A stretch of 64,000 bases of DNA, from positions 62,001 to 126,000 of the forward strand of contig NZ_LQAQ01000090.1 in assembly GCF_001583495.1 (NCBI RefSeq). The letters run 5' to 3'. This document shows, piece after piece, positions 1 to 64,000 of the stretch. Position 1 is the stretch's first letter. Every line of letters starts with the position of its first letter. A program made the translations under genes and the position numbers. The notes beneath the pieces are model-generated. The model was not told where the DNA came from. It was given only the letters and a program-made list of their open reading frames with translations, and made no database searches. Source of the DNA: Flammeovirga sp. SJP92. GTDB taxonomy: Bacteria; Bacteroidota; Bacteroidia; Cytophagales; Flammeovirgaceae.

Positions 1-809
1 CCCATTTTTGTGTCTTCAAAAGTAAAATTCTCTAACAATAATCCTTGATTAGAGATTTTTACTTGATCTGATAAAGTAGAAGAAATCTCAGCAGATAACT
101 CTTTGATAGATGCAATTTCTCTGTTATTCAATTGAGCTAATAACTTAGAAATATCTGTTTCTAATGTTAAAAACTCATTGTAATTCAAACCTACTTTATC
201 ACCCAATGTAATGGAAACAGAATAAAGTTCTTCAATTTCTCTGAAAGTAGGGAAAACGCGTCTTAATTCTTTCTTTGCCAATGCTGGATTCCCGCTTGTA
301 ATATTATTTTCCGCTTGTTTTTTACTGCTTTTGATTTTTTCAAGGTAAGAAGAAATGCGATCTCTATTATTTTGAAGAAGATCTTTAATATTGACATAAG
401 CAAATACATAAAGAATCTGTTCTTTTTCATCATAATAATCCTCCACTTTCACACCCGTAAGACTTACATTGGAGAATGAAGTGCTATTCTGTTTAAAATT
501 CTCATATGAAGCACCACTTGCAGACCCAATATCCAGTTTACTCACACTCTCAATACGTACAGAAACGCTTTCTGCCAATTCATTTTTTGCAAGTTGTTTT
601 AAATTGATAAGGTTTTCCTCTTTTAATTCAATAGTGATATTTTCAGCAACTTGAAATCCAACCAAGAATTTATCCTTTGGGAAATAGGCATCTCTATATT
701 CCCTTCTTATCCATGTGGGATCTCCTTTTTTGACGGGCTTGAATGAAGAAAAAGTAATAGATAGAAATACACACAACGTAACATATAACAGTTTCTTGGA
801 TGTTTGCAT
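1..809 (-). CDS. LPP20-like secreted envelope protein (C-terminus outside window)
   Basis: The gene starts at the ATG complementary to 807-809 and stays open to the window edge, so about 269 residues are visible and the C-terminus is missing. A hydrophobic signal peptide (MQTSKKLLYVTLCVFLSITF) is followed by a segment of the type DPTWIRREYRDAYFPKDKFL and then a run resembling LPP20-family proteins (repeated LAKNELAESVSVRIES and an ILYVFAYVNIKDL strand). There is no lipobox cysteine near the signal peptide, so it is probably periplasmic or outer-membrane associated rather than a lipoprotein. The later part is helical. It is divergent from the 3-hydroxyacyl-CoA dehydrogenase gene. Function unknown; family assignment is by pattern only. 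Confidence 0.6.
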   Translation of the reverse strand, partial: MQTSKKLLYVTLCVFLSITFSSFKPVKKGDPTWIRREYRDAYFPKDKFLVGFQVAENITIELKEENLINLKQLAKNELAESVSVRIESVSKLDIGSASGASYENFKQNSTSFSNVSLTGVKVEDYYDEKEQILYVFAYVNIKDLLQNNRDRISSYLEKIKSSKKQAENNITSGNPALAKKELRRVFPTFREIEELYSVSITLGDKVGLNYNEFLTLETDISKLLAQLNNREIASIKELSAEISSTLSDQVKISNQGLLLENFTFEDTKM

Positions 810-961
810 AAGAGATGATTGTATATTGAAGTTATGAACAGTAAAAAAATCTTGAGGTAAATATATGAAAAGGCAATTTTATATAATAATTTATAATGTT
901 ATTCTGCGAAATAATTGGATATTATTTATTGTTTTCTGTTTCTTTGTTAGGTACTTAAATT

Positions 962-979
962 AATGAATGTTTTTTCATT
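962..979. promoter_or_regulatory. Operator-like palindrome AATGAA-N6-TTCATT
   Basis: Arms AATGAA (962-967) and TTCATT (974-979) flank a 6-nt spacer. It lies 53 nt upstream of the 3-hydroxyacyl-CoA dehydrogenase start. The same palindrome with the same spacing recurs at 5217-5234 (last base differs) and 25374-25391. The architecture suits a TetR-type dimer; the regulator is not identified in the window. Confidence 0.5.
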
Positions 980-995
980 TAATTTAAACTTTAAT

Positions 996-1011
996 TTACC
1001 AATAAACACAA
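996..1011 (+). promoter_or_regulatory. Leader motif TTACCAATAAACACAA (copy 1)
   Basis: A 16-nt sequence 20 nt before the dehydrogenase ATG is repeated exactly at 5307-5322, 16 nt before the DUF4442 start. Both copies are followed by a related ATAGACAACAGAA or TTAGACACAGAA stretch, so the whole 5' leader looks shared. It may be a common transcription start or translation enhancer; the role is inferred. Confidence 0.4.
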
Positions 1012-1031
1012 AATAGACAACAGAATAATTG

Positions 1032-1922
1032 ATGAACAAGATTTCAGTAATCGGTTCAGGTACTATGGGTAATGGAATTGCTCATGTATTTGCTCAACAT
1101 GGATATGATGTTTCTCTCATAGACATCAACGAACAGGCATTGGATAAAGCAATTGCCACTATTTCTAAAAACCTAGACCGTTTAATCAAGAAAGAAAAAA
1201 TCACGGAGGAGGTTAAAGCACAAACTTTAAATAACCTCACTACATTTACCTCTTTAGAAGATGGGGTGAAAGATGCTGACTTAGTGGTTGAGGCTGCTAC
1301 TGAAAATGTAGAAATCAAGCTTCAAATCTTTAGAGATCTCGATCGTTTGACAAAACCATCTGCGATTTTAGCATCGAACACCTCTTCAATTTCCATTACA
1401 AAAATTGGTGCCGTAACTCAACGACCTGAAAAGGTAATAGGAATGCACTTTATGAATCCTGTACCTATGATGAAACTGGTAGAGGTAATCAATGGCTACT
1501 TGACAGCAAAAGAAGTAACTGATCAAGTTGTGGAGGTTTCAAAGAAAATCAATAAAGTACCGGTGCCTGCTAATGATTATGCTGGCTTTGTGGCCAATAG
1601 AATCTTAATGCCAATGATCAATGAAGCCATTATTTCATTGCAAAATGGTGTGGCTGGAGTAGCAGAAATTGATACTATCATGAAGTTGGGAATGGCTCAT
1701 CCAATGGGACCACTGCAATTGGCAGATTTCATAGGCTTGGATGTTTGTTTGTCCATCATGAGAGTATTACAAGATGGGTTGGGAGATGATAAATATGCTC
1801 CATCACCTTTACTTGTGAATATGGTAGAAGCAGGGATTTTAGGTGTGAAATCTGGAGAAGGATTTTATGATTGGGTCAAAGGAAATAACAAAGAATTGGT
1901 CGTAAGCCAACGTTTTGAATAG
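1032..1922 (+). CDS. 3-hydroxybutyryl-CoA / 3-hydroxyacyl-CoA dehydrogenase
   Basis: This 296-residue enzyme should oxidise (S)-3-hydroxyacyl-CoA with NAD(P)+ in the cytoplasm, in beta-oxidation or butyryl-CoA metabolism. The N-terminus has the Rossmann dinucleotide motif GSGTMGNGIA, followed by SNTSSISI and the HFMNPVPMMKLVE active-site segment containing the catalytic histidine. The C-terminal half holds the substrate-binding domain with DYAGFVANRILMP, PLQLADFIGLDV and KSGEGFYDW. Length is normal for the stand-alone family. I start at ATG 1032 rather than the in-frame TTG at 1029. The promoter region carries the AATGAA-N6-TTCATT palindrome also found before the DUF4442 gene, suggesting lipid-responsive control. 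A bidirectional terminator follows. Confidence 0.93.
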   Translation: MNKISVIGSGTMGNGIAHVFAQHGYDVSLIDINEQALDKAIATISKNLDRLIKKEKITEEVKAQTLNNLTTFTSLEDGVKDADLVVEAATENVEIKLQIFRDLDRLTKPSAILASNTSSISITKIGAVTQRPEKVIGMHFMNPVPMMKLVEVINGYLTAKEVTDQVVEVSKKINKVPVPANDYAGFVANRILMPMINEAIISLQNGVAGVAEIDTIMKLGMAHPMGPLQLADFIGLDVCLSIMRVLQDGLGDDKYAPSPLLVNMVEAGILGVKSGEGFYDWVKGNNKELVVSQRFE

Positions 1923-1926
1923 ACAT

Positions 1927-1967
1927 AAAAAAGGGGGATTGATCTTAATTGGTCAATCCCCTTTTTA
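1927..1967. terminator. Bidirectional intrinsic terminator
   Basis: A stem of A-runs plus GGGG-ATTGATC pairs with GGTCAATCCCC plus T-runs around a TTAATT loop. It lies between convergent genes (dehydrogenase on plus, DUF2939-like on minus) and has U-tracts on both strands. Confidence 0.8.
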
Positions 1968-1976
1968 TTTTTTCAA

Positions 1977-2573
1977 CTATTGTTGTTGTGTTTTTGCATA
2001 AGTGTCAGCCAGTGGCCCTAAGTTAAGGATGTCATAAATCTGCCAACCTGTTGCGGTTTTTCTAAATTTCACTGGTACTTCGTTGGTTTCGGTAGCTCCA
2101 TCGAGAAGAATAATAAAAGTGATTTCAGCTTGATTTTCTGTCACTTTTCTATCCTTAACGCCTTTGAAATTGGCACCATCACCATTGGCTAATGTCATTA
2201 AACCTAATACTTCAGAACTTATACTAACTTCAGTGGGAATTTCTATTTTCCCTTGCTCAATATTATTTTGAATTTCTTGCTTCACCATTTCAATGATAGA
2301 TGGACGCATAAATGCAATCAAACCTGTAGCAATATCAAGCTCACCATTATTTTTTGTCGTCATGTATTGGATATATTGATCGATTACACTGTTGACAACC
2401 TGATCAACATCAACACACTGATTAAATGTTTCTAAATCTTTATTGTCTATTGACCTTTTAATTTTGATAAAGGTCATTTCTGGAGAATCATTTTGAAGAT
2501 AATAATATGCTCCTCCACCAATTAACAGAAGTACTAAAGCACCTAAAAGTATTTGGACAGTTTTTTTACTCAT
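1977..2573 (-). CDS. DUF2939-like single-span membrane protein
   Basis: A 198-residue protein with one N-terminal membrane span (residues about 5-25, VQILLGALVLLLIGGGAYYY) and a soluble domain outside the membrane. The segment SPEMTFIKIKRSIDNKDLETFNQCVDVDQVV resembles the start of DUF2939/DUF4878-type domains, in which helices precede a twisted sheet. The later part has regular beta strands (KVTENQAEITFIILLDGA, VPVKFRKTATGWQIYDI), as in NTF2-like folds. The direct repeat TTGTAAGCACAA occurs twice upstream. The specific function is not known and the domain name is by pattern. Confidence 0.65.
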   Translation of the reverse strand: MSKKTVQILLGALVLLLIGGGAYYYLQNDSPEMTFIKIKRSIDNKDLETFNQCVDVDQVVNSVIDQYIQYMTTKNNGELDIATGLIAFMRPSIIEMVKQEIQNNIEQGKIEIPTEVSISSEVLGLMTLANGDGANFKGVKDRKVTENQAEITFIILLDGATETNEVPVKFRKTATGWQIYDILNLGPLADTYAKTQQQ

Positions 2574-2633
2574 TCTAGTATTTTTTCATTTCAAAAGTAC
2601 TCAATCAAAAAATAGTTTTTATTCATTCTTTTT

Positions 2634-2702
2634 TTGTAAGCACAACGCAAAAATGCCCCTAAAAGGGTTCTATTGAAAGTTTTCTCAAGGTTGTAAGCAC
2701 AA
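2634..2702. repeat. Direct repeat TTGTAAGCACAA x2
   Basis: Two exact 12-nt copies (2634-2645 and 2691-2702) are 57 nt apart, start to start, in the 246-nt gap upstream of the DUF2939-like gene. Each is itself a near-palindrome (TTGT/ACAA ends). They could be paired binding sites for the promoter of that minus-strand gene. Confidence 0.35.
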
Positions 2703-2768
2703 AATATTAAGAAGAAGCAATATAAAATAATTTCGATTAGTTACTTAATTAGCCCTAAATAAACAAAA

Positions 2769-2800
2769 ACAGCACTTGAAATCATATTCCAAATGCTGTT
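2769..2800 (-). terminator. Intrinsic terminator of the acyltransferase gene
   Basis: On the minus strand AACAGCATTTG pairs with CAAGTGCTGTT (one G.U pair), followed by a T-tract. On the plus strand that pair would be A.C, so the hairpin belongs to the minus-strand gene. Confidence 0.7.
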
Positions 2801-2819
2801 TTATTACTATTTAAGATTT

Positions 2820-4109
2820 TTATTTTGATGAAAACAGATGTAGTAATCCTGCAATTGGAGTGTAGAAAAGTACAATTCCAGGATTATCTAATAAAGTATC
2901 AACAACTGTCTCAACGGTAATTTCTATGTCTTTATCATGATCAACTATTGGCTGAACCATTTCTAATTGTTCTTCCATCTTTTTAGGATATTTTCCTCCA
3001 TTACTAATAGCGGCTTTCTCTTTTGTCTTCTCAAAATCATCTTTATGTTTATTAAAAAGAATAGGCCATAAAGCTGGGAAGAACTTAAATGTTCTGCTCA
3101 TATTTTTCAGGCTGACTTCTAGTAAATCCCAAAGGTTGTAAGGCTTCTGACCGTACAAATCTACAGCCTTCTGCAATTCAATTTGCATCTGATCATGAAT
3201 CACTTCACTCAATTCTAATATTTCCTCTTCTGAAATATCCTCAATATTTCTATTGCCCAACATCTCATAAGGCTTGATTCTTTTGCCTCTCACAAAAGTA
3301 AGATTGGCAGGGAAGGCAAAGTAAAACAACCAAGGTTGAATTGGGATTAAAGTTGTCATAAACCCAATTGGTAAAAACGGTATTCCAAGTTTCTGCACAA
3401 AATCATTCAACAAAGAAACACTGTAGCTGAATGGGTTAATGAACTCTCCATTTACTGTGGCAAACGGAATAATATCAGTTTTGTATTTAATACTCATTCT
3501 TAGCGTTGAAGTAGCCAATCGCTGTAAAGTATATTTATTATTGAATCCTTTTCCAATACCAGGTACACCTTCTGGATAAACTAAAATATTGGATCCATTA
3601 TAGTGCATAGCCGTTTCATAATTCAACCATGTAGCATCGATAGCTCCAAGTCTTTTCCAGAAGTGTTTGATCATGAAAGGATTCATAAATTGACTTCTAG
3701 ATAATGCAGGAGCGGTAATAGCCCTTACACTATTTTTCATCTCAAAATTATTTTTCTCAAATAATCCAGAAACAAAGCTGATGGCATCCCAAGGGAAAGC
3801 CATGCCTGAGTGATTACTCGCGAAAATTAAGGGATGATCTGGATTGTTTCTTTCAGGAATGTTGTCAAACCCAACAAACTTGACTCTAAAATAGCCTTCA
3901 TTGATATGTTTCAGTAGGATTTGAGTAATACTGTAAGCATATCCAGCATCAAAGTAATCATCTAAGATGTGTGCATTATCTTTAATTTCTTTGGGTGCTG
4001 ATTTAATAATTAGATCCTCACTTACTGACGTACTAGTACTCATGTTTTTGGTGTTATTATCTACACTGTCATTTTTTATATTGTGAAGATCAGTTTGTTG
4101 AGTGGTCAT
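2820..4109 (-). CDS. Glycerolipid acyltransferase (PlsC/LPLAT-MGAT-like)
   Basis: A 429-residue acyltransferase expected at the inner face of the membrane, transferring an acyl group to a glycerolipid or similar alcohol. Motif I is SNHSGMAFPWDAI (residues about 96-108), an LPLAT variant in which the histidine is followed by FPWD instead of the textbook HxxxxD. Motif III is YPEGVPGIGKGF, and IIPFATVNGEF follows. The first 45 residues are polar and low in complexity. C-terminal to the catalytic domain is a long helical extension with a hydrophobic end (GIVLFYTPIAGLLHLF) that may anchor it. The LPLAT/MGAT-like family is longer than classic PlsC, which fits. The acceptor substrate cannot be told from sequence. 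Confidence 0.8.
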   Translation of the reverse strand: MTTQQTDLHNIKNDSVDNNTKNMSTSTSVSEDLIIKSAPKEIKDNAHILDDYFDAGYAYSITQILLKHINEGYFRVKFVGFDNIPERNNPDHPLIFASNHSGMAFPWDAISFVSGLFEKNNFEMKNSVRAITAPALSRSQFMNPFMIKHFWKRLGAIDATWLNYETAMHYNGSNILVYPEGVPGIGKGFNNKYTLQRLATSTLRMSIKYKTDIIPFATVNGEFINPFSYSVSLLNDFVQKLGIPFLPIGFMTTLIPIQPWLFYFAFPANLTFVRGKRIKPYEMLGNRNIEDISEEEILELSEVIHDQMQIELQKAVDLYGQKPYNLWDLLEVSLKNMSRTFKFFPALWPILFNKHKDDFEKTKEKAAISNGGKYPKKMEEQLEMVQPIVDHDKDIEITVETVVDTLLDNPGIVLFYTPIAGLLHLFSSK

Positions 4110-4333
4110 TTTTTGAATTATTAAAGGTCAATCAATTGGACTTGTTGTAAACAAAAGTAAAGCTTTTCCTCCAATAAATTCAAAATAATAACAGAAATAA
4201 CCATTCATTTATAGTATTTAGAATAAAGGTGAATTATAAAATATATCTTTAATACAAATTATATTTCCAAATCTATAATTACTTTTAATCCTATATTAGG
4301 AAAAAGTAAACTTTAAGAAAGCCATAGCCATAG

Positions 4334-4780
4334 ATGAAAAACAAAAGCATACTTACCATCATATTATCTTTCACAGTGTCTTTTGCCTTTGGTCAAATTG
4401 ACGCAGTAAGTGATAGTTTAGATGGTGTAATCACAACTTCTATTGATGCTTCCCAATTCAAATTCCAGCACTCTCAAGAAATTGAAGAAGGTTTTTATGA
4501 AGTGATAAAAATAGATGAGCTTTCCGATTTTTATCTGGTTTTTATTCAAAAGGATAGCTTGAAAAGGACTATACATTCTGAGAAGAAACCTTTTAGAAAG
4601 GGAGAACAGTTGAAGGAAGGAAATCGCTATTTTTTTAAATTATCATGCAAGGACACGTTGAGGAATGGACTTTGTGTGCCGACTATTCCGCATGTCACTT
4701 ACTTTAATAAATATATAGGTCATGAAATAGGACAATTGATGGTAGCGGAGAATCTTGTTGGATTATCTTTGAAAGAATAA
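4334..4780 (+). CDS. Secreted hypothetical protein
   Basis: A 148-residue protein with a clear Sec signal peptide (KSILTIILSFTVSFAFGQ, cleavage after FG) and a beta-rich mature part with two cysteines (LSCKDTLRNGLCVP) that could form a disulfide. No family recognised. It stands alone, is divergent from the acyltransferase and ends about 80 nt before a bidirectional terminator. It probably acts in the periplasm. Confidence 0.6.
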   Translation: MKNKSILTIILSFTVSFAFGQIDAVSDSLDGVITTSIDASQFKFQHSQEIEEGFYEVIKIDELSDFYLVFIQKDSLKRTIHSEKKPFRKGEQLKEGNRYFFKLSCKDTLRNGLCVPTIPHVTYFNKYIGHEIGQLMVAENLVGLSLKE

Positions 4781-4862
4781 TATTGGGAGTACATACATCC
4801 CTTTTTTCTAAAGAAATTATTGTGATATATATGAAAGATTAGATGGATTATTTTTTTACAAA

Positions 4863-4901
4863 AAAAACCTCAAATACTCAGAGAAGTAAATGAGGGGTTT
4901 T
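4863..4901. terminator. Bidirectional intrinsic terminator
   Basis: CCTCA pairs with TGAGG and, inside an AA/AA internal loop, TACT pairs with AGTA around CAGAGA. A-runs and T-runs flank it between convergent genes. Confidence 0.6.
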
Positions 4902-4920
4902 GAATTTTATATTCTTCTTC

Positions 4921-5133
4921 TTAAAGCTCAGTTAATACGCCAAACCATTCAGTGCCATATCCTTCTGTTACTTGTGCGTAGAAATAAAGATCTACAGAGA
5001 TCAAACCTACTATGATTAAGCCTAATGTGATAAATGCATTTCTAACTAGCATTTTACTCAAGAAAACTTTATAACATTTAATGATTATTGCAATGTTGGC
5101 AACAACTAAATAAAGTGTAATAAACGGAGCCAT
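4921..5133 (-). CDS. Small two-span membrane protein
   Basis: A small integral membrane protein of about 70 residues with two hydrophobic segments (FITLYLVVANIAIII and FITLGLIIVGLISVDLYFYA) and a short polar tail ending GYGTEWFGVLTEL. The upstream in-frame ATG at 5169 would add twelve polar residues (MKIKLCFTKKTN). I prefer the ATG at 5133, but the choice is not decided by a ribosome binding site. No family recognised. Confidence 0.5.
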   Translation of the reverse strand: MAPFITLYLVVANIAIIIKCYKVFLSKMLVRNAFITLGLIIVGLISVDLYFYAQVTEGYGTEWFGVLTEL

Positions 5134-5216
5134 ATTAGTTTTTTTCGTGAAACATAATTTTATCTTCATTAACGTAGCTCAGAAAAAAGGTTAAGTATTT
5201 TCACTTAATAAACTCA

Positions 5217-5234
5217 AATGAATATTTATTCATG
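5217..5234. promoter_or_regulatory. Operator-like palindrome AATGAA-N6-TTCATG
   Basis: Arms AATGAA (5217-5222) and TTCATG (5229-5234) with a 6-nt spacer. The inner 16 bases ATGAATATTTATTCAT are perfectly palindromic. The site lies in the divergent gap between the small membrane protein and the DUF4442 gene and matches those at 962-979 and 25374-25391. Confidence 0.5.
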
Positions 5235-5306
5235 TAGATTATTTAAGGTTGTTATGATATGGAAAGTTTTGTTTATTGATTATATTGTGAAACAAATCAT
5301 TCATTA

Positions 5307-5322
5307 TTACCAATAAACACAA
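5307..5322 (+). promoter_or_regulatory. Leader motif TTACCAATAAACACAA (copy 2)
   Basis: Exact second copy of the 16-nt leader found before the 3-hydroxyacyl-CoA dehydrogenase gene, here 16 nt before the DUF4442 ATG. It strengthens the idea that the two genes share a promoter layout. Confidence 0.4.
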
Positions 5323-5338
5323 CACTTTAGACACAGAA

Positions 5339-5857
5339 ATGAATACAACAGAAACTCAGAAAATAGAATTGACTGAGGGGCAAAAAGCGTTTTCTAAGAA
5401 AATGCTAAGTCCTTTTAAGTTCAAACTATTTACAATGACACAAGTACCTCTTGGTTTTATCGCAGGGATGAAATTAGTAGAGTTAAATGGCAATCAATGT
5501 TCAACTACCTTACCTTATAAATTCTTAAATAAAAATCCATTTAAGTCAACTTATTTTGCAGCACAAAGTATGGCAGCTGAACTTTCTACAGCTGCGTTAG
5601 GAATGCTTCATCTCAATGAACATTTAAAAAAGATCGCATTTATCATTGTAGATATGGATGCAGAGTTTCACAAAAAAGCTGTAGATAAGGTGACTTTCGT
5701 TTGTAAAGATGGACACTTGGTGAAGGAGGCCATTGCAAAGGCTTATGAAACAGGTGAGGGACAGGTAGTGAAAATGGAAACAATTGGGACTATGCCTGAT
5801 GGAACTATTGTTTCTAAATTCCATTTTACATGGTCTTTTAAAACAAGGAAAAGATAA
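5339..5857 (+). CDS. DUF4442 hotdog-fold (thioesterase-like) protein
   Basis: A 172-residue cytoplasmic protein of the DUF4442 family, a hotdog-fold group related to acyl-CoA thioesterases (PaaI-like). Diagnostic parts are KFKLFTMTQVPLGFIAGMKL at the N-terminus, the central helix region YFAAQSMAAELSTAALGM, and the final strands around VVKMETIGTMPDGTIVSKF. Activity on acyl-CoA is inferred from the fold. The palindrome and leader shared with the 3-hydroxyacyl-CoA dehydrogenase gene support a role in fatty acyl-CoA metabolism. A hairpin terminator follows at once. Confidence 0.8.
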   Translation: MNTTETQKIELTEGQKAFSKKMLSPFKFKLFTMTQVPLGFIAGMKLVELNGNQCSTTLPYKFLNKNPFKSTYFAAQSMAAELSTAALGMLHLNEHLKKIAFIIVDMDAEFHKKAVDKVTFVCKDGHLVKEAIAKAYETGEGQVVKMETIGTMPDGTIVSKFHFTWSFKTRKR

Positions 5858-5883
5858 AAATATGATATTATAAGTTTTAAAAT

Positions 5884-5912
5884 AATGCACTTCGGAAAGG
5901 AGTGCATTTTTT
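5884..5912 (+). terminator. Intrinsic terminator of the DUF4442 gene
   Basis: AATGCACT (5884-5891) pairs with AGTGCATT (5901-5908), followed by a T-run. Confidence 0.75.
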
Positions 5913-5940
5913 ATGCCTTGATGATCACGGAAATTAGGAC

Positions 5941-6060
5941 AAAAAAAAGCAGATCATTAATGATCTGCTTTTTTTAGTGTTGTGTGTGCGATTGTGTGTT
6001 TCAAACATCAAGATTATATTTCTACAATCTCGATTAGCATTGTGTGTTATTACTATGTTG
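5941..6060 (-). ncRNA. Candidate minus-strand small RNA with strong terminator
   Basis: A perfect palindrome of at least 30 bp (arms ending GCAGATCATT / AATGATCTGC, 5943-5976) has an eight-T tract on the minus strand, yet no protein gene ends here on that strand. Just upstream on the minus strand, ATCGAGATT pairs with AATCTTGAT (6026-6034 with 6007-6015). The single imperfect pair is G.U on the minus strand but A.C on the plus strand, which favours minus-strand RNA. The stretch also has three TTGTGTGT copies (about 5980, 5994, 6042). The 5' end is a guess. The hairpin could also be a second terminator for the DUF4442 gene. Confidence 0.4.
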
Positions 6061-6107
6061 TTTATCGGTAGTACAAATATTGCAAAAGTGTACTTAATAC
6101 ACAAGTT

Positions 6108-6130
6108 TTAAATGTAATATTTACATTTAA
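6108..6130. promoter_or_regulatory. Long inverted repeat upstream of the AlkD-like gene
   Basis: TTAAATGTAA (6108-6117) and TTACATTTAA (6121-6130) form a perfect 10-bp inverted repeat around TAT. Imperfect ACACAAG / TTGTGT extensions lie outside. It is 81 nt before the repair gene ATG and looks like an operator. Confidence 0.4.
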
Positions 6131-6210
6131 GTTTGTGTTTTAACTAAAATTAACATTAATAATCCAAAATCATCTATTATTTAGAGGATTATCATCAAAT
6201 AATCATATTT

Positions 6211-6882
6211 ATGAAGGAATACATCACGACTTTAGAAGAGTTATTTAAGGAGAATTCTGATGCTGAAAGAGCCTTACAGCAGAAGGCTTATATGAGGAAT
6301 CAGTTTGAATTTTATGGATTGACTTCTCCAAAAAGAAAGGAATTGCAGAAACCATTCTTGCAGAAAGGGTATTTGCCAGAAAAAGAAGAGGCCTTTAAAA
6401 TAATCAAAATACTGTGGCAGAAACCGCAAAGAGAGTTTCAATTATTTTGTTTGGACTTGTTGGATAAATATCAAAAAAAGTATGAACCGGAAGATATTAC
6501 TTTTTTAGAATGCCTTATCACTGAAAAATCATGGTGGGATACAGTTGATTTTTTAGCGTACAAACAAGTAGGAGCTCTTCTTAAGAAGTTTCCCAAACTG
6601 CAAAAAGAGTACTCTTTAAAGTGGTTAGCTTCTGATGATATGTGGTTGCAGCGAACAGCAGTATTGTTTCAGTTGAAATATAAAAAGGAACTTAATACTA
6701 GTTTGTTGGTGGAGAATATTGAACCATTGTTAGGTTCCAAAGAATTCTTTATTAATAAAGCAATTGGGTGGGTGCTTAGAGAATATAGCCGAACTGATCC
6801 TGAATGGGTGATTGAATATGTAGGCCAGACAGAGTTAAGTAATTTGAGTCGAAAGGAAGCGTTGAGACTTTTGGAAAAATAA
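6211..6882 (+). CDS. DNA alkylation repair protein (AlkD-like HEAT-repeat)
   Basis: A 223-residue all-helical protein of the AlkD/DNA alkylation repair family, whose best-known members are HEAT-repeat glycosylases excising 3- and 7-alkylpurines. Characteristic parts are FYGLTSPKRKELQ near the N-terminus, LEDLITEKSWWDTVDFLA-like text (here LITEKSWWDTVDFLAYKQVG) containing the conserved WWDxVD, LQRTAVLFQLKYK, and FFINKAIGWVLREYSRTDPEWV. The WDTVD aspartate matches the AlkD active-site aspartate. Length is normal. It forms a convergent pair with the exonuclease gene. Confidence 0.88.
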   Translation: MKEYITTLEELFKENSDAERALQQKAYMRNQFEFYGLTSPKRKELQKPFLQKGYLPEKEEAFKIIKILWQKPQREFQLFCLDLLDKYQKKYEPEDITFLECLITEKSWWDTVDFLAYKQVGALLKKFPKLQKEYSLKWLASDDMWLQRTAVLFQLKYKKELNTSLLVENIEPLLGSKEFFINKAIGWVLREYSRTDPEWVIEYVGQTELSNLSRKEALRLLEK

Positions 6883-6883
6883 A

Positions 6884-6913
6884 AAGGTTGATACACTAAG
6901 TATCAACCTTTTT
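6884..6913. terminator. Bidirectional intrinsic terminator
   Basis: AAAAGGTTGATAC pairs with GTATCAACCTTTT around ACTAA, with A/T tracts on both sides, between convergent genes. Confidence 0.85.
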
Positions 6914-6920
6914 GAAGATT

Positions 6921-7724
6921 TTATGAGAACTGACTCTTTAATCTTAATTGAGTCAACTTGTTTTTAGTGTCTAAAGCAAAATCATTATTAATGATCCAAT
7001 CATAATAATGAGGATCTTTCTTTAAGGTATCAACCACAGATTTGCCTTTATATTTTCCGAAGTTGAAAATAGCATCACCTTCATTATTCAAGACCATTCT
7101 TCCTGCAAAATCAACCAAATTACTTGCTGTAAGGTCGTGAAGTGCATTCATGTCATTTTTTACAGGTTCATAATCTTTTCCATGTTTGTCTTTGATGGTT
7201 ACACCTTCATAATGCTTCACCTGAGCATCAATAACATCTAGTGTGGCAATGGTGTCTGCTTCTGCTGAGTGAGCATCTTCAAGCTCTCTACCACAGTAGA
7301 ATTTCAACGCTGCACCTAGTGTTCTAGGTTCCATCATAAAGAAGATTTTTTGAGCATCCACAATTTTTCTGTTGCTAAAATCAAATTCAATTCCTGCTCT
7401 CAAAAATTCTTCTGTCAATACAGGTAAGTCAAAACGAAGAACATTATAACCGCCAATATCACAACCTTTCATGAAAGCGGCTATTTCTTTAGCAATTTGT
7501 TTGAATGTGGGTTTGTCTTTGATGTCATCGTCGTAAATACCATGAATTTTACTTGATGATGATGGGATATGGCATTCTGGGTTTACTCTATACGTTTTAA
7601 TAGTTCTATTGCCATTGACATCAGCCTTCACCATGGAAATTTCAATGACTCTATCTTTTGTAACATTAGTACCAGTTGTTTCTAAGTCAAATACCACTAA
7701 TGGGTTACGTAAATTCAAATTCAT
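6921..7724 (-). CDS. DnaQ-type 3'-5' exonuclease
   Basis: A 267-residue DEDD exonuclease, epsilon-subunit/exonuclease X-like. Exo I is FDLETTGT, Exo II is GGYNVLRFDLPVL, and Exo III is AHSAEADTIATLDV with the histidine placed for a DEDDh enzyme. The C-terminal domain (about residues 220-267) contains NFGKYKGKSV and HYYDWIINNDFALDTK, the small exodeoxyribonuclease X-like C-terminal module. It probably proofreads or trims DNA in repair; it may act as a free-standing enzyme because no polymerase gene is adjacent. Confidence 0.88.
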   Translation of the reverse strand: MNLNLRNPLVVFDLETTGTNVTKDRVIEISMVKADVNGNRTIKTYRVNPECHIPSSSSKIHGIYDDDIKDKPTFKQIAKEIAAFMKGCDIGGYNVLRFDLPVLTEEFLRAGIEFDFSNRKIVDAQKIFFMMEPRTLGAALKFYCGRELEDAHSAEADTIATLDVIDAQVKHYEGVTIKDKHGKDYEPVKNDMNALHDLTASNLVDFAGRMVLNNEGDAIFNFGKYKGKSVVDTLKKDPHYYDWIINNDFALDTKNKLTQLRLKSQFS

Positions 7725-7808
7725 TCTTTGTCTTTCTTGTCTTTAGTTGTTCCTAAGTAGCAGACGTCATCATTGTGATTTAATGCTGTCATATTACTTA
7801 CTAAAAAT

Positions 7809-9644
7809 TTATTTTTGAAGCCATTGTCTATATAAAAACTGTTGTTCTTTGGATGGATTTTCTTCTTTATAAAAGACATCATACTCCTTTTCTTCCAAGA
7901 TAAGAGTTTTGGACTTCAGATTTATTATTTTCCCATTTCTCCTAACTTGGAGTTTCAATTTAGGGAATTTTTCAGGGTGATTGATGTAATTATTCATTAA
8001 ATCACCAATATTTTCCATAGTAACTGGAGTGTTATTCATTTTTAAAAGAACATCTCCTGTTTGATAACCGATTTGTTTACCAAATTCATCCATATCAACA
8101 ACATCTTCTACAAATATTTCATCCTCGTCATTGATTGAAATTCCAATATTTCCAAAAGTGGCAAAAGTATTGATTTCCTCAGGATTGTAAGTTATGCCTA
8201 CTTTTTCGAAAGTTTCTGTGTAGGGGAAGGTATTGGGAGCATCAACAAATTTTTCTAGAAATACTTTTACTTCAGGAACACCTGTAATGCTATCAATCAC
8301 GTTGAATAATTGGTCGTCTTTAAATGAACGGTCTGAGCCATAAGTGGTGCTCAGTTCTAGCATCAAATCTCGCAGGTTGTATTTTCCTTTACTATTTTCA
8401 AGTAATATAAGGTCAAGTGCTAAGCCAATAATTGCTCCTTTTTGATAGACATTTCCATACTCACTGCCATATTCATCCAAACATTTTTTACTTAATTCTG
8501 TAAATGGAAGATCGTCTTGATAAGTTGACTTTGCTGTAATAATTTTACCTCTCAGTGCATCAAGATATGTTTCCTCATCAATTAAGTTGTTTTGAACTAA
8601 TGCAAGCCCTGCGAAGTATTCTGTTACACCTTCATACAGCCATAAGTGCTTCGACATTTTAGGTTCCATGTAATCAAAATTAGCAATCTCTTCAGAGTGA
8701 ATACTTAATGGAGTAATGATATGAAAGAATTCGTGTGCGGCAATTTCCTGTATTACTGGAAGAATAACGGAAGGACTTTCTTCTGGAAGGAAATAAAAAG
8801 AACAATTCCAATGTTCTAATGCCCCCATGGCTCCAGATACGCTTGGCTTATCAGTAAGGTAAATTAAGAAAGAATAATGATCAGTAGGAAGTTGATCTTT
8901 CAAAAATGTTTTTTGAGCCTCTAATACATCAATCAGTTTTTGTCCCACCAAGTCTGCATTCAATTTATTATTGGGAGAGTAGATGCTCACAAAAACTTTA
9001 GTTGTGCCTACATTTAAAGTGATAGTATCTGCCTCTGTGTAAATAATTGGATTATCTACAAGGCGATGATAGTTGATGACATTGAAATGATCAGTTGTGG
9101 CATCTCCTTTAGCTCTAGTAAGGGCACTGCCACCATACAAATTAGAAGGTTTTTTGACTTCAATGTGAAAAGGAAAGTTTTCCATTCCATCAAAATAGCC
9201 AAAGAATCCATGATTATTAATAACAAATACGTCTTCTTCTTCAATGTTGGTACCGGCAGGCTCAAATACCTTATTAGGCAAAGATGAGTCCCACGTGTCA
9301 TCAACTATGTATTGAATCTTACTTAAATCAGTAATGTTGGCAATTTTATACTGATTCTCATTCAGCTTATTTACTTCAATAGTTTTTCCTTTTGAATCAT
9401 AAGCAATTAGATTAGAAACAAACCTTCCGAAATCATAGATTTTATAGGTTCCAGGAACAATAGCTGGAAATTGGAAGATATCACTTAATGGCGGAGAGTC
9501 AATGGTTAAGGACACTTCTAATTTGTCCTCTTCAACATTATTCAAATCTATATTATAGTGATATTGGAATGTTTTGTCTTGTGAAAAACATTTTGTGTTG
9601 CATAACACCGATATTAATATAATAAGCAGTAAATAATTCTTCAT
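7809..9644 (-). CDS. M61 family metallopeptidase with PDZ domain
   Basis: A 611-residue periplasmic zinc peptidase of family M61 (glycyl aminopeptidase-like). A signal peptide (LLLIILISVLCNTKCFS) precedes the M61 N-terminal beta domain with IVPGTYKIYDFGRFV. The active site AAHEFFHIITPLSIH (about residue 300) carries HExxH, and LWLYEGVTEYFAGL about 33 residues later supplies the third zinc ligand. A C-terminal PDZ-like domain (about 490-580) includes GYQTGDVLLKMNNTPVTMENI. Length and order are usual for the family. Cleaves N-terminal Gly or Ala peptides by family precedent; the substrate here is unknown. Confidence 0.9.
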   Translation of the reverse strand: MKNYLLLIILISVLCNTKCFSQDKTFQYHYNIDLNNVEEDKLEVSLTIDSPPLSDIFQFPAIVPGTYKIYDFGRFVSNLIAYDSKGKTIEVNKLNENQYKIANITDLSKIQYIVDDTWDSSLPNKVFEPAGTNIEEEDVFVINNHGFFGYFDGMENFPFHIEVKKPSNLYGGSALTRAKGDATTDHFNVINYHRLVDNPIIYTEADTITLNVGTTKVFVSIYSPNNKLNADLVGQKLIDVLEAQKTFLKDQLPTDHYSFLIYLTDKPSVSGAMGALEHWNCSFYFLPEESPSVILPVIQEIAAHEFFHIITPLSIHSEEIANFDYMEPKMSKHLWLYEGVTEYFAGLALVQNNLIDEETYLDALRGKIITAKSTYQDDLPFTELSKKCLDEYGSEYGNVYQKGAIIGLALDLILLENSKGKYNLRDLMLELSTTYGSDRSFKDDQLFNVIDSITGVPEVKVFLEKFVDAPNTFPYTETFEKVGITYNPEEINTFATFGNIGISINDEDEIFVEDVVDMDEFGKQIGYQTGDVLLKMNNTPVTMENIGDLMNNYINHPEKFPKLKLQVRRNGKIINLKSKTLILEEKEYDVFYKEENPSKEQQFLYRQWLQK

Positions 9645-9964
9645 TCCAAAAATTATAACATAGGACTAAAAAGTGAGTTTGGTACCCTTAAATGGATGTC
9701 AAACTTGCTCCAAAAAGCATAAAGTCTTCAAATTTAATAAAGTCTGAAAATTATTATTAACACTCTTGTCACTTTCTATTCTATTTAGTATTAAATATTT
9801 GACTTTGAATTATTTTAATTTGAATTAACATACGTTCGTCTATTAATTTCCAATTCAGTAACATTCTCCGTACTTTTGTACTCCTTTATAAAATAAGTAC
9901 TGAAGCAGAATTAAAATATATTGATTTTGTTTGAGTGCTCACAGGTGATTAACAGTCTGTTAGT
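9645..9964 (+). promoter_or_regulatory. Divergent intergenic region with mtaB -7 element
   Basis: A 320-nt AT-rich gap between the M61 gene and mtaB. A clear Bacteroidota -7 element TACTTTTG is at 9871-9878 on the plus strand, pointing to mtaB. No convincing -33 TTTG is seen at the usual distance. Nothing else is recognised. Confidence 0.45.
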
Positions 9965-11284
9965 ATGAGAAAAGTTGCGTTCTACACGCTTGGTTGCAAG
10001 CTGAATTTCTCGGAGACGTCTACAATTGGTCGTCAGTTTGAAGAGAAAGGCTATAAAAAAGTTGAATTTTCGGATACACCCGATATATATATTATAAACA
10101 CTTGTTCTGTGACTGACAATGCAGATAAGAAGTGTCAAAAGATTGTTCGTGAAGCGAAAAAAATTGCTCCAAATTCATATGTGGCAATTATTGGCTGTTA
10201 CGCTCAATTGAAACCGAAAGAAATTTCTGAGTTGGAAGGTGTGGATGCTGTATTGGGCGCCGCTGAAAAATTCAGATTGCTAGAATTGTTGGATGGTTTT
10301 GTGAAAGACGAAGCTCCAAAGGTTTTAGCTACGGAAATTAAAGAAACGAAAGAGTTTGTTTCTGGTTATTCGATGAATGACCGTACAAGAACATTCTTAA
10401 AAGTACAAGATGGATGTAACTACAAATGTTCATTCTGTACTATTCCTTTGGCAAGAGGGAAGTCAAGAAGTGCTACTATTGCTGATATCATTAAAAATGC
10501 TGAAGAAATTGCTGCTACTGATACAAAAGAAGTAGTATTGACAGGTGTGAATATCGGTGATTTTGGTATTATTGATGGAAGACGTCAGGAAAGATTGATT
10601 GACCTTTTAAAAGAGTTGGATAAAGTAGAAGGAATTGAAAGATTTAGAATTTCATCTATCGAACCTAACTTATTGGATGAGGAGATCATTGAATTCTGTG
10701 GTCAGTCGGATAAGTTTGTTCCTCATTTCCATATTCCATTACAATCAGGTTCTGACAAAATGTTGGAACTGATGAGACGTAGATATAGAACGGATTTATA
10801 TAAATCACGTATCACTGAAATCAAATCTCAAATGCCTGATGCTTGTATCGGTGTGGATGTGATCATTGGTTTCCCAGGTGAAACGGAAGAAGACTTCTTG
10901 GATACTTATAACTTCTTAAATGAATTGGACGTTGCTTACCTTCATGTATTTACTTATTCAGAAAGACCGAATACAGATGCAGTTCACATGGATGGAGTAG
11001 TTCCTAAAGCGGAAAGAGCAAAACGTTCGAAGATGTTGAGAATCTTATCGGATAAGAAAAAGAGAGCATTCTATGAGTCTCAAATCGGAACACAAAGAAC
11101 TGTTCTTTTCGAGCATGATATTGAAGAAGGGAAAATGTTTGGTTTCACTGAAAACTACGTGAGAGTAGAAGCGAAATATGATCCTGCTTTAGTCAACGAG
11201 TTGAAAGATATTGAATTAGTGAAGGTGAATGATCAAAATATTGTAGAGATCAAAGAGCCAGAAATCGTTTACGAAAAACACTAA
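9965..11284 (+). CDS. mtaB: tRNA threonylcarbamoyladenosine methylthiotransferase MtaB
   Basis: A 439-residue radical-SAM methylthiotransferase that converts t6A37 to ms2t6A37 in tRNAs reading ANN codons. The N-terminal UPF0004 domain has the cluster cysteines in YTLGCKLNFSET, INTCSVTDNADKK and IGCYAQLKPKE. The radical-SAM motif is DGCNYKCSFCTIPLARG (CxxxCxxC near residue 150). A TRAM-like C-terminus follows (VLFEHDIEEGKMFGFTENYV). CKLN rather than CQMN in the first motif separates MtaB from MiaB. It is followed by a strong terminator shared with dnaN. Confidence 0.95.
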   Translation: MRKVAFYTLGCKLNFSETSTIGRQFEEKGYKKVEFSDTPDIYIINTCSVTDNADKKCQKIVREAKKIAPNSYVAIIGCYAQLKPKEISELEGVDAVLGAAEKFRLLELLDGFVKDEAPKVLATEIKETKEFVSGYSMNDRTRTFLKVQDGCNYKCSFCTIPLARGKSRSATIADIIKNAEEIAATDTKEVVLTGVNIGDFGIIDGRRQERLIDLLKELDKVEGIERFRISSIEPNLLDEEIIEFCGQSDKFVPHFHIPLQSGSDKMLELMRRRYRTDLYKSRITEIKSQMPDACIGVDVIIGFPGETEEDFLDTYNFLNELDVAYLHVFTYSERPNTDAVHMDGVVPKAERAKRSKMLRILSDKKKRAFYESQIGTQRTVLFEHDIEEGKMFGFTENYVRVEAKYDPALVNELKDIELVKVNDQNIVEIKEPEIVYEKH

Positions 11285-11303
11285 TTTTTCATTTAGATAT
11301 AAA

Positions 11304-11336
11304 AAAATCCTCTTTTCAAATCGAAAAGAGGATTTT
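11304..11336. terminator. Bidirectional terminator between mtaB and dnaN
   Basis: AAAATCCTCTTTTC (11304-11317) pairs perfectly with GAAAAGAGGATTTT (11323-11336). T-tracts on both strands serve the convergent genes. Confidence 0.88.
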
Positions 11337-11372
11337 TTGTTTTCAAGCAGTTGCTTAATGTATTCTTACGGA

Positions 11373-12503
11373 TTAGTAAGAAAAGTTGTGAAGCATGATT
11401 GGCATCACAAGCATTAAAATATTTTCATCTTCACCTTGATCTTCAGGAACAATCAATCCTGCCATACCTGGCTCAGACAATTGTAAAGTGATACGATCAG
11501 AAGCGATGTTGTTTAAGATCTCAATTAAGAATTTAGCATTAAAACCAATTTCTAAATCTTCACCATCGTGCTCACAGAATAAACGCTCTTTTGCTTCATT
11601 AGAGAAATCTAAATCTTCAGCAGAAACGAATAATTCATTGTCTTGGATTTTGAAACGTACTTGGTTGGTAGTCTTGTTAGCATAAATAACAATACGCTTT
11701 AAACAACCTAATAACGCTTGGCGATCCAATGTGATGTGATTAGAGTTGTTTAATGGAATTACGTTCTCATAATCAGGGAAACGCTCATCAATTAAACGAG
11801 CAATCAACTTCATGCTACCGAAAGTAAACACAGCGTACTGCTCATTGAACTCTAAAGTAATATCTAAAGATTCTGAAGGAAGGATATTTTTCAATTGCGT
11901 TAATGCCTTTTTACCCATAATAATAGGAGACATCACACCATTTACTTGAATATCGTTTCTTCTGTATCTTACTAATCTATGAGAATCTGTAGCCACAAAA
12001 TCAGAGTGCTCTTCAGATAAGTTGAAGAATACGCCGTTCATGTTAGGCTTCATGTCGTCATTACTTGTTGCAAATAAAGTATACCCAATTGCATCGGCTA
12101 ATGCTTCACTTGTCATTGACAAAGTATTTGACATTTGAAGATCAGGATTAGTAGGGTAGTCCTCAGCATTTTCACCTGCTAATTTATAACGACCGTTGTC
12201 TGAACTGATCTCAATTGTATACGTTTCGAAATCAATTGTAAAAGTAACAGGTTGCTCTGGTAAGTTCTTTAATGTATCCGTAAGCATTTTTGCAGGGATA
12301 GCAACGTTACCGTCAGAGTTAGCCTCAACGTTCACTTCAGAAATAATTGTCGTCTGCATATCTGATGCAGTAATTCTTAATACCCCACCTTGAATTTCAA
12401 ATAAGAAATTTTCAAGAATAGGCATAGATGGGTTATTAGGGATAACACCATTCAACATCTGAATTTGCTTCAGAATTGTAGATGTGGATGCAATAAATTT
12501 CAT
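11373..12503 (-). CDS. dnaN: DNA polymerase III beta subunit (sliding clamp)
   Basis: A 376-residue protein with the three clamp domains. The N-terminus (MKFIASTSTILKQIQMLNGV) and PILENFLFEIQGGVLRITASDM are typical of domain 1. FATSNDDMKPNMNGVFFN and VATDSHRLVRY mark domain 2. The end MLVMPIMLHNFSY aligns with the usual C-terminal LMPMR region, extended by a few residues as in other Bacteroidota clamps. It dimerises around DNA and tethers the replicative polymerase. It lies 18 nt downstream of trpS and is probably cotranscribed, away from dnaA. Confidence 0.96.
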   Translation of the reverse strand: MKFIASTSTILKQIQMLNGVIPNNPSMPILENFLFEIQGGVLRITASDMQTTIISEVNVEANSDGNVAIPAKMLTDTLKNLPEQPVTFTIDFETYTIEISSDNGRYKLAGENAEDYPTNPDLQMSNTLSMTSEALADAIGYTLFATSNDDMKPNMNGVFFNLSEEHSDFVATDSHRLVRYRRNDIQVNGVMSPIIMGKKALTQLKNILPSESLDITLEFNEQYAVFTFGSMKLIARLIDERFPDYENVIPLNNSNHITLDRQALLGCLKRIVIYANKTTNQVRFKIQDNELFVSAEDLDFSNEAKERLFCEHDGEDLEIGFNAKFLIEILNNIASDRITLQLSEPGMAGLIVPEDQGEDENILMLVMPIMLHNFSY

Positions 12504-12521
12504 TATCTTTTTCTTCTATTT

Positions 12522-13490
12522 TTAGAAACCAACTTTTTGACGAACTTCCTCCAGCTTCTTCAAAGCAATTGCTTTTGCTTTTTCTTCTCCAATGCTAAGT
12601 TCTTTTTCCAACTCATCAAGATTTGACATATAGTAGTCAAACTTCTCTCTTGCTTCAGCGTATTTGTCTAAGATAAGATTCAATAAAGCAGTTTTAGCAT
12701 GACCGTAGCCATAGTTACCACCTGTATAGTTATTTCTCATCTCTTCGATTTGCTCTTCAGAAGCAATCAATTTATACATTGCAAATACATTACAAGTATC
12801 AGGGTCTTTTGGAGACTCTAATGGTAATGAATCTGTTTGGATCTTCATCACTTGCTTTTTCAGCTGACCTTTTGGTAAGAAAATATCAATTACGTTACCA
12901 TAAGACTTACTCATTTTACTTCCGTCAGTACCAGGGATTGTCATGATCTCTTCATCGATGACAGCCTCAGGCATTACGAAAGTTTCACCATATTGACGGT
13001 TGAAAGCAGAACAGATATCTCTTGTGATTTCAATATGTTGCTTTTGATCTTTACCTACAGGTACTTTCTCAGCATCATACAACACGATGTCAGAGGCCAT
13101 AAGTACAGGATATGTAAATAAACCAGCATTGACATCAGATAACTTGTCAGATTTATCCTTAAATGAATGCGCATTAGCTAACATCGGGAAAGGTGTTAAG
13201 CAGCTCAAGTACCACGTTAACTCACAAACCTGAGGAATCTTCGATTGTCTGTAGAAAATATTCTTTTTAGTGTCATAACCCAAAGCCAGCCATGTAGCAG
13301 CAGTAGCATACACGTTGTTCTTTCTTTCTTCTGCATCTTTGATGGTTGTCATCGAGTGCAAATCAGCAATAAAAAGGAACGCCTCGTTATCGTCTGACTT
13401 TGAAAGTTCAATTGCAGGTTGGATTGCACCTAAAACATTTCCTAAATGTTGTCTTCCAGAGCTTTGTACTCCTGTTAGAATTCTTGCCAT
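12522..13490 (-). CDS. trpS: Tryptophanyl-tRNA synthetase
   Basis: A 322-residue class I synthetase that charges tRNA-Trp. The HIGH-type motif lies in SSGRQHLGNVLGAI (residues about 9-22), and the KMSKS loop is DGSKMSKSYGN. VPVGKDQKQHIEITRDI and LANAHSFKDK are conserved TrpRS segments. Length is normal. It is the first gene of a two-gene unit with dnaN. A probable promoter lies 46-70 nt upstream. Confidence 0.95.
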   Translation of the reverse strand: MARILTGVQSSGRQHLGNVLGAIQPAIELSKSDDNEAFLFIADLHSMTTIKDAEERKNNVYATAATWLALGYDTKKNIFYRQSKIPQVCELTWYLSCLTPFPMLANAHSFKDKSDKLSDVNAGLFTYPVLMASDIVLYDAEKVPVGKDQKQHIEITRDICSAFNRQYGETFVMPEAVIDEEIMTIPGTDGSKMSKSYGNVIDIFLPKGQLKKQVMKIQTDSLPLESPKDPDTCNVFAMYKLIASEEQIEEMRNNYTGGNYGYGHAKTALLNLILDKYAEAREKFDYYMSNLDELEKELSIGEEKAKAIALKKLEEVRQKVGF

Positions 13491-13535
13491 GTTTAATCTC
13501 TGACTAGTCTAAATTTTTGTCTTTAATTTAATGTG

Positions 13536-13564
13536 CGAAATTAACAAAAAAATACTCCAACAAA
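13536..13564 (-). promoter_or_regulatory. Probable trpS-dnaN promoter
   Basis: On the minus strand TAATTTCG (complement of 13536-13543) is close to the Bacteroidota -7 consensus TAnnTTTG. A TTTG box (complement of 13561-13564) lies 17 nt upstream, close to the expected -33 spacing. The rest of the 13491-13810 gap shows nothing recognisable. Confidence 0.4.
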
Positions 13565-13810
13565 AACTAAATACTTCACAACATTTCGCTTTCTTTTTCA
13601 AAAAAGTGAACACTTGAGATAATTACGGTCTTCATTTTAGAAATTTGTAAGATTTTATTCAATGAAAAATAATCAGGTTTTAGATTCTAAGATGAAATAG
13701 GAATTATTATTTAATAAAGCTGAGAATATATGTCTATAACCATGAGTGACTTTAAACATTGTTCTTCATATTGCAGACATATTACCTTTAAGTAGTTAAA
13801 ACAAATAAAC

Positions 13811-14338
13811 ATGGCATTAATAAAAAAAGTAAAAGGCGTAGCTCCAGTGATTCCTGAGAGCTGTTTTCTAGCAGACAATTCAACAGTAGTAGGAGATGTG
13901 ATAATGGGTGAGGAGTGTAGTGTGTGGTTTAGTGCTGTTGTAAGGGGTGATGTAAATAAAATCACTATCGGTAATAAATGTAATATCCAAGATGGTGCGG
14001 TAATTCACGCAACATATCAAACTTCAGCAACAACGCTAGGCAATAATGTGTCTATTGGTCATAATGCTTTAGTACATGGCTGTACAATCCATGATAACGT
14101 TTTGGTTGGAATGGGTGCCATTGTGATGGATGATGCTGTGGTAGAGGAAAATGTATTGATAGCAGCGGGTGCAGTTGTATTGCAAAACGCCCGTTTAGAG
14201 TCTGGTTACCTCTATGCAGGTATTCCAGCAAAAAAAATTAAACCATTAGATGACAAATTGAAAGCAGTATTTGAAAGAACAGCTAACAATTATGTAATGT
14301 ACAGCAGTTGGTTTGATGAAGAAGAAGTGGAAAGATAA
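13811..14338 (+). CDS. Gamma carbonic anhydrase-like hexapeptide protein (YrdA/PaaY-like)
   Basis: A 175-residue left-handed beta-helix protein of the gamma carbonic anhydrase/PaaY group. Hexapeptide repeats run from ADNSTVVGDVIMGEE to ESGYLYAGIPAKKIKPL. Candidate metal-binding histidines are in DGAVIHATYQ, NNVSIGHNALVHGCTI. VWFSAVVRGDVNKITIG is a family signature. Trimeric by family; carbonic anhydrase activity is not assured because many members lack it or need oxidation. Single gene, convergent with ferredoxin. Confidence 0.88.
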   Translation: MALIKKVKGVAPVIPESCFLADNSTVVGDVIMGEECSVWFSAVVRGDVNKITIGNKCNIQDGAVIHATYQTSATTLGNNVSIGHNALVHGCTIHDNVLVGMGAIVMDDAVVEENVLIAAGAVVLQNARLESGYLYAGIPAKKIKPLDDKLKAVFERTANNYVMYSSWFDEEEVER

Positions 14339-14349
14339 GCGATTAAAAA

Positions 14350-14381
14350 AAGGGTTTCATAGTTTGAATTATGAAACCCTT
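14350..14381. terminator. Bidirectional intrinsic terminator
   Basis: AAGGGTTTCATA (14350-14361) pairs with TATGAAACCCTT (14370-14381), with A and T flanks, between convergent genes. Confidence 0.85.
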
Positions 14382-14410
14382 AATTTATAGAGATGAATTA
14401 GACTAAAATC

Positions 14411-14767
<357 letters not shown>

Positions 14768-15174
14768 CTATTTTAAAAAAGAGTCAATCGGTTAGTGGTT
14801 CGCTAACATCAAAGCTGATTTGACATCTTTGTTTGTTTACTATTTCAAACATATCAACTTTATTAGCCGTGATATGTTTTACAAATTTGCATCTTGTATT
14901 TACAAAAAACAATAGTAATTGGATTTCATTGATGAAAAACTGCAGGATTATGGGGGTGTTATTATCAAAAATTATAATTTAATAACAAAAAGTTATAACT
15001 GAAGAGATTTGATTGATCTTGGTCTAGTACAAATAAAAATAGTATTTTTTTAAGGGTCTTTTGTGAAAAAAATCGGTTTTGGAACTTTTTCCATAACATT
15101 TATTTACAATTTAATTTTAAAATCGTTAATATTAGTTATTATAAATTTTACTGATTTCTAAACTTGAAGCTCTT

Positions 15175-16101
15175 ATGATTAAATTAAGAACCCTACTCTT
15201 ATTAGTCCCATTTTTCGCATTATTTTCATGTTCTGATGACGAAAGCAATGGGCCGGGTCACAACACTTCACCAATAACAGCAGACTGTAAACTGTCCTCT
15301 TATTCTTATGTTGAGTCTTATGACAGTTCAAGCATAAACCTGCTTAGATATGAAGAAGCTAAAACCTATACCTACAACGAAGATAAGTTAATTTCTTACC
15401 TAGATGAGGCTACACTAAGCGGCTTAGACTCAGCAGGTGATAGACAAGAAAGCTCACAGTCATTTTTATTTGAATTCGAGTATTCTGGAACTGAATTGGT
15501 GTCAATATTGAATAATGACCGAGAAATATTAGGTATAAGAAATGTGGATGGAAGACCTTACATCATTTTCGCTGAATCTACTTCTGGTGGCCTAATAGAA
15601 TTTGTTTTAGAATATGACGGTCAAAATAGATTGCAATATATTTATAATAGAGAAGACGAGGGAGATGACATTGCTTCAATTCCTCATTATGAGATTGTTT
15701 ATGGTACAGATGGAGATATTGCTGAATTTAGTCAGGTAGCTTCAAATGGAACAAAAGAATTAATTAATGATTTTAATTATAATGATACGATGAAAAACCC
15801 TTACCAAGGTTTTGTTTTCTTTCTCCTTTCTATTTTTGAAACCTCTTTTGAAAATGATGGGATATTTTTTGCTGATGCTTCCAAATTAAGCCCAGGTATA
15901 ACAGAGTCTTATAGATTAAGCATTTATAATGTTAATACAGAAAGGTATGAGAGATTCAATTTCGCGGGAGAATACAGTGAAGATATGACTTATACTACTA
16001 ATGTTAATAATTATCCTAAAACAGGAAGTATGAGCTTTAATATAACAGCAGGTATTGTAGCTTCAATTAATGAATCCTATTCTTATACAAACTGTGATTA
16101 A
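15175..16101 (+). CDS. Hypothetical lipoprotein with beta-strand repeats
   Basis: A 308-residue lipoprotein: the signal sequence MIKLRTLLLLVPFFALFSC ends in a lipobox cysteine followed by SDDES. The mature part repeats strand-turn patterns with tyrosine and asparagine (KTYTYNEDKLISYL, FLFEFEYSGTELVSI, FVLEYDGQNRLQYI, YEIVYGTDGDIAEF), reminiscent of DUF4595/YD-like repeats in Bacteroidota surface lipoproteins. Probably attached to the outer membrane. Function unknown. Confidence 0.7.
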   Translation: MIKLRTLLLLVPFFALFSCSDDESNGPGHNTSPITADCKLSSYSYVESYDSSSINLLRYEEAKTYTYNEDKLISYLDEATLSGLDSAGDRQESSQSFLFEFEYSGTELVSILNNDREILGIRNVDGRPYIIFAESTSGGLIEFVLEYDGQNRLQYIYNREDEGDDIASIPHYEIVYGTDGDIAEFSQVASNGTKELINDFNYNDTMKNPYQGFVFFLLSIFETSFENDGIFFADASKLSPGITESYRLSIYNVNTERYERFNFAGEYSEDMTYTTNVNNYPKTGSMSFNITAGIVASINESYSYTNCD

Positions 16102-16175
16102 TTTCCTCGCTATTTGTAATACTTTACTTTAAGTGTTATACTTACGTTACACACTTGAACTTTCGTATTACTACT

Positions 16176-16310
16176 ATGGAATTATTCATCGGCATTATAC
16201 TCATCTCGATGCCAATATTATTTGCTATGGGATTATTGGCGTTTATGATGACTGGGCCAAAAGAAAAGCAGGAGGTAGCCTCTGATTATACTGAGGCTAA
16301 CAATGAGTAA
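16176..16310 (+). CDS. 44-residue single-span membrane protein
   Basis: ATG at 16176 opens a 44-residue reading frame: MELFIGIILISMPILFAMGL, then LAFMMTGPKEKQEVASDYTE and ANNE. It has one strong membrane span followed by a charged tail, and ends 25 nt before a strong plus-strand terminator. The placement between a lipoprotein gene (74 nt away) and that terminator, plus the clean hydrophobic/polar division, makes it a credible small protein. Length and layout recall small accessory subunits such as CcoS or KdpF, but no family assignment is possible. Confidence 0.55.
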   Translation: MELFIGIILISMPILFAMGLLAFMMTGPKEKQEVASDYTEANNE

Positions 16311-16335
16311 CTATTAAGAATACTTGCAATAATCC

Positions 16336-16370
16336 AAAACGGGATGCCTTTTACAAAAGCATCCCGTTTT
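16336..16370. terminator. Intrinsic terminator
   Basis: AAAACGGGATGC (16336-16347) pairs with GCATCCCGTTTT (16359-16370). It serves the small membrane protein on plus and may also serve the DUF3078 gene on minus. Confidence 0.85.
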
Positions 16371-16511
16371 TAGTATTATTCAAAACAAAGATCAATTCAA
16401 TGATTGTTCTTTTTACAAAATAAGAAATTGTAATACATGTTTTGAATTTGTTTTATAAGGTTGTAATAATTTGATCTTGATATATAGTATATTTTAAATC
16501 AATAATTAAAC

Positions 16512-17435
16512 TTATTCAGCAGTTCCTAATCTGTAGACCAATCCAACATTGAGTGCGTGTTTGAATTGTACTGCTTGTCCTTCAGTACCATCATTTCTTG
16601 TTACTACTACATCTGGGTCATAAATCAATTGACTTGTAAAGTTCACATTCAAGAATTTATTTACTTTCATATCCAAAGTTAAATCCCAATTGACTACCCA
16701 TTCTGTTAGACGGCTGTACTGAGAAAACATGTTGTAAATACTTTTGAGTGTTACGTTTTTGACAATTTCTTTATCAAAACCAACTTTAACATTCATACCC
16801 AATTGATCTCTAAATTTTTCTCCTGCTTCAAGACCATACTTTTCAGAGAAGATAGTGTCTCTTACAAATGTCATACGATTGGCAACAGGTGAAAATGTAA
16901 TGTAAGCAAACTCTACAGGAGTGTAAGTTATACCTACATTCAAGTTCAAATAAGCAGGTGCCATGAAGTCTGAAATTTGTGTTTCAATTTCAACTCCTGT
17001 TGCATCATCTACGGCATATTCATAACCCTTGTCAAATTGTGTTCTAAAATCACCTGCCGCTGTAAGAAGTACTTTTTTATGCCATTTGTAGCTATAATCA
17101 GCTCCAAGATTTAACTGGTCATCTGTTTTCTTGAATTGAAATGCACTATTATCTTGATGGATTAAACCGTAAGCTAGGTCTGTGTAAAGACGTGTAATTG
17201 CTCTATCCGTATTTCTGATGGCTTTGTAATTTAAAACACCGCCAAATGAGTACGAACTTTCACCACCACCGGCCCAGTTTACTAGACCCACATTGGAGAA
17301 GTTTGCACCTACCTGTCCTGTGTGTTTCCATTTCTTTGGAGGCTGGTCAACGGATGTGGAATCCTGAGCAAAAAGAGAAGATGTAGTGAAAATGAACAGT
17401 ACAAAAAGAATTAGATTTGAATTTTTAAATTTCAT
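16512..17435 (-). CDS. DUF3078 outer-membrane beta-barrel protein
   Basis: A 307-residue protein with signal peptide (LILFVLFIFTTSSLFAQ) and a series of amphipathic beta strands. The segment KWKHTGQVGANFSNVGLVNWAGGGESSYSFGG is typical of DUF3078 proteins, common in Bacteroidota and predicted to be outer-membrane barrels. It ends with an aromatic or hydrophobic strand (ALNVGLVYRLG) as barrels do. Function unknown. A run of DUF3078 proteins is usually single copy near envelope genes; here it is alone. Confidence 0.8.
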   Translation of the reverse strand: MKFKNSNLILFVLFIFTTSSLFAQDSTSVDQPPKKWKHTGQVGANFSNVGLVNWAGGGESSYSFGGVLNYKAIRNTDRAITRLYTDLAYGLIHQDNSAFQFKKTDDQLNLGADYSYKWHKKVLLTAAGDFRTQFDKGYEYAVDDATGVEIETQISDFMAPAYLNLNVGITYTPVEFAYITFSPVANRMTFVRDTIFSEKYGLEAGEKFRDQLGMNVKVGFDKEIVKNVTLKSIYNMFSQYSRLTEWVVNWDLTLDMKVNKFLNVNFTSQLIYDPDVVVTRNDGTEGQAVQFKHALNVGLVYRLGTAE

Positions 17436-17577
17436 TATAAAAAAAATGATTGAAAATTTTAAAATAGTATTGAAGACTAAATGTTCTTATAAAGAAAAAC
17501 AATATAAAGAAATAAATAAAAAATAACGTCGATTAAAAATTTCTTCATATATTTCATAATCATCTCCGTTAATTAAT

Positions 17578-18033
17578 ATGAACAAGATATCATTATTTTT
17601 TCTAATTGGTTTTACCATGATTTTCAGTTATTCTTTTAATGCTTTGAAAGTCAATGGAGAAATTAGTTGGAAGACAGCAGAAGAAGCGATCACTTTATCA
17701 AAAAAAGATGGAAAACCCATTTTTATTGATGTGTACACAGATTGGTGTGGTTGGTGTAAAATTCTTGATAAAAAAACTTTTCAAAATAGCGATGTTGTAG
17801 AATATGTCTCAGAAAACTACCATGCAGTAAAACTTAACCCCGAAAAAGAAGGATCATTTCAATTCAAAGGAGAAGAGTTCACCAATGAATCGTTTGCGGT
17901 GTCTCATGATGTAAACAGTTACCCTGCTATAATTGTTATACATCCTAAGGGGAAGAATAAAGTATTCGTTGGTTACAGAGATTCTGAAAGTTTTTTAGAA
18001 ATTTTAAAAAAATATAAACGCCAAGTTGATTAG
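17578..18033 (+). CDS. Thioredoxin-fold protein with WCGWCK motif
   Basis: A 151-residue exported thioredoxin-like protein. A signal peptide (ISLFFLIGFTMIFSYSFNA) precedes ISWKTAEEAITLSKKDGKPIF, then the redox motif DWCGWCKILDKKTF and the cis-proline region SYPAIIVIHPKG. This is the DUF255/thioredoxin_7 type, with CGWC instead of CGPC, expected to reduce or isomerise disulfides in the periplasm. It is 59 nt upstream of the Tsp protease gene and may be cotranscribed with it. Confidence 0.85.
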   Translation: MNKISLFFLIGFTMIFSYSFNALKVNGEISWKTAEEAITLSKKDGKPIFIDVYTDWCGWCKILDKKTFQNSDVVEYVSENYHAVKLNPEKEGSFQFKGEEFTNESFAVSHDVNSYPAIIVIHPKGKNKVFVGYRDSESFLEILKKYKRQVD

Positions 18034-18092
18034 ATTTATAGTTTGAAAAATATACCCATTTTAAAGAAATAAAATAACGAGAATAATTTAGG

Positions 18093-20219
18093 ATGATAAA
18101 CAGAAAAAAAGCACTCATTTTACCTGTACTATTAGTTGGGTTGGGATTATTTGGGTTTTCATTATTAGCACGGATAGAAGCTCCAGAAGATAGCAATAAA
18201 AACGCAATTAAAAGAAGTCTATTATTTACTGCATTAAAACAAATGCACTACAATAGTGTGGAAATTGATGATGACTTCAGTGAAAAGGCTTACGATCAAT
18301 ATTTAAAGAATTTAGATCCAAACAAAAGATACTTTCTTAAAAGTGACATTAATAAGTTCAGCAAGTCTAAAGATAAATTAGACGACGAAATTAAGAACAA
18401 TTATAATACTGAATTATATGAGCTTTCGGTTTCTATCTTCAATCAAAGAAGAAAAGAAGTGGAAGAAATCACTGCTGAAGTTTTATCAAAGCCATTTGAC
18501 TTTACAAAAAAGGAAGAAATTCTTTTTGATAGAGATGAAATGAGCTTTCCGAAAAATGAAAAGGAAAGATATGACCGTTGGAGAAAGTCATTAAAATATG
18601 CCGCTCTTTTAAGAATGAACTCTAAACTAAAAACAGAGGAGTCTAAAAAGAAGAGTGCTGAGGAAAAAGGAGAGGATTACACTCCTATGACCTATGAAGA
18701 AATTGAGGCAGATGTAAGAGAAAAAGTCTTGACTAACTATAAAGACGTTTTTGATTATATGAAAAAGCAGGATGAAGAAGATCACTATGCATTATATATT
18801 AATTCTATGATCTCTATCTATGGTCCTCACACAGAATATTTCCCACCAGAAAGAAAAGAACAATTTGATACTGAAATTTCTGGTCATTTTGAAGGAATTG
18901 GAGCTAGATTACAGCAAACGGGTGGTGAAGTGAAAGTAGTAAGTATTATCACAGGTTCAGCATCTTGGAAACAGGGTGATTTAGAGGCAAATGATTTTAT
19001 TCTTAAAGTTGCTCAAGGAGAAGAAGACCCTGTAGATATTTCTGGTATGTCTTTGAAAAACTCAATCAAGCTAATTAAAGGACCAAAAGGAACTGAAGTT
19101 AGGTTAACAGTGAGAAAGCCTGACGGAAGAATTGTTGTGATTCCAATTATCAGAGATGTTGTAGTGATTGAAGAGTCGTATGCAAAATCTGCGGTTATTG
19201 AAGATAAAGAATCAGGAAAGAAAATTGGTTTGATTCACTTACCAAGTTTCTATGTTGACTTCCAAGATAGAAATGGTAGATCAAGTGGAAAAGATGTTTA
19301 TCAAGAAATAAAGAAACTGAAAGCACAAAATGTAGACGGTATTGTTCTTGACTTGAGAAATAACGGTGGCGGATCTTTAGGTGATGCTGTTGAAATGGTA
19401 GGTCACTTTGTAGGTAGAAGCCCAGTAGTTCAAGTGAAGAGTAAAATCTCAGGTTCTAAAACATTAAAACCTGAGTCAAATAATATTGAATATGATGGTC
19501 CACTTGTAGTGATGATCAATAGAATGTCTGCTTCAGCTTCTGAAATTGTTTCAGCTGCGTTACAAGATCATGGACGAGCAGTTATTGTTGGTTCTAACTC
19601 GTTTGGTAAAGGTACTGTTCAACGTTTCATTGATTTAGATAGAATGTCTCGTTTAGATGACTACAAGCCATTGGGATCATTGAAATTGACAATTCAGAAG
19701 TTCTATAGAATTAATGGTGGTGCTACTCAAGTAAGAGGGGTTAGTCCTGATATCAAACTTCCGGATACTTACGCCTATTTAGAAGTGGGAGAAGAAGATC
19801 TGCCTTACGTTTTACCTTGGGATGAGGTAGAGCCTTCTAAATACTCTATGTGGCCTCAACAATTACCGATAGCTGACTTGAAAGCAAAATCTGAGCAAAG
19901 AGTTGCAAACAATGATGTGTTCAAAATGGTAGAGGAAAATGCACTCCGTTTGAAGAAACAAGATGAGAAGAAATATTATACTTTGAATTTAGAAGAGTTT
20001 AAAGTAGAACAAAAAAGATTGGACGAAGAGTCTAAGAAATTAAGAGAAGCTACTGATACACATGATGAGTTTGAGGTGACTGTAATGAAAGACCATTACC
20101 AAACTTCTAAACCTGATTCAGTGATTCAAAAATCTGCTGATAAGTGGGCTGAAGCTATCAAGAAAGATGAATATCTTAAGGAAGTAACATTGATTATTTC
20201 TGATATGATGGTACAATAA
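18093..20219 (+). CDS. prc: Carboxy-terminal processing (tail-specific) protease
   Basis: A 708-residue S41 periplasmic protease of the Tsp/Prc type. An N-terminal membrane or signal segment (ILPVLLVGLGLFGFSLLA) is followed by the helical Tsp N-domain (YLKNLDPNKRYFLKSDI), a PDZ domain (GIGARLQQTGGEVKVVSIITGSASW), the catalytic domain with VDGIVLDLRNNGGGSLGDAV, the nucleophile serine in MSASASEIVSAAL (near residue 480) and the general-base lysine in SNSFGKGTVQ (near 506). The helical C-terminal DUF3340 domain completes it. It degrades or trims proteins from the C-terminus, and acts in peptidoglycan hydrolase turnover in other bacteria. Confidence 0.94.
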   Translation: MINRKKALILPVLLVGLGLFGFSLLARIEAPEDSNKNAIKRSLLFTALKQMHYNSVEIDDDFSEKAYDQYLKNLDPNKRYFLKSDINKFSKSKDKLDDEIKNNYNTELYELSVSIFNQRRKEVEEITAEVLSKPFDFTKKEEILFDRDEMSFPKNEKERYDRWRKSLKYAALLRMNSKLKTEESKKKSAEEKGEDYTPMTYEEIEADVREKVLTNYKDVFDYMKKQDEEDHYALYINSMISIYGPHTEYFPPERKEQFDTEISGHFEGIGARLQQTGGEVKVVSIITGSASWKQGDLEANDFILKVAQGEEDPVDISGMSLKNSIKLIKGPKGTEVRLTVRKPDGRIVVIPIIRDVVVIEESYAKSAVIEDKESGKKIGLIHLPSFYVDFQDRNGRSSGKDVYQEIKKLKAQNVDGIVLDLRNNGGGSLGDAVEMVGHFVGRSPVVQVKSKISGSKTLKPESNNIEYDGPLVVMINRMSASASEIVSAALQDHGRAVIVGSNSFGKGTVQRFIDLDRMSRLDDYKPLGSLKLTIQKFYRINGGATQVRGVSPDIKLPDTYAYLEVGEEDLPYVLPWDEVEPSKYSMWPQQLPIADLKAKSEQRVANNDVFKMVEENALRLKKQDEKKYYTLNLEEFKVEQKRLDEESKKLREATDTHDEFEVTVMKDHYQTSKPDSVIQKSADKWAEAIKKDEYLKEVTLIISDMMVQ

Positions 20220-20238
20220 ATCAACTCTATCTTTTATC

Positions 20239-20275
20239 AAAAGGTCATATTTCTATTATGGAAGTATGACCTTTT
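20239..20275 (+). terminator. Intrinsic terminator after the protease gene
   Basis: AAAAGGTCATA pairs with TATGACCTTTT, followed by TT. Confidence 0.8.
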
Positions 20276-20446
20276 TTAATTCTTAATTTTTGATGCGGTC
20301 TCTCATCCTCAATTTGTAAATTTTAACCTTAAATTTTTCCAAGAAAATAACTTTTCTATCATATTTTTAACCGAATCAATAAAATGGTTTTTATATTGCG
20401 TTCCTATTAATGAATCAAAAAAGAACGATAGGAATAAATATAGATC

Positions 20447-21568
20447 ATGAGTATTGAGATACGTCCAGTAGTAACTAAAAAAGATCAAAAGAAATTCGTA
20501 GACATTCAATTTGAACTTTATAAAGGAAGTGAATTTTGGGTGCCGCCAATCAAAAAAGATGAACTTTCAATTTTCGATGCAAACAACCCATTTGAAAAAT
20601 TTTGTGACACTCAATATTGGTTAGCCTACAAAGAAGGAAAGTGTGTTGGTAGAATAGGTGCTATTATCAATTCAAAATACAACGAGAAGGCGAATGAGTC
20701 TAACGTTCGTTTTACAAGGCTTGAATTTATCAATGATAGAGAAGTTGTTCAAAAATTATTAGAAACAGCAGAACAGTGGGGTAAGGATAAAGGAATGACA
20801 GGTATTGTTGGACCTTTAGGATTTACAAACTTGGATCATCAAGGTATGATGATTGAAGGGCATGATCATCTTCCTTCTGTGGCTTCTGAATATCATCTTC
20901 CATATTATAAAGAACACCTTGAAGCTTTAGGGTATGATAAATTAGTGGATTGGATTGAGTTCAGATTAACAATGGACGATGCTGTAGTTGAAAAAGGTAT
21001 TAAGGCTTCCACTTTATTGATGAAGAGAACAAAAACAAAAATTGTATCTTTCAATTCATCGGACGAATTAGTGGCTTATGCTGATGATATTTTTAATCTA
21101 TTAGGAGAGGCTTTCAAAGAACTTTATAGTGTTATCACTTTCGATAAAGAGATGGTAGATTACTATAAAAATAAATTCTTGAAACTTCTTTCTCCTAAAT
21201 ATGTGAAATTGTTAGTTACTGAGGAAGAAGGTGAATTAATGGGCTTCGTGATTGGTATGCCTTCTCTTTCTAGAGCACTTCAAAAGGCAAACGGGAGTAT
21301 TCTTCCATTAGGTTGGTATCACATTTATAAAGCATTAAAGAAAAATGATACTTGTGATATGTTACTGACTGCTGTTCATCCAAAATTACAACGCCTAGGT
21401 GGTGGTGCAATGTTAGTTGGGCAGTTGCAAAAGACAATGAGCGATAATGGTATCAAATATCTTGAGACTACAGGTATGTTTGAAACCAATCAGAAAGCGA
21501 TCCAAAATTGGAAGAATTACGATCACATTCAACATAAGAGAAAAAGATGCTTTACCAAAGCACTTTAA
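20447..21568 (+). CDS. GNAT-like N-acetyltransferase family protein
   Basis: A 373-residue protein common in Bacteroidota and annotated as an acyltransferase with a GNAT-like C-terminal half. The N-terminal part (VVTKKDQKKFVDIQFELYKG, FWVPPIKKDEL, GRIGAIINSKYNEK) is the family-typical GNAT start. The second half has ELMGFVIGMPSLSRAL, the CoA-binding-like LTAVHPKLQRLGGGAMLV and LETTGMFETNQKAIQNWKNY. The substrate is unknown. It is a single gene with its own perfect terminator. Confidence 0.78.
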   Translation: MSIEIRPVVTKKDQKKFVDIQFELYKGSEFWVPPIKKDELSIFDANNPFEKFCDTQYWLAYKEGKCVGRIGAIINSKYNEKANESNVRFTRLEFINDREVVQKLLETAEQWGKDKGMTGIVGPLGFTNLDHQGMMIEGHDHLPSVASEYHLPYYKEHLEALGYDKLVDWIEFRLTMDDAVVEKGIKASTLLMKRTKTKIVSFNSSDELVAYADDIFNLLGEAFKELYSVITFDKEMVDYYKNKFLKLLSPKYVKLLVTEEEGELMGFVIGMPSLSRALQKANGSILPLGWYHIYKALKKNDTCDMLLTAVHPKLQRLGGGAMLVGQLQKTMSDNGIKYLETTGMFETNQKAIQNWKNYDHIQHKRKRCFTKAL

Positions 21569-21584
21569 TATAAAGAGAAAAAAG

Positions 21585-21614
21585 AAACGGCCAATGATTA
21601 ATCATTGGCCGTTT
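21585..21614. terminator. Perfect palindromic bidirectional terminator
   Basis: AAACGGCCAATGATT (21585-21599) is followed immediately by its exact reverse complement (21600-21614), a 30-bp perfect palindrome between convergent genes. Confidence 0.8.
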
Positions 21615-21622
21615 TCGTATGA

Positions 21623-22234
21623 TTAGTTGTTGATATATAAATCAAAAACCTCTGAGAAATCTTCCCTATGGAATTCCTTGTATTTACTTGTTTTCCATGA
21701 GAAAATATAGTCATTCAATTTCTCGAACTCTTCAGCATTTGTATTGCTTCCCAAAGTTCCTTTCAATGTTTCCATTGCCAATGTTACACTTTCTTGAGAT
21801 TGAGTAAATTGGTTGAAATCGCTATCTTGAAGAGAGGCAATTTTAATTAAGCTTTTGTATAAGTCTTTAAGCCTCTCAATCTGTTTTCTGTCAACATCAA
21901 TGCTGAATGCACTTTCTCCAAGGTTAAACTTAATTTCTACATCCAAATCAATATTTCCAGCTGTTTCAAGTTTTACACCTGAGAAGAAATATTTTTTATA
22001 AGGATATCTGTAAAGAGTTCTTCGAGTATTGATAGCTGAAGTGCCATCAAGGTGGATTAGTGCTGTGTTTGTAAAGCAGTATTCGTCTGTTTTAGATTTG
22101 ATCAAGAAGAAGATTTTTTCTCCATCTTCGTGCATGATATAATCATCTGAGTCAACTTTGTCATAATCAACTGGGTCGATGATTTTTCCGATGTCACTAA
22201 GACCCATGACATCTGAAGCTAGTTTTTTAAACAT
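21623..22234 (-). CDS. PH-domain protein (YvbH-type)
   Basis: A 203-residue cytoplasmic protein with an N-terminal bacterial PH domain (IDPVDYDKVDSDDYIMHEDG, FFLIKSKTDEYCFTNTALIHLDG, TRRTLYRYPYKKYFFSGVKLET) and a helical C-terminal segment resembling the YvbH oligomerisation extension. Bacterial PH-domain proteins of this type form rings and respond to envelope or stress signals in some species. The role here is not known. Confidence 0.78.
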   Translation of the reverse strand: MFKKLASDVMGLSDIGKIIDPVDYDKVDSDDYIMHEDGEKIFFLIKSKTDEYCFTNTALIHLDGTSAINTRRTLYRYPYKKYFFSGVKLETAGNIDLDVEIKFNLGESAFSIDVDRKQIERLKDLYKSLIKIASLQDSDFNQFTQSQESVTLAMETLKGTLGSNTNAEEFEKLNDYIFSWKTSKYKEFHREDFSEVFDLYINN

Positions 22235-22477
22235 AAGATTACGTTTTTGAATTGTTAAAAAATGGAGGGTTACAAAGTACCAGCTTTCTCAAGCAACTAT
22301 TTTGATTTAGTTAGAATACATTACTTGACTGTAGTAACGTTTTTATCTATGTGTTTATAGTCTCAAAATAGGTGCATGAAGTTTCTAGGTTACTTCCATT
22401 TATCTCCTAGAGTATAATTTAAATTGCTTGAAAGTAATACAATAAATATTTTTGAAAAAGAATATTTACACTATTAA

Positions 22478-23149
22478 CTAAATTCTTCCAAAAGTATGGC
22501 TTAATCTATTAATTTCATGGTCAATTTCTGTTTTCCATGCACATCTAAACCATTGTGCCGCTTCTTCTCCAACATATCTCCAGTGCCAAGCCTCTTGTCT
22601 GATGTTTTTTTCAATTCTGAAATAATAAGTTGGTACCCATCCATAATCAAAAGCATGATTTAAGAGCCATAGAAATAGTTTGGTGTTTTCTCCAGCGTAT
22701 CTTATATCTATGGTCGTTAAGAGGTGATGCTCTGAATATCCAGGACGCTCAGCCCTAGTAGCACCATGCTTGTTGAAGACAATCTGTTGTGTTCTTTTAT
22801 TTCTATAGGAAGAGCGGATGTTTATATGGATATTTTTTTGAAATGCTTCCTGCTTCATTTTTGAATAGGCCTCATAAGCAGGGTAGAGGAGTTGGTTATT
22901 TTCAACCTCTTTGTATTTAAAGTCTTTGATCTGAATAAAATCAACATAATTGAAAGGGACTCCAATTGGCATTCTCATAAAATCATAATAGATTTTTGTC
23001 GGATTAATGTCTATTCCTTCTTTTTGGCTGATGAATGTACTTAGGTTTACTCTGTATTTCCAGTTCTTTTTTGAGAGTTCTGAATCACATTCTTGGGCTA
23101 TAATTGAATGAGTAAAAAAAGTTAGAAGGATAAAAAAATATTTGTGCAT
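22478..23149 (-). CDS. VanY-type D,D-carboxypeptidase (M15)
   Basis: A 223-residue exported zinc carboxypeptidase that should remove the terminal D-Ala from peptidoglycan stem peptides. I start at the ATG at 23149, which gives a clean signal peptide MHKYFFILLTFFTHSIIAQ; an ATG seven codons upstream is less likely. SSYRNKRTQQIVFNKHG matches the SxYR region, GYSEHHLLTTIDI carries the H and D zinc ligands, and EAWHWRYVG carries the catalytic E and third ligand. The usual SEHxxGxAxD text has L and T in place of G and A, a mild deviation. Confidence 0.86.
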   Translation of the reverse strand: MHKYFFILLTFFTHSIIAQECDSELSKKNWKYRVNLSTFISQKEGIDINPTKIYYDFMRMPIGVPFNYVDFIQIKDFKYKEVENNQLLYPAYEAYSKMKQEAFQKNIHINIRSSYRNKRTQQIVFNKHGATRAERPGYSEHHLLTTIDIRYAGENTKLFLWLLNHAFDYGWVPTYYFRIEKNIRQEAWHWRYVGEEAAQWFRCAWKTEIDHEINRLSHTFGRI

Positions 23150-23199
23150 TTGTATGAAATATTGAATCAAAAAATCTGTACAAATGTGATAATAAAAAA

Positions 23200-23221
23200 G
23201 GGCAAATCCGAAGATTTGCCC
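23200..23221 (-). terminator. Intrinsic terminator of gap (UUCG loop)
   Basis: On the minus strand GGGCAAATC-TTCG-GATTTGCCC is followed by TTTTTT, a stable UUCG tetraloop hairpin just after gap. Confidence 0.9.
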
Positions 23222-23251
23222 CTTATATTTAGACTTGTGTCTCTCTACAAA

Positions 23252-24265
<1,014 letters not shown>

Positions 24266-24347
24266 TTAAATTGAATAAATAATTCTTCAAAAATTGAGAG
24301 TCTATGACCTTGGATAAACTTGTTTGCCCTTGTCAATAACTACATTG

Positions 24348-24355
24348 CAAACGTA
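24348..24355 (-). promoter_or_regulatory. gap promoter -7 element
   Basis: The minus strand reads TACGTTTG, an exact match to TAnnTTTG, about 100 nt upstream of the gap start. No clear -33 TTTG is visible at normal spacing. Confidence 0.55.
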
Positions 24356-24470
24356 CTTACATAGTTTGTCTTGTGGAATGATAAATATCATTATTTGTTG
24401 GCAATTTTACACAAAATGCAACCAAATATAAGTGTATCAAAAACCTTTATTTCAGTAGTTTATCCAAAAA

Positions 24471-24512
24471 AATAAAGGGGTTACAGAATATTGTATCTGT
24501 AACCCCTTTATT
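24471..24512 (-). terminator. Intrinsic terminator downstream of the sigma factor gene
   Basis: AATAAAGGGGTTACAGA (24471-24487) pairs with TCTGTAACCCCTTTATT (24496-24512), 17 bp perfect, followed on the minus strand by a T-tract. It is 115 nt past the sigma factor stop. Between them TTAACA-ACT-TGTTAA (24565-24579) is a further small inverted repeat. Confidence 0.8.
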
Positions 24513-24627
24513 ATGAATGTAATGCTTTTGTAGAGTGGAAAAAAATACTTTTAATGTTTGGTGTTTAACAACTTGTTAATTGATTTGGGTTGCTAAAACT
24601 TATTAACGATATTTTTTTCAACTTTTA

Positions 24628-25230
24628 TTACTTTTTCTTATTTCCAAAAATAAAATCAACAAGATTTCTGACTTCGCCGTCTTTGTTGGCTTGTTGAAAC
24701 TTTTTATAAATCTGAAAATGTCGCTCTGGATCGACATTGAATTTATCTTTTCCTTCCTCTAACTTCTGTTTTGATCTATGAAAAAGCTGTCTGCAGTGGT
24801 CTGCTTTTTTTCTAGCAATTTCAGTGATCTCATTATAATTTAAATTAAATGCTTCTTTCATAAGGTAAACTCCCAATTCAGCATCATTTAATTTTTTCAT
24901 CATATTTCTAAGACCTTCAGAAATTTCAGTGGCTTTGTCTGATGACCAGTGTTCGATAGGATCAAAATGGAAGTTATGGGTAATGTTTGCCCAATTATCA
25001 ACTAGGTGTTCTTTTTTTCTCTTTAATGCTTCAAGATGATTTAAACACGTATTAGTGATTGTCTTTATTAGGTAATTCTTAATGTCTGCAATCTTAGAGA
25101 GATCAACCTTAAGAATTTTGATAAAAGTGTCTTGCACCATATCCTCAGCATCGCTGGCTACTCCAAGTATCCTATAGGCTACGGCATACAATAATGGACG
25201 ATATTCTGTTATTGCTTGTTCAGCTGACAT
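24628..25230 (-). CDS. ECF sigma factor, ECF41/SigJ-like, short extension
   Basis: A 200-residue extracytoplasmic-function sigma factor. Region 2 is EYRPLLYAVAYRILGVASDAEDMVQDTFIKI (residues about 9-40). Region 4 is ELGVYLMKEAFNLNYNEITEIARKKADHCRQLFHRSKQKL. The C-terminus DPERHFQIYKKFQQANKDGEVRNLVDFIF resembles the first part of the SnoaL-like extension of ECF41/SigJ factors but stops after about 40 residues, so the extension is truncated compared with that family. No anti-sigma gene is adjacent, as usual for ECF41. The AATGAA-N6-TTCATT palindrome lies 144 nt upstream. Confidence 0.85.
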   Translation of the reverse strand: MSAEQAITEYRPLLYAVAYRILGVASDAEDMVQDTFIKILKVDLSKIADIKNYLIKTITNTCLNHLEALKRKKEHLVDNWANITHNFHFDPIEHWSSDKATEISEGLRNMMKKLNDAELGVYLMKEAFNLNYNEITEIARKKADHCRQLFHRSKQKLEEGKDKFNVDPERHFQIYKKFQQANKDGEVRNLVDFIFGNKKK

Positions 25231-25373
25231 AGTGGTGGTTACAAATGATAGTTTAAAATTGATTTCATAATTAAGAAATCTTCATTATATCTTATTTCCC
25301 GCAAAATAATAAAATAAATTTTCCTATGAGCTATAAAATCAAATATAAATACTATTTCTAAGGTTTATTAAAA

Positions 25374-25391
25374 AATGAATGTTTGTTCATT
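25374..25391. promoter_or_regulatory. Operator-like palindrome AATGAA-N6-TTCATT
   Basis: AATGAA (25374-25379) and TTCATT (25386-25391) with a 6-nt spacer, upstream of the sigma factor gene. It is the third copy in the window after 962-979 and 5217-5234, with the arms identical to the first. Confidence 0.45.
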
Positions 25392-25492
25392 GTTTTGTTA
25401 TATTTCCATAACAACGAGCAATTGTGTTGAATCTAGTCAATGAAAGGTTTGAAAGGGGAGCTGTTGCACTTAAGGTTACGATTTGAGAATAA

Positions 25493-25627
25493 TAAAAAAA
25501 AGAGTCTGAAGAAACTCCAAACTCTTTATTCATAACCCAAAAACTAACTATTACTCTTTTTCTTTTATATCTTAAAATCACTTCTAAGAGTGATCGTTTT
25601 TTCAAAATTTACATTACAATAAACGGT
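25493..25627 (-). ncRNA. Tandem small RNA, unit 1
   Basis: Unit 1 of seven. Terminal hairpin at 25501-25525, which on the minus strand is AGAGTTTGGAG-TTT-CTTCAGACTCT with two G.U pairs and an eight-T tail. A second hairpin, ATCACT/AGTGAT, is at about 25578-25595. The conserved single-stranded block AGAGTAATAGTTAGTTTTTG lies between them. A box TTTGTTCAC (complement of 25657-25665) lies at about -33 from the presumed start near CCGTT. Confidence 0.6.
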
Positions 25628-25739
25628 CTATAGATATGCTAGGTTTGTCATTTTCAGTGAACAAACTTTAATAGTTGAACTTTTCTTTCTTCGTTTTTTT
25701 TGATTGATGAAATTCTACCCTTCTAGAAAAAAATGTATA

Positions 25740-25872
25740 CAAAAAAAAGAGTTCGAAGAAACTTCAAACTCTTTTTCATAACCCAAAAACTAACTATTAC
25801 TCTTATTCTTATATATCTTAAAATCACCTCAGAAAGTGATTGTTTTTTCAAAACTTACAATTGAATTAACGG
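25740..25872 (-). ncRNA. Tandem small RNA, unit 2
   Basis: Terminal hairpin 25748-25772 (one G.U on minus, A.C on plus), T-tail, conserved block AGAGTAATAGTTAGTTTTTG, upper hairpin AATCAC/GTGATT near 25821-25840, box TTTGTTCAC at the complement of 25903-25911. Confidence 0.6.
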
Positions 25873-26008
25873 TACATATAGAGGTCAGGTTTAGTGATTT
25901 AAGTGAACAAATTTTAATACTGCTACTTTTTTTGTTTTGATGCTTTTTTACGTTTGTAAAGCGATTTTTTTTGATTTGAGGGTAACAGTAAAACCTAATT
26001 TTAGTGTA

Positions 26009-26137
26009 TAAAAAAAGAGTTCGGAGAAACTCCAAACTCTTTCCTAACCCAAAAACTAACTATTACTCTTTTTCTTATATATCTTTAAATCACCTTGAAA
26101 AGTGATTGATTTTTCAATATTTACATTATTATAAACG
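26009..26137 (-). ncRNA. Tandem small RNA, unit 3
   Basis: Terminal hairpin 26016-26040, where position 9 is G-C in place of A-T, and one G.U on minus. Upper hairpin AATCAC/GTGATT near 26089-26108. Box CTTGTTCAC at the complement of 26169-26177. There is no ATG before the hairpin, unlike unit 2. Confidence 0.6.
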
Positions 26138-26226
26138 TCCTGTTGTAGAGAAGGGTTTGGTGCTTTGCGTGAACAAGTTTTAATGTTTGAACTTTTTTCT
26201 CAACGTGACTTAGAAAATAAAATGTA

Positions 26227-26352
26227 TAAAAAAAGAGTTCGAAGAAACTTCAAACTCTTTCTAACCCAAAAACTAACTATTACTCTTTTCTTATATATCT
26301 TATGCTCATTTTAAATGAGCCTCTTTTAATCAACTTACATCTATATTAACGG
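26227..26352 (-). ncRNA. Tandem small RNA, unit 4
   Basis: Terminal hairpin 26234-26258. The upper stem has a different sequence, GCTCATT/AATGAGC near 26304-26320, but keeps perfect pairing. Box TTTGTTCAC at the complement of 26383-26391. Confidence 0.6.
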
Positions 26353-26452
26353 TGAATCATCATTCACTGTTCTAATATTTGTGTGAACAAATTTTAACGA
26401 AGAAACTTTTTTTGATTATGTCTAAAACCGTATTAGAATTTAACATTGAATA

Positions 26453-26580
26453 CAAAAAAAGAGTTTGAAGAAACTCCAAACTCTTTCCTAACCCAAAAAC
26501 TAACTATTACTCTTAACTTTTATATTTTTAGATGCCTTTATCGACATGTTTAAATCAAATTTTATAATTGTTTTAACGGT
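26453..26580 (-). ncRNA. Tandem small RNA, unit 5
   Basis: Terminal hairpin 26460-26484 with one G.U on minus. The upper stem is weak here (ATG...CAT near 26531-26548), making this the most degenerate unit. Box TTTATTCAC at the complement of 26609-26617. Confidence 0.5.
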
Positions 26581-26644
26581 GAATCGTCATTCATGTTTCA
26601 CGTTATTTGTGAATAAAATCTAAAGGTTTTGTCTACTGCTGTAA

Positions 26645-26779
26645 ACAAAAAAAGAGTTTGAAGAAACTCCAAACTCTTTTTCATAACCCAAAAACTAACT
26701 ATTACTCTTTTCTTTATATATCTTTGATTTCAAGTGTATTACTTGTACTTTTTTATCTTTTTATAATTATACAAACGGG
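26645..26779 (-). ncRNA. Tandem small RNA, unit 6
   Basis: Terminal hairpin 26653-26677 with one G.U on minus. Upper stem CAAGT/ACTTG near 26730-26744, again a different sequence. Degenerate box TTCATTCAC at the complement of 26808-26816. Confidence 0.55.
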
Positions 26780-26870
26780 AGATGTTTCTTGTGGTTGTGT
26801 TATTTTTGTGAATGAATTTTAAAGTAATTTTAGATAAATATTTTAATTTTCACACTTCACTTTTCATGCA

Positions 26871-27001
26871 TAAAAAAAGAGTCCGAAGAAACTTCAAACT
26901 CTTTCTCATAACCCAAAAACTAACTATTACTCTTAATCTTATATATCTTGAAACTTATACAATGATAAGTTGTTGTTCTCTTTGTTTAATTAACTTAACG
27001 C
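26871..27001 (-). ncRNA. Tandem small RNA, unit 7
   Basis: Terminal hairpin 26878-26902 with two G.U pairs on minus. Upper stem AACTTAT/ATAAGTT near 26951-26971. No TTTGTTCAC box is seen, and the unit lies 69 nt after the stop of the minus-strand gene ending at 27071, so it may be transcribed as the 3' end of that gene. Confidence 0.5.
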
Positions 27002-27070
27002 AAAGTAAATCTATCCGTTTCAATATTCTATTTAACAAAAGGTAATGCTAATTAATGAGTGTGAATTTCT

Positions 27071-27595
27071 TTAAAATAAAGTACCAACTTCCTCTTTCAG
27101 CTTCATTAATGAGACATCTAAAGCAGATGCTTCATCACTTATACTTTTTTCTAACAGTGCTTTAGCTAAATCAAAACCTGAAGCATTTTCAGGAAGATCT
27201 TTTGCAACGTTATTGATAAAGGAAATACTTTCTTCTTTGGCACCTCTGATCATTTCCCAAAGTTCTGGACTAACATATATCTGCTGAGAGAGATTATGGT
27301 TGAACTCATCTCTGATAGTGATCAGTAAGCTTTGTTGGAAAAGTGTTGCAGAGATTTCATCATAGTTGATTCTGTCTAATAATTCTCTGTAAGTAATTCT
27401 TTCTAGAAATAAGGCTAATCTTTCATAGGCTTGTAACCTCAAAGGTAAAGTCTGTTCTATCTGACTACTCTTCACTTTTATTGAAAGAGTATCATATTCT
27501 TTCTGTAAAAACATTTTTACAATAAAGAAAGCACCGTATAAGACAAATCCAGCTGGAATTGTCATTTTTAATAAATCTGCTATGTCTGTTGTCAT
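27071..27595 (-). CDS. Hypothetical single-span membrane protein
   Basis: A 174-residue protein with one N-terminal hydrophobic span (IPAGFVLYGAFFIVKMFL, residues about 14-31) and a long helical cytoplasmic-type domain (EQTLPLRLQAYERLALFLERI, REEFNHN-like IRDEFNHNLSQQIYVSPELWEMI). This layout is widespread in Bacteroidota as an uncharacterised family. The first small RNA unit begins just past its stop. Function unknown. Confidence 0.65.
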   Translation of the reverse strand: MTTDIADLLKMTIPAGFVLYGAFFIVKMFLQKEYDTLSIKVKSSQIEQTLPLRLQAYERLALFLERITYRELLDRINYDEISATLFQQSLLITIRDEFNHNLSQQIYVSPELWEMIRGAKEESISFINNVAKDLPENASGFDLAKALLEKSISDEASALDVSLMKLKEEVGTLF

Positions 27596-27754
27596 ATCCT
27601 AAAAAATTTGATGCAATATTAGTAACCACATTCGTGTATATCAATTTTTAATGCTATAGAATGACAATTCATACAGATTAATCATTCGATTTACTCAAAT
27701 GAATGACAAAAGTCTTGTAGAAGAGAGAGTAATTGTAACTTTTGAGTTACTGTT

Positions 27755-28879
27755 TTACCCATTTGTTTTTCGATAAGCAAGAACAGACATCGTATTAATG
27801 ATGATGGCATAGATCCCTATGATCAGGAAATTTATTTTGATATCATCCCAAGTAGCTCCTTTCAGTAAAACACTTCTCATCACTTCAATAAAATACCTGA
27901 AAGGATTTAGGTAAGTAATCTGCTGTGCCCATACCGGCATATTTTCAATAGGGGTAAACATACCGCTGAGCAAAACAAAAATGACCATGAAAAACCAAGC
28001 AATAAACATGGATTGCTGTTGTGTATCTGCTAGTGTTGATATAAACAACCCAATTCCCAAAACGACTAGAAGGTATAACATGGCAAAAAGAAAAATCAAA
28101 TAAATTGGCCCCAGCATAGGAACGCTAAAAGCAAGTTTTGCGATGATCAAGCCAAGACTTAAAACAAACATGCCTATACACCAAAATGGCAAAACCTTTC
28201 CCAGTATAAATTCTCCTTTGGTAATTGGCGTTACATTTAGTTGTTCGATGGTTCCAATTTCCTTTTCTTTTACAATATTCATTGAAGTCAGGAACATCCC
28301 AATCATACTTACTAATAAGACAAGTAATCCTGGTACCATGTAAAACTTGTAGTTGAGTGTAGAATTGTACCAGTTTTGCATGGAAAAATTAACTTTGAAA
28401 GGTGTTTTGTTTTGAGCAAGAAGTGCTTTGTTCTTATTAATGTACTCTTCTCTAAATTCTTGAATGATAGATTGAGCATAAGATGCCGAAATACCAGCTG
28501 TCATACCGTCTATTGCATTTACTTTAGCAGATAAAGAGACAGGTGTGTTTTGTGTCAAACTTTTTTCAAAATCATTAGGGATTTCAAGACTGATATTTAC
28601 TGAGCCTTCTTGCAGTGATGTTCCTTTAGTGTCGGTGGCATGTTTAAACTCAACTATATTAAAATATGCTGAAGCTTCATACTTTTCTATTAAAGATTGA
28701 GATAATTGAGAATGATCTCTGTCTACTATTTCTAGTTGTATGTTTTTTACATCAAAAGTGGCGGCAAAAGAAAGGACCATTAATTGCATGATAGGCATTA
28801 CAAAAATGATAGGCAACATTCCTTTGTCTCTAAATATTTGTTTGAATTCTTTTTGGAGAATGAATTTTAATGCACTCAT
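27755..28879 (-). CDS. ABC-2 type permease (efflux operon, second)
   Basis: A membrane permease of about 374 residues of the YhhJ/YbhR type. One span at the N-terminus (MLPIIFVMPIMQLMVLSFAA), a large extracytoplasmic domain (EIVDRDHSQLSQSLIEKYEA to about residue 180), then five spans. The conserved EKEIGTIEQLNVTPI loop between spans contacts the ATPase. I start at 28879 (MSALKFILQKEFKQIFRDKG), which matches the family start; an ATG at 28927 would add 16 residues not typical of it. Last gene of the efflux operon. Confidence 0.88.
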   Translation of the reverse strand: MSALKFILQKEFKQIFRDKGMLPIIFVMPIMQLMVLSFAATFDVKNIQLEIVDRDHSQLSQSLIEKYEASAYFNIVEFKHATDTKGTSLQEGSVNISLEIPNDFEKSLTQNTPVSLSAKVNAIDGMTAGISASYAQSIIQEFREEYINKNKALLAQNKTPFKVNFSMQNWYNSTLNYKFYMVPGLLVLLVSMIGMFLTSMNIVKEKEIGTIEQLNVTPITKGEFILGKVLPFWCIGMFVLSLGLIIAKLAFSVPMLGPIYLIFLFAMLYLLVVLGIGLFISTLADTQQQSMFIAWFFMVIFVLLSGMFTPIENMPVWAQQITYLNPFRYFIEVMRSVLLKGATWDDIKINFLIIGIYAIIINTMSVLAYRKTNG

Positions 28880-28935
28880 AAGATTTTGATTGAAATAATT
28901 AATACAAGATGTTTTAACCCAAGTCAAACCTGTTG

Positions 28936-30054
28936 TTATTCCAATCTGATTTTAAAGCGCTTTATACTTACACCCATTAGTAAGAAGAAAATGCCAACCA
29001 AGATCAATGTTTCCTTTAATATAAAACTTAAAGTAGCTCCTTTGAGCATTATACTTTTGATGATGATATTAAAGTAAGTTGCAGGGACAATCTTTGAAAC
29101 TATTTGAAGCGGAAGTGGCATATTTTCAATGGGGAAAATGAAACCAGACAGTAGCATTGTAGGTAGAAAAAGGGCAAATAATGAAATCATTAATGCGAGT
29201 TGCTGCGTCTCCGCAACTGTAGAAACAAAGATTCCTAATGCTAAAACTACCAAACAGTACAAAATGATCTCTCCAATCAATAAGGCATAACTTCCCATAA
29301 CTGGTACTTCAAAAATAAATTTCCCCAAAGCAATGATAAAGGAAGCATTGACAAAGGAGAGTAGAAGATAAGGAATAACTTTCCCTAACAATATGATAGA
29401 AGCATGCATAGGCGAAGCCAGAAGTACCTCCATAGTTCCAGTTTCTTTCTCTCTTGTAATTGCAATTGATGTCATCATGGTACAGACCAGCATTAATATA
29501 ATCGTAATGAGTCCAGGTACAAACATGTATACAGATTTAAGCTCTGGATTATACCTCATTTCAACTTCTGTATTAATAAGAGCAGGTGGAGGCATTGAAG
29601 TAATTTTTAATTCTTGTTCCATCAAATACTGCTGTACTTGCAATTGTAAATAACTACCTATTTGTGTACCTGTGTTGGGATCTGTGGCGTCAGAAATGAT
29701 TTGTACATCGGCTTTATTCTCTTTTCTTAGGGTTTCCCCAAATTTTGGAGGGAAAACCAATGCGGCTTTAATTCTACCTTTCTGGAAACCATCATCTATC
29801 TCATCAAAAGTTGTAAGGTAACTGTCTAAATCAAAATAGGAGGTAGATAACACTTTGTCAGTGATTTGAGTACTATGTTCATCTTTTGATAAATCAAGCA
29901 CTGCAATCTTCACATTCTTAATCTCATTGGAGATCGCAAAACCAAATAAAACGATTTGTACAATAGGAATTCCAAACAAGATCAATAATGTACGTTGATC
30001 TCTAAAAATATGATAGAATTCTTTTTTGATTATTCCTTTTAATCGATCAAACAT
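28936..30054 (-). CDS. ABC-2 type permease (efflux operon, first)
   Basis: A 372-residue permease paralogous to its downstream neighbour. The start MFDRLKGIIKKEFYHIFRDQ is followed by a span (LLILFGIPIVQIVLFGFAI), the extracytoplasmic domain (VLDLSKDEHSTQITDKVL) and five spans with TREKETGTMEVLLASPMHAS as the coupling loop. It should pair with the downstream permease to form the membrane channel powered by the two ATPases. It is 2 nt from the ATPase gene upstream. Confidence 0.9.
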   Translation of the reverse strand: MFDRLKGIIKKEFYHIFRDQRTLLILFGIPIVQIVLFGFAISNEIKNVKIAVLDLSKDEHSTQITDKVLSTSYFDLDSYLTTFDEIDDGFQKGRIKAALVFPPKFGETLRKENKADVQIISDATDPNTGTQIGSYLQLQVQQYLMEQELKITSMPPPALINTEVEMRYNPELKSVYMFVPGLITIILMLVCTMMTSIAITREKETGTMEVLLASPMHASIILLGKVIPYLLLSFVNASFIIALGKFIFEVPVMGSYALLIGEIILYCLVVLALGIFVSTVAETQQLALMISLFALFLPTMLLSGFIFPIENMPLPLQIVSKIVPATYFNIIIKSIMLKGATLSFILKETLILVGIFFLLMGVSIKRFKIRLE

Positions 30055-30056
30055 AA

Positions 30057-30803
30057 TTATTGGAGTTTATAATTTTCACCTCTTGCAATTTTCACGAAAA
30101 CCTCATCCATATTTTCAGAGTTGAAATCAGATTTCAACTCTTTTGGAGAGCCATAGCCAGCAATACGTCCATCTACCATCATAGAAATACGGTTACAATA
30201 TTCTGCTTCATCCATATAATGTGTCGTAACAAAAACGGTAGTCCCATTGTCAGCAGCTTCATAAATCATTTCCCAAAATTGGCGTCTTGTGATAGGGTCA
30301 ACACCTCCTGTAGGTTCATCAAGAAAAACAATTTTAGGTTGATGTAGTGTGGCTACAGAAAATGCAATCTTCTGTTTCCAACCCAAAGGCACTTCTTTTA
30401 ATAGTTTATTCCGAACATCAGAAAGCCCTAGCCTTTCAATCATAGTGTTACCTCTTTCGTTGAGTTGTTCTTTGGATAGACCGTAAATTCCTCCAAAAAA
30501 CTTAATGTTTTCCAAAAGGCTCAAATCATCATACAAAGAAAATTTCTGACTCATATAGCCAATGTTTTTCTTGATTTTTTCTTGTTGGGTAAAAACATCA
30601 AAACCAGCTACAGTTGCTTCACCTGAAGTGGGTGAAAGAAGCCCGGTCAACATTTTCATAGCAGTGGATTTACCAGCTCCGTTAGCACCTAGAAAACCGA
30701 AAATTTCTCCTTTTTTCACATCAAAAGAGATCTCATTAACTGCTTTGAAGTCACCAAAAGCTTTGGTAAGTTTTGTTGTTTCAATTATTTTTTCTGAATC
30801 CAT
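30057..30803 (-). CDS. ABC transporter ATPase (efflux operon, second)
   Basis: A 248-residue ATPase. Walker A is GANGAGKST, Walker B is KIVFLDEPTGGVDP, and the H-loop is VTTHYMDEAEYC. The signature segment is VPLGWKQKIAFSVATL rather than LSGGQ, the same degenerate type seen in the second half of YbhF-like fused ATPases. Here the two halves are separate genes, with the canonical half just upstream. The pair probably forms a heterodimer. Confidence 0.92.
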   Translation of the reverse strand: MDSEKIIETTKLTKAFGDFKAVNEISFDVKKGEIFGFLGANGAGKSTAMKMLTGLLSPTSGEATVAGFDVFTQQEKIKKNIGYMSQKFSLYDDLSLLENIKFFGGIYGLSKEQLNERGNTMIERLGLSDVRNKLLKEVPLGWKQKIAFSVATLHQPKIVFLDEPTGGVDPITRRQFWEMIYEAADNGTTVFVTTHYMDEAEYCNRISMMVDGRIAGYGSPKELKSDFNSENMDEVFVKIARGENYKLQ

Positions 30804-30805
30804 AA

Positions 30806-31726
30806 CTACTGCTTTTGATTGTTCATTAATCGGATGAAAACATCTTCAGTATTTGAGGCTATTCTCTCAATACTGATTTTACTAAAACCTTTATCTTTGA
30901 GGTAGCTATTTAACTCACTGGAAATATCATTTTCTCTTTGGTCTGTATAATGCAATTTTTCTCCAAACGGAAATACACTATCCATATATGGATATTCTCT
31001 CAGTGCTTTGATTAATTTGTAATTCCCTTCATTAGTTTCTAAAGCATATAAAGTTTTGCCCAAAGAACTAGCTACATTCTGTGGGGTGTCAATTCTAAGT
31101 ATTTCCCCATCATTCATCAATGCCACTCTATCACAAAGATCTGCTTCATCCATATAAGGTGTAGAAACAATGATGGTTATGTTGTGTTGATGCAGTCCCT
31201 TAATGATTTGCCAAAACTCTTTTCTGGAAACAGGATCAACTCCTGTAGTGGGTTCATCAAGAAACAAAACTTTTGGGTAATGTATTAAAGCTGAGCACAA
31301 GGCTAGTTTTTGTTTCATTCCCCCTGATAAAGCCCCTGCTTTTCTATCATTAAAAGGTTCAATTTGTTGGTAAATATCCTTTATTAAATTGTAACTCTTT
31401 TTAATAGTAGTACCGAAAATTGTGGCAAAGAACTCCAAATTCTCTTTCACAGATAAATCTTCATATAATGAAAATCTCCCAGGCATGTAACCGATGTGAT
31501 TCCGGATGTATTGATACTGTTTATTCGGGTCTTTTCCCATTACAGAAACATGCCCTTCATCTGATAGGATCAGAGAGTTTAATATTCTAATCAATGTGGA
31601 TTTACCAGCTCCATCTGGTCCAATCAGACCAAATATTTCATTTTGTTTTACATCAAAAGAAATCCCTTTTAGAGCTTTCACCTCCCCATAGCTTTTTCTT
31701 AAGTTTTTTACTTCAATAACCGCCAT
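30806..31726 (-). CDS. ABC transporter ATPase (efflux operon, first)
   Basis: A 306-residue ATPase. Walker A is GPDGAGKSTL, signature is LSGGMKQKLAL, Walker B is KVLFLDEPTTGVDP, and the H-loop region is VSTPYMDEADLC, where the usual histidine is proline (STPYM), a deviation also seen in YbhF-like first halves. About 80 C-terminal residues extend past the core. Partner of the second ATPase; 2 nt gap. Confidence 0.92.
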   Translation of the reverse strand: MAVIEVKNLRKSYGEVKALKGISFDVKQNEIFGLIGPDGAGKSTLIRILNSLILSDEGHVSVMGKDPNKQYQYIRNHIGYMPGRFSLYEDLSVKENLEFFATIFGTTIKKSYNLIKDIYQQIEPFNDRKAGALSGGMKQKLALCSALIHYPKVLFLDEPTTGVDPVSRKEFWQIIKGLHQHNITIIVSTPYMDEADLCDRVALMNDGEILRIDTPQNVASSLGKTLYALETNEGNYKLIKALREYPYMDSVFPFGEKLHYTDQRENDISSELNSYLKDKGFSKISIERIASNTEDVFIRLMNNQKQ

Positions 31727-31732
31727 AATGCA

Positions 31733-32650
31733 TTATTTAAAGTTAACTTCAGCAGGCATCCCAATTCTGTAAAAACCGTCCTTGTTTTCTACTTTTACTT
31801 TAAAAGCATAAATAAGGCTTACTCTTTCTTCTTTTGTTTGAATTGTTTTAGGAGTGAATTCAGCTTTATCAGAAATCCATTCAATTACACCTTGAGTTTG
31901 TTTCATTGCACCTTCTTTAGTGTCAGTTAAAACAGTTACTTTTTGTCCTACTTTAATAGTAGACAATTGTGAAGCGGATGTATATGCTTTTACTTTTAAA
32001 GTGGAAAGATCTGCTACTTTATAAAGAGGTTTTCCAATGGAAGTCATTTCACCTTCTTCCGCAAATTTCTGTAAAATTGTGCCTTTAACAGGGGCGATGA
32101 TTTTGCAACGACTAATTTGTTCATTGATCAGATCTACTTTTCGACTCAAAGGTTCATACTGACTCATCGTCGCTTTATTAGAATCCTTAATTTGCCTTTT
32201 TGTCGCTTCGAGCTGTTTTTCATTAATAGCTAAGGATGAATTTACATTATCTAGTTGTTGTTGCGTTGCCGCTTCATTGGCGAAGAGTTTTTCTAACCTT
32301 TCTTTATCAATTAAGAGTTTCTTTTTCTGTGCTTCAAACACTGCAATTTGTTCATGAATACTCATTACCCTTGATCCAAGTGCAGCAATATTGGCTTCTA
32401 CCTCTTCTTTTTGCAACTGAAGTAGCACCGTGTCTATCTGTCCAACAGTTTCTCCATTTTTTATTTTGTCACCTTCTTCAATATCAAGATTGATAATTCT
32501 ACCTTGACCTTCAGAAGAAATAATTACTTCTACTGCTTCAAAATTTCCGTAGGCGTCAGATTTCTCATCACTTGAATTACAACTGAAAAAGGTTCCTGTT
32601 ATGGCGATACTAATTAATAATGATAGGGGATGAATTGATATATTTTTCAT
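31733..32650 (-). CDS. HlyD/MFP periplasmic adaptor lipoprotein
   Basis: A 305-residue membrane fusion protein linking the inner-membrane ABC pump to the TolC-like channel. The signal sequence ends in TFFSC followed by NSSDEKS, a lipobox. The lipoyl half-motifs are IISSEGQGRIINLDIEEGDK and CKIIAPVKGTILQKFAEEGE, flanking a coiled-coil hairpin (residues about 80-165). The C-terminal beta domain has KVKAYTSASQLSTIKVGQKV. YbhG/EmrA-like architecture. Confidence 0.9.
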   Translation of the reverse strand: MKNISIHPLSLLISIAITGTFFSCNSSDEKSDAYGNFEAVEVIISSEGQGRIINLDIEEGDKIKNGETVGQIDTVLLQLQKEEVEANIAALGSRVMSIHEQIAVFEAQKKKLLIDKERLEKLFANEAATQQQLDNVNSSLAINEKQLEATKRQIKDSNKATMSQYEPLSRKVDLINEQISRCKIIAPVKGTILQKFAEEGEMTSIGKPLYKVADLSTLKVKAYTSASQLSTIKVGQKVTVLTDTKEGAMKQTQGVIEWISDKAEFTPKTIQTKEERVSLIYAFKVKVENKDGFYRIGMPAEVNFK

Positions 32651-32679
32651 TAGAATTGATTTTAAAAGTGAAAGGAAGG

Positions 32680-33954
32680 TTAAAGGAGTCCTTTTGTCAT
32701 TGCTAAATGATATTGAGTCTGCAATAACTCAAGCTCATGGTTAGAGAGGTTTAACTTGGCATCAACCATGGCATTTAATGAAGAAATGTACTCAGAGGAA
32801 GTAACTGCGCCATTATCCAAAGCTCCTTTTGACCTTTTCGTTTTTCTTTCATGAATTTTTATTATTTCATGATCTTCCAAGATTAAGCTATTAAGTTGAT
32901 CAATACGGGACTGAATTTGTGAGATTTGAATATTTAAGCTTTTATTAAAAGTTTCCAATTCAGAATCAATCACCTCTTTCTGAATTTGAGTAATCTGTCT
33001 TTCTTTTTTATTCTTTCCATAATCGAATGGAGACCACTTCACTCTTACACCAAATTGATAAAAAGTGTCCCCATTAATTTCAAAGAAGTTATAAGGATTG
33101 GGATTGCCATATCCACCTAAAGCATAAAGAGAAATTTTGGGCATTCTTTCGGTTTGCAATAGGTCTTTACTTCTATCCATTTTAGAAGATTGAAGCTGAT
33201 ACATTTTTAACTCAGGGCGGTTAATAGCAGTTGAGTTTTGATTGAGAATTGTAGGTCTAACCAATACAAATTCATTCCATTCATTTTCTCTTTCCAACCA
33301 AATTCCAAGTACTCTTAGTGCACCCTTTTTTTGAGCCTGAATAGAGAGAAGTTTTTGTTTAGCCTTATGATATTCCACTCTCAACGCATCAGTTGTATTA
33401 GGGAGAACGACACCACCCTTTTCAAGTGTTTCAATTTCTTTTAATTGATTTTCAATTTCCTTAATTACACCTTCTTTAATTAGAAGTTCTTGTTCTTGAT
33501 AACTTAAGGCAGCGAAATAAATCTGAGATACAGATTCTTTTATTTTGAATTGGCTGACTTCATTTTCTTGTAATTTGATATTAAAGTCAGCGTCCTTGTC
33601 GGCTAACCTTTTCTTTTTGATGGCTCCATCATAAAGTAAATAATCTACAGAGGCATAAGTTTGCCATTGTGTTTTGGGGATTTCAGGAAATAACCCAATT
33701 TGTGCCACCTCAGGATCAGTAGGAGCAACAACGTCAGAAAAGTATCCTACTTGACCTTGAAGGTTGAATTGGGGTAGTTTATTTTTCTGGATTGATTCTA
33801 CTTCATTGGCGTGGATTCTTTCAAACATTTCTCTTTGCTGAGAAATGGGATGCTTTTCCAAAGCTTCTTGTTCTGCTTGTTTAAAAGTGATGGTGGTTTG
33901 TCCGAGTAGTTGATAACTAAACCCAAACAATAATAAAATTAGTATACGTTTCAT
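32680..33954 (-). CDS. TolC-like outer membrane efflux protein
   Basis: A 424-residue OEP-family protein with signal peptide (ILILLLFGFSYQLLGQ). It has the two helical repeats of TolC (QAEQEALEKHPISQQREMFE in the first, KEVIDSELETFNKSLNIQIS in the second) and NKLPQFNLQGQVGYF / RMPKISLYALGGYGNPN membrane strands. It should form the trimeric exit duct for the ABC pump encoded downstream. It starts 3 nt after tetR, so the two are translationally close. Confidence 0.9.
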   Translation of the reverse strand: MKRILILLLFGFSYQLLGQTTITFKQAEQEALEKHPISQQREMFERIHANEVESIQKNKLPQFNLQGQVGYFSDVVAPTDPEVAQIGLFPEIPKTQWQTYASVDYLLYDGAIKKKRLADKDADFNIKLQENEVSQFKIKESVSQIYFAALSYQEQELLIKEGVIKEIENQLKEIETLEKGGVVLPNTTDALRVEYHKAKQKLLSIQAQKKGALRVLGIWLERENEWNEFVLVRPTILNQNSTAINRPELKMYQLQSSKMDRSKDLLQTERMPKISLYALGGYGNPNPYNFFEINGDTFYQFGVRVKWSPFDYGKNKKERQITQIQKEVIDSELETFNKSLNIQISQIQSRIDQLNSLILEDHEIIKIHERKTKRSKGALDNGAVTSSEYISSLNAMVDAKLNLSNHELELLQTQYHLAMTKGLL

Positions 33955-33957
33955 TCT

Positions 33958-34542
33958 TTATTTGATCATAATTCCGGAAAGGATGATTTGAGGAAGTATT
34001 TTTTTTCTTTCTTCAAGGAATTCTTCGAAAGTGGTTGTTTTTTCAAGCCCTAATCCAAGAAGCATTGGTTTTGCAATAAATGGGAATACACAACTTCCTA
34101 GTACTGTAGTTGTCAATTGAAAAGGGTCTATGTGTTTAAACTCCTCATCGTTTTTCAGTTCCATTCCCAATTTCATGATACCTTCAGCTATTTCAGGAGG
34201 AGGAGTTAATGGCATTTTATTCATTGTGAGTTCCCCAAGAATAAAGGTCAAAAGGAGTGGATTTTCTTTGAGAGAGTCAATGTAACCGTCTACAAAGTTT
34301 TGAATTCTCTTATCAAGAGGAAGTTCTTTTTGAAACAACTCTTGTTTTAAAGGAAGGAGCATTTTTCGAATCAATCCCACAAAGACCTCTTTAAATAATC
34401 CTTCCTTGTTTTTAAAGTAATAATGCAGGAGGGCTTTATTTACACCAGCCGCATCTGCAATCTCTTGCATTCTTGTTCCACTCTTTCCTTTCTTTTGAAA
34501 GATATCTCTGGCCACTTCAAGTATTTTTTCTTTGGAATCCAT
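33958..34542 (-). CDS. TetR-family transcriptional regulator
   Basis: A 194-residue repressor. The N-terminal helix-turn-helix is typical (KEKILEVARDIFQKKGKSGT, MQEIADAAGVNKALLHYYFK, NKEGLFKEVF). The C-terminal ligand domain is variable. It is the first gene of the efflux operon, and three 16-bp inverted-repeat sites lie just upstream of its start, one touching the start codon, so autoregulation together with the pump is very likely. The inducer is unknown. Confidence 0.92.
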   Translation of the reverse strand: MDSKEKILEVARDIFQKKGKSGTRMQEIADAAGVNKALLHYYFKNKEGLFKEVFVGLIRKMLLPLKQELFQKELPLDKRIQNFVDGYIDSLKENPLLLTFILGELTMNKMPLTPPPEIAEGIMKLGMELKNDEEFKHIDPFQLTTTVLGSCVFPFIAKPMLLGLGLEKTTTFEEFLEERKKILPQIILSGIMIK

Positions 34543-34617
34543 TTAACTATTTGGTTGATGAATTACCAATTTAACCATATGGTTAACATGAGTCAATTTT
34601 TTTAACCAAAAAGTTAA
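34543..34617. promoter_or_regulatory. Three TetR-type operator sites
   Basis: TTAACCATATGGTTAA (34571-34586) is a perfect 16-bp palindrome. TTAACTATTTGGTTGA (34543-34558) and TTAACCAAAAAGTTAA (34602-34617) are related imperfect copies, 28 and 31 bp away start to start (about three helical turns). All lie in the tetR promoter-leader, so they are the probable operators. Confidence 0.7.
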
Positions 34618-35622
34618 AGTATATTTTTATGATTACTTATTTAGTATACTTTCTTAAGTTTTGATTGCATTATTTAAATATTACAATTCTAAGAATTATA
34701 GGAGTGGTCACTCAGTCTTGCTAATAGTTAAGCCCAAATGACTCATCTGCTCTTAAATCAAGATTATTCCCCTTAATAAGAATAAAATTGTTGCTTTTAA
34801 ATCTCGAAGTAATGTTATGTAATTCGACTTTTACGCTTATTTCCTACTCAATTTAATGAAACAGGTTGAAAGATGAAATTATTTGTTTAGACGAAGAAAT
34901 TATTTCAAAAGGACTTTAAAATATTACTATTCTTAGATTCTATTGTGAAGTATGAATATATTTTCATTTTATTGAAAATATATCGCGTCGTTTATTTTTA
35001 TTTTTTTGATTAAACATTACATTCGAATTGCGAAAGTAAAATGATTACATTTTTTACTTCATAATACAGCAGGTAAACTATTTTTTTTACAGTGTACGTT
35101 TCTCAATTCAAACGCTAAAATTAAAAACTTTTAGAATATGAAGAACAAACTTAAAGATGCTAGGTGTTTTCAATGTTACAATATTATATACAGATCATGA
35201 TAACATTATTATAGACTGACAATAAATATGTTACAGTAAATAATCTCAAACTTTGACAAAAGCAGGTTATTGTTAATACCTATAACAAAAAGTTCAAAAT
35301 TTATTAAAAAATCTATATCATTTGTCCGAAATGTTTTGTGTATTTTGTGATCGAGTTCAGTAACAGGACTGAGACTCAAAAGTCTAATGGACAAACCGTT
35401 TCAACAATAAATTAAATTAATATCGTTTATAACGTTCATCTTTCAACAAGATGGAATAGGTACAAATCCAAAAGGTTATTATTTAATACTCTTGAGAAGA
35501 AACCAATTAAAGCAAAGTAGAACTCTCTAATTAACGTTTTAATATCAAGCAATTCGAAAGAAAATAATAAGAAATACTCTTAGAAGTACTTAAAAAGTAA
35601 ACGCTAAAAAACCAAACAGCTG
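34618..35622 (+). promoter_or_regulatory. Long gene-free leader of the CIS locus
   Basis: About 1 kb of AT-rich sequence with no credible protein gene. It holds an AT hairpin ATATATTTTC/GAAAATATAT (34956-34983). At 35321-35395 a possible three-way RNA fold is seen: outer stem TTTGTCC/GGACAAA, with inner hairpins CAGT/ACTG (35358-35371) and AGACT-CAAA-AGTCT (35372-35385). CATCTT-TCAAC-AAGATG (35437-35453) is a further hairpin. Such a length is unusual next to a tightly packed operon and suggests regulated expression. No exact TAnnTTTG element was found; TACGTTTC at about 35095 is the nearest. Confidence 0.4.
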
Positions 35623-36141
35623 ATGATTTCTATACTGACTGAGTTTTTACAAAACGAACTAATTGATCTAATTTCAACATCAGGAAAAAATGTTAAGGTT
35701 CATGTAGGTCCCATTATTGGAGCTGAAGGGGAAGTGCATGTTATGAATGCTGCAGGTGAGTCTTTACTGCTAATTAACTTGATTAATTTATCAGAAGAGA
35801 TTTATGGCACCGTCAAGATGCAACCTAATGCTACTGCCTTGAATTTGAAGTACATGTTTTCCGTTTCCAATAATGACAATTACTTGGAATCCTTAAGCAT
35901 TCTATCGGATGTTATTGCTTTTTTTACTGCAAACCATACTTATACACCTGAAAATGGTCCTGGTATTGAAGGTTTAAGACAGATGAATTTCAAGATGTTT
36001 AACATGGAAGATAAAGATCTTTCAGGTGTGTTTATTAGCATGGGTATGAAAAAGATACCTACTGTTTTTTACGAGTGTAGAATGGTGACTATCAAAAATG
36101 CAACCACTGCACCAATAGGAGGAAGTTTAGCCGGCTGGTAA
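35623..36141 (+). CDS. DUF4255 tail terminator/cap protein (Pvc16-like)
   Basis: A 172-residue DUF4255 protein, the family that caps the distal end of sheath and tube in contractile injection systems (Pvc16/Afp16). The family look is plain: ILTEFLQNELIDLI, then VHVMNAAG, LLLINLINLSEEIY, ALNLKYMFSVSNNDNYLESL, and LSGVFISMGMKKIPTVFYEC. It is the first gene of the CIS locus, whereas Pvc16 is last in the Photorhabdus order, although a leading DUF4255 gene is common in Bacteroidota. Expected cytoplasmic during assembly. Confidence 0.88.
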   Translation: MISILTEFLQNELIDLISTSGKNVKVHVGPIIGAEGEVHVMNAAGESLLLINLINLSEEIYGTVKMQPNATALNLKYMFSVSNNDNYLESLSILSDVIAFFTANHTYTPENGPGIEGLRQMNFKMFNMEDKDLSGVFISMGMKKIPTVFYECRMVTIKNATTAPIGGSLAGW

Positions 36142-36155
36142 ACATAATGTAAATC

Positions 36156-37013
36156 ATGGCATCATTACAAAAAATAACTTCGATACGTTTCCTGCCTGTA
36201 CTGAGCTTAAAAACAAACTTTTCAGGTTTCGATACTGATATTCCTTTTTTTGATATTAAGCCTCTAAACAGTACTGAAAATCTTTTAAGGGAGATTGGTG
36301 CAATCCATCGACCTATTGATAATCAATGGCAAAGCAGTATTGCACAAGGAGACATTCAAAGGAGCCTTTTGATTTTAGAACAATTGGATGATGAATACCT
36401 TTATTTTTCCGTTTCCTACAAATCAATAGAAAGTTATTACTTGGCAGATTTTCCATTAGAGAATATGGAGGATACCCTTTTTCAGGGAGAAATTGTTTTT
36501 GACAAGAAATCAGCTCAATTACAATTTAATCAGGCCTTGACTACGAGTAGTAAATTGAAATCTTTTGATCAGATTGGTGCTCATGAGTTACCAGTGCAGT
36601 ATGCTCAACTTCAGTCAATTTTTGCTATTGTTAAACTAAGTAAGAAATCTTTTGTGGATTGTTTAACGCACCTGGAAAAGACATACAAACCTTGGGTGGT
36701 TGATTTAGCAATCAATAGTCGAAAATTAAAATTCAAGTATGTTATTCAAAAACCAGTATTTGAAAAATATAAGCTTTTAGTTCCGAAAGGAGAAAAAGAA
36801 TATAAGCAGATTATAAATGAGGGGAAATTGGAGTTTATTTCTTCTGTAACCACAAGTGCTTCGCCATTGGTTCTCAAAGGGAGACAATTGCAGTTAAGTG
36901 TTTTGATGGAGGGAGAATGGAAGGTTATCAAACAAGCTTTGCCATCACCTACGACAGGGAATTTAAACTTTGATCCAAAAACAAAAGAACCTCAATGGAT
37001 AATGAATATGTAG
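36156..37013 (+). CDS. CIS-locus protein of unknown function
   Basis: A 285-residue soluble protein without signal peptide or membrane span. No domain recognised. The N-terminal third is strand-rich (TSIRFLPVLSLKTNFSGFD), and FSVSYKSIESYYLADFPLEN with later RQLQLSVLMEGEWKVIKQAL look like beta structure. It sits 14 nt after the DUF4255 gene and 126 nt before the sheath gene, so it is likely to act at the cap end or as an assembly factor. The position hints at a second cap or adaptor protein. Confidence 0.55.
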   Translation: MASLQKITSIRFLPVLSLKTNFSGFDTDIPFFDIKPLNSTENLLREIGAIHRPIDNQWQSSIAQGDIQRSLLILEQLDDEYLYFSVSYKSIESYYLADFPLENMEDTLFQGEIVFDKKSAQLQFNQALTTSSKLKSFDQIGAHELPVQYAQLQSIFAIVKLSKKSFVDCLTHLEKTYKPWVVDLAINSRKLKFKYVIQKPVFEKYKLLVPKGEKEYKQIINEGKLEFISSVTTSASPLVLKGRQLQLSVLMEGEWKVIKQALPSPTTGNLNFDPKTKEPQWIMNM

Positions 37014-37139
37014 TATTTCAATGGGTTAAAAAACTAACGGTCATTTCTTCAATCCAAGTGATGGCAACTTCTTCCCAATGCAAATGCTAACTATTATACA
37101 GCAGTTAATTTTTTAACGAAAAACAAAACAATTGTCATC

Positions 37140-38624
37140 ATGGCTATTAGAATTGCAACGCCGGGTGTTTACATTCAAGAGAAGAATGCTTTCGGCAGCT
37201 CAATTGTAGCTTCGCCCACAGCTATTCCTGCTTTTGTTGGATACACTGAGAAAGCAGACAAAAATGGGAAACCATTACAAAACGTTCCAACCGTGATCGA
37301 TTCTTTAGATGCTTTTGAAAAGTTATATGGTAGAGCTTGGGTGCCTACATATGCTCTTCAAGAAACAACAGCTTCTGAATCAGATATTAAAGTTGGTGAT
37401 AAGAAATATGAGCTGTTCACAGCTGAAGATAGATATTTCTTATACGATAGCTTACGCCTTTTCTTTACAAATGGAGGTGGTAAAGCTTACATCGTTTCAG
37501 TTGGAGTTTACGGAGAAGAAGTCGATAGTGATAAAATCATTAGAGGTATCCGTACTTTAAAGACTGCTACTGAACCTACACTTCTTGCTATTCCAGATGC
37601 AGTAGCTTTGGCTGCTCAAGCATGTGCTGGAGTACAACAAGAGATGTTACAACATTGTGAAGCTGATGATAACAGATTCGCTGTACTTGATGTACAAGAT
37701 GGTTTATCAGCACGTTCATATGATGAAGAGGATGCTATTGATAACTTCAGAAATAACCTTGGTAAAGTAGGATTGAAGCATGGTGCTGCATACTACCCTT
37801 GGTTAAACGCTACTGTAGTATCTGATAAAGAATTCTCTTATGTTCACTTTGATTCAGTTGAGCAAATTGTTGAAATCTTAACAGACGAAGCAGAGTTATT
37901 GTACGATAACGACAGAAAGAAACAAGAAGCAGCAACTGAGATTCAAGGTTTATTGGAGGCAGATGGTTATAACGCTGATTTACATCAGACATTAAAATCG
38001 ATTTCTCCTACTTACAAAGCGTTGATGGTTGCTTTGGCAAATAAACTTAACGTATTACCTCCTTCAGGAGCTATTGTAGGTGCTTATGCTAGAGTTGATG
38101 CTGTTCAAGGTGTATGGAAAGCACCTGCAAACGAAGGTTTAGCAGGCGTAGCATCTCCATATGTTTCTCTAACAAACGAAGATCAGGAAGACCTTAACCT
38201 TACTGTTGGTGGTAAGTCTGTAAATGCTATCCGTTCTTTCGCAGGAGAAGGAACAGTAATTTGGGGAGCAAGAACTCTAGATGGCAACTCTCAAGATTGG
38301 CGTTACATTAACGTTCGTAGAACAATGTCATTTATTGAGGATTCAGTAAAAGCTAGTGTGAAAAGCTATGTTTTTGAGCCTAACACACCAATGACTTGGG
38401 TAGCTGTTAAAGGATCAATCGATGCTTTCCTAACTACACTTTGGAATCAAGGTGCTTTGGTTGGTACTAGCCAGTCTGATGCATTCGTTGTAGACGTTGG
38501 ATTAGGATCTACAATGACACAAACTGATATTTTAGATGGTATGATGAAAGTAAGTGTAAAAGTTGCTATCTCAAGACCAGCTGAATTTATCGTATTGACT
38601 TTCCAACAACAGTTACAATCATAA
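37140..38624 (+). CDS. Contractile sheath protein
   Basis: A 494-residue sheath subunit of the phage tail sheath family (Pvc2/Afp2-like). The N-terminus AIRIATPGVYIQEKN is the standard TPGVYIxE start. FVGYTEKADKNGKP, FFTNGGGKAYIVSVG and the C-terminal INVRRTMSFIEDSVKASVKSY, FLTTLWNQGALVG are conserved sheath text. The codons are strongly biased, like gap, pointing to high expression, as expected for a structural protein made in hundreds of copies. Only one sheath gene is present, where Afp/PVC have three. Confidence 0.96.
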   Translation: MAIRIATPGVYIQEKNAFGSSIVASPTAIPAFVGYTEKADKNGKPLQNVPTVIDSLDAFEKLYGRAWVPTYALQETTASESDIKVGDKKYELFTAEDRYFLYDSLRLFFTNGGGKAYIVSVGVYGEEVDSDKIIRGIRTLKTATEPTLLAIPDAVALAAQACAGVQQEMLQHCEADDNRFAVLDVQDGLSARSYDEEDAIDNFRNNLGKVGLKHGAAYYPWLNATVVSDKEFSYVHFDSVEQIVEILTDEAELLYDNDRKKQEAATEIQGLLEADGYNADLHQTLKSISPTYKALMVALANKLNVLPPSGAIVGAYARVDAVQGVWKAPANEGLAGVASPYVSLTNEDQEDLNLTVGGKSVNAIRSFAGEGTVIWGARTLDGNSQDWRYINVRRTMSFIEDSVKASVKSYVFEPNTPMTWVAVKGSIDAFLTTLWNQGALVGTSQSDAFVVDVGLGSTMTQTDILDGMMKVSVKVAISRPAEFIVLTFQQQLQS

Positions 38625-38644
38625 TTTTTAAACGAGAATAAGAA

Positions 38645-39106
38645 ATGGCACAAGAGCTAGAATATCCAATTCCAAAGTTTCGCTTCACTGTAGATTTAGG
38701 TGGAGAAGAAGTTAGTGCTCAAGAAGTTACTGGCTTAGAATCAGAAGTGGAATTTATTGAATATAGAACAGGTGATCATCCAACAGACGTTAAGATGAAA
38801 GTTCCTGGCTTACAAAAAGTGAGCAACATTACTATTAAAAGAGGTCTTTATAATGGTAATAATTATCTATTTGATTGGTTCCAGCAAGTAAAAGATGCTC
38901 GTAATGAGAATGGATCTTTTGAGGAGCACAAGCGTCTAGTAACAATTACTTTGATGGATACAATGGGTAACCCTGTGTTCAAATGGACTTTAACTAATGC
39001 TTTCCCTGTGAAACTTTCAGCTCCAGACTTGAATGCCGAAGATAACGGTATTGCAATTGAGACGATTGAATTAGCACACGAAGGCTTGATGCAAGAAATC
39101 GCTTAA
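38645..39106 (+). CDS. Inner tube protein (Pvc1/gp19-like)
   Basis: A 153-residue tube subunit of the phage T4 gp19/Pvc1 family. Family text: YPIPKFRFTVDLGGEEVSAQEVTGLESEVEFIEYR, MKVPGLQKVSNITIKRGLYN, and TLTNAFPVKLSAPDLNAEDNGIAIETIELAHEG. It is 20 nt after the sheath gene and uses the same biased codons. Hexamers stack to make the rigid inner tube driven out on contraction. Confidence 0.95.
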   Translation: MAQELEYPIPKFRFTVDLGGEEVSAQEVTGLESEVEFIEYRTGDHPTDVKMKVPGLQKVSNITIKRGLYNGNNYLFDWFQQVKDARNENGSFEEHKRLVTITLMDTMGNPVFKWTLTNAFPVKLSAPDLNAEDNGIAIETIELAHEGLMQEIA

Positions 39107-39315
39107 ACCTGTTTAGAACATCAATTTTCAGTTTTGAAGGTCTCTATCGACTGGTTTTATAACTAGTGGAATATTTATAAATATTCAGTAGGGCAGAGTT
39201 TTCATTAAAGGAAAGTTTTGAACATACTATACTATTTCTCTCAGAAGAAGTATGAAACAATGTGAATTGTTTCTGCTTCTTCTTTACTGATTAATCACAT
39301 TGATGATTTTTAAAC

Positions 39316-39495
39316 ATGGAAGAAAGTAACAAAAAAGTGAGTTTATCATTCACGTTAGAGGAATTACAGTTGATAATAGGAGGGTTAGGAAAGCTTCCAT
39401 TTGAGAAAGTATACCAGCTTATTGGTAGAATCAATGCAGAAACCAACCTTCAGTTATTGGAGGAAAAACAAAAAGAGGAGATCGATAATAAGTAA
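39316..39495 (+). CDS. 59-residue CIS-locus protein
   Basis: A short protein starting at 39316: MEESNKKVSLSFTLEELQLI, then IGGLGKLPFEKVYQLIGRIN and AETNLQLLEEKQKEEIDNK. Its stop codon shares one base with the start of the next gene (TAATG), a sign of translational coupling and of a real gene. It looks alpha-helical and acidic and could be a small structural or assembly factor in the place of Pvc6. No family recognised. Confidence 0.65.
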   Translation: MEESNKKVSLSFTLEELQLIIGGLGKLPFEKVYQLIGRINAETNLQLLEEKQKEEIDNK

Positions 39496-42158
39496 TGAGT
39501 GCGAAAGAGGATTTAATACCATTTGATATAGTAAAAGAGGGTAACCCCTATGTACTATTAAATGAAGCAAAAAAGTTTTTAGCGACACTTCAAAATGAGA
39601 AGTGGACGGACTTTGATACTCATGATCCAGGTGTGACTTTATTAGAATATTTGTCAACTGGGATGACTGAGATGAGTATTCGTGCTGCTTCAGGTATTGA
39701 AAACTACCTTACTTATGCTCCTTATAAATCTGCAATTCTAACACAGGAAGAAGCTTTTTCTGTACTTCCTGTGACGATGAATGACTTGCGAAAGGTATTG
39801 ATCGATAAATTTGTGGAAATCGAAAATATTTGGATTGAACCAGTTTCTTCAGATGTCACTTCTTTTGAAGGGCAATATCAACTCATTGTAAAATTTAAAA
39901 CTCAATATCAAGGTAGAATTGATGAGGAAGTTTTATTGGACAATATTCTGGAACATGCGCAGCAATATAGAAATTACTGTGAAAAAGTAATGAGTATCAC
40001 TACTGCTAAAGAAACAAAAGTAGTAGTGCAGGCAGATATTGAAATTGTTACAGATGTAGCTGTAGAAGATGTTTTTGCGAAAACACTTTATGGGCTCAAT
40101 CGATTTTTTTCTCCGCAAGTGGTGATGTCTTCTTATGAAGAACTCATTGGACAGGATAAAACTACTTCTAAAATATTTGAAGGACCTCTTTTAGGCAGGG
40201 GTTTCATTCAAGAAGAACAATTACATGATAGACAGTCTTCAATTTTAACTTCTGCAGTGATCAGAACCTTAATGGAAATTGAAGATGTTGTTGGTGTAAA
40301 AAACTTAAGCTTACTATCAGAAGGGATAAAAGAAAATTCTCTTTTGAAACTTGAAAATGCAATACCAATTTTTGATGAAGATGATATACAAAGTATTCAC
40401 TTTTTGAAAAATGGAATTCTAATCACACAGATAGATTTTGAAAAGGTATATGCATTATTGGATCAATTAAAAGCTTCAAAAGAAGGTTTGTCAAAAGGGA
40501 ATAAGAGAAGAAAAACAACGTCTGTTATTTCAAAAACTAACCCTATTCCTAATAAATACCTAAAATCATTAAACCTAAAAGAAATGTTTCCTACAGTGTA
40601 TGGCGTAGGAAAATTTGGTCTAACTAGAGGAGCTACTTCAGAAAGAAAAAGAGCAGTCGACCAATTTAAGACATTCATCAATTTTTTTGAAAACCAAAGC
40701 AATGAGTTTTTTGCTCAGCTGTATGACCTTCCTAAATTATTTTCAGCGAAAGGTCTGGTTTCAAATGATGATCTAACATACAGTGAACAAGGGTTTTTAA
40801 AATCAGCTCATTTCAATAATGACAAGAAGAAAAATCGAATCCTTGATTACCTAATAGGTGTACATGGCGAAAAATTTGATAACGAATTGATCAGTTCATT
40901 TACACCTTATCACTCTCAAGATGAAATAATACAACGTCTGATCTTTTTTAAAGCCTATTTTTTAAGATATATACCGTTGTTACTTAGTTCAAAATCAAGT
41001 GTACAAAAAGTAAATTCATCTTTGGGAGATTGGGGTATTACTCCATTGCACCTACGCCTAATGCTCTTTACAGGAGTAGGTAAAAATAATGACGCATCTA
41101 TTGCTTTAGATCAGCCTCCACTTTTATTTGATTCAAATAACTCACTTTTTGAATTTGAGGAATGGAATACACAAAGAGCAATTAAAGAATATGATACTTT
41201 AGAGGGACATACATTTGATTGTATTGATACAGATCTTATAGTAAACCCTCGTAAGGCAGAACAACTTATCAAAGATCATCTGACTTTAGATTTGATGCAT
41301 CAGTGCATTTATTCTAAAAACTTATATGTGGTCAAAACAGTGGATAAGCAATATGGAATTGTTTATCACAGTGCTGAAAAATCCAATTATCTACAGTTGG
41401 AAACGTATTCTACTTGGGATGAAGCTGAAAGAATGTTAGTAGCCCTTCACAAGAGAATATTAAGACTTCATGATGAATTTGAAAGTTTTCAAATTGTAGA
41501 GCACCCAAACCTTCAACCGTCAACAGAGGAAGAGTGTTTTGGTGTTTATGTTTTGAACGAAGAACAAGAACATATTTTAATGAGTGATGTTTCTCTTGAT
41601 TTTGAAAAAAGAGAACAGCTTATGAAACTTTTACCTACCTATTTCACTGAATTTGATCGCTTTGATGTAGAAAGATTGAATGACGGTAATTTTAGAATGC
41701 TTTTCAAAGTTCCTGAATTTGGATTGAACTGCATAGGGATGTATGATGATGAATCTGTTCAGAAAATTCATAAAGATAAAGAGCGGTTATTCAATTACCT
41801 CTCTGATAAATTTGATACAGTCAGTTTAGACCGCAAAGTAAGCAGACATATTACCTTGGATAATGCTTCTGTTCAACAACAAGATGGTGTTGAGCGTGTT
41901 GTTGAGCAGTTTTTCAACTTCACAATTTCCATTGTTTTTCCTTGTATTTCTCATCGATTTAGAAACAATGAATTTAAGGTAATGATGCAAAATCTTTGTC
42001 GTGAGGAAACTGCAGCTCACATTCAAGTTAATACAAAGTGGCTTGAGCCAGAACAATATTACACTTTTGAATCTTACTTGTCTCAATTGAAATCAAATGA
42101 TATTTCAAAAGAAGATCAAGTAATACTAAGGGACAATATGCTATCACTTTTACATTAA
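39495..42158 (+). CDS. Baseplate wedge protein with J-like N-terminus (Pvc11-like)
   Basis: An 887-residue baseplate component. The N-terminal segment KWTDFDTHDPGVTLLEYLSTGMTEMSIRA (residues about 36-65) is the hallmark of the large CIS baseplate proteins (Pvc11/12, TssF/gp6-related; usual text WTDxxxxDPGxTLLEL). The rest is poorly conserved, with strand-helix mixtures. It starts inside the stop of the preceding small gene. It should join the second large protein at 51121 in the wedge triangle that holds sheath and spike together. Confidence 0.8.
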   Translation: MSAKEDLIPFDIVKEGNPYVLLNEAKKFLATLQNEKWTDFDTHDPGVTLLEYLSTGMTEMSIRAASGIENYLTYAPYKSAILTQEEAFSVLPVTMNDLRKVLIDKFVEIENIWIEPVSSDVTSFEGQYQLIVKFKTQYQGRIDEEVLLDNILEHAQQYRNYCEKVMSITTAKETKVVVQADIEIVTDVAVEDVFAKTLYGLNRFFSPQVVMSSYEELIGQDKTTSKIFEGPLLGRGFIQEEQLHDRQSSILTSAVIRTLMEIEDVVGVKNLSLLSEGIKENSLLKLENAIPIFDEDDIQSIHFLKNGILITQIDFEKVYALLDQLKASKEGLSKGNKRRKTTSVISKTNPIPNKYLKSLNLKEMFPTVYGVGKFGLTRGATSERKRAVDQFKTFINFFENQSNEFFAQLYDLPKLFSAKGLVSNDDLTYSEQGFLKSAHFNNDKKKNRILDYLIGVHGEKFDNELISSFTPYHSQDEIIQRLIFFKAYFLRYIPLLLSSKSSVQKVNSSLGDWGITPLHLRLMLFTGVGKNNDASIALDQPPLLFDSNNSLFEFEEWNTQRAIKEYDTLEGHTFDCIDTDLIVNPRKAEQLIKDHLTLDLMHQCIYSKNLYVVKTVDKQYGIVYHSAEKSNYLQLETYSTWDEAERMLVALHKRILRLHDEFESFQIVEHPNLQPSTEEECFGVYVLNEEQEHILMSDVSLDFEKREQLMKLLPTYFTEFDRFDVERLNDGNFRMLFKVPEFGLNCIGMYDDESVQKIHKDKERLFNYLSDKFDTVSLDRKVSRHITLDNASVQQQDGVERVVEQFFNFTISIVFPCISHRFRNNEFKVMMQNLCREETAAHIQVNTKWLEPEQYYTFESYLSQLKSNDISKEDQVILRDNMLSLLH

Positions 42159-42170
42159 TAGAACCCAAAA

Positions 42171-45100
42171 ATGAAGACAAGTACAATAGAAATATCACAA
42201 TTGGAAAACCCTTTTTTAGGGTTGCAACCTTTCTCAAGAGACAAAGCACATTTATACTTTGGTAGAGAAAAACATGTAGAAGAAGTAGTGAATAAATTGA
42301 TGGAACACCGCTTTTCTGCAGTTTTAGGTAGATCAGGTATTGGTAAATCCTCATTTATTTTCTGTGGTATTTTCCCTTTACTGGAAAGTAGGTTAGATCA
42401 CATTACTTATATTTTTACACCAGGAACTCACGGTCCATTGAGAAAGTTGGTGGATGAAGTTTTTAAAGAAGAAAGTGATGATGTGAGATTGACCATTTTC
42501 CAAAGTCTTTTGGTAGATGGTACTTCATTTTTTGAGTTTTATAGCCGATTAAATCATACACAGATACCTGTGATGTATATCGATCAATTTGAGGAACTTT
42601 TTAGCTATGATCTAAGGACCAATAATATGGACTTGGAGATTGTGAAGTTTGTAGAATTGATAGTATTACTTGCTACATCACCCGTTTCCAATTTTCATAT
42701 CTTGCTTACAATGCGTTCTGATTTTATCGGAAATTGTGCAGATTACCCAACTTTAACGCAATGTATCAATCAAAGTCAGTTTTTGATTCCTCAAATGTCG
42801 ATTGAGGAGAAGAAAGAAGCGATAATTAAACCTTTAGAATGGGTAGGTGTAGGCATTAATGATGAATTGGTAGAATTAATCCTTCAGGATTTAGGAAATA
42901 AGCAAGATCAATTACCTTCAATGCAACATGCAATGATGAGAACTTTTGAGCATTGGAGAAATGAGCAAATCTTATCAGAACCGATAAAACCCAAAAATTA
43001 CCTTTCTGTAGGAGGTATCAAGGAAAGTCTTTCTATTCATGCCAATGAAGTTTTTAATACTTTAAATGATGAGCAGAAAGTAGTTTGTGAAAAGATATTC
43101 CGTTGTATCACAACAATTAATAAAGAGGGAAAAGGTGTAAGAAATCCTTCTTCTTTGCAACGAATTATTGAAATTACAGGAATTGAGGATATTACTATTT
43201 TAAAAGAAGTAATTGATACATTCAGAAAAAAGGAAAGAGCCTTCTTACAACCTAGAGAACATATTGAAATTTATGAGCAATCAGTAATTGATATTACTCA
43301 CGAATCACTAATGCGTTCTTGGGCTTTACTGAAAGAGTGGACTCTGAAAGAAACAGAATCTATAAAGAGGTATTTAAAGTTAGCTGAAGATGCTGAGGAA
43401 TATCAAAAAGGCAATAGGTCAAGATTAAGACAGCCTGAGCTTCAGATTACTATTAACTGGAGAGAAGAACAACAGCCTACTTATGAGTGGGGTGTTAGAC
43501 ATAATGCTTCTTATGAGAGAACAATGGAGTTCTTGTCATTTTCTGAAAAAGAAGAAATCAAGGAACTGGAAAGAACAAAGCTGATTCAAAAAAGAAGAAC
43601 AAAAATATCAAGAATACTTGTTGTTATTTTCTTGTTTTTGGGATTAGGAGGAATTCTATTAGGTACACATGCTTATCAAAAAAGTAAGCAAGCTGAACAG
43701 AAGAAAGAAGAGGCGGAAGCTTCAAGAATTAAAGCTGAAGAGTCTCAAAGAATTGCAGAAGGTAACCGTAAGATTGCTGAGGAAGAAAAAGTAAAAGCAC
43801 AAGTTGAAAAACAAAAGGCGGAGAAGGAGAAAATAAGAGCGGAGAGAGCTACCATTCTTGCAAGAATGCAGAAAAAGAAAGCTTTGGATGCAATGGTGCA
43901 AGCTGAAGCATCATTTAAGGAAGCAAACGTTCAAAAAGAAAAGGCAACAGAAGCAATGTTCCAAGCAACTAAAGCTCAAAGGCGTGCTGAGAGTGCCAAC
44001 TTAAGAGCAAACAGATTGCAAAACTTATCAACTGCAAGGGCTATGGCATTGAACTCTTATCAAGTGGATGATGATGAAATCCGTTATTTATTGGCAAAGC
44101 AAGCAATGATAGGTTATATCAATAATGATGGCGATGGTTTTGAAGCTGAATTTTATGCTGCCTTTCATAATGCCGTTAAGCATTACGAAGGTGATAGTTA
44201 TAATTTAGTCGGACAATCTAAAGGAATGGTGAGAGAGTTTATTCAGCATGACCAAAAAATTTGGGTAGCAATGTCAACGAATAGTTTAATTGAGCTATCT
44301 GCTGATGTTAGTTCTGCCAATCAAGTTGAAGGTGTAGTAAGAGGTATGGTGAAGCCTACCCAAAACCATAAAATTGATTATTTCAATTACAGTAATTCTT
44401 TAGTTCAATTTGATATAGCAAATTCGACAACGGAAACAATTATTAAATCTTTAGCAGATGAATCTGTATTGGGGGTATATCGATTGGAGGACGAGGTATT
44501 TATTGTTTTTGACGTCAATGGAACAGTTACTAAATGGAATAAGAAGAATGATAAATATTCTTATCGTGAAATTGATAATGCGGCAGTAGGTAAACTCGGA
44601 GAACTTACTACTTCACTTTACGATGAAGAAACACAAAATATATTTATCTCTTCAAGAAAAGGAGAGATAATCGAATTGTCACAAGATGCTGAACGTGTAA
44701 TTTCTTCCTTTTCTGTTGGAAGTCATCACATCTGGTCTATGACTAAGAAAGGTGATAATTTATGGGTAGGAACTGAATCTGGAGAAATCATGTGTTGGGT
44801 GAAAGACGGTGATCAGTGGACGAATACTTTCAAAACTGATAATCATAAAGCAAGAGTAAATCATATTGCAGTTCACCCAACAAAAGATAATCTTGTAGCA
44901 ACTGCAGGTTTTGATGGTTATATCAGACTATGGGATATTAATGACCCTCAAAAAGAGAAACTATTGATTACAGAAGATGTTTGGTTAACAGCCTTAACTT
45001 TTTCAATTGACGGTCAGCATTTAATTACAGGTGATAAGATTGGTAGAATTAAGAAATGGTCATTAACTATTGAAGATCAGCTAGACAACCTATCACATGT

Positions 45101-45188
45101 AAACAGTAATATTTTATCAACTGAAGATTGGGATAAATATGTAAGTGATGAGATTGAATATGATTCAACTTTCTATCATTTCAACTAA
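42171..45188 (+). CDS. STAND NTPase with membrane span, coiled coil and WD40 propeller
   Basis: A 1005-residue protein in four parts. Residues 12-400 form an nSTAND1-type NTPase: ENPFLGLQPFSRDKAHLYFG, Walker A GRSGIGKS (53-60), Walker B VMYIDQFEE (134-142), and a DxxHESLMRSW-like ITHESLMRSWALLKEW. One membrane span follows (ILVVIFLFLGLGGILLG, about 480-500) preceded by basic KRRTK. Then comes a charged coiled coil (about 505-620), and a WD40 propeller (VNHIAVHPTKDNLVATAGFD, LTFSIDGQHLITGDKIGRI). The basic side suggests a cytoplasmic NTPase and a periplasmic propeller. It is the only NTPase in the CIS locus. STAND proteins usually sense and oligomerise rather than unfold. Confidence 0.85.
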   Translation: MKTSTIEISQLENPFLGLQPFSRDKAHLYFGREKHVEEVVNKLMEHRFSAVLGRSGIGKSSFIFCGIFPLLESRLDHITYIFTPGTHGPLRKLVDEVFKEESDDVRLTIFQSLLVDGTSFFEFYSRLNHTQIPVMYIDQFEELFSYDLRTNNMDLEIVKFVELIVLLATSPVSNFHILLTMRSDFIGNCADYPTLTQCINQSQFLIPQMSIEEKKEAIIKPLEWVGVGINDELVELILQDLGNKQDQLPSMQHAMMRTFEHWRNEQILSEPIKPKNYLSVGGIKESLSIHANEVFNTLNDEQKVVCEKIFRCITTINKEGKGVRNPSSLQRIIEITGIEDITILKEVIDTFRKKERAFLQPREHIEIYEQSVIDITHESLMRSWALLKEWTLKETESIKRYLKLAEDAEEYQKGNRSRLRQPELQITINWREEQQPTYEWGVRHNASYERTMEFLSFSEKEEIKELERTKLIQKRRTKISRILVVIFLFLGLGGILLGTHAYQKSKQAEQKKEEAEASRIKAEESQRIAEGNRKIAEEEKVKAQVEKQKAEKEKIRAERATILARMQKKKALDAMVQAEASFKEANVQKEKATEAMFQATKAQRRAESANLRANRLQNLSTARAMALNSYQVDDDEIRYLLAKQAMIGYINNDGDGFEAEFYAAFHNAVKHYEGDSYNLVGQSKGMVREFIQHDQKIWVAMSTNSLIELSADVSSANQVEGVVRGMVKPTQNHKIDYFNYSNSLVQFDIANSTTETIIKSLADESVLGVYRLEDEVFIVFDVNGTVTKWNKKNDKYSYREIDNAAVGKLGELTTSLYDEETQNIFISSRKGEIIELSQDAERVISSFSVGSHHIWSMTKKGDNLWVGTESGEIMCWVKDGDQWTNTFKTDNHKARVNHIAVHPTKDNLVATAGFDGYIRLWDINDPQKEKLLITEDVWLTALTFSIDGQHLITGDKIGRIKKWSLTIEDQLDNLSHVNSNILSTEDWDKYVSDEIEYDSTFYHFN

Positions 45189-45198
45189 TGACATTAAC

Positions 45199-46332
45199 AT
45201 GCAAAAACTTCATTTTTTAATCTTAATACTACTTTTTAGTAGTTGTTTAAACGAGAAAACAGGCTTACGTGATGAATCATTACAGATACTTAGTAGTGAT
45301 GGAAATTACCTTGCTAAAAACTTAGTGAATTATGATAACGATTATCTGATTACGGGTGTTAGGAATGAGAAGTCTGATGTTTCTTCCATCAATTTTTTGG
45401 ATGTAAAAACTTGGGACGAAGGACAGGGATATATTGCTGTTTTAAATAATGTAGGTGAACCAATTATAACTTATACAGATGATAGTGTTGGGTCCATTTA
45501 TTCTTCGATAAACTATGATAAAGATACTATCTATGTGGGAGGGACACATGATAATGAATTTATGTGGCTCAAGTTTTTGAAAGGCGAAAGCTCTTTTAAT
45601 GACCCATTAGAAATTAAATGGAAAAATGAAGAGTTTTCTGAGGGTGTTATTAATCTAATTCAAAAAGTTGGAGATAGAATTATTGTTGTTGGAAGAGGAA
45701 GTCTCAGAAGTGGAGGGGAGAAAGTTTATCTAGCCGGTTTCTCAACTGACGGGGAATTGCTATGGGAGAAAATGAACGATAGATTATCACAATATATTCT
45801 TCCCAAAGAAATCAAAGAAGAAAATGGAAAGGTTAAAGCACTTGTTTGGGAAATCAAAGAATTTGAAACAAAAGAAGAAGTTGCCGAATACACAATTGAC
45901 CCTGAGTTGGGACTTATTGAATCAGTAAACTTTTTATCTGTCGATGACTATTACTTTACAGATGCCACATGGCTATATAATGGAATAGTTGGTTTAGCAA
46001 AAAGTGAAGGTAAAGAAGATAAACTTTTTTGGATGCCTTCTTCAGGTGAAGCTAAAGAGATTGAATATGATTATGGTGGAACTGAATTGGGATATCTAAT
46101 TGGTAAGGAAAATTACTTTATCGTAACATCTCCACTTGAAGGAGACTCTGAAATCAAATACCACAATATTACAATCAATGGCTCAGGTGATGTATTATCT
46201 CATGAAGAGTTTATTAACTCAGTGGATAGTAGATTAATAGGTGTTGATTATTTGCCTGGAGATGATCAATATTTAACGTTGACATCTTCATTGTTAAAGT
46301 TCAAATATGTATTAGAGTTTAGAAAAAACTAA
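45199..46332 (+). CDS. CIS-locus lipoprotein, propeller-like
   Basis: A 377-residue lipoprotein. I start at ATG 45199, 10 nt after the STAND gene, giving the signal MQKLHFLILILLFSSC with a lipobox cysteine; an in-frame ATG at 45145 would bury it. The mature part repeats strands of the kind seen in beta propellers (YLITGVRNEKSDVSSINFLD, IYVGGTHDNEFMWLKFLKG, RIIVVGRGSLRSGGEKVYLA). It is probably tethered to the outer or inner membrane and may contact the propeller of the STAND protein. The exact family is unknown. Confidence 0.72.
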   Translation: MQKLHFLILILLFSSCLNEKTGLRDESLQILSSDGNYLAKNLVNYDNDYLITGVRNEKSDVSSINFLDVKTWDEGQGYIAVLNNVGEPIITYTDDSVGSIYSSINYDKDTIYVGGTHDNEFMWLKFLKGESSFNDPLEIKWKNEEFSEGVINLIQKVGDRIIVVGRGSLRSGGEKVYLAGFSTDGELLWEKMNDRLSQYILPKEIKEENGKVKALVWEIKEFETKEEVAEYTIDPELGLIESVNFLSVDDYYFTDATWLYNGIVGLAKSEGKEDKLFWMPSSGEAKEIEYDYGGTELGYLIGKENYFIVTSPLEGDSEIKYHNITINGSGDVLSHEEFINSVDSRLIGVDYLPGDDQYLTLTSSLLKFKYVLEFRKN

Positions 46333-46333
46333 T

Positions 46334-49300
46334 ATGAACGAATTGGTCAAAGTAAATATAGATTTTATATCAGAAGGTTCTTTACATGAAGGGATTATAA
46401 AGTTGGAGCTAACGAACTTTATTGAATCCCAATTGTTGCCTATGGTCGAAAAGGAGGTGGATAAATATGCTGATAGTACTATTTATATTGATCAATTGAA
46501 TATTGCACTCTCTTCAACTATTTTGAATTATCAGAAAGATACTTATTCCACCGTACAAAGGGTATTGAGTGATAAGCTTCATGAATACAACTACAGAATT
46601 ACCGCTGATAATAAAAGTGCGCCTTCTAGTGTAGAAGAAATATTGAAAAGAGATAGAGAGAGTTTTACACATACTGAATTGTCAAAAGAAGAGTGTCTGT
46701 TAGTGTTTTTAACTACTGGCATTATGCCATGGTACGATCAAGACAGACTAAAGGAGGAGTTAAGTAAGATTGAGAATAAAAATAATTTATCTGTTCTTAC
46801 TCAGGTATGGCATTTAATGTGTTTGAAGAAAAAATATAATGTATATTCTTTTCTTGCTTTTATAAATAAGAAAAACTTATTGGATGATTTTCTACTTCAG
46901 CTTTTAGCAAAGTATCCTCTTTTAAGAGATGTACTAAGTGGTATGAGTAAAGAGGAAAAGAAAATAGTTTTATTACAGGTATATAACCAAGGGGTTAGGA
47001 GCAGTGATGTAGGAGAAACCTTTCAGGAAAGTATCTTAAGAGCAGTATTAAAAAGAAATTTTAAGCCTTCAATTGTTGATACTATACTAAATATAGTAAA
47101 TAGTAATTTGAGGCTAACGGAATTATGTAAAGTAGAATTGATGCTTTACATAAAAAAACAAAGAAATAAGCTTAGAAGAGGCTTGTTTGTAAAAGAAAAG
47201 AAAGTCGAACAGCAACTTCTTTTATTAGAGGAATCACTTTGTTCAAAAAATTCTAAGCTTGAAAATGAAATAGAGGCTCAAGAAGTTGAAGAAGATGTTT
47301 TAACTTTAATGGAATTCTCGCAGTGGAAAGCATCATTTATTGAGCAACAAGTCTTAAGCTTTCTGTTGAAAAAAGAATTAGACCCTGCTTTTGAGTCTCA
47401 ATTGTCTGCAAATCCCATTTTACTGTTCCAGTTCTTATTGGTGATTGTTCAGAGAACAAACGAGAGAAAGATAAAAGGATTAAAGAAGTTCCCGCAACTC
47501 TATTTTATTGGTGATAATGCAATCATTCATCAATTATTATTTGCGATCATCAAAGATCAACCTGAGGGCTTTTTGAATAGTAAATTAATTCAGCAGGTAA
47601 CGGATTCAACAGAGATTGCTCATGTTAGAACTTTTCTAATTTCATCACTAGGAGAAAAATTAGATGTTGAACTAAGAAAAGTGCTAACCTATGAACTTTT
47701 GCTGTTGAAATTATTACTTTCTCCAGAACAACTATTAAAAAAATCAATAAAATTTGATCAGAAGTGGGCTGAAGTGTTAGAGTACTTCAACTTATTCTCT
47801 TCTTTAACTAAAGAAGAGAAGACTCAATTACTGCTGTCCTCGACTTCTTTAGAAACAATATTTGTACTGGCATTACAGAGTGAAAGTACTGTGTTTTTAG
47901 AGCAATTTGATCAAAAAATAATAGCAAAAGCATTATTTACTGATGCTCAAAAGGTATTAAAACTTTACCAGTTTTATAATAGACATTCTTTTAACGCTCC
48001 AATTACATCTGAAGAGTTTGTGAGTGTCATTGTGGAAAGTTTTCCTTCAATAAAGAATGAAACTTCAATGTTGATTGAATTTGATCGATTGGTCAATGAT
48101 TTGAATATTCCTGAGATCGAAGATGTAACGGCATTATTGATGGATAAACCTTCAAATAAAAGGAATGATTTGAAGGGAGAATTGAAGGAAGTTTTTGATC
48201 ATTTCAAAAGCAATTCACAGTTGACAAAGCTTGAAAAGACGAACTTTTTACTATCAACTGTTACTGAAGAAACAATCTTTGGAGTAATTCTGCAAAAAGT
48301 TATTACAGACTTTTTTGAAATTTTTGATGAAGTACAAATTGGATTAGCATTATTTTCTGATAAGAAGAGTGTTACAGCATTGTATCAATATTATACTTCA
48401 CAAGAACCTACAGCTTCTGCAGAGGATTTTGTGAAAGTGATTATGACATTTTTCCCTTCTTTTAGAAGTAAGGGTAGAGCAATATTACAGTCTTTAGAAT
48501 TGGAGAATGAAGGGAATACTAGTCCTAATTTTCAGAAAGAAGATATTGCTTTCAATCTTAAACAGTTGCTTCAAACTTCTAACTCAATCCATGTAAAACG
48601 AGCTGATGTAGTATCATTTTTCAAGAGACGTCCTCAGGTAACTAAACAAGAAAGAACAATCTTTTTACTTTCTTCAGCCAGTATAGAAATAATTCTAGAA
48701 TTGATCATCTCAAGCGAAAAAGACTCTTCAACAGCTCAATTTTTCGAATTGTTTGATAGAATAACCCTTGGAAGCTCTTTGCTTTCTAAGAAAAATGATG
48801 TCATTAAGCTTTATCAATTTTTTATTGATCAATCCAATAACAATTCTGTATCATTGGATGATTTTGTAGAAGTTATATCAGACTACTTCCCAACATTTGA
48901 AACTCAAGTCCGAGCAATTCTTGAGTACAATGAAATAGTAGGAGGGATTCAATATATAGACAAAGAAAAAAATGTTGCTTTAGCGATTGATCTTCTTCAT
49001 AAACAGTCCGAAAGAATCAATAAGCAATTGGTGATACTTATGGATTATCTTAAGAAAGATCTTAAAATCAGCAAAAAGAAAAGGACAAAATTATTACTTT
49101 CTACAACGGAAATTGAAATAGTTTTTCAGCTATTTTCAGTAACTAGTATATCTAGTTTTTTTGATGTTTTCAGTCGAAAGCTGATTGGAACTAAACTATT
49201 TTCTAATGCTGAAAGTGTGCAGTCAACTTATCAGTTATATTTAGAATATTTTACAGATAAAAAGACAGAACAAGAAGAGAATTTTATTCAACTTGTTACC

Positions 49301-51109
49301 AATGAATTCCCAGCTTTTGAAGATCAAGTAAGATCAGTTATTCAAAAAAAATTGGCTAAAAATGCTTCTCAATTAACTCTTGAGCAAATTTTAAAACAAT
49401 CTGTATCAATTGAAGAAAAAAGAGAGGATATCATTACGTATTTTAAGCTCAGCGAACAGCTTTCAAAAGGAGAGAAAACAAAACTTTTAATTTCTTCAGC
49501 TTCCATTGTAATCATAATGGAGTTAATTATAGCCGGAGACGAAAAGTTGTTTTTTACATTATTTGATAAAACTGAACTCGGTAATGCATTATTTGCAAAT
49601 AATACAACTATAATCACTTTATATCAGTTTTTCAGTCAACAACAGCAATACAATGTAAAAACGACCGATGAGTTTGTGAAATTAGTAGCTAAATATTTCC
49701 CCACATTAGAAACAAAAGTAAAATTAATGTTGGGAGTTGTATCTTTAAATGAGGGAGTAAGTACAGTTGATTGGAAAGACTTTATTTTCTCTGATCAAAA
49801 TAAAGTTCAGATTTCTTTTAGTGCTATTCAATCGCAGAAAGTCTTAATTATTACTAATTTAGTGAATTCTCAAACTATACAATTAGATATAGAAGAGAAT
49901 GTACTTGGTATTACTTACCTAAGAGAGATCTTTGAATTACATCAGCCTTCATTAAACTCTACTTTACAATTAATCAATGCGATAAATGCGATTGTTTATC
50001 AATTTAAAGAAGAGGATAGAAAGAAGGTTGAAGCTATGATTGATTGGGTAAAAGAAGGAAATACTGAATTAATCTCTAAAACGAATTATGAAAGTATTTC
50101 ATCTTTGGAGATTCAATTATGGTTGCAGTTAATTATTAACCGAAAAGAAGGTTTATTCGATCTGGAACAAAAAGAAGCTTTAATTCAATACTTCAAAAAA
50201 CTTCATCGAAGCGAATTAGATGCTCATAACTCTTATTCTGTGAGACAAAAGAATAAAATCTTCTGTTATTTGAGTTTGAGTTATAAAACAAGCTTTGCTA
50301 AACAGCTACAAAAGCTTGAACAAAATTTGAATCAGACATTTTCAAAATTATTTACAGCAATACAAATTGCTGACTATATAAAATTACTTCAGAATGATAT
50401 TTTCTATTCACTACTACATCAGGATACTTTACAAGCAGGTTTGATCGTTAAAAGAATAGAAACTGTATTTCCACAAATCAATTTCAGTCGAACAAAAATT
50501 TATAAAATAACTTGTGAACTATTAAAGCTAACAATTGACAACAAACATATCGAAGAACTAAACGATAAGTTTGAGCAATCTATTCCACAGAGGAAAAATA
50601 TGACTATAGAGGTGCAAAATGCAGGTCTAATCATTTTGGTTCCTTATCTGCCATTATTCTTGAAACATCAAGGTTTGCTAACAGAAGACAATAAAGCTTT
50701 TAAGGACGAAGAGAGTTTACTAAAAGCAATTGGCTTGTTGCTTTACTTGGCACAGAAAAACCTATTAGTAGATGATGACAGACAACTGATTCTTCCGAAG
50801 ATTTTATGCGGGGTTGATATTGAAACTCCCATAACATTGGACTTTGAATTGACAGATGAGGAAAAAGAAGGAGCGGATCATCTTCTAAAGACAGTTATTA
50901 CTCACTGGGGGGCCTTGAAGAAAATGGAGCCGGATAGTTTAAGAATCATGTTTTTTATAAGGGATGGACAAATCACATTTAAAGACGATTGGTATTTAGA
51001 TGTAGAACCCAATACCTACGACATCTTTATGAAGATGCTACCATGGTCAATTAAGATTAATATGTTGCCTTGGATGGAGTGTAAGATTTTTTGTGAGTGG
51101 GGTAAATAA
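46334..51109 (+). CDS. Contractile injection system tape measure protein with five repeats
   Basis: A 1591-residue protein with the two end signatures of the CIS_TMP family: the N-terminus with LTNFIESQLLPMVEKEVDKY and STIYIDQLNIALSS, and the C-terminus WYLDVEPNTYDIFMKMLPWS, then INMLPWMECKIFCEW. Between about 490 and 1130 it carries five tandem copies of a module of about 132-142 residues, each with LTKxEKTxLLLSS, then FFExFDxxxIGxALFS, LYQFY and a phenylalanine-proline motif like VEVISDYFPTFETQVRAIL. It is far longer than usual Pvc14-type rulers. It sets sheath length by family logic. Confidence 0.85.
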   Translation: MNELVKVNIDFISEGSLHEGIIKLELTNFIESQLLPMVEKEVDKYADSTIYIDQLNIALSSTILNYQKDTYSTVQRVLSDKLHEYNYRITADNKSAPSSVEEILKRDRESFTHTELSKEECLLVFLTTGIMPWYDQDRLKEELSKIENKNNLSVLTQVWHLMCLKKKYNVYSFLAFINKKNLLDDFLLQLLAKYPLLRDVLSGMSKEEKKIVLLQVYNQGVRSSDVGETFQESILRAVLKRNFKPSIVDTILNIVNSNLRLTELCKVELMLYIKKQRNKLRRGLFVKEKKVEQQLLLLEESLCSKNSKLENEIEAQEVEEDVLTLMEFSQWKASFIEQQVLSFLLKKELDPAFESQLSANPILLFQFLLVIVQRTNERKIKGLKKFPQLYFIGDNAIIHQLLFAIIKDQPEGFLNSKLIQQVTDSTEIAHVRTFLISSLGEKLDVELRKVLTYELLLLKLLLSPEQLLKKSIKFDQKWAEVLEYFNLFSSLTKEEKTQLLLSSTSLETIFVLALQSESTVFLEQFDQKIIAKALFTDAQKVLKLYQFYNRHSFNAPITSEEFVSVIVESFPSIKNETSMLIEFDRLVNDLNIPEIEDVTALLMDKPSNKRNDLKGELKEVFDHFKSNSQLTKLEKTNFLLSTVTEETIFGVILQKVITDFFEIFDEVQIGLALFSDKKSVTALYQYYTSQEPTASAEDFVKVIMTFFPSFRSKGRAILQSLELENEGNTSPNFQKEDIAFNLKQLLQTSNSIHVKRADVVSFFKRRPQVTKQERTIFLLSSASIEIILELIISSEKDSSTAQFFELFDRITLGSSLLSKKNDVIKLYQFFIDQSNNNSVSLDDFVEVISDYFPTFETQVRAILEYNEIVGGIQYIDKEKNVALAIDLLHKQSERINKQLVILMDYLKKDLKISKKKRTKLLLSTTEIEIVFQLFSVTSISSFFDVFSRKLIGTKLFSNAESVQSTYQLYLEYFTDKKTEQEENFIQLVTNEFPAFEDQVRSVIQKKLAKNASQLTLEQILKQSVSIEEKREDIITYFKLSEQLSKGEKTKLLISSASIVIIMELIIAGDEKLFFTLFDKTELGNALFANNTTIITLYQFFSQQQQYNVKTTDEFVKLVAKYFPTLETKVKLMLGVVSLNEGVSTVDWKDFIFSDQNKVQISFSAIQSQKVLIITNLVNSQTIQLDIEENVLGITYLREIFELHQPSLNSTLQLINAINAIVYQFKEEDRKKVEAMIDWVKEGNTELISKTNYESISSLEIQLWLQLIINRKEGLFDLEQKEALIQYFKKLHRSELDAHNSYSVRQKNKIFCYLSLSYKTSFAKQLQKLEQNLNQTFSKLFTAIQIADYIKLLQNDIFYSLLHQDTLQAGLIVKRIETVFPQINFSRTKIYKITCELLKLTIDNKHIEELNDKFEQSIPQRKNMTIEVQNAGLIILVPYLPLFLKHQGLLTEDNKAFKDEESLLKAIGLLLYLAQKNLLVDDDRQLILPKILCGVDIETPITLDFELTDEEKEGADHLLKTVITHWGALKKMEPDSLRIMFFIRDGQITFKDDWYLDVEPNTYDIFMKMLPWSIKINMLPWMECKIFCEWGK

Positions 51110-51120
51110 ACTTTTTAAGA

Positions 51121-54100
51121 ATGATTTACAATGGTACAAGTCAGGACAGTAGGGAGTTATCACAATTAGTGGACAAAGGCTTTCAACTTAATGACGTCGA
51201 TTTAAGAGATATACTAACGAATAACTTTCAGTACTTAGAAGAGGTAGGACAGGAAGCTAGGGATTACTGGTACACAATACTTTTTTCTGATTTTTCAGTT
51301 CTTGCTGAGTTGAAAGAGCTCGATATTTCCGTTTTTCAGAAAAAAAATAATATCATTTTTCAAAAAGTAAGACAGTTTAATCGCCCTCAGAAGAAACTTA
51401 AATTCTTAAAACAAGGTGTTTTCTTAGTTTATGAATTACTTAATTATTACCATAAATGGATAAAAAATTATAGTAAGAAACAGCTTTTCGACTCAGAGAT
51501 TTTCTTGAATATAAATACAACTCTTAATGCAATTTCAACTCAACTAGACCTTGAGTTTTTGTGCCTAATTGAAGATGAGGTATTGCATGATGTTTTGGTT
51601 AAAGTACAAAGGTTGATTCGCGAGATTTTTCAATTTATAGATTATTCATTTGAGGAATATTCTGTAGAGAAAAAGGATCATGCCGTAGTAGCTCAAATCT
51701 GTCAGAGATTAAATATTAGATTGATTGATAATCTATTTTTGATGAGTGGAAACTCTGAAAGATATTTCAATGAGTTAATTAATCTTTCAACTAATCAGCC
51801 ACAGATTGATTTGATCATGGCTTATCAGCATATCTATCAATATCCACAGAAAATGCTGAACAGTTTTCCAAACAGGTACCTTAACCTTTATTTTAATTCA
51901 TTATTAGACGAAAAAAGAAAAGAAGAGAAAGTAGATTTTACTTACTTGAGTTTTAAATTAAACGATGGCGTTCGTTATGCAAGAATTCCATCAAAGACGA
52001 AATTTATTGCTGGTAGTGATGCTTTACGAAAAAATATATTATACCAATTAGATTACCCAGTAGTGGTTAATACTTCAGAAGTTTCTCATCTTGATTTGAG
52101 TAATGTTTCTTACAAACACATTGGGAAAAAATTCCCTCTGAAAGTAATCACAGCAATAAGACAGCAAGAAGCTGAAATTAAGGAAGGAGAGTTTATCAAT
52201 AGAAACTTATGGGACAATCAAGAGTCATCAGCCTTGCCGGTAAGTTTTTGTATTTGTGATCAGATATTGCAATTGGAGAATGGAGATAGGGAAATTATTT
52301 TCAATTTCCAGTTTAAGCAAACTTCTATGGATAAACTAACCCAGTTGATTTCTAATGTAAGAGAAATAACGGGGTGGAGTGGAAGACAGCTTTTTAATAA
52401 TATTTTTGGAGATATTTTCAATGTTTACTTTTCATCTGAAAATGGTTGGGTGAAAGTACAGAAGGTTATTTTTCTTACTTCAAAATATTCTCCTAATTCC
52501 TTATCTTTTAAGGTGATTATCAAGGCCAATGAGCCTTCTGTTTGTAAACCAAATAAGAGTATTCCTTCAAGCGATATGTTTGACCATGCCGTATTTAAGT
52601 TTACACTTAACACAGAAACATACCTTTATGGCTATTCATTCTTGTCAGATTTGGTACTTGATAGGGTAGTCATACAAACTTATGTGAACGGTTACACAGG
52701 TTTTAAAGCTTATAATCAGCAAGGACAATTAGGAACTGATATTCCTTATAATGCATGGGGAAATCAACCTAAGCAAGGTGATTTTTTAGTTTTAGGAAGT
52801 ACAGAGATATTTTTTAAACCTATTGAACAATTAAGTTTAAGAATTAACTGGTTTAATTCACCTATGCATCCCAATGGTTTTACTGGTTATTATGAGAATT
52901 ATGAATTAGAGGAATTAAAAAACTCTAACTTTAAAATTCAAATTGACCAACTTAAACAAGGAAAATGGGCCAATCTTCACGAGAGAAATATGTTTTCGAA
53001 TATCCGATATAATCCTGATGGAGAAGTGGAAGATATTGGAGGTATTTCTAAACAAACTGACCTCAATGATATTAACTTTCAACCGCCTATAACAATAGAA
53101 GAGGCTCAAAAGGAAGATCTAGCTGGGTTTTCAAATTATGCTAAGAATGGTTATTTGAAGCTGACGATCTCAAGCCCTGAAATTGGATTTGGTCATTTGG
53201 TCTATCCACAACTACTTACAGCACAGGTTAAAAATGGAATGAGTATTAATCCTTTTAAAAAGAAAAAGGATGTTGAACTTCCTTCACCTTATATACCTGT
53301 CATTGAAAAAGTAGAAGCAGACTATATTGCTAAGACATCTATCATTTTAGATAATAAAATGATGAAGGAAGAAAGTTCAACAAAGCTTTTTTATGGTGTA
53401 GGTGAAATTATTGTTCCTGTTAAAGATGATAACCCTAAACTTCTTCCGGCAATCAACGAGGGGATTATTCTTGATTTGGGAGTTGACAATTCGGTTGAAG
53501 GAGATATAGTATCTTTCTTGTTTCAGATAAGATCTACAACTGATCAAGAAATACAAACAAGTCAGCATCAGATTGAATGGGAGGTATTACATAATAATAA
53601 ATGGGAAAAAATAGCTGGAGCCAATATTTTAAATGATGAAACAGAATGCCTTTCAAAAACAGGTATGATTTCTATCAAAGTTCCAGAACATTCAACAGAC
53701 CATCAATTGAAGCCAACTGGTAAACTATGGTTGCGGATTTATATTCCAAATGTAATTGAAAATTATGCAGTAATAGAAAGAGTATACTCCAAAGTGGTTA
53801 AAGTTGGATTGATTTTACCTGATGATAGAGAACATTATGATTTTGGAAAAGAATTAGAAGCTCAATCTATTTTCAGATCCAATACAAAACTTCCTGGTAT
53901 TAGAAGTATTGAACAGCCATTGCCATCATTTGGAGGAAAAAGAGCAGAGGAAAGTGGTGCTTTTATCAATAGGGTATCAGAAACAATTAAACATAGGAAC
54001 AGACCCGTTACCACTTGGGATTATGAACGTATTCTATTAACAGAATTTCATGAAATCAATCAAGTGATTTGTATTCCAGTTTCTGAAGAAAATAGATCAT

Positions 54101-54660
54101 TGTTAATTGTCATTATTCCAAAATCTGAGGAAAAATTTCCAATTGCATCTAATAGTTTATTACAAAGAGTGGAACGTTTTCTGAAACATATTATTTCACC
54201 TCATGTGAAATTCAGTATCTGTTCTCCAATCTATGAAACAGTGAAAATAAATGTAGCTATTTCATTAAAAGAAGGTTACACACAAGGCTTTTATTTGGAT
54301 GAGATTAAGCAACAACTGACACAATACATTGATACCATATCATTGTCAAATGCAAACCGATTGGTGCTTGGAGGTAAACTTCACCTTTCTGATATATTAA
54401 GTTACTTAAAAACAATTTCTTATGTGGATGGGATTAAACATCTTTCCATGGTACATTTAGTGAAAAATGAGAGGAAATATAAATTAATAGACACAGCTCA
54501 AGAAGATTATTCTGATAGCTTTATTGAAGCATCAAAACCCTGGAGTGTACTTACTTCTGCGGCAAGTCATGAAGTGTATATCAACATTCCAAATAATGAT
54601 AAAGCAGGTATCAATAACCTAGAATTAGGAGTGGATCTAATTGTTAATTCATATAGCTAA
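51121..54660 (+). CDS. Large baseplate protein, J-like C-terminus (Pvc12-like)
   Basis: An 1179-residue baseplate protein. The C-terminal region contains the best signature, FINRVSETIKHRNRPVTTWD followed by YERILLTEFHEINQVICIPV, which matches the xRxSExLRHKxRxVTxWDYExLVLxxFPxI text of large CIS/T6SS baseplate proteins. Further on, SPIYETVKINVAISLKEGY and SYLKTISYVDGIKHLSMV match gp47/J-like endings. The first 350 residues are helical and not conserved. It is 11 nt after the tape measure gene. Longer than Pvc12 by about 200 residues. Confidence 0.82.
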   Translation: MIYNGTSQDSRELSQLVDKGFQLNDVDLRDILTNNFQYLEEVGQEARDYWYTILFSDFSVLAELKELDISVFQKKNNIIFQKVRQFNRPQKKLKFLKQGVFLVYELLNYYHKWIKNYSKKQLFDSEIFLNINTTLNAISTQLDLEFLCLIEDEVLHDVLVKVQRLIREIFQFIDYSFEEYSVEKKDHAVVAQICQRLNIRLIDNLFLMSGNSERYFNELINLSTNQPQIDLIMAYQHIYQYPQKMLNSFPNRYLNLYFNSLLDEKRKEEKVDFTYLSFKLNDGVRYARIPSKTKFIAGSDALRKNILYQLDYPVVVNTSEVSHLDLSNVSYKHIGKKFPLKVITAIRQQEAEIKEGEFINRNLWDNQESSALPVSFCICDQILQLENGDREIIFNFQFKQTSMDKLTQLISNVREITGWSGRQLFNNIFGDIFNVYFSSENGWVKVQKVIFLTSKYSPNSLSFKVIIKANEPSVCKPNKSIPSSDMFDHAVFKFTLNTETYLYGYSFLSDLVLDRVVIQTYVNGYTGFKAYNQQGQLGTDIPYNAWGNQPKQGDFLVLGSTEIFFKPIEQLSLRINWFNSPMHPNGFTGYYENYELEELKNSNFKIQIDQLKQGKWANLHERNMFSNIRYNPDGEVEDIGGISKQTDLNDINFQPPITIEEAQKEDLAGFSNYAKNGYLKLTISSPEIGFGHLVYPQLLTAQVKNGMSINPFKKKKDVELPSPYIPVIEKVEADYIAKTSIILDNKMMKEESSTKLFYGVGEIIVPVKDDNPKLLPAINEGIILDLGVDNSVEGDIVSFLFQIRSTTDQEIQTSQHQIEWEVLHNNKWEKIAGANILNDETECLSKTGMISIKVPEHSTDHQLKPTGKLWLRIYIPNVIENYAVIERVYSKVVKVGLILPDDREHYDFGKELEAQSIFRSNTKLPGIRSIEQPLPSFGGKRAEESGAFINRVSETIKHRNRPVTTWDYERILLTEFHEINQVICIPVSEENRSLLIVIIPKSEEKFPIASNSLLQRVERFLKHIISPHVKFSICSPIYETVKINVAISLKEGYTQGFYLDEIKQQLTQYIDTISLSNANRLVLGGKLHLSDILSYLKTISYVDGIKHLSMVHLVKNERKYKLIDTAQEDYSDSFIEASKPWSVLTSAASHEVYINIPNNDKAGINNLELGVDLIVNSYS

Positions 54661-54665
54661 GCAAC

Positions 54666-56519
54666 ATGTTACAAACAAATAAAAAATACAAAATACTATT
54701 ACTGATGCTCTTCCTTGTTGCTTCATTACCAATGTATGCTCAAGAACAAAAAGAAGAAAAAGAAGAGGAGAAAAAAGAGCAGAAAGGTCTTAAGGTTATG
54801 CTTCAAGACTACGTAAAACAATTTAATGAAGAACCTCCTGCTGAAGAGGAAAAGGCCTCATCAAAAGAACAAAAAGAAGCGGAAGAGGAAAAAGCAGCAG
54901 AAGCTAGTACGGATTCTACAAATACAGCTCCTGAAGATGCTGTTTTAGTAGAAGAGAGTGTAGCGGAAGAAGATTCAATTGCTTTGGCTATTGAGGCATT
55001 AGAGCAAAAAGCGTTTATTGATACTTTACAGATGAAAAACCGTTTAAGAGAAGTAAAGAAAAATAAGATAAAGGGAGATTTTACAGAATCTGAATGGCAG
55101 AAGAAAATGAACCTAGTTAGCAATAAATCTTTGGAAGGTAACTATGATTTATTGGATAATGTGGAAGTATTTGGGTGGCATCCGTACTGGATGGGTAAAG
55201 GTTATGATTCATATAATTTCTCTTTATTGAGCACAATCGCATATTTCTCTTATGAATTGAATCCGGTAGATGGTAGTTATTATAGTATTCATGATTGGGA
55301 AACTACAGCCTTGATTGACTCAGCGCATTTACACAATTGTAAAGTATTACTGACGGTGACCAATTTTGGCTATAATAACAATAGAACATTTTTAAAGAAT
55401 AGAAACGAACAGCAACAGGCCTTAATTAATAAATTAGTGACATTGCTTTTTCAAAGAAATGCCGATGGTGTTAATATAGATTTTGAAAATATCCCTAAAG
55501 AGCAAAGACAAAATTTCACCAACTTTATTATCGATTTATCGAACTCATTAAGAAAGTCGAACCCTAAATTCAAAATATCACTGACAATTCCTCCTAAAGA
55601 TTTTAACGGAGTATTTGATATACAGAGTTTAACACCATATGTAGATCAATTTATTGTGATGGGATATGAGTTTTATGGTCAGAACAGTGCAATTGCAGGT
55701 CCGGTTGCACCAATTGAGAGTGGTGATTTTTGGTGGGAGTTTAATATTGAACGAAGTGTTTTAGAATATAAAGTAGATGGAATTCCTTCTGATAAATTAA
55801 TTTTAGCCTCTCCATTATATGGTGCAGAATGGATCACAGAAGATTTAACTTATCCTTCCAAAGCAAGTCATTTTGTTGGTTACTTGACTAAGAAACAAAT
55901 TGATGGGAAAATTGGAGGAATTCCTGTACAGCGAGAAGCCTTAAGTGGAAGTGCATTTCATGTCTACAGAGATGAATGGGGCAGGTATCATCAAATATGG
56001 TTTGAGGATAGTGTTACTCTTCAGAAAAAAATTGATCTAATCAAAAAGCATGAATTAAAAGGAATTGGCTTCTGGGCTTTAGGTTTTGATAATGGCAATC
56101 CAGAAATGTGGATTAAGGTAAAGGATAATTTCACAGTTTTACCTGAAAATGCACCGTCTGGATTTTCAATGGGTAAGACCAGAAGATATATCAACTATGC
56201 ATTACGTATTATTTCAAACCCTAAAACTATTCTCACAAACCCAAGCATGTTGATGTACATGTTTGGAGGTGTGATGGGAGTTAATTCATGTTTCATCATA
56301 TTTTTTCTTTCTTTCAGATATAGGCTGACAAAATTAATGAAAGTAGCCAGTTCGACTTTGATTTTAGTCTTTACAATCATTGGTCTGGGCATATTTATGA
56401 TCACTTATGACTTTGTAAGTGCAAAGGAAGTAATACTCATGATATGTGGGATACTCCTTGGAGGGTTAGCCTTATTTTTCCTTAGTTATCGATTTTTCAT
56501 CAAAAAAGAATTGCCTTAG
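54666..56519 (+). CDS. GH18 glycoside hydrolase with C-terminal membrane spans
   Basis: A 617-residue protein: signal peptide (ILLLMLFLVASLPMYAQ), an E/K/A-rich linker (residues about 25-90), a GH18 domain (about 160-490) with FGWHPYWMG, the catalytic motif DGVNIDFE (about 266-273), VMGYEFYGQN and GFWALGFDNG, and three hydrophobic spans at the end (about 530-610). It thus faces the periplasm and is held in the inner membrane. YaaH/chitinase-type GH18 enzymes cut GlcNAc-containing polymers, including peptidoglycan glycan. A role in opening the wall for a trans-envelope injector is inferred from context. Residues needed for activity (DxxDxDxE as DGVNIDFE) look intact apart from N for the second D, a known variant. 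Confidence 0.85.
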   Translation: MLQTNKKYKILLLMLFLVASLPMYAQEQKEEKEEEKKEQKGLKVMLQDYVKQFNEEPPAEEEKASSKEQKEAEEEKAAEASTDSTNTAPEDAVLVEESVAEEDSIALAIEALEQKAFIDTLQMKNRLREVKKNKIKGDFTESEWQKKMNLVSNKSLEGNYDLLDNVEVFGWHPYWMGKGYDSYNFSLLSTIAYFSYELNPVDGSYYSIHDWETTALIDSAHLHNCKVLLTVTNFGYNNNRTFLKNRNEQQQALINKLVTLLFQRNADGVNIDFENIPKEQRQNFTNFIIDLSNSLRKSNPKFKISLTIPPKDFNGVFDIQSLTPYVDQFIVMGYEFYGQNSAIAGPVAPIESGDFWWEFNIERSVLEYKVDGIPSDKLILASPLYGAEWITEDLTYPSKASHFVGYLTKKQIDGKIGGIPVQREALSGSAFHVYRDEWGRYHQIWFEDSVTLQKKIDLIKKHELKGIGFWALGFDNGNPEMWIKVKDNFTVLPENAPSGFSMGKTRRYINYALRIISNPKTILTNPSMLMYMFGGVMGVNSCFIIFFLSFRYRLTKLMKVASSTLILVFTIIGLGIFMITYDFVSAKEVILMICGILLGGLALFFLSYRFFIKKELP

Positions 56520-56522
56520 ATT

Positions 56523-56726
56523 ATGTCTGTAAAAATAAAAGAGCTAAACATTAAGATCGAAATCAAGAAAGATTTCCTTACTCAAGAACAGCTGATGGAT
56601 CAATTCATTCAAAAGCTATCTATTGACAAGCTTCCTGTAGAATTTATTGAAAGCCTTGCAGAGAAGTGTAAAGAAGAAATTGATAATGATCAAAGAATAT
56701 TAGGAACCAAATTTGGCAGGTTTTAA
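56523..56726 (+). CDS. DUF5908-like small CIS protein
   Basis: A 67-residue protein whose start MSVKIKELNIKIEIKKDF matches DUF5908 (typical MPIEIRELxIK), a small family found next to spike genes in CIS loci. The rest is helical and acidic. It is 3 nt after the GH18 stop and 12 nt before the spike gene. Its role is unknown; a chaperone or plug of the spike is possible. Confidence 0.7.
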   Translation: MSVKIKELNIKIEIKKDFLTQEQLMDQFIQKLSIDKLPVEFIESLAEKCKEEIDNDQRILGTKFGRF

Positions 56727-56738
56727 TAGCAAAGAACA

Positions 56739-58523
56739 ATGACAAAGAAAAGCGAATTATATCATACCCGAACCAAAGTAACTATTGAAGCAAACGGTAG
56801 TGAGTTGGAACTTTATTCTTATCAGTTGAAAAACCTGAGCATAAATTATTCTATTAATGATACTCCTTATTGTAGTATTACATTGATGAATTCAAGAAGG
56901 TCAGTAGATTTTTCATCTGTACAAGATTTATATCCATCTAATGAAGTGAAAATTTACGCCGAAAATGATTTTGTAGAAAGATCACTAATATTTGAAGGTG
57001 TAGTTTCTAAGTATGGCACTCAAAGCAAAGGAAGAAAATTTATGACGGTGATTGAAGTACTGCATCCGGTATTTCGCTTAAAGCGTAGAGTCATCAATCG
57101 TTTATTTGCATTGAGCTTACCAGAGGTGGTAGATAAGATTTTTAGCGATTATGGATTAACAGTCGATAATCAAATGGATATTGAAGAAGAGGAGTCAGAC
57201 AGTAGGATAACTCAATATCAACAAAATGATTTTGAGTTTGTCTTATCAAAAATAAAGCAAGCAGGCTGTATGTTTTGCCCTTCCGCAGAGGAATTGTCTG
57301 TGAAGGATGTGCTGGGGGATGGAACTCCTGTAATGGAAATAAACCCAATTCGAACTACTCGCTTTAATGTGTTTATGGATATTGAGGATCTGCATGATAT
57401 CGCTAATATCAGTACATACAATGTTGAGGATATGATAATAGAACAAGAATCCTCAGAATCTGTCTCTTTTGAAGCAGGAGATACTAGTGTGGATGCGGCA
57501 ACAGTATCTGGTGCGTTAGATATTGGTGCTCAAGAGGTCATTTCTTTTGGGCAAGAAAACACAGCAATCCGTAAGAAATGGCTGACACATAAAATTCAAG
57601 AAAGTAAGCTGGGTAAAGTAAAAGGTGGAATAACAATAGAGGGAACTGTTGATGTAAAACCAGGTGACTTTGTTACCATTGTTGAGGCAGGTTCAATACT
57701 TGAAGGAGACGCATTTGTATATGGAGTTGAACAGCACCTTGAAAATGACAATTGGAAAACCACTTTACTTTTAGGGGTTTCAAGTGATGAAGAGCAAGCA
57801 AGCCAACAACCTACTTTAGATACAAATTTTGCTATTACTGGATTACAGCATGGGATTGTAAAGCAAGTTCAAGATAGCGGTGATCAACATGCTACAGATC
57901 AGTATTTAGTACAAGTAGAATTGCCCCTTTTAATGCAAACAGATTTGTCTAATGATGTGGAGCCTTTGGTATGGGCAAGATTGGCCACTTTTTATGCTGG
58001 AGAATCTCATGGTACTCTTTGGTTACCTGAATTGGAAGATGAAGTTGTAGTTGGTTTTTTAGGTGGTCATCCTGATAATCCTGTCATTTTAGGATCAATA
58101 TTCAAAAACTCAGATGAGCACCCGCATATTGGTACTGAAGGTTATAAGTCAATTGTCACTAAGAGTAATTTAGAGTTGGCGTTTGATGACGAAAACGAAT
58201 TAATACATATGCATTCAGAAAGTACGCATGTGACTTTAGATCAAGCCAATGGTATACTTCATTTGAAAGTTACAGATGGAGATACTGTCTTGACTGAATG
58301 TATATTGGATAAAGAAAATAACATTAATATCAATAGCCCAGATGGTGAGGTTAATATTAATGCAGATAAAATAAACCTAACAGCAGCTTCAGAGATGAAG
58401 CTAGAATCGGCAAGTAGTCTGTCAGTAGATGGGCAGGAAGTTACATTGGCTTCACAAGCTAAAATGGGAGTAGAAGCCGGTACGATGTTAGAATTAAAAG
58501 GATCACAAGTATTTATTAATTAA
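56739..58523 (+). CDS. VgrG-like spike protein (Pvc8-like)
   Basis: A 594-residue spike with the gp27-gp5 layout. The N-terminal gp27-like part includes KVTIEANGSELELYSYQLKN and IYAENDFVERSLIFEGVVSK. The OB-fold (about residues 365-460) has GIVKQVQDSGDQHATDQYLV, VWARLATFYAGESHGTLWLP and EDEVVVGFLGGHPDNPVILG, the best-conserved VgrG text. The end is a beta-helix-like repeat (GEVNINADKINLTAASEMKL, VDGQEVTLASQAKMGVEAGT). No C-terminal toxin extension is present. The PAAR gene follows 12 nt on. Confidence 0.93.
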   Translation: MTKKSELYHTRTKVTIEANGSELELYSYQLKNLSINYSINDTPYCSITLMNSRRSVDFSSVQDLYPSNEVKIYAENDFVERSLIFEGVVSKYGTQSKGRKFMTVIEVLHPVFRLKRRVINRLFALSLPEVVDKIFSDYGLTVDNQMDIEEEESDSRITQYQQNDFEFVLSKIKQAGCMFCPSAEELSVKDVLGDGTPVMEINPIRTTRFNVFMDIEDLHDIANISTYNVEDMIIEQESSESVSFEAGDTSVDAATVSGALDIGAQEVISFGQENTAIRKKWLTHKIQESKLGKVKGGITIEGTVDVKPGDFVTIVEAGSILEGDAFVYGVEQHLENDNWKTTLLLGVSSDEEQASQQPTLDTNFAITGLQHGIVKQVQDSGDQHATDQYLVQVELPLLMQTDLSNDVEPLVWARLATFYAGESHGTLWLPELEDEVVVGFLGGHPDNPVILGSIFKNSDEHPHIGTEGYKSIVTKSNLELAFDDENELIHMHSESTHVTLDQANGILHLKVTDGDTVLTECILDKENNININSPDGEVNINADKINLTAASEMKLESASSLSVDGQEVTLASQAKMGVEAGTMLELKGSQVFIN

Positions 58524-58535
58524 TAAGTAAAAAAT

Positions 58536-58802
58536 ATGAAACCTGCAGCAAGATTAGGAGATACATACGAGTGTAAAGCTCACCCTCCGGCACCACCATT
58601 AGTTTTACCATTAGTGCCTAATGCTACTGTTTTTATCAATAAAATACCTGCAATGGGAGTACAGCCATTACCATGTGGGTGCCAGCCAGTATTAACAAGC
58701 AATACGGTATTTATTGAGGGTAAGCCAGCAGTTAGGGCAGGAGACTTATTGCCTGCTGGAACAATATTGAAAGGGAGTAATGATGTTTTAATTGGAGATT
58801 AG
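58536..58802 (+). CDS. PAAR-repeat spike tip protein (Pvc10-like)
   Basis: An 88-residue PAAR protein, the sharp metal-binding tip on the spike. It begins MKPAARLGDTYECKAHPPAPP and has the repeats VFINKIPAMGVQPLPCGCQPV and VFIEGKPAVRAGDLLPAGT. Histidine (KAHPP) and cysteines (CGC) are in place for metal binding. No effector domain is attached, so cargo, if any, must be in the tube lumen or elsewhere. Confidence 0.93.
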   Translation: MKPAARLGDTYECKAHPPAPPLVLPLVPNATVFINKIPAMGVQPLPCGCQPVLTSNTVFIEGKPAVRAGDLLPAGTILKGSNDVLIGD

Positions 58803-58806
58803 TCAA

Positions 58807-59373
58807 ATGGAAATAACAATAATACTGGACGATAACAAAACGAAAATTATCTTAAAAGCAATTACAAATGTAAGTACTAGTGTATCAGCTTCTGGGTTAA
58901 AACCAAAACCTACTAATCCTGCTAGTGGTAAGAAAGGAGAAAGTTCAGGTAGCGATGATGATATAAAAGATGGTCCAGATGTTTCACGTATCAACAAGAA
59001 TTTCTCATTTACTGCATATTTAGATGATACAGGTATGCTTTATGATAAAGTTGATAATGATCCTGATATTAGATCAACGATAGATTTGATTCAAGATGGT
59101 TTGATGAATGTGAAAGACAGAATACCTAGGGTTGTAACCTTTGCTAGTGATACCATTGGAATTGCATCTGATCATAAATTCCTTATGACATCATTCAATA
59201 CCACATTTGAATTGATGAGTAATGAAGGAAAACCATTGAGAGCTAAAGTAGATTTTTCTTTCGCACAAGAATTTGAGCCTAGCGGGGGTTCTAGCAGTAC
59301 TTCTAAAGATGAATCTCAAAACTCTCAATCTTCTACACAAAATAGTCAAGAAAGTTTTAATGGTAGTGTTTAA
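58807..59373 (+). CDS. Pvc7/gp53-like baseplate adaptor
   Basis: A 188-residue protein. ATG 58807 (MEITIILDDNK) is preferred to an in-frame TTG five codons upstream that would overlap the PAAR gene. Mid-protein text NKNFSFTAYLDDTGMLYDKV and the end TTFELMSNEGKPLRAKVDFSF resemble Pvc7/LysM-adaptor proteins, where a strand is followed by xFxxDGxPLRAxV. A serine-rich tail (SGGSSSTSKDESQNSQSS) replaces the LysM domain. Position after the PAAR gene supports a spike-tube-baseplate adaptor. The assignment is by pattern. Confidence 0.6.
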   Translation: MEITIILDDNKTKIILKAITNVSTSVSASGLKPKPTNPASGKKGESSGSDDDIKDGPDVSRINKNFSFTAYLDDTGMLYDKVDNDPDIRSTIDLIQDGLMNVKDRIPRVVTFASDTIGIASDHKFLMTSFNTTFELMSNEGKPLRAKVDFSFAQEFEPSGGSSSTSKDESQNSQSSTQNSQESFNGSV

Positions 59374-59374
59374 A

Positions 59375-59962
59375 ATGAAGAGTAAAATTTTAAAAATTAG
59401 TCTTTTCCTTTTTCTATTAGGAAGTTTTCAAAATGCAATGTTTGCTCAAGAAAAAGAGGGTATTGTAGAAAAGGTGAGAGCTTTTGTGCCAAGTTATGTT
59501 GGAGAAAATGATAAAGATGCTTACCAATTACAAGCCATCAATCACCATAAATTGTGGTTTTTTATATTAGATGATAAAAAGTCATTGCATGTTTTGACAT
59601 TTGAAAATGATTCTCTTCAAAAAACTTCAGAATTTTTTGAAATGGGACTTTTCAAAATAGTAGATAAATATGGTATGAGCTGTGAAAATAAAATTGCACC
59701 AGTCAATGATTTAACTCTCAAACCCTACTATAAATTTAAGAAAAAGGCAAGCAAGGATTTTGAGAGACTTTTGTATTTAGAATATGGTTATGTTAAAAAC
59801 TCATTTTTTAGAAAAGTAGGAAATGTTATCATTTTTCCATTTACTTTTTTCTTAAGTAATGAAAGCTCTTATGATAAAGCCATCAAAAAAATGCAAAAAG
59901 TGGAGAAAAATATTCAGAAACAGCAAAATGCCTATCAGTCTATAGCTTCTCCTTTGCTTTAA
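59375..59962 (+). CDS. Secreted CIS-locus protein
   Basis: A 195-residue protein starting at ATG 59375, one base after the previous stop. The signal peptide is KILKISLFLFLLGSFQNAMFAQ. The mature part is basic and has a hydrophobic stretch (KVGNVIIFPFTFFLSNESS, about 149-167) followed by a lysine-rich helix. Probably periplasmic or membrane attached. No family recognised. Together with the next gene it looks like an envelope part of the injector. Confidence 0.65.
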   Translation: MKSKILKISLFLFLLGSFQNAMFAQEKEGIVEKVRAFVPSYVGENDKDAYQLQAINHHKLWFFILDDKKSLHVLTFENDSLQKTSEFFEMGLFKIVDKYGMSCENKIAPVNDLTLKPYYKFKKKASKDFERLLYLEYGYVKNSFFRKVGNVIIFPFTFFLSNESSYDKAIKKMQKVEKNIQKQQNAYQSIASPLL

Positions 59963-59973
59963 AAACTAACATT

Positions 59974-61059
59974 ATGTTGAAGAATTTTAAAACTATACTA
60001 TTACTTCTCTTCAGCTTATTACTACAGCAAACTGTAATGGCACAGATGGATTGTGCCGAAAAAATGGTGAAAGCTCAAAATGCTTTTGATAATGGTAATA
60101 TTGAAGAGGTGGATGGTTTATTGAGGGATTGTCTGAAAGGCGGTTTTAATGATAGTCAGAAGGAGAAAGCATACAAACTGTTAGCTCTTTGTAATATCTA
60201 TCAGTTAAAGAAAACAGAGGCGGAATCAGATATTAAAAAGTTATTGAAAACGAATCCTTTTTGTACTGTAGATGAGGAAAATGACCCTCAAGAATATATT
60301 GAATTACTTAATAATTTCAACAGACAGCCTTCTTTTTATTATGGTGTAGAAGCTGGCGGTAATATGAGTATGGTTGAAGTTGACCAAACTTATGTTATCA
60401 CACAAGATGTAGAATCAAGTAATTACAATGAGCAATTTGGATTTGAGGGAAACATCAACTTTGGTATGTATCTCTATCATTGGATTGATTGGGGTGCATT
60501 TGCCGGCTTTAGAATGTCGACGGTTGAGGTAAGAGATAAAAATGTTTTGGGCATATTGTCAACAACTTATCAAGAACAACAACAGTTTTTCAAGTCAGGT
60601 TTGATGATCAATATTAATTTCAGAAAACACCCTAAGAACATTTATCTGACACATGAAAACGAAAAAGATATCACCACTTCACCATTGTATCCATTTATTA
60701 GATTATCGGGTAGCTATAATCAGCTGTTAAGTGCAGAGGCAAGTATTAGAGGAACTTATAATTTAGAAGGGAGTTCAGAAACAACCTCAGATCAGCGATC
60801 TGTAATGGATAAGAGATTTAAACAAGAAATCCGAGCTGGAGGTGGTATTGGAGTTAAGAAACAATACAAAAGAGGTGCATTTTACTTTTTGGTCCAATAC
60901 CAATATGCATTCCATGATTTAATCTTAGAGTCAGAACGCTATAAGGGAGATGTCTTCCTTAATTCCTATGCTTTTATTGATAATGATTACCGTAATCATC
61001 TCATCACATTTGAGTTTGGTTATCAGCACTACTTCTACAGATTCAAAAAGAAAAAATAA
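59974..61059 (+). CDS. Outer-membrane beta-barrel protein with TPR-like N-terminus
   Basis: A 361-residue protein: signal peptide (TILLLLFSLLLQQTVMAQ), a helical N-domain (about 25-115) with the TPR-like text ALDNGN-type AFDNGNIEEVDGLLRDCLKGG and KEKAYKLLALCNIYQLKKTE, then a C-terminal barrel of about eight strands (FYYGVEAGGNMSMVEV, FGFEGNINFGMYLYHWIDWG, FYFLVQYQYAFHDL) ending HLITFEFGYQHYFYRF with an aromatic terminus, as BAM substrates have. It should sit in the outer membrane with the TPR domain in the periplasm. This layout occurs in Bacteroidota motility and secretion loci. Link to the CIS is by position. Confidence 0.78.
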   Translation: MLKNFKTILLLLFSLLLQQTVMAQMDCAEKMVKAQNAFDNGNIEEVDGLLRDCLKGGFNDSQKEKAYKLLALCNIYQLKKTEAESDIKKLLKTNPFCTVDEENDPQEYIELLNNFNRQPSFYYGVEAGGNMSMVEVDQTYVITQDVESSNYNEQFGFEGNINFGMYLYHWIDWGAFAGFRMSTVEVRDKNVLGILSTTYQEQQQFFKSGLMININFRKHPKNIYLTHENEKDITTSPLYPFIRLSGSYNQLLSAEASIRGTYNLEGSSETTSDQRSVMDKRFKQEIRAGGGIGVKKQYKRGAFYFLVQYQYAFHDLILESERYKGDVFLNSYAFIDNDYRNHLITFEFGYQHYFYRFKKKK

Positions 61060-61061
61060 AT

Positions 61062-61796
61062 ATGGCATTATTAGATAGAAATACATTAAAAACTTTTTTC
61101 AACCAAGGGAAATTACCATCTCAGGAAAACTTTCATGACTTGATAGAATCTAGTGTAAATAAACTAGATGATGGCTTGTCTAAAAGTATGGATGAAGGTT
61201 TAATGCTTTCTCCAGTTGGTGATACTAATAAGTTGGTGAGTTTTTTCAAGAACATTGAAGATCGTAGCCCAATCTGGAGTTTTACCACAGGACAGGGCAG
61301 TAGAGAATTACATTTACAGAATCTTCAAGGTGAAAGTATTATGACTTTTGGTCAAGAAGGTCAAGTGGGTGTCAATTGTCCACAGCCTCAACATTCATTA
61401 GAAGTGGGAGCAACCCTTGGTGCCAAGGGAAGAGTAGGAACACTTTATAAAGGCAGTGTGGAAGCTAATGGAAAATGGCATCCAATCATTGAAAATCTTA
61501 ATGGGTGTCATGCTTTTGAAATTGTGGCAGGGGTAGGAAAAAAGAAGACAGGTAAATATGCTTTAGTGATTGCGCAGGCAATCAGTACTTTTGGTGATGC
61601 TCATGATAGAATTCGAACTACCCAGGCTTACTATGGTTCCAGAGGGAATATGATTGAGTTTCGTTGGAAAGGTGAAACTTATAACTACAGATTGGAAATG
61701 AGAACAAAAGGTAATTACGAAGGTAATACTGTCGCCAACTATCATGTGATGTCACTTTGGGAAGATCAGTTTATGGACGAGTCATTTATTGAATAA
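61062..61796 (+). CDS. Fibre-like CIS protein
   Basis: A 244-residue protein. The start LLDRNTLKTFFNQGKLPSQE then NFHDLIESSVNKLDDG is a motif seen at the head of tail-fibre and adhesin-like proteins of Bacteroidota. The middle has a beta-helix-like FGQEGQVGVNCPQPQHSLEV and RVGTLYKGSVEANGKWHPII, and the C-terminus resembles a globular tip (KKKTGKYALVIAQAISTFGD). It is 2 nt after the barrel gene. It may be the receptor-binding or baseplate fibre (Pvc13 position), though it is short for that. Confidence 0.6.
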   Translation: MALLDRNTLKTFFNQGKLPSQENFHDLIESSVNKLDDGLSKSMDEGLMLSPVGDTNKLVSFFKNIEDRSPIWSFTTGQGSRELHLQNLQGESIMTFGQEGQVGVNCPQPQHSLEVGATLGAKGRVGTLYKGSVEANGKWHPIIENLNGCHAFEIVAGVGKKKTGKYALVIAQAISTFGDAHDRIRTTQAYYGSRGNMIEFRWKGETYNYRLEMRTKGNYEGNTVANYHVMSLWEDQFMDESFIE

Positions 61797-61807
61797 ATCA
61801 TACAATT

Positions 61808-62191
61808 ATGAAAAATTATACAGGTTGGAAGTTCCCTCCATCATTCAATGATAAAGGAACCGAAATAGAAATGGTGTCAGACCATATTGATATTAGAGAA
61901 AGCCTTTATATCCTTTTTTCTACACACCCTGGAGAACGCCCTGTCAATATTCATTATGGGTGTAATCTAAGACAGTTTTTATTTAAAAGGTTAACTGCTC
62001 AACTTATTCAGGATATAAAGTTCACCATCAATGAAGCCATCATTAAATTTGAAGATAGAATTGAAGTGATGGAAATATCCATTAACGAGGAAGATGAAAA
62101 AGATGGGAAATATTTAAGTATAAATATTCTTTACAGAATCAAAGAAACAGGAGAGGCAGGAGAGTTTAATTATCAAAGTGAAACACAATAG
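61808..62191 (+). CDS. gp25/TssE-like baseplate protein (Pvc9-like)
   Basis: A 127-residue baseplate wedge protein of the gp25 family. Conserved parts: GWKFPPSFNDKG, DHIDIRESLYILFSTHPGER with the EPR-like core as GERPVNIHYGCNL, and INEAIIKFEDRIEVMEISIN. The glutamate-arginine pair (here GERP) is the classic gp25 sheath-initiation feature. It is placed near the end of the locus, 11 nt after the fibre-like gene. Confidence 0.92.
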   Translation: MKNYTGWKFPPSFNDKGTEIEMVSDHIDIRESLYILFSTHPGERPVNIHYGCNLRQFLFKRLTAQLIQDIKFTINEAIIKFEDRIEVMEISINEEDEKDGKYLSINILYRIKETGEAGEFNYQSETQ

Positions 62192-62193
62192 TT

Positions 62194-62760
62194 ATGGCAA
62201 AGAAAAACCCACCAGTACGTTACAACAAGGATGAATTGAATGAATCATTTGTAGGACCATCCGTACCTGTATTAGCAGGGTTCCGGTTTAAGGTAATTAC
62301 AATAGGTAAAAAGCCCAATGGTGAGATCCAAAATTGGGATGAAGATACAATAAATACTAATCAAGCCTTTGCATCATTTCAGAGTATATCAAGGATTAGT
62401 GCTAAAATGAAGACAGAAAAAATCTCTTTATTAGGTGTCAATAACCGTCAGTTTCATGTGCACAGTGGAGTAGAATATGACGATGTAGTTTTTAAAAAAG
62501 GGATTTTATCATCAGAAATGAATCTTAGTACACCATTTTTAGCTAGTATTCAAGAGATGTCTACTACGGACTATAGAGTGAATAAGTTAAATTTAATTGT
62601 TGTGGCCTTTGATCAGAAAGATTCCCCAGTCTATGCTTTAAAATTAGGAAGATGCTTTCCAACAGCTTGGGAAATGGGAGAGTTTAATGCTGAAACAGGT
62701 GAATTGCTGATAGAAAGTGTAACCTATTCTGTGGCAACAGTTGAGGAATTGCAGATTTAA
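62194..62760 (+). CDS. Second tube-like protein (Pvc5/tube initiator-like)
   Basis: A 188-residue protein that aligns by pattern with the gp19 tube family: VLAGFRFKVITIGKKPNGEI, ISRISAKMKTEKISLLG, YDDVVFKKGIL (compare ITIKRGLYN in the main tube), and CFPTAWEMGEFNAETGELLI with SVTYSVATVEELQI (compare NAFPVKLSAPDLNAEDNGIA in the main tube). It differs strongly from the main tube, so it may be the tube-initiating ring at the baseplate. It follows the gp25 gene by 2 nt and is the last clear CIS gene. Confidence 0.65.
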   Translation: MAKKNPPVRYNKDELNESFVGPSVPVLAGFRFKVITIGKKPNGEIQNWDEDTINTNQAFASFQSISRISAKMKTEKISLLGVNNRQFHVHSGVEYDDVVFKKGILSSEMNLSTPFLASIQEMSTTDYRVNKLNLIVVAFDQKDSPVYALKLGRCFPTAWEMGEFNAETGELLIESVTYSVATVEELQI

Positions 62761-62882
62761 ATCATTGATAAGACTTAATAAGTTAGCTTTCAAGGCTTAA
62801 TAATAAACCAGTTTTGACTTAGAAATTTCAACTTTAAAGCAAAGAAAAAGATATAATTCTATCTCAAAAACAAACTCTTCAA

Positions 62883-64000
62883 ATGGCAAACAATATTACA
62901 ATTGACAACGTCAACAGGCATAATATTCTAAAACTAAGTGTATTATTTTTCGCAATAATTTTTTCATGCTTAAACAAATCAATTCTTGATCATTTATGTG
63001 ATGTGACTGTAGAACTTTTGTTTGAGTGGGGACGTGTAGCGTTGATACTTTTTACACCTTTTGCTTTTGTATTATTTCTCTTAAGCAGGCATTTTTCAGT
63101 GAAGAAAGCCCAGATAAATACTATGCTGTTGTACGGCTTAGGAGTTTTAACAGCCTATTATTTGGGTGTGGAAAAGTACAAGTGGGTCACTGCTGATGTT
63201 TTCCAAATGGGATGTAATATGTCTATTTATATGTTGTTGATCATGATGTATGCCCATATCTACAATCGTATAGAGAAAGTATTGAAATTTACCTCTTTAG
63301 ATAAAGTCATAACACAATATTTTTTAATAGGTTTTACACTTTCAACAACCGCATTCTATTTTTTTACAGTTTATATTGATGCCTACTTCATTTACATTAC
63401 ACCTATTGTAACGGTTGTACTTATTGTATTTTGGTGGAGGTTGTTGAATAATTATTCATCACTTAAACTGGTTAATCAGAATATCCTTGTGATCCGTTCT
63501 CGACATTCCTTTAAAAAAGTAGTGACCAACAGGTTTTATCATCTGATTATTTTGAAATCAATATTTCTTACTTCAATGAAATGGATCTTGGTATTGCTGA
63601 TGTTTTTTCAGGCAATGACACATTTCAAAGAAGACAAGATTGCTGTGTTGGGATTTGAAGCTATTATTTTCGGAATTATAACCTTTTTTGTATTTGGAGT
63701 CCGAAGACTATTTACCAACCAAATCATTGATAAATTTGGTAGACTCTCCATTTTCCATGTACCTCCATTGATCTTGATATTATTTTCAGGTGCTTCTATT
63801 GCTATTCACTATTTAGTAGAAAATCAGCACGAGTCGTTTATGGGTATTCCATCATTACAGATGGTAGTAACTTCCTTATTATTTGTATTATTTTTTACTT
63901 ACCTCTACAGTTTAGAAGATGAAACGAAGAACGATGTGTATCAAACTATTTCAGAGGAACTCAGAAGCGACTTTTTATTAATCAGCCAAATTGCAGTTTC
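62883..64000 (+). CDS. Polytopic membrane protein (C-terminus outside window)
   Basis: ATG at 62883 opens a frame that stays open to the window end, giving about 372 visible residues. At least nine hydrophobic segments are seen, including KLSVLFFAIIFSC, VALILFTPFAFVLFLL, YFLIGFTLSTTAFYFFTVYI, ITPIVTVVLIVFWWRL and VTSLLFVLFFTYLYSLED. After the last span the chain becomes polar (DETKNDVYQTISEELRSDF), as if a soluble domain follows. The layout resembles MFS or ATP/ADP-translocase-like proteins, but no family signature is certain. It is 122 nt after the tube-like gene, without a terminator between, so it may belong to the same unit. Confidence 0.65.
   Translation, partial: MANNITIDNVNRHNILKLSVLFFAIIFSCLNKSILDHLCDVTVELLFEWGRVALILFTPFAFVLFLLSRHFSVKKAQINTMLLYGLGVLTAYYLGVEKYKWVTADVFQMGCNMSIYMLLIMMYAHIYNRIEKVLKFTSLDKVITQYFLIGFTLSTTAFYFFTVYIDAYFIYITPIVTVVLIVFWWRLLNNYSSLKLVNQNILVIRSRHSFKKVVTNRFYHLIILKSIFLTSMKWILVLLMFFQAMTHFKEDKIAVLGFEAIIFGIITFFVFGVRRLFTNQIIDKFGRLSIFHVPPLILILFSGASIAIHYLVENQHESFMGIPSLQMVVTSLLFVLFFTYLYSLEDETKNDVYQTISEELRSDFLLISQIAV

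Follow-up and report, generated by a model that had tools for sequence, protein, structure and literature searches.

A GH18 membrane protein and two envelope partners as candidate anchoring parts of a T6SSiv-type contractile injection system in Flammeovirga sp. SJP92

INTRODUCTION

The closest described relatives of the contractile injection system (CIS) studied here belong to type T6SSiv. In the available text of PMC11566945, the T6SSiv of Candidatus Amoebophilus asiaticus appears minimal yet docks, and that of Aureispira sp. CCB-QB1 (Lien et al. 2024) has a large trans-envelope complex. The protein Aasi_0556 has been proposed as an anchoring aid (PMC12210884, in the part available). Other systems are fixed by other means, as far as the accessible sections of the reports describe them: in the tCIS of Anabaena, Cis13 itself bears a membrane domain (PMC8894136); T6SSi-iii membrane complexes (TssJLM; a Bacteroidota complex) with MltE/TagL cross the wall by a domesticated wall enzyme (PMC10781749); and CisA of Streptomyces (PMC12237407) and Hbor_38620 of haloarchaea (PMC11566945) are CIS-associated membrane proteins with a proposed role in docking or firing.

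RESULTS

A complete CIS operon with interleaved envelope genes

We analysed a window of 64,000 nucleotides from Flammeovirga sp. SJP92, in which 19 genes on the + strand (35623-62760) encode a complete CIS with envelope genes in between. The features are as follows.

35623..36141, +: Pvc16-like (DUF4255, Pvc16_N) cap/terminator protein (PF14065 E 3e-12)
36156..37013, +: protein of 285 aa, encoded between the cap and sheath genes (no Pfam family above cut-off)
37140..38624, +: sheath (PF17482 E 9e-17, PF04984; PDB 9r9h_T E 4e-136; tree)
38645..39106, +: tube 1, gp19-like (PF06841 E 6e-39)
39495..42158, +: baseplate protein, Cis12/Alg12-like (PDB 7aeb_A, Algo12, E 1e-26; 9rce_B, SalCis12, E 3e-13)
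42171..45188, +: nSTAND1 NTPase-WD40, one membrane span, accessory (PF20703 E 4e-79; hydropathy)
45199..46332, +: lipoprotein, start likely (lipobox by eye)
46334..51109, +: long tape measure protein, 1591 aa (PF19268 E 3e-58)
51121..54660, +: baseplate J protein, Cis11/cage-type (PF04865; PDB 9rce_A E 5e-72, 7aeb_G E 6e-54)
54666..56519, +: GH18-3TM (PF00704 E 9e-31; topology; SleL/YdhD likeness; co-occurrence)
56523..56726, +: DUF5908-like small protein (weak PF19265 E 0.37)
56739..58523, +: spike, gp27/gp5-like (PF04717 E 2e-15, PF05954; PDB 7b5h_AJ E 1e-41)
58536..58802, +: PAAR tip (PF05488 E 1e-8)
58807..59373, +: CIS tube/adaptor protein (PF19266 E 2e-9)
59375..59962, +: sec229, secreted protein, start likely (signal peptide by eye; co-occurrence and adjacency)
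59974..61059, +: TPR-barrel protein, TPR-like N-terminus and outer-membrane-barrel-like C-terminus (by eye on sequence and alignment; neighbours)
61062..61796, +: p244, Cis13-type fibre (first 39 residues match tCIS Cis13/All3316)
61808..62191, +: gp25-like baseplate wedge (PF04965 E 7e-20)
62194..62760, +: tube 2, gp19-like (PF06841 E 9e-16)
62883..64000, +: first part of a polytopic membrane protein of 1051 aa, cut by the window end (HEAT_2 E 2e-4, under the Pfam cut-off)

The first-pass annotation had listed a sheath, two tubes, spike, PAAR, gp25-like protein, two baseplate proteins and a tape measure, and Pfam and PDB searches recovered all of them on the + strand. Its interleaved envelope genes (GH18 enzyme, lipoprotein, secreted protein, barrel and membrane-spanning STAND) were likewise confirmed. 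Its DUF4255 assignment stood, and that of DUF5908 drew only the weak Pfam match given above. The Cis12-like baseplate protein had no match in the Pfam search; AlgoCIS/Pvc12 chains do match it. The 285-aa protein belongs to a family of three, including the window's, detected in Flammeovirga only.

The operon end probably lies beyond 62760, and the 1051-aa membrane/HEAT gene is likely a further member: its position is kept in G118, G077 and F. aprica (L093), and homologues adjoin CIS genes in L097, L109 and G102.

The machine is of the T6SSiv kind

In a sheath tree of 56 rows, the window's sheath grouped with Saprospira and with Amoebophilus/Cardinium-like genomes, which are presumed symbionts here and in the counts below (support 100/99). 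It stood apart from AlgoCIS, tCIS and eCIS-like systems, including Afp3, G049, G059 and G130; the AlgoCIS and Afp3 rows are partial sequences. The tree omits rows shorter than 350 aa, the near-copies L099, L118 and L109, and L119, a Dickeya record that grouped with Aureivirga/Roseivirga in an earlier sheath tree. Three of the 38 p244-positive sheath rows fell outside the window's clade (L120, L122, L124), and one p244-negative row, G119, inside it. The solved particle PDB 9r9h (SalCis12 in 9rce) also falls within this clade. Its mode of action might be extracellular; a literature search for SalCIS and 9R9H found no paper.

The fibre protein p244 was present in 45 of the 194 genomes of the order Cytophagales, all of which have the sheath; the match in G011 is weak (37 residues, 34 bits). 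The 45 include 11/11 symbiont-family genomes with a tape measure, and in one of these (G181, 1.88 Mb) p244 adjoins a baseplate J gene; we infer that this copy is Aasi_0556. The p244 protein, which has zero predicted membrane spans, is probably the counterpart of Aasi_0556 and marks this CIS type. VipB/TssC (PF05943) was not found in the window's genome, while an E. coli control matched; therefore, this genome has no canonical T6SS (i-iii) sheath.

The clade shared with T6SSiv supports the proposal that the CIS is membrane-docked rather than free. The same phylogeny does not bear out the description of a new CIS variant: the machine is of the known T6SSiv kind, and the envelope module may be the new part.

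GH18-3TM accompanies p244-positive systems

GH18-3TM is predicted to consist of a signal peptide, a charged linker of ~140 aa, a periplasmic GH18 domain, three C-terminal spans and a cytoplasmic tail. The window's copy has the GH18 fold (PF00704) and the catalytic glutamate, with DGVNIDFE at residues 267-274 and KKELP at the C-terminus. Its structural model, of modest quality, matched 4s3j (SleL) best in Foldseek (E 8e-23), and the protein is predicted to be a wall hydrolase resembling the wall-lytic GlcNAcases (SleL/YaaH/YdhD-like). Among rows of at least 500 aa, three spans were present in 37/38 and the positive-inside rule was satisfied in 37/37, six rows of this topology set being repeat fetches. 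The tail [EDNQ][LM]P closes 38 of 40 rows. Two sequences had raised the suspicion of a dead enzyme throughout; this was ruled out by the glutamate, kept in 27/33 distinct rows and lost in 6/33.

With a line of 110 bits, set after seeing the table (lowest counted G152 at 123 bits, highest uncounted 78 bits), GH18-3TM was counted in 32 of the 194 genomes, all within the 45 with p244, and in 0/149 p244-negative ones. Absences rest on the best candidates fully scored per genome, up to 6 in the order and 3 outside it. One counted genome, G051, had no visible membrane tail, and G011 would become a GH18-positive, p244-negative exception without its weak p244 match. Among the 49 sheath-positive genomes outside the symbiont family, GH18-3TM occurred in 32/34 with p244 and in 0/15 without it (Fisher 9e-11, kinship not corrected), which upholds the GH18 gene as a recurrent CIS partner. 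Sampled Flammeovirga genomes had both CIS and GH18-3TM in four of eight cases and neither in the other four.

Outside the order, p244 was found in just 3 of 80 genomes, 8-12 kb from the GH18 gene, and these are the three with the top GH18 scores. Domain-only GH18 proteins reached 337 bits in p244-negative genomes there, ruling out the GH18 score alone as a marker; it is the membrane tail and p244 that discriminate. In a Saprospira MAG, which we take to be a relative of Aureispira, two tandem GH18-3TM genes lie immediately upstream of the CIS. A literature search for GH18 together with 'contractile injection system' found only one Pseudoalteromonas symbiosis study, and one for contractile injection in Flammeovirga found a single paper.

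The other envelope genes differ in their association with the CIS

We found sec229 in 24 of the 194 genomes, every one p244-positive, and within 3 kb of the GH18 gene in 16/23 genomes (mostly divergent). It was not found at threshold in 10 of the 34 non-symbiont p244-positive genomes, including F. pacifica. No Pfam family matched it, and its model (pLDDT 69) had no PDB match at E<=0.001. The TPR-barrel protein had no Pfam family above cut-off and no PDB match. Its family occurs in 97/194 genomes, sometimes near GH18 and sec229, so it is not a CIS-specific gene. Of these two proposed partners, sec229 held, and the barrel is a recurrent partner in a looser sense.

The nSTAND1-WD40 protein has one clear membrane span (residues 479-497) and homologues in G118, G077, G102 and L113. 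Among the fetched clusters, it was confined to Flammeovirga, a Microscilla-like genome and Marivirga, and the lipoprotein (a family of three including the window's) to Flammeovirga. Their restriction to few lineages speaks against the first-pass view of both as parts of an anchoring set; they are probably lineage-specific regulators.

ATPase genes and symbiont genomes

As had been noted, the locus lacks a nearby ATPase: a Pvc15-type gene was not found in window positions 20000-64000, in the next 34 kb, or on the contig at E<=1e-40. The argument for docking drawn from this absence fails, since the genome carries three Pvc15-related AAA+ genes at unlinked sites. Such genes occurred in 33/34 non-symbiont p244-positive genomes, and ATPases adjoin CIS genes in both T6SSiv-clade and eCIS-like clusters; the unlinked copies and this shared adjacency rule out ATPase absence as a hallmark. 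The Flammeovirga ATPases form a separate long branch in the tree and are not plain Pvc15 orthologues; we therefore call them 'Pvc15-related' only.

In the 11 symbiont genomes that carry this CIS, sheath and p244 are retained, but GH18-3TM, sec229 and a Pvc15-type ATPase were not found at the thresholds used.

Comparison with described systems

The T6SSiv of Ca. Amoebophilus asiaticus/Cardinium resembles the window in sheath clade, long tape measure and Cis13-type fibre, and the absence of TssB/C-type sheath genes expected of T6SSiv agrees with the PF05943 result for the window's genome. In contrast to these symbionts, the window's genome has GH18-3TM, sec229 and the ATPases, the last unlinked and divergent. 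The Aureispira T6SSiv is of the same named type, compared by description only; the Saprospira MAG carries its GH18-3TM pair beside the CIS. The sheath, baseplate and spike of AlgoCIS and other eCIS (PVC, Afp) are homologous to the window's, but their sheaths form separate branches, GH18-3TM is missing from all 15 genomes with only p244-negative sheaths, and eCIS clusters include the Pvc15-type ATPase that the window's cluster lacks. The fibre N-terminus (Cis13/All3316) of the Anabaena tCIS is like that of p244, and membrane anchoring, proposed for the window, would be common to both; however, tCIS Cis13 carries a membrane domain, whereas p244 has no predicted span.

With T6SSi-iii complexes (TssJLM; the Bacteroidota complex as described in the available part of PMC10781749), the shared function would be wall crossing with a wall enzyme. 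No Tss membrane-complex family was above the Pfam cut-off within the operon; TssR_VWA matched the 285-aa protein at E 0.07, far under it. For CisA and Hbor_38620, set against GH18-3TM by description only, the available text (PMC12237407, PMC11566945) mentions no GH18 domain.

DISCUSSION

We propose that this is a T6SSiv-type CIS docked at the inner membrane via a trans-envelope complex of GH18-3TM, sec229 and the TPR-barrel protein, and that it fires from inside the cell; we give this reading a probability of roughly 0.6. It draws on gene content, sheath clade, co-occurrence, adjacency, predicted topology and the likeness of GH18 to wall-lytic enzymes. What we infer from these is the assembly of the complex, its contacts in docking, the cutting of the wall, firing out of the cell and the target, and the assignment of the three proteins to a T6SSiv trans-envelope complex is proposed from distribution and topology. 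GH18-3TM would be the inner-membrane anchor and putative wall enzyme, sec229 the periplasmic part and the TPR-barrel protein the outer-membrane part, a set that could reach across both membranes and the wall.

In such a machine, the p244 fibre and the cage-type protein would dock the baseplate onto GH18-3TM, at its cytoplasmic loop and tail. The periplasmic GH18 domain may cut or grip peptidoglycan and so make room for the machine, sec229 would bridge the periplasm, and the TPR-barrel protein would form the outer-membrane end of the channel. Contraction would then drive the tube along the channel and into a cell in contact with the producer.

A wall hydrolase encoded with membrane and outer-membrane proteins is also a lysis-like set, and GH18-3TM and its partners might lyse the producer so that particles of a released eCIS escape. 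The likeness to wall-lytic GlcNAcases and the solved structure of the clade relative 9r9h fit this idea, but the genomes expected to need lysis most, the 15 with only p244-negative, eCIS-like sheaths, have no GH18-3TM. The cell-anchored T6SSiv lineage sits within the window's sheath clade, and a three-span tether with a conserved cytoplasmic tail suits docking more than a soluble lysin; we regard release by lysis as unlikely. It is quite unlikely, too, that p244 and the cage protein anchor the CIS as in Amoebophilus, leaving GH18, sec229 and barrel as an auxiliary module for wall remodelling or self-protection. The symbionts retain sheath and p244 without GH18-3TM, sec229 or the ATPase, Amoebophilus still docks according to the available text of PMC11566945, and Aasi_0556 is the proposed anchor aid in the part of PMC12210884 at hand. 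Against this, GH18-3TM is kept in nearly all (32/34) non-symbiont p244-positive genomes, and a role confined to the periplasm would leave its conserved cytoplasmic tail without evident purpose.

The envelope genes could instead be effectors, or passengers with no link to the CIS. The lipoprotein likely is one of these, and STAND in part, and the barrel family is widespread; for the set as a whole we consider this highly improbable, as GH18-3TM and sec229 co-occur genome-wide with this CIS, even from other contigs, which sits badly with a passenger role.

Returning to the docked T6SSiv-type machine, we see an even chance that the GH18-3TM/sec229/TPR-barrel complex is particular to T6SSiv-type CIS, has no kinship with TssJLM or the T6SSiii complex, has its wall hydrolase within the inner-membrane anchor, and was lost by endosymbionts whose T6SSiv is minimal and anchor-only.

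We found no account in the literature of how T6SSiv crosses the Gram-negative envelope without TssJLM. GH18-3TM, sec229 and the TPR-barrel protein, of which the first two occur almost only with this CIS type, look like the missing envelope-fixing parts, and three candidate envelope genes can now be named for T6SSiv. According to PMC12998442, in the part available, kinship alone does not reliably predict whether a CIS is docked or free; GH18-3TM together with p244 is a candidate rule for telling them apart in Bacteroidota genomes. The distribution also suggests that symbionts use a stripped-down T6SSiv. If the proposal is true, the complex would be a further, independent means of anchoring a contractile machine across two membranes.

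The CIS operon and its flanking genes

The 64-kb window is part of a 291-kb contig in a Flammeovirga genome of 8.49 Mb. Each part of the contractile injection system (CIS) named in the first-pass annotation was indeed found here, within a single tight + strand operon. The features used below are:

35623-62760, + strand, CIS operon
54666-56519, + strand, GH18-3TM
59375-59962, sec229, secreted protein
59974-61059, TPR-like/barrel protein
61062-61796, + strand, p244, Cis13-type fibre gene
62883-64000 and beyond (locus L002:4884-8039), 1051-aa multi-span protein, weak HEAT repeats
L002:8162-18250, directly after the 1051-aa gene, 3362-aa repetitive secreted protein, T9SS-like C-terminus by eye

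The gene for the polytopic 1051-aa protein, next after the operon, has the same position in two sampled Flammeovirga genomes (G118 and G077) and in F. aprica, and its relatives adjoin CIS genes in loci L097 and L109 and in genome G102; the L109 relative has a weak cNMP-binding-like match at its end. In G118, a shorter relative of the 3362-aa protein is encoded upstream of the CIS. A more divergent CIS version within the genus (F. pacifica locus L123, and G063) has its own GH18, barrel and p244. We did not detect sec229 there, and in F. pacifica a 161-aa secreted protein (L123:8474-8959) occupies its position; the tape measure gene there is ~1.4 Mb from the remaining CIS.

Tape measure, sheath and p244 fibre

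The tape-measure model gave 56 positives among the 194 genomes of the order. We observed two sorts of tape measure, compact (~450-600 aa) versus long (~900-1850 aa, matches often split), and that of the window (1591 aa), like those of small symbiont-sized genomes, is of the long sort. T6SSiv genes can be scattered across the genome: long tape-measure genes lie apart from the sheath cluster in five genomes (G004, G062, G134, G081 and G157; on another contig, or Mb away in G004). In the 1.88-Mb symbiont-family genome, p244 adjoins a baseplate J gene, apart from the sheath cluster.

A sheath tree of 56 rows placed that of the window in one group (support 100/99) with those of these symbionts, Saprospira, Fulvivirga, Sporocytophaga, Microscillaceae, Roseivirga, Aureivirga and some Bacteroidales; AlgoCIS, tCIS, Afp3 and same-order eCIS-like systems fell outside. 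From their size and family, we infer that the small genomes of this group are Amoebophilus/Cardinium-like symbionts. Of the 39 rows in the group, 35 are p244-positive, one (G119) is p244-negative, two come from G051 and one is the PDB particle 9r9h. Marker and clade do not coincide exactly, since three p244-positive rows (L120, L122 and L124) lie outside the group.

The window p244 shares 97% identity with its F. aprica counterpart, and its N-terminus resembles Cis13 of the thylakoid CIS. In the accessible text of one report, Aasi_0556 is identified as the Cis13-like fibre of T6SSiv, which may also help in anchoring (PMC12210884). We found p244 in 45/194 genomes, all of them also sheath-positive (the G011 match spans just 37 residues), and in all 11 symbiont-family genomes having a tape measure.

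Distribution of GH18-3TM

GH18-3TM was counted above 110 bits, with at most six candidates fully scored per genome. On this measure it occurs in 32/194 genomes, all within the 45 p244-positive ones, and in 0/149 p244-negative genomes, including 0/15 of those whose sheaths are solely p244-negative. It is present in 32 of the 34 non-symbiont p244-positive genomes (the others being G169 and the 79%-complete G170); these counts are uncorrected for kinship, and the 34 genomes span 23 genera. Four of eight Flammeovirga genomes carry both the CIS and GH18-3TM, and four carry neither. From the place tables, 22 of the 32 GH18-3TM genes share a contig, at ~30 kb or less, with a sheath, p244 or tape-measure gene.

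A GH18 match was also seen in 26/28 genomes reached via named loci, 12 of which repeat order-sample genomes at the same places. Of the 16 additional genomes, 12 exceeded 110 bits (F. aprica, three Fulvivirga, Salinivirgaceae, two Bacteroidales, Marivirga, Aureivirga, Roseivirga, a Cytophagales MAG and Saprospira) and two were weak (99 and 102 bits). The two without a match were Kordia, whose p244 match covers 37 residues only, and the Dickeya oryzae ZYY5 record (L119, scaffold2), a gammaproteobacterial record with a p244-type CIS cluster, possibly through transfer or contamination. In a Saprospira grandis MAG, two tandem GH18-3TM genes stand immediately upstream of Pvc16-cap-sheath (L200:5424-9470).

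Among 395 genomes drawn from across the phylum, GH18 matches were common (71 including that of the window). We tested 80 genomes for p244 (51 of the GH18-positive ones, all but 19 from among the weaker scorers, and 29 others), and found it in just three, which are the three top GH18 scorers after the window and have GH18 8-12 kb from p244.

Architecture and partners of GH18-3TM

GH18-3TM consists of a signal peptide, a charged linker, the GH18 domain and three spans. In sequence and fold, the domain is nearest to the spore-cortex enzymes SleL, YaaH and YdhD; the structure model has a mean pLDDT of 59 and is poor at 334-359. Loop charges place the tail in the cytoplasm in 37/37 three-span rows (two rows under 500 aa were excluded from the span count), and the C-terminus is [EDNQ][LM]P in 38/40 rows, six being repeat fetches. 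The catalytic glutamate is retained in 27/33 distinct rows; L128, L149 and L151-L154 are without it, and for some lineages a purely structural function may be enough.

All 24 genomes with sec229 (24/194) are p244-positive, and 23 have GH18-3TM. By the place tables, the two genes lie within 3 kb in 16 of these 23, back to back in 13 and in the same direction in three Flammeovirga; in the other seven, sec229 is elsewhere or on a different contig. The barrel family is widespread (97/194 genomes) and is found within 10 kb of GH18 in ten genomes (G000, the window genome, and G077, G118, G063, G154, G103, G142, G192, G097 and G004).

Pvc15-related ATPases

The window genome has three Pvc15-related AAA+ genes (L195, L196 and L197, on contigs C93, C100 and C81), all on contigs other than that of the window; they cover most of the profile at 274-285 bits. 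An ankyrin protein follows one of them, and another has an LRR protein ~4 kb on. Such an ATPase lies just downstream of the CIS operon in G077, and four lie within ~20 kb downstream in G118. At E<=1e-40, we detected the ATPase in 33/34 non-symbiont p244-positive genomes and 13/15 p244-negative sheath genomes, and in none of the 11 symbionts or four CIS-less Flammeovirga. A tree of 22 rows sets five Flammeovirga copies, including two from the window genome, on a long branch of their own.

Several of these genes are near LRR/ankyrin proteins and large unknown proteins, with repeated copies in G118 (L198), and G047, G102 and G062 each have at least eight matches, eight being the most candidates scored per genome. 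Since Pvc15 loads cargo in PVC, according to the accessible text of PMC10097599, we would guess that the ATPase islands may be cargo-plus-loader units.

Interpretation

The main rival reading is that of free particles accompanied by a lysis cassette. According to the accessible text of PMC11566945, Aureispira has a trans-envelope complex, whereas the anchor of Amoebophilus is minimal; this agrees with GH18-3TM being present in Saprospira and absent in symbionts, a match of two points only in which Saprospira, not Aureispira itself, was compared. The findings are most simply explained by a T6SSiv-type machine, to which free-living forms would add a wall-crossing, two-membrane module.
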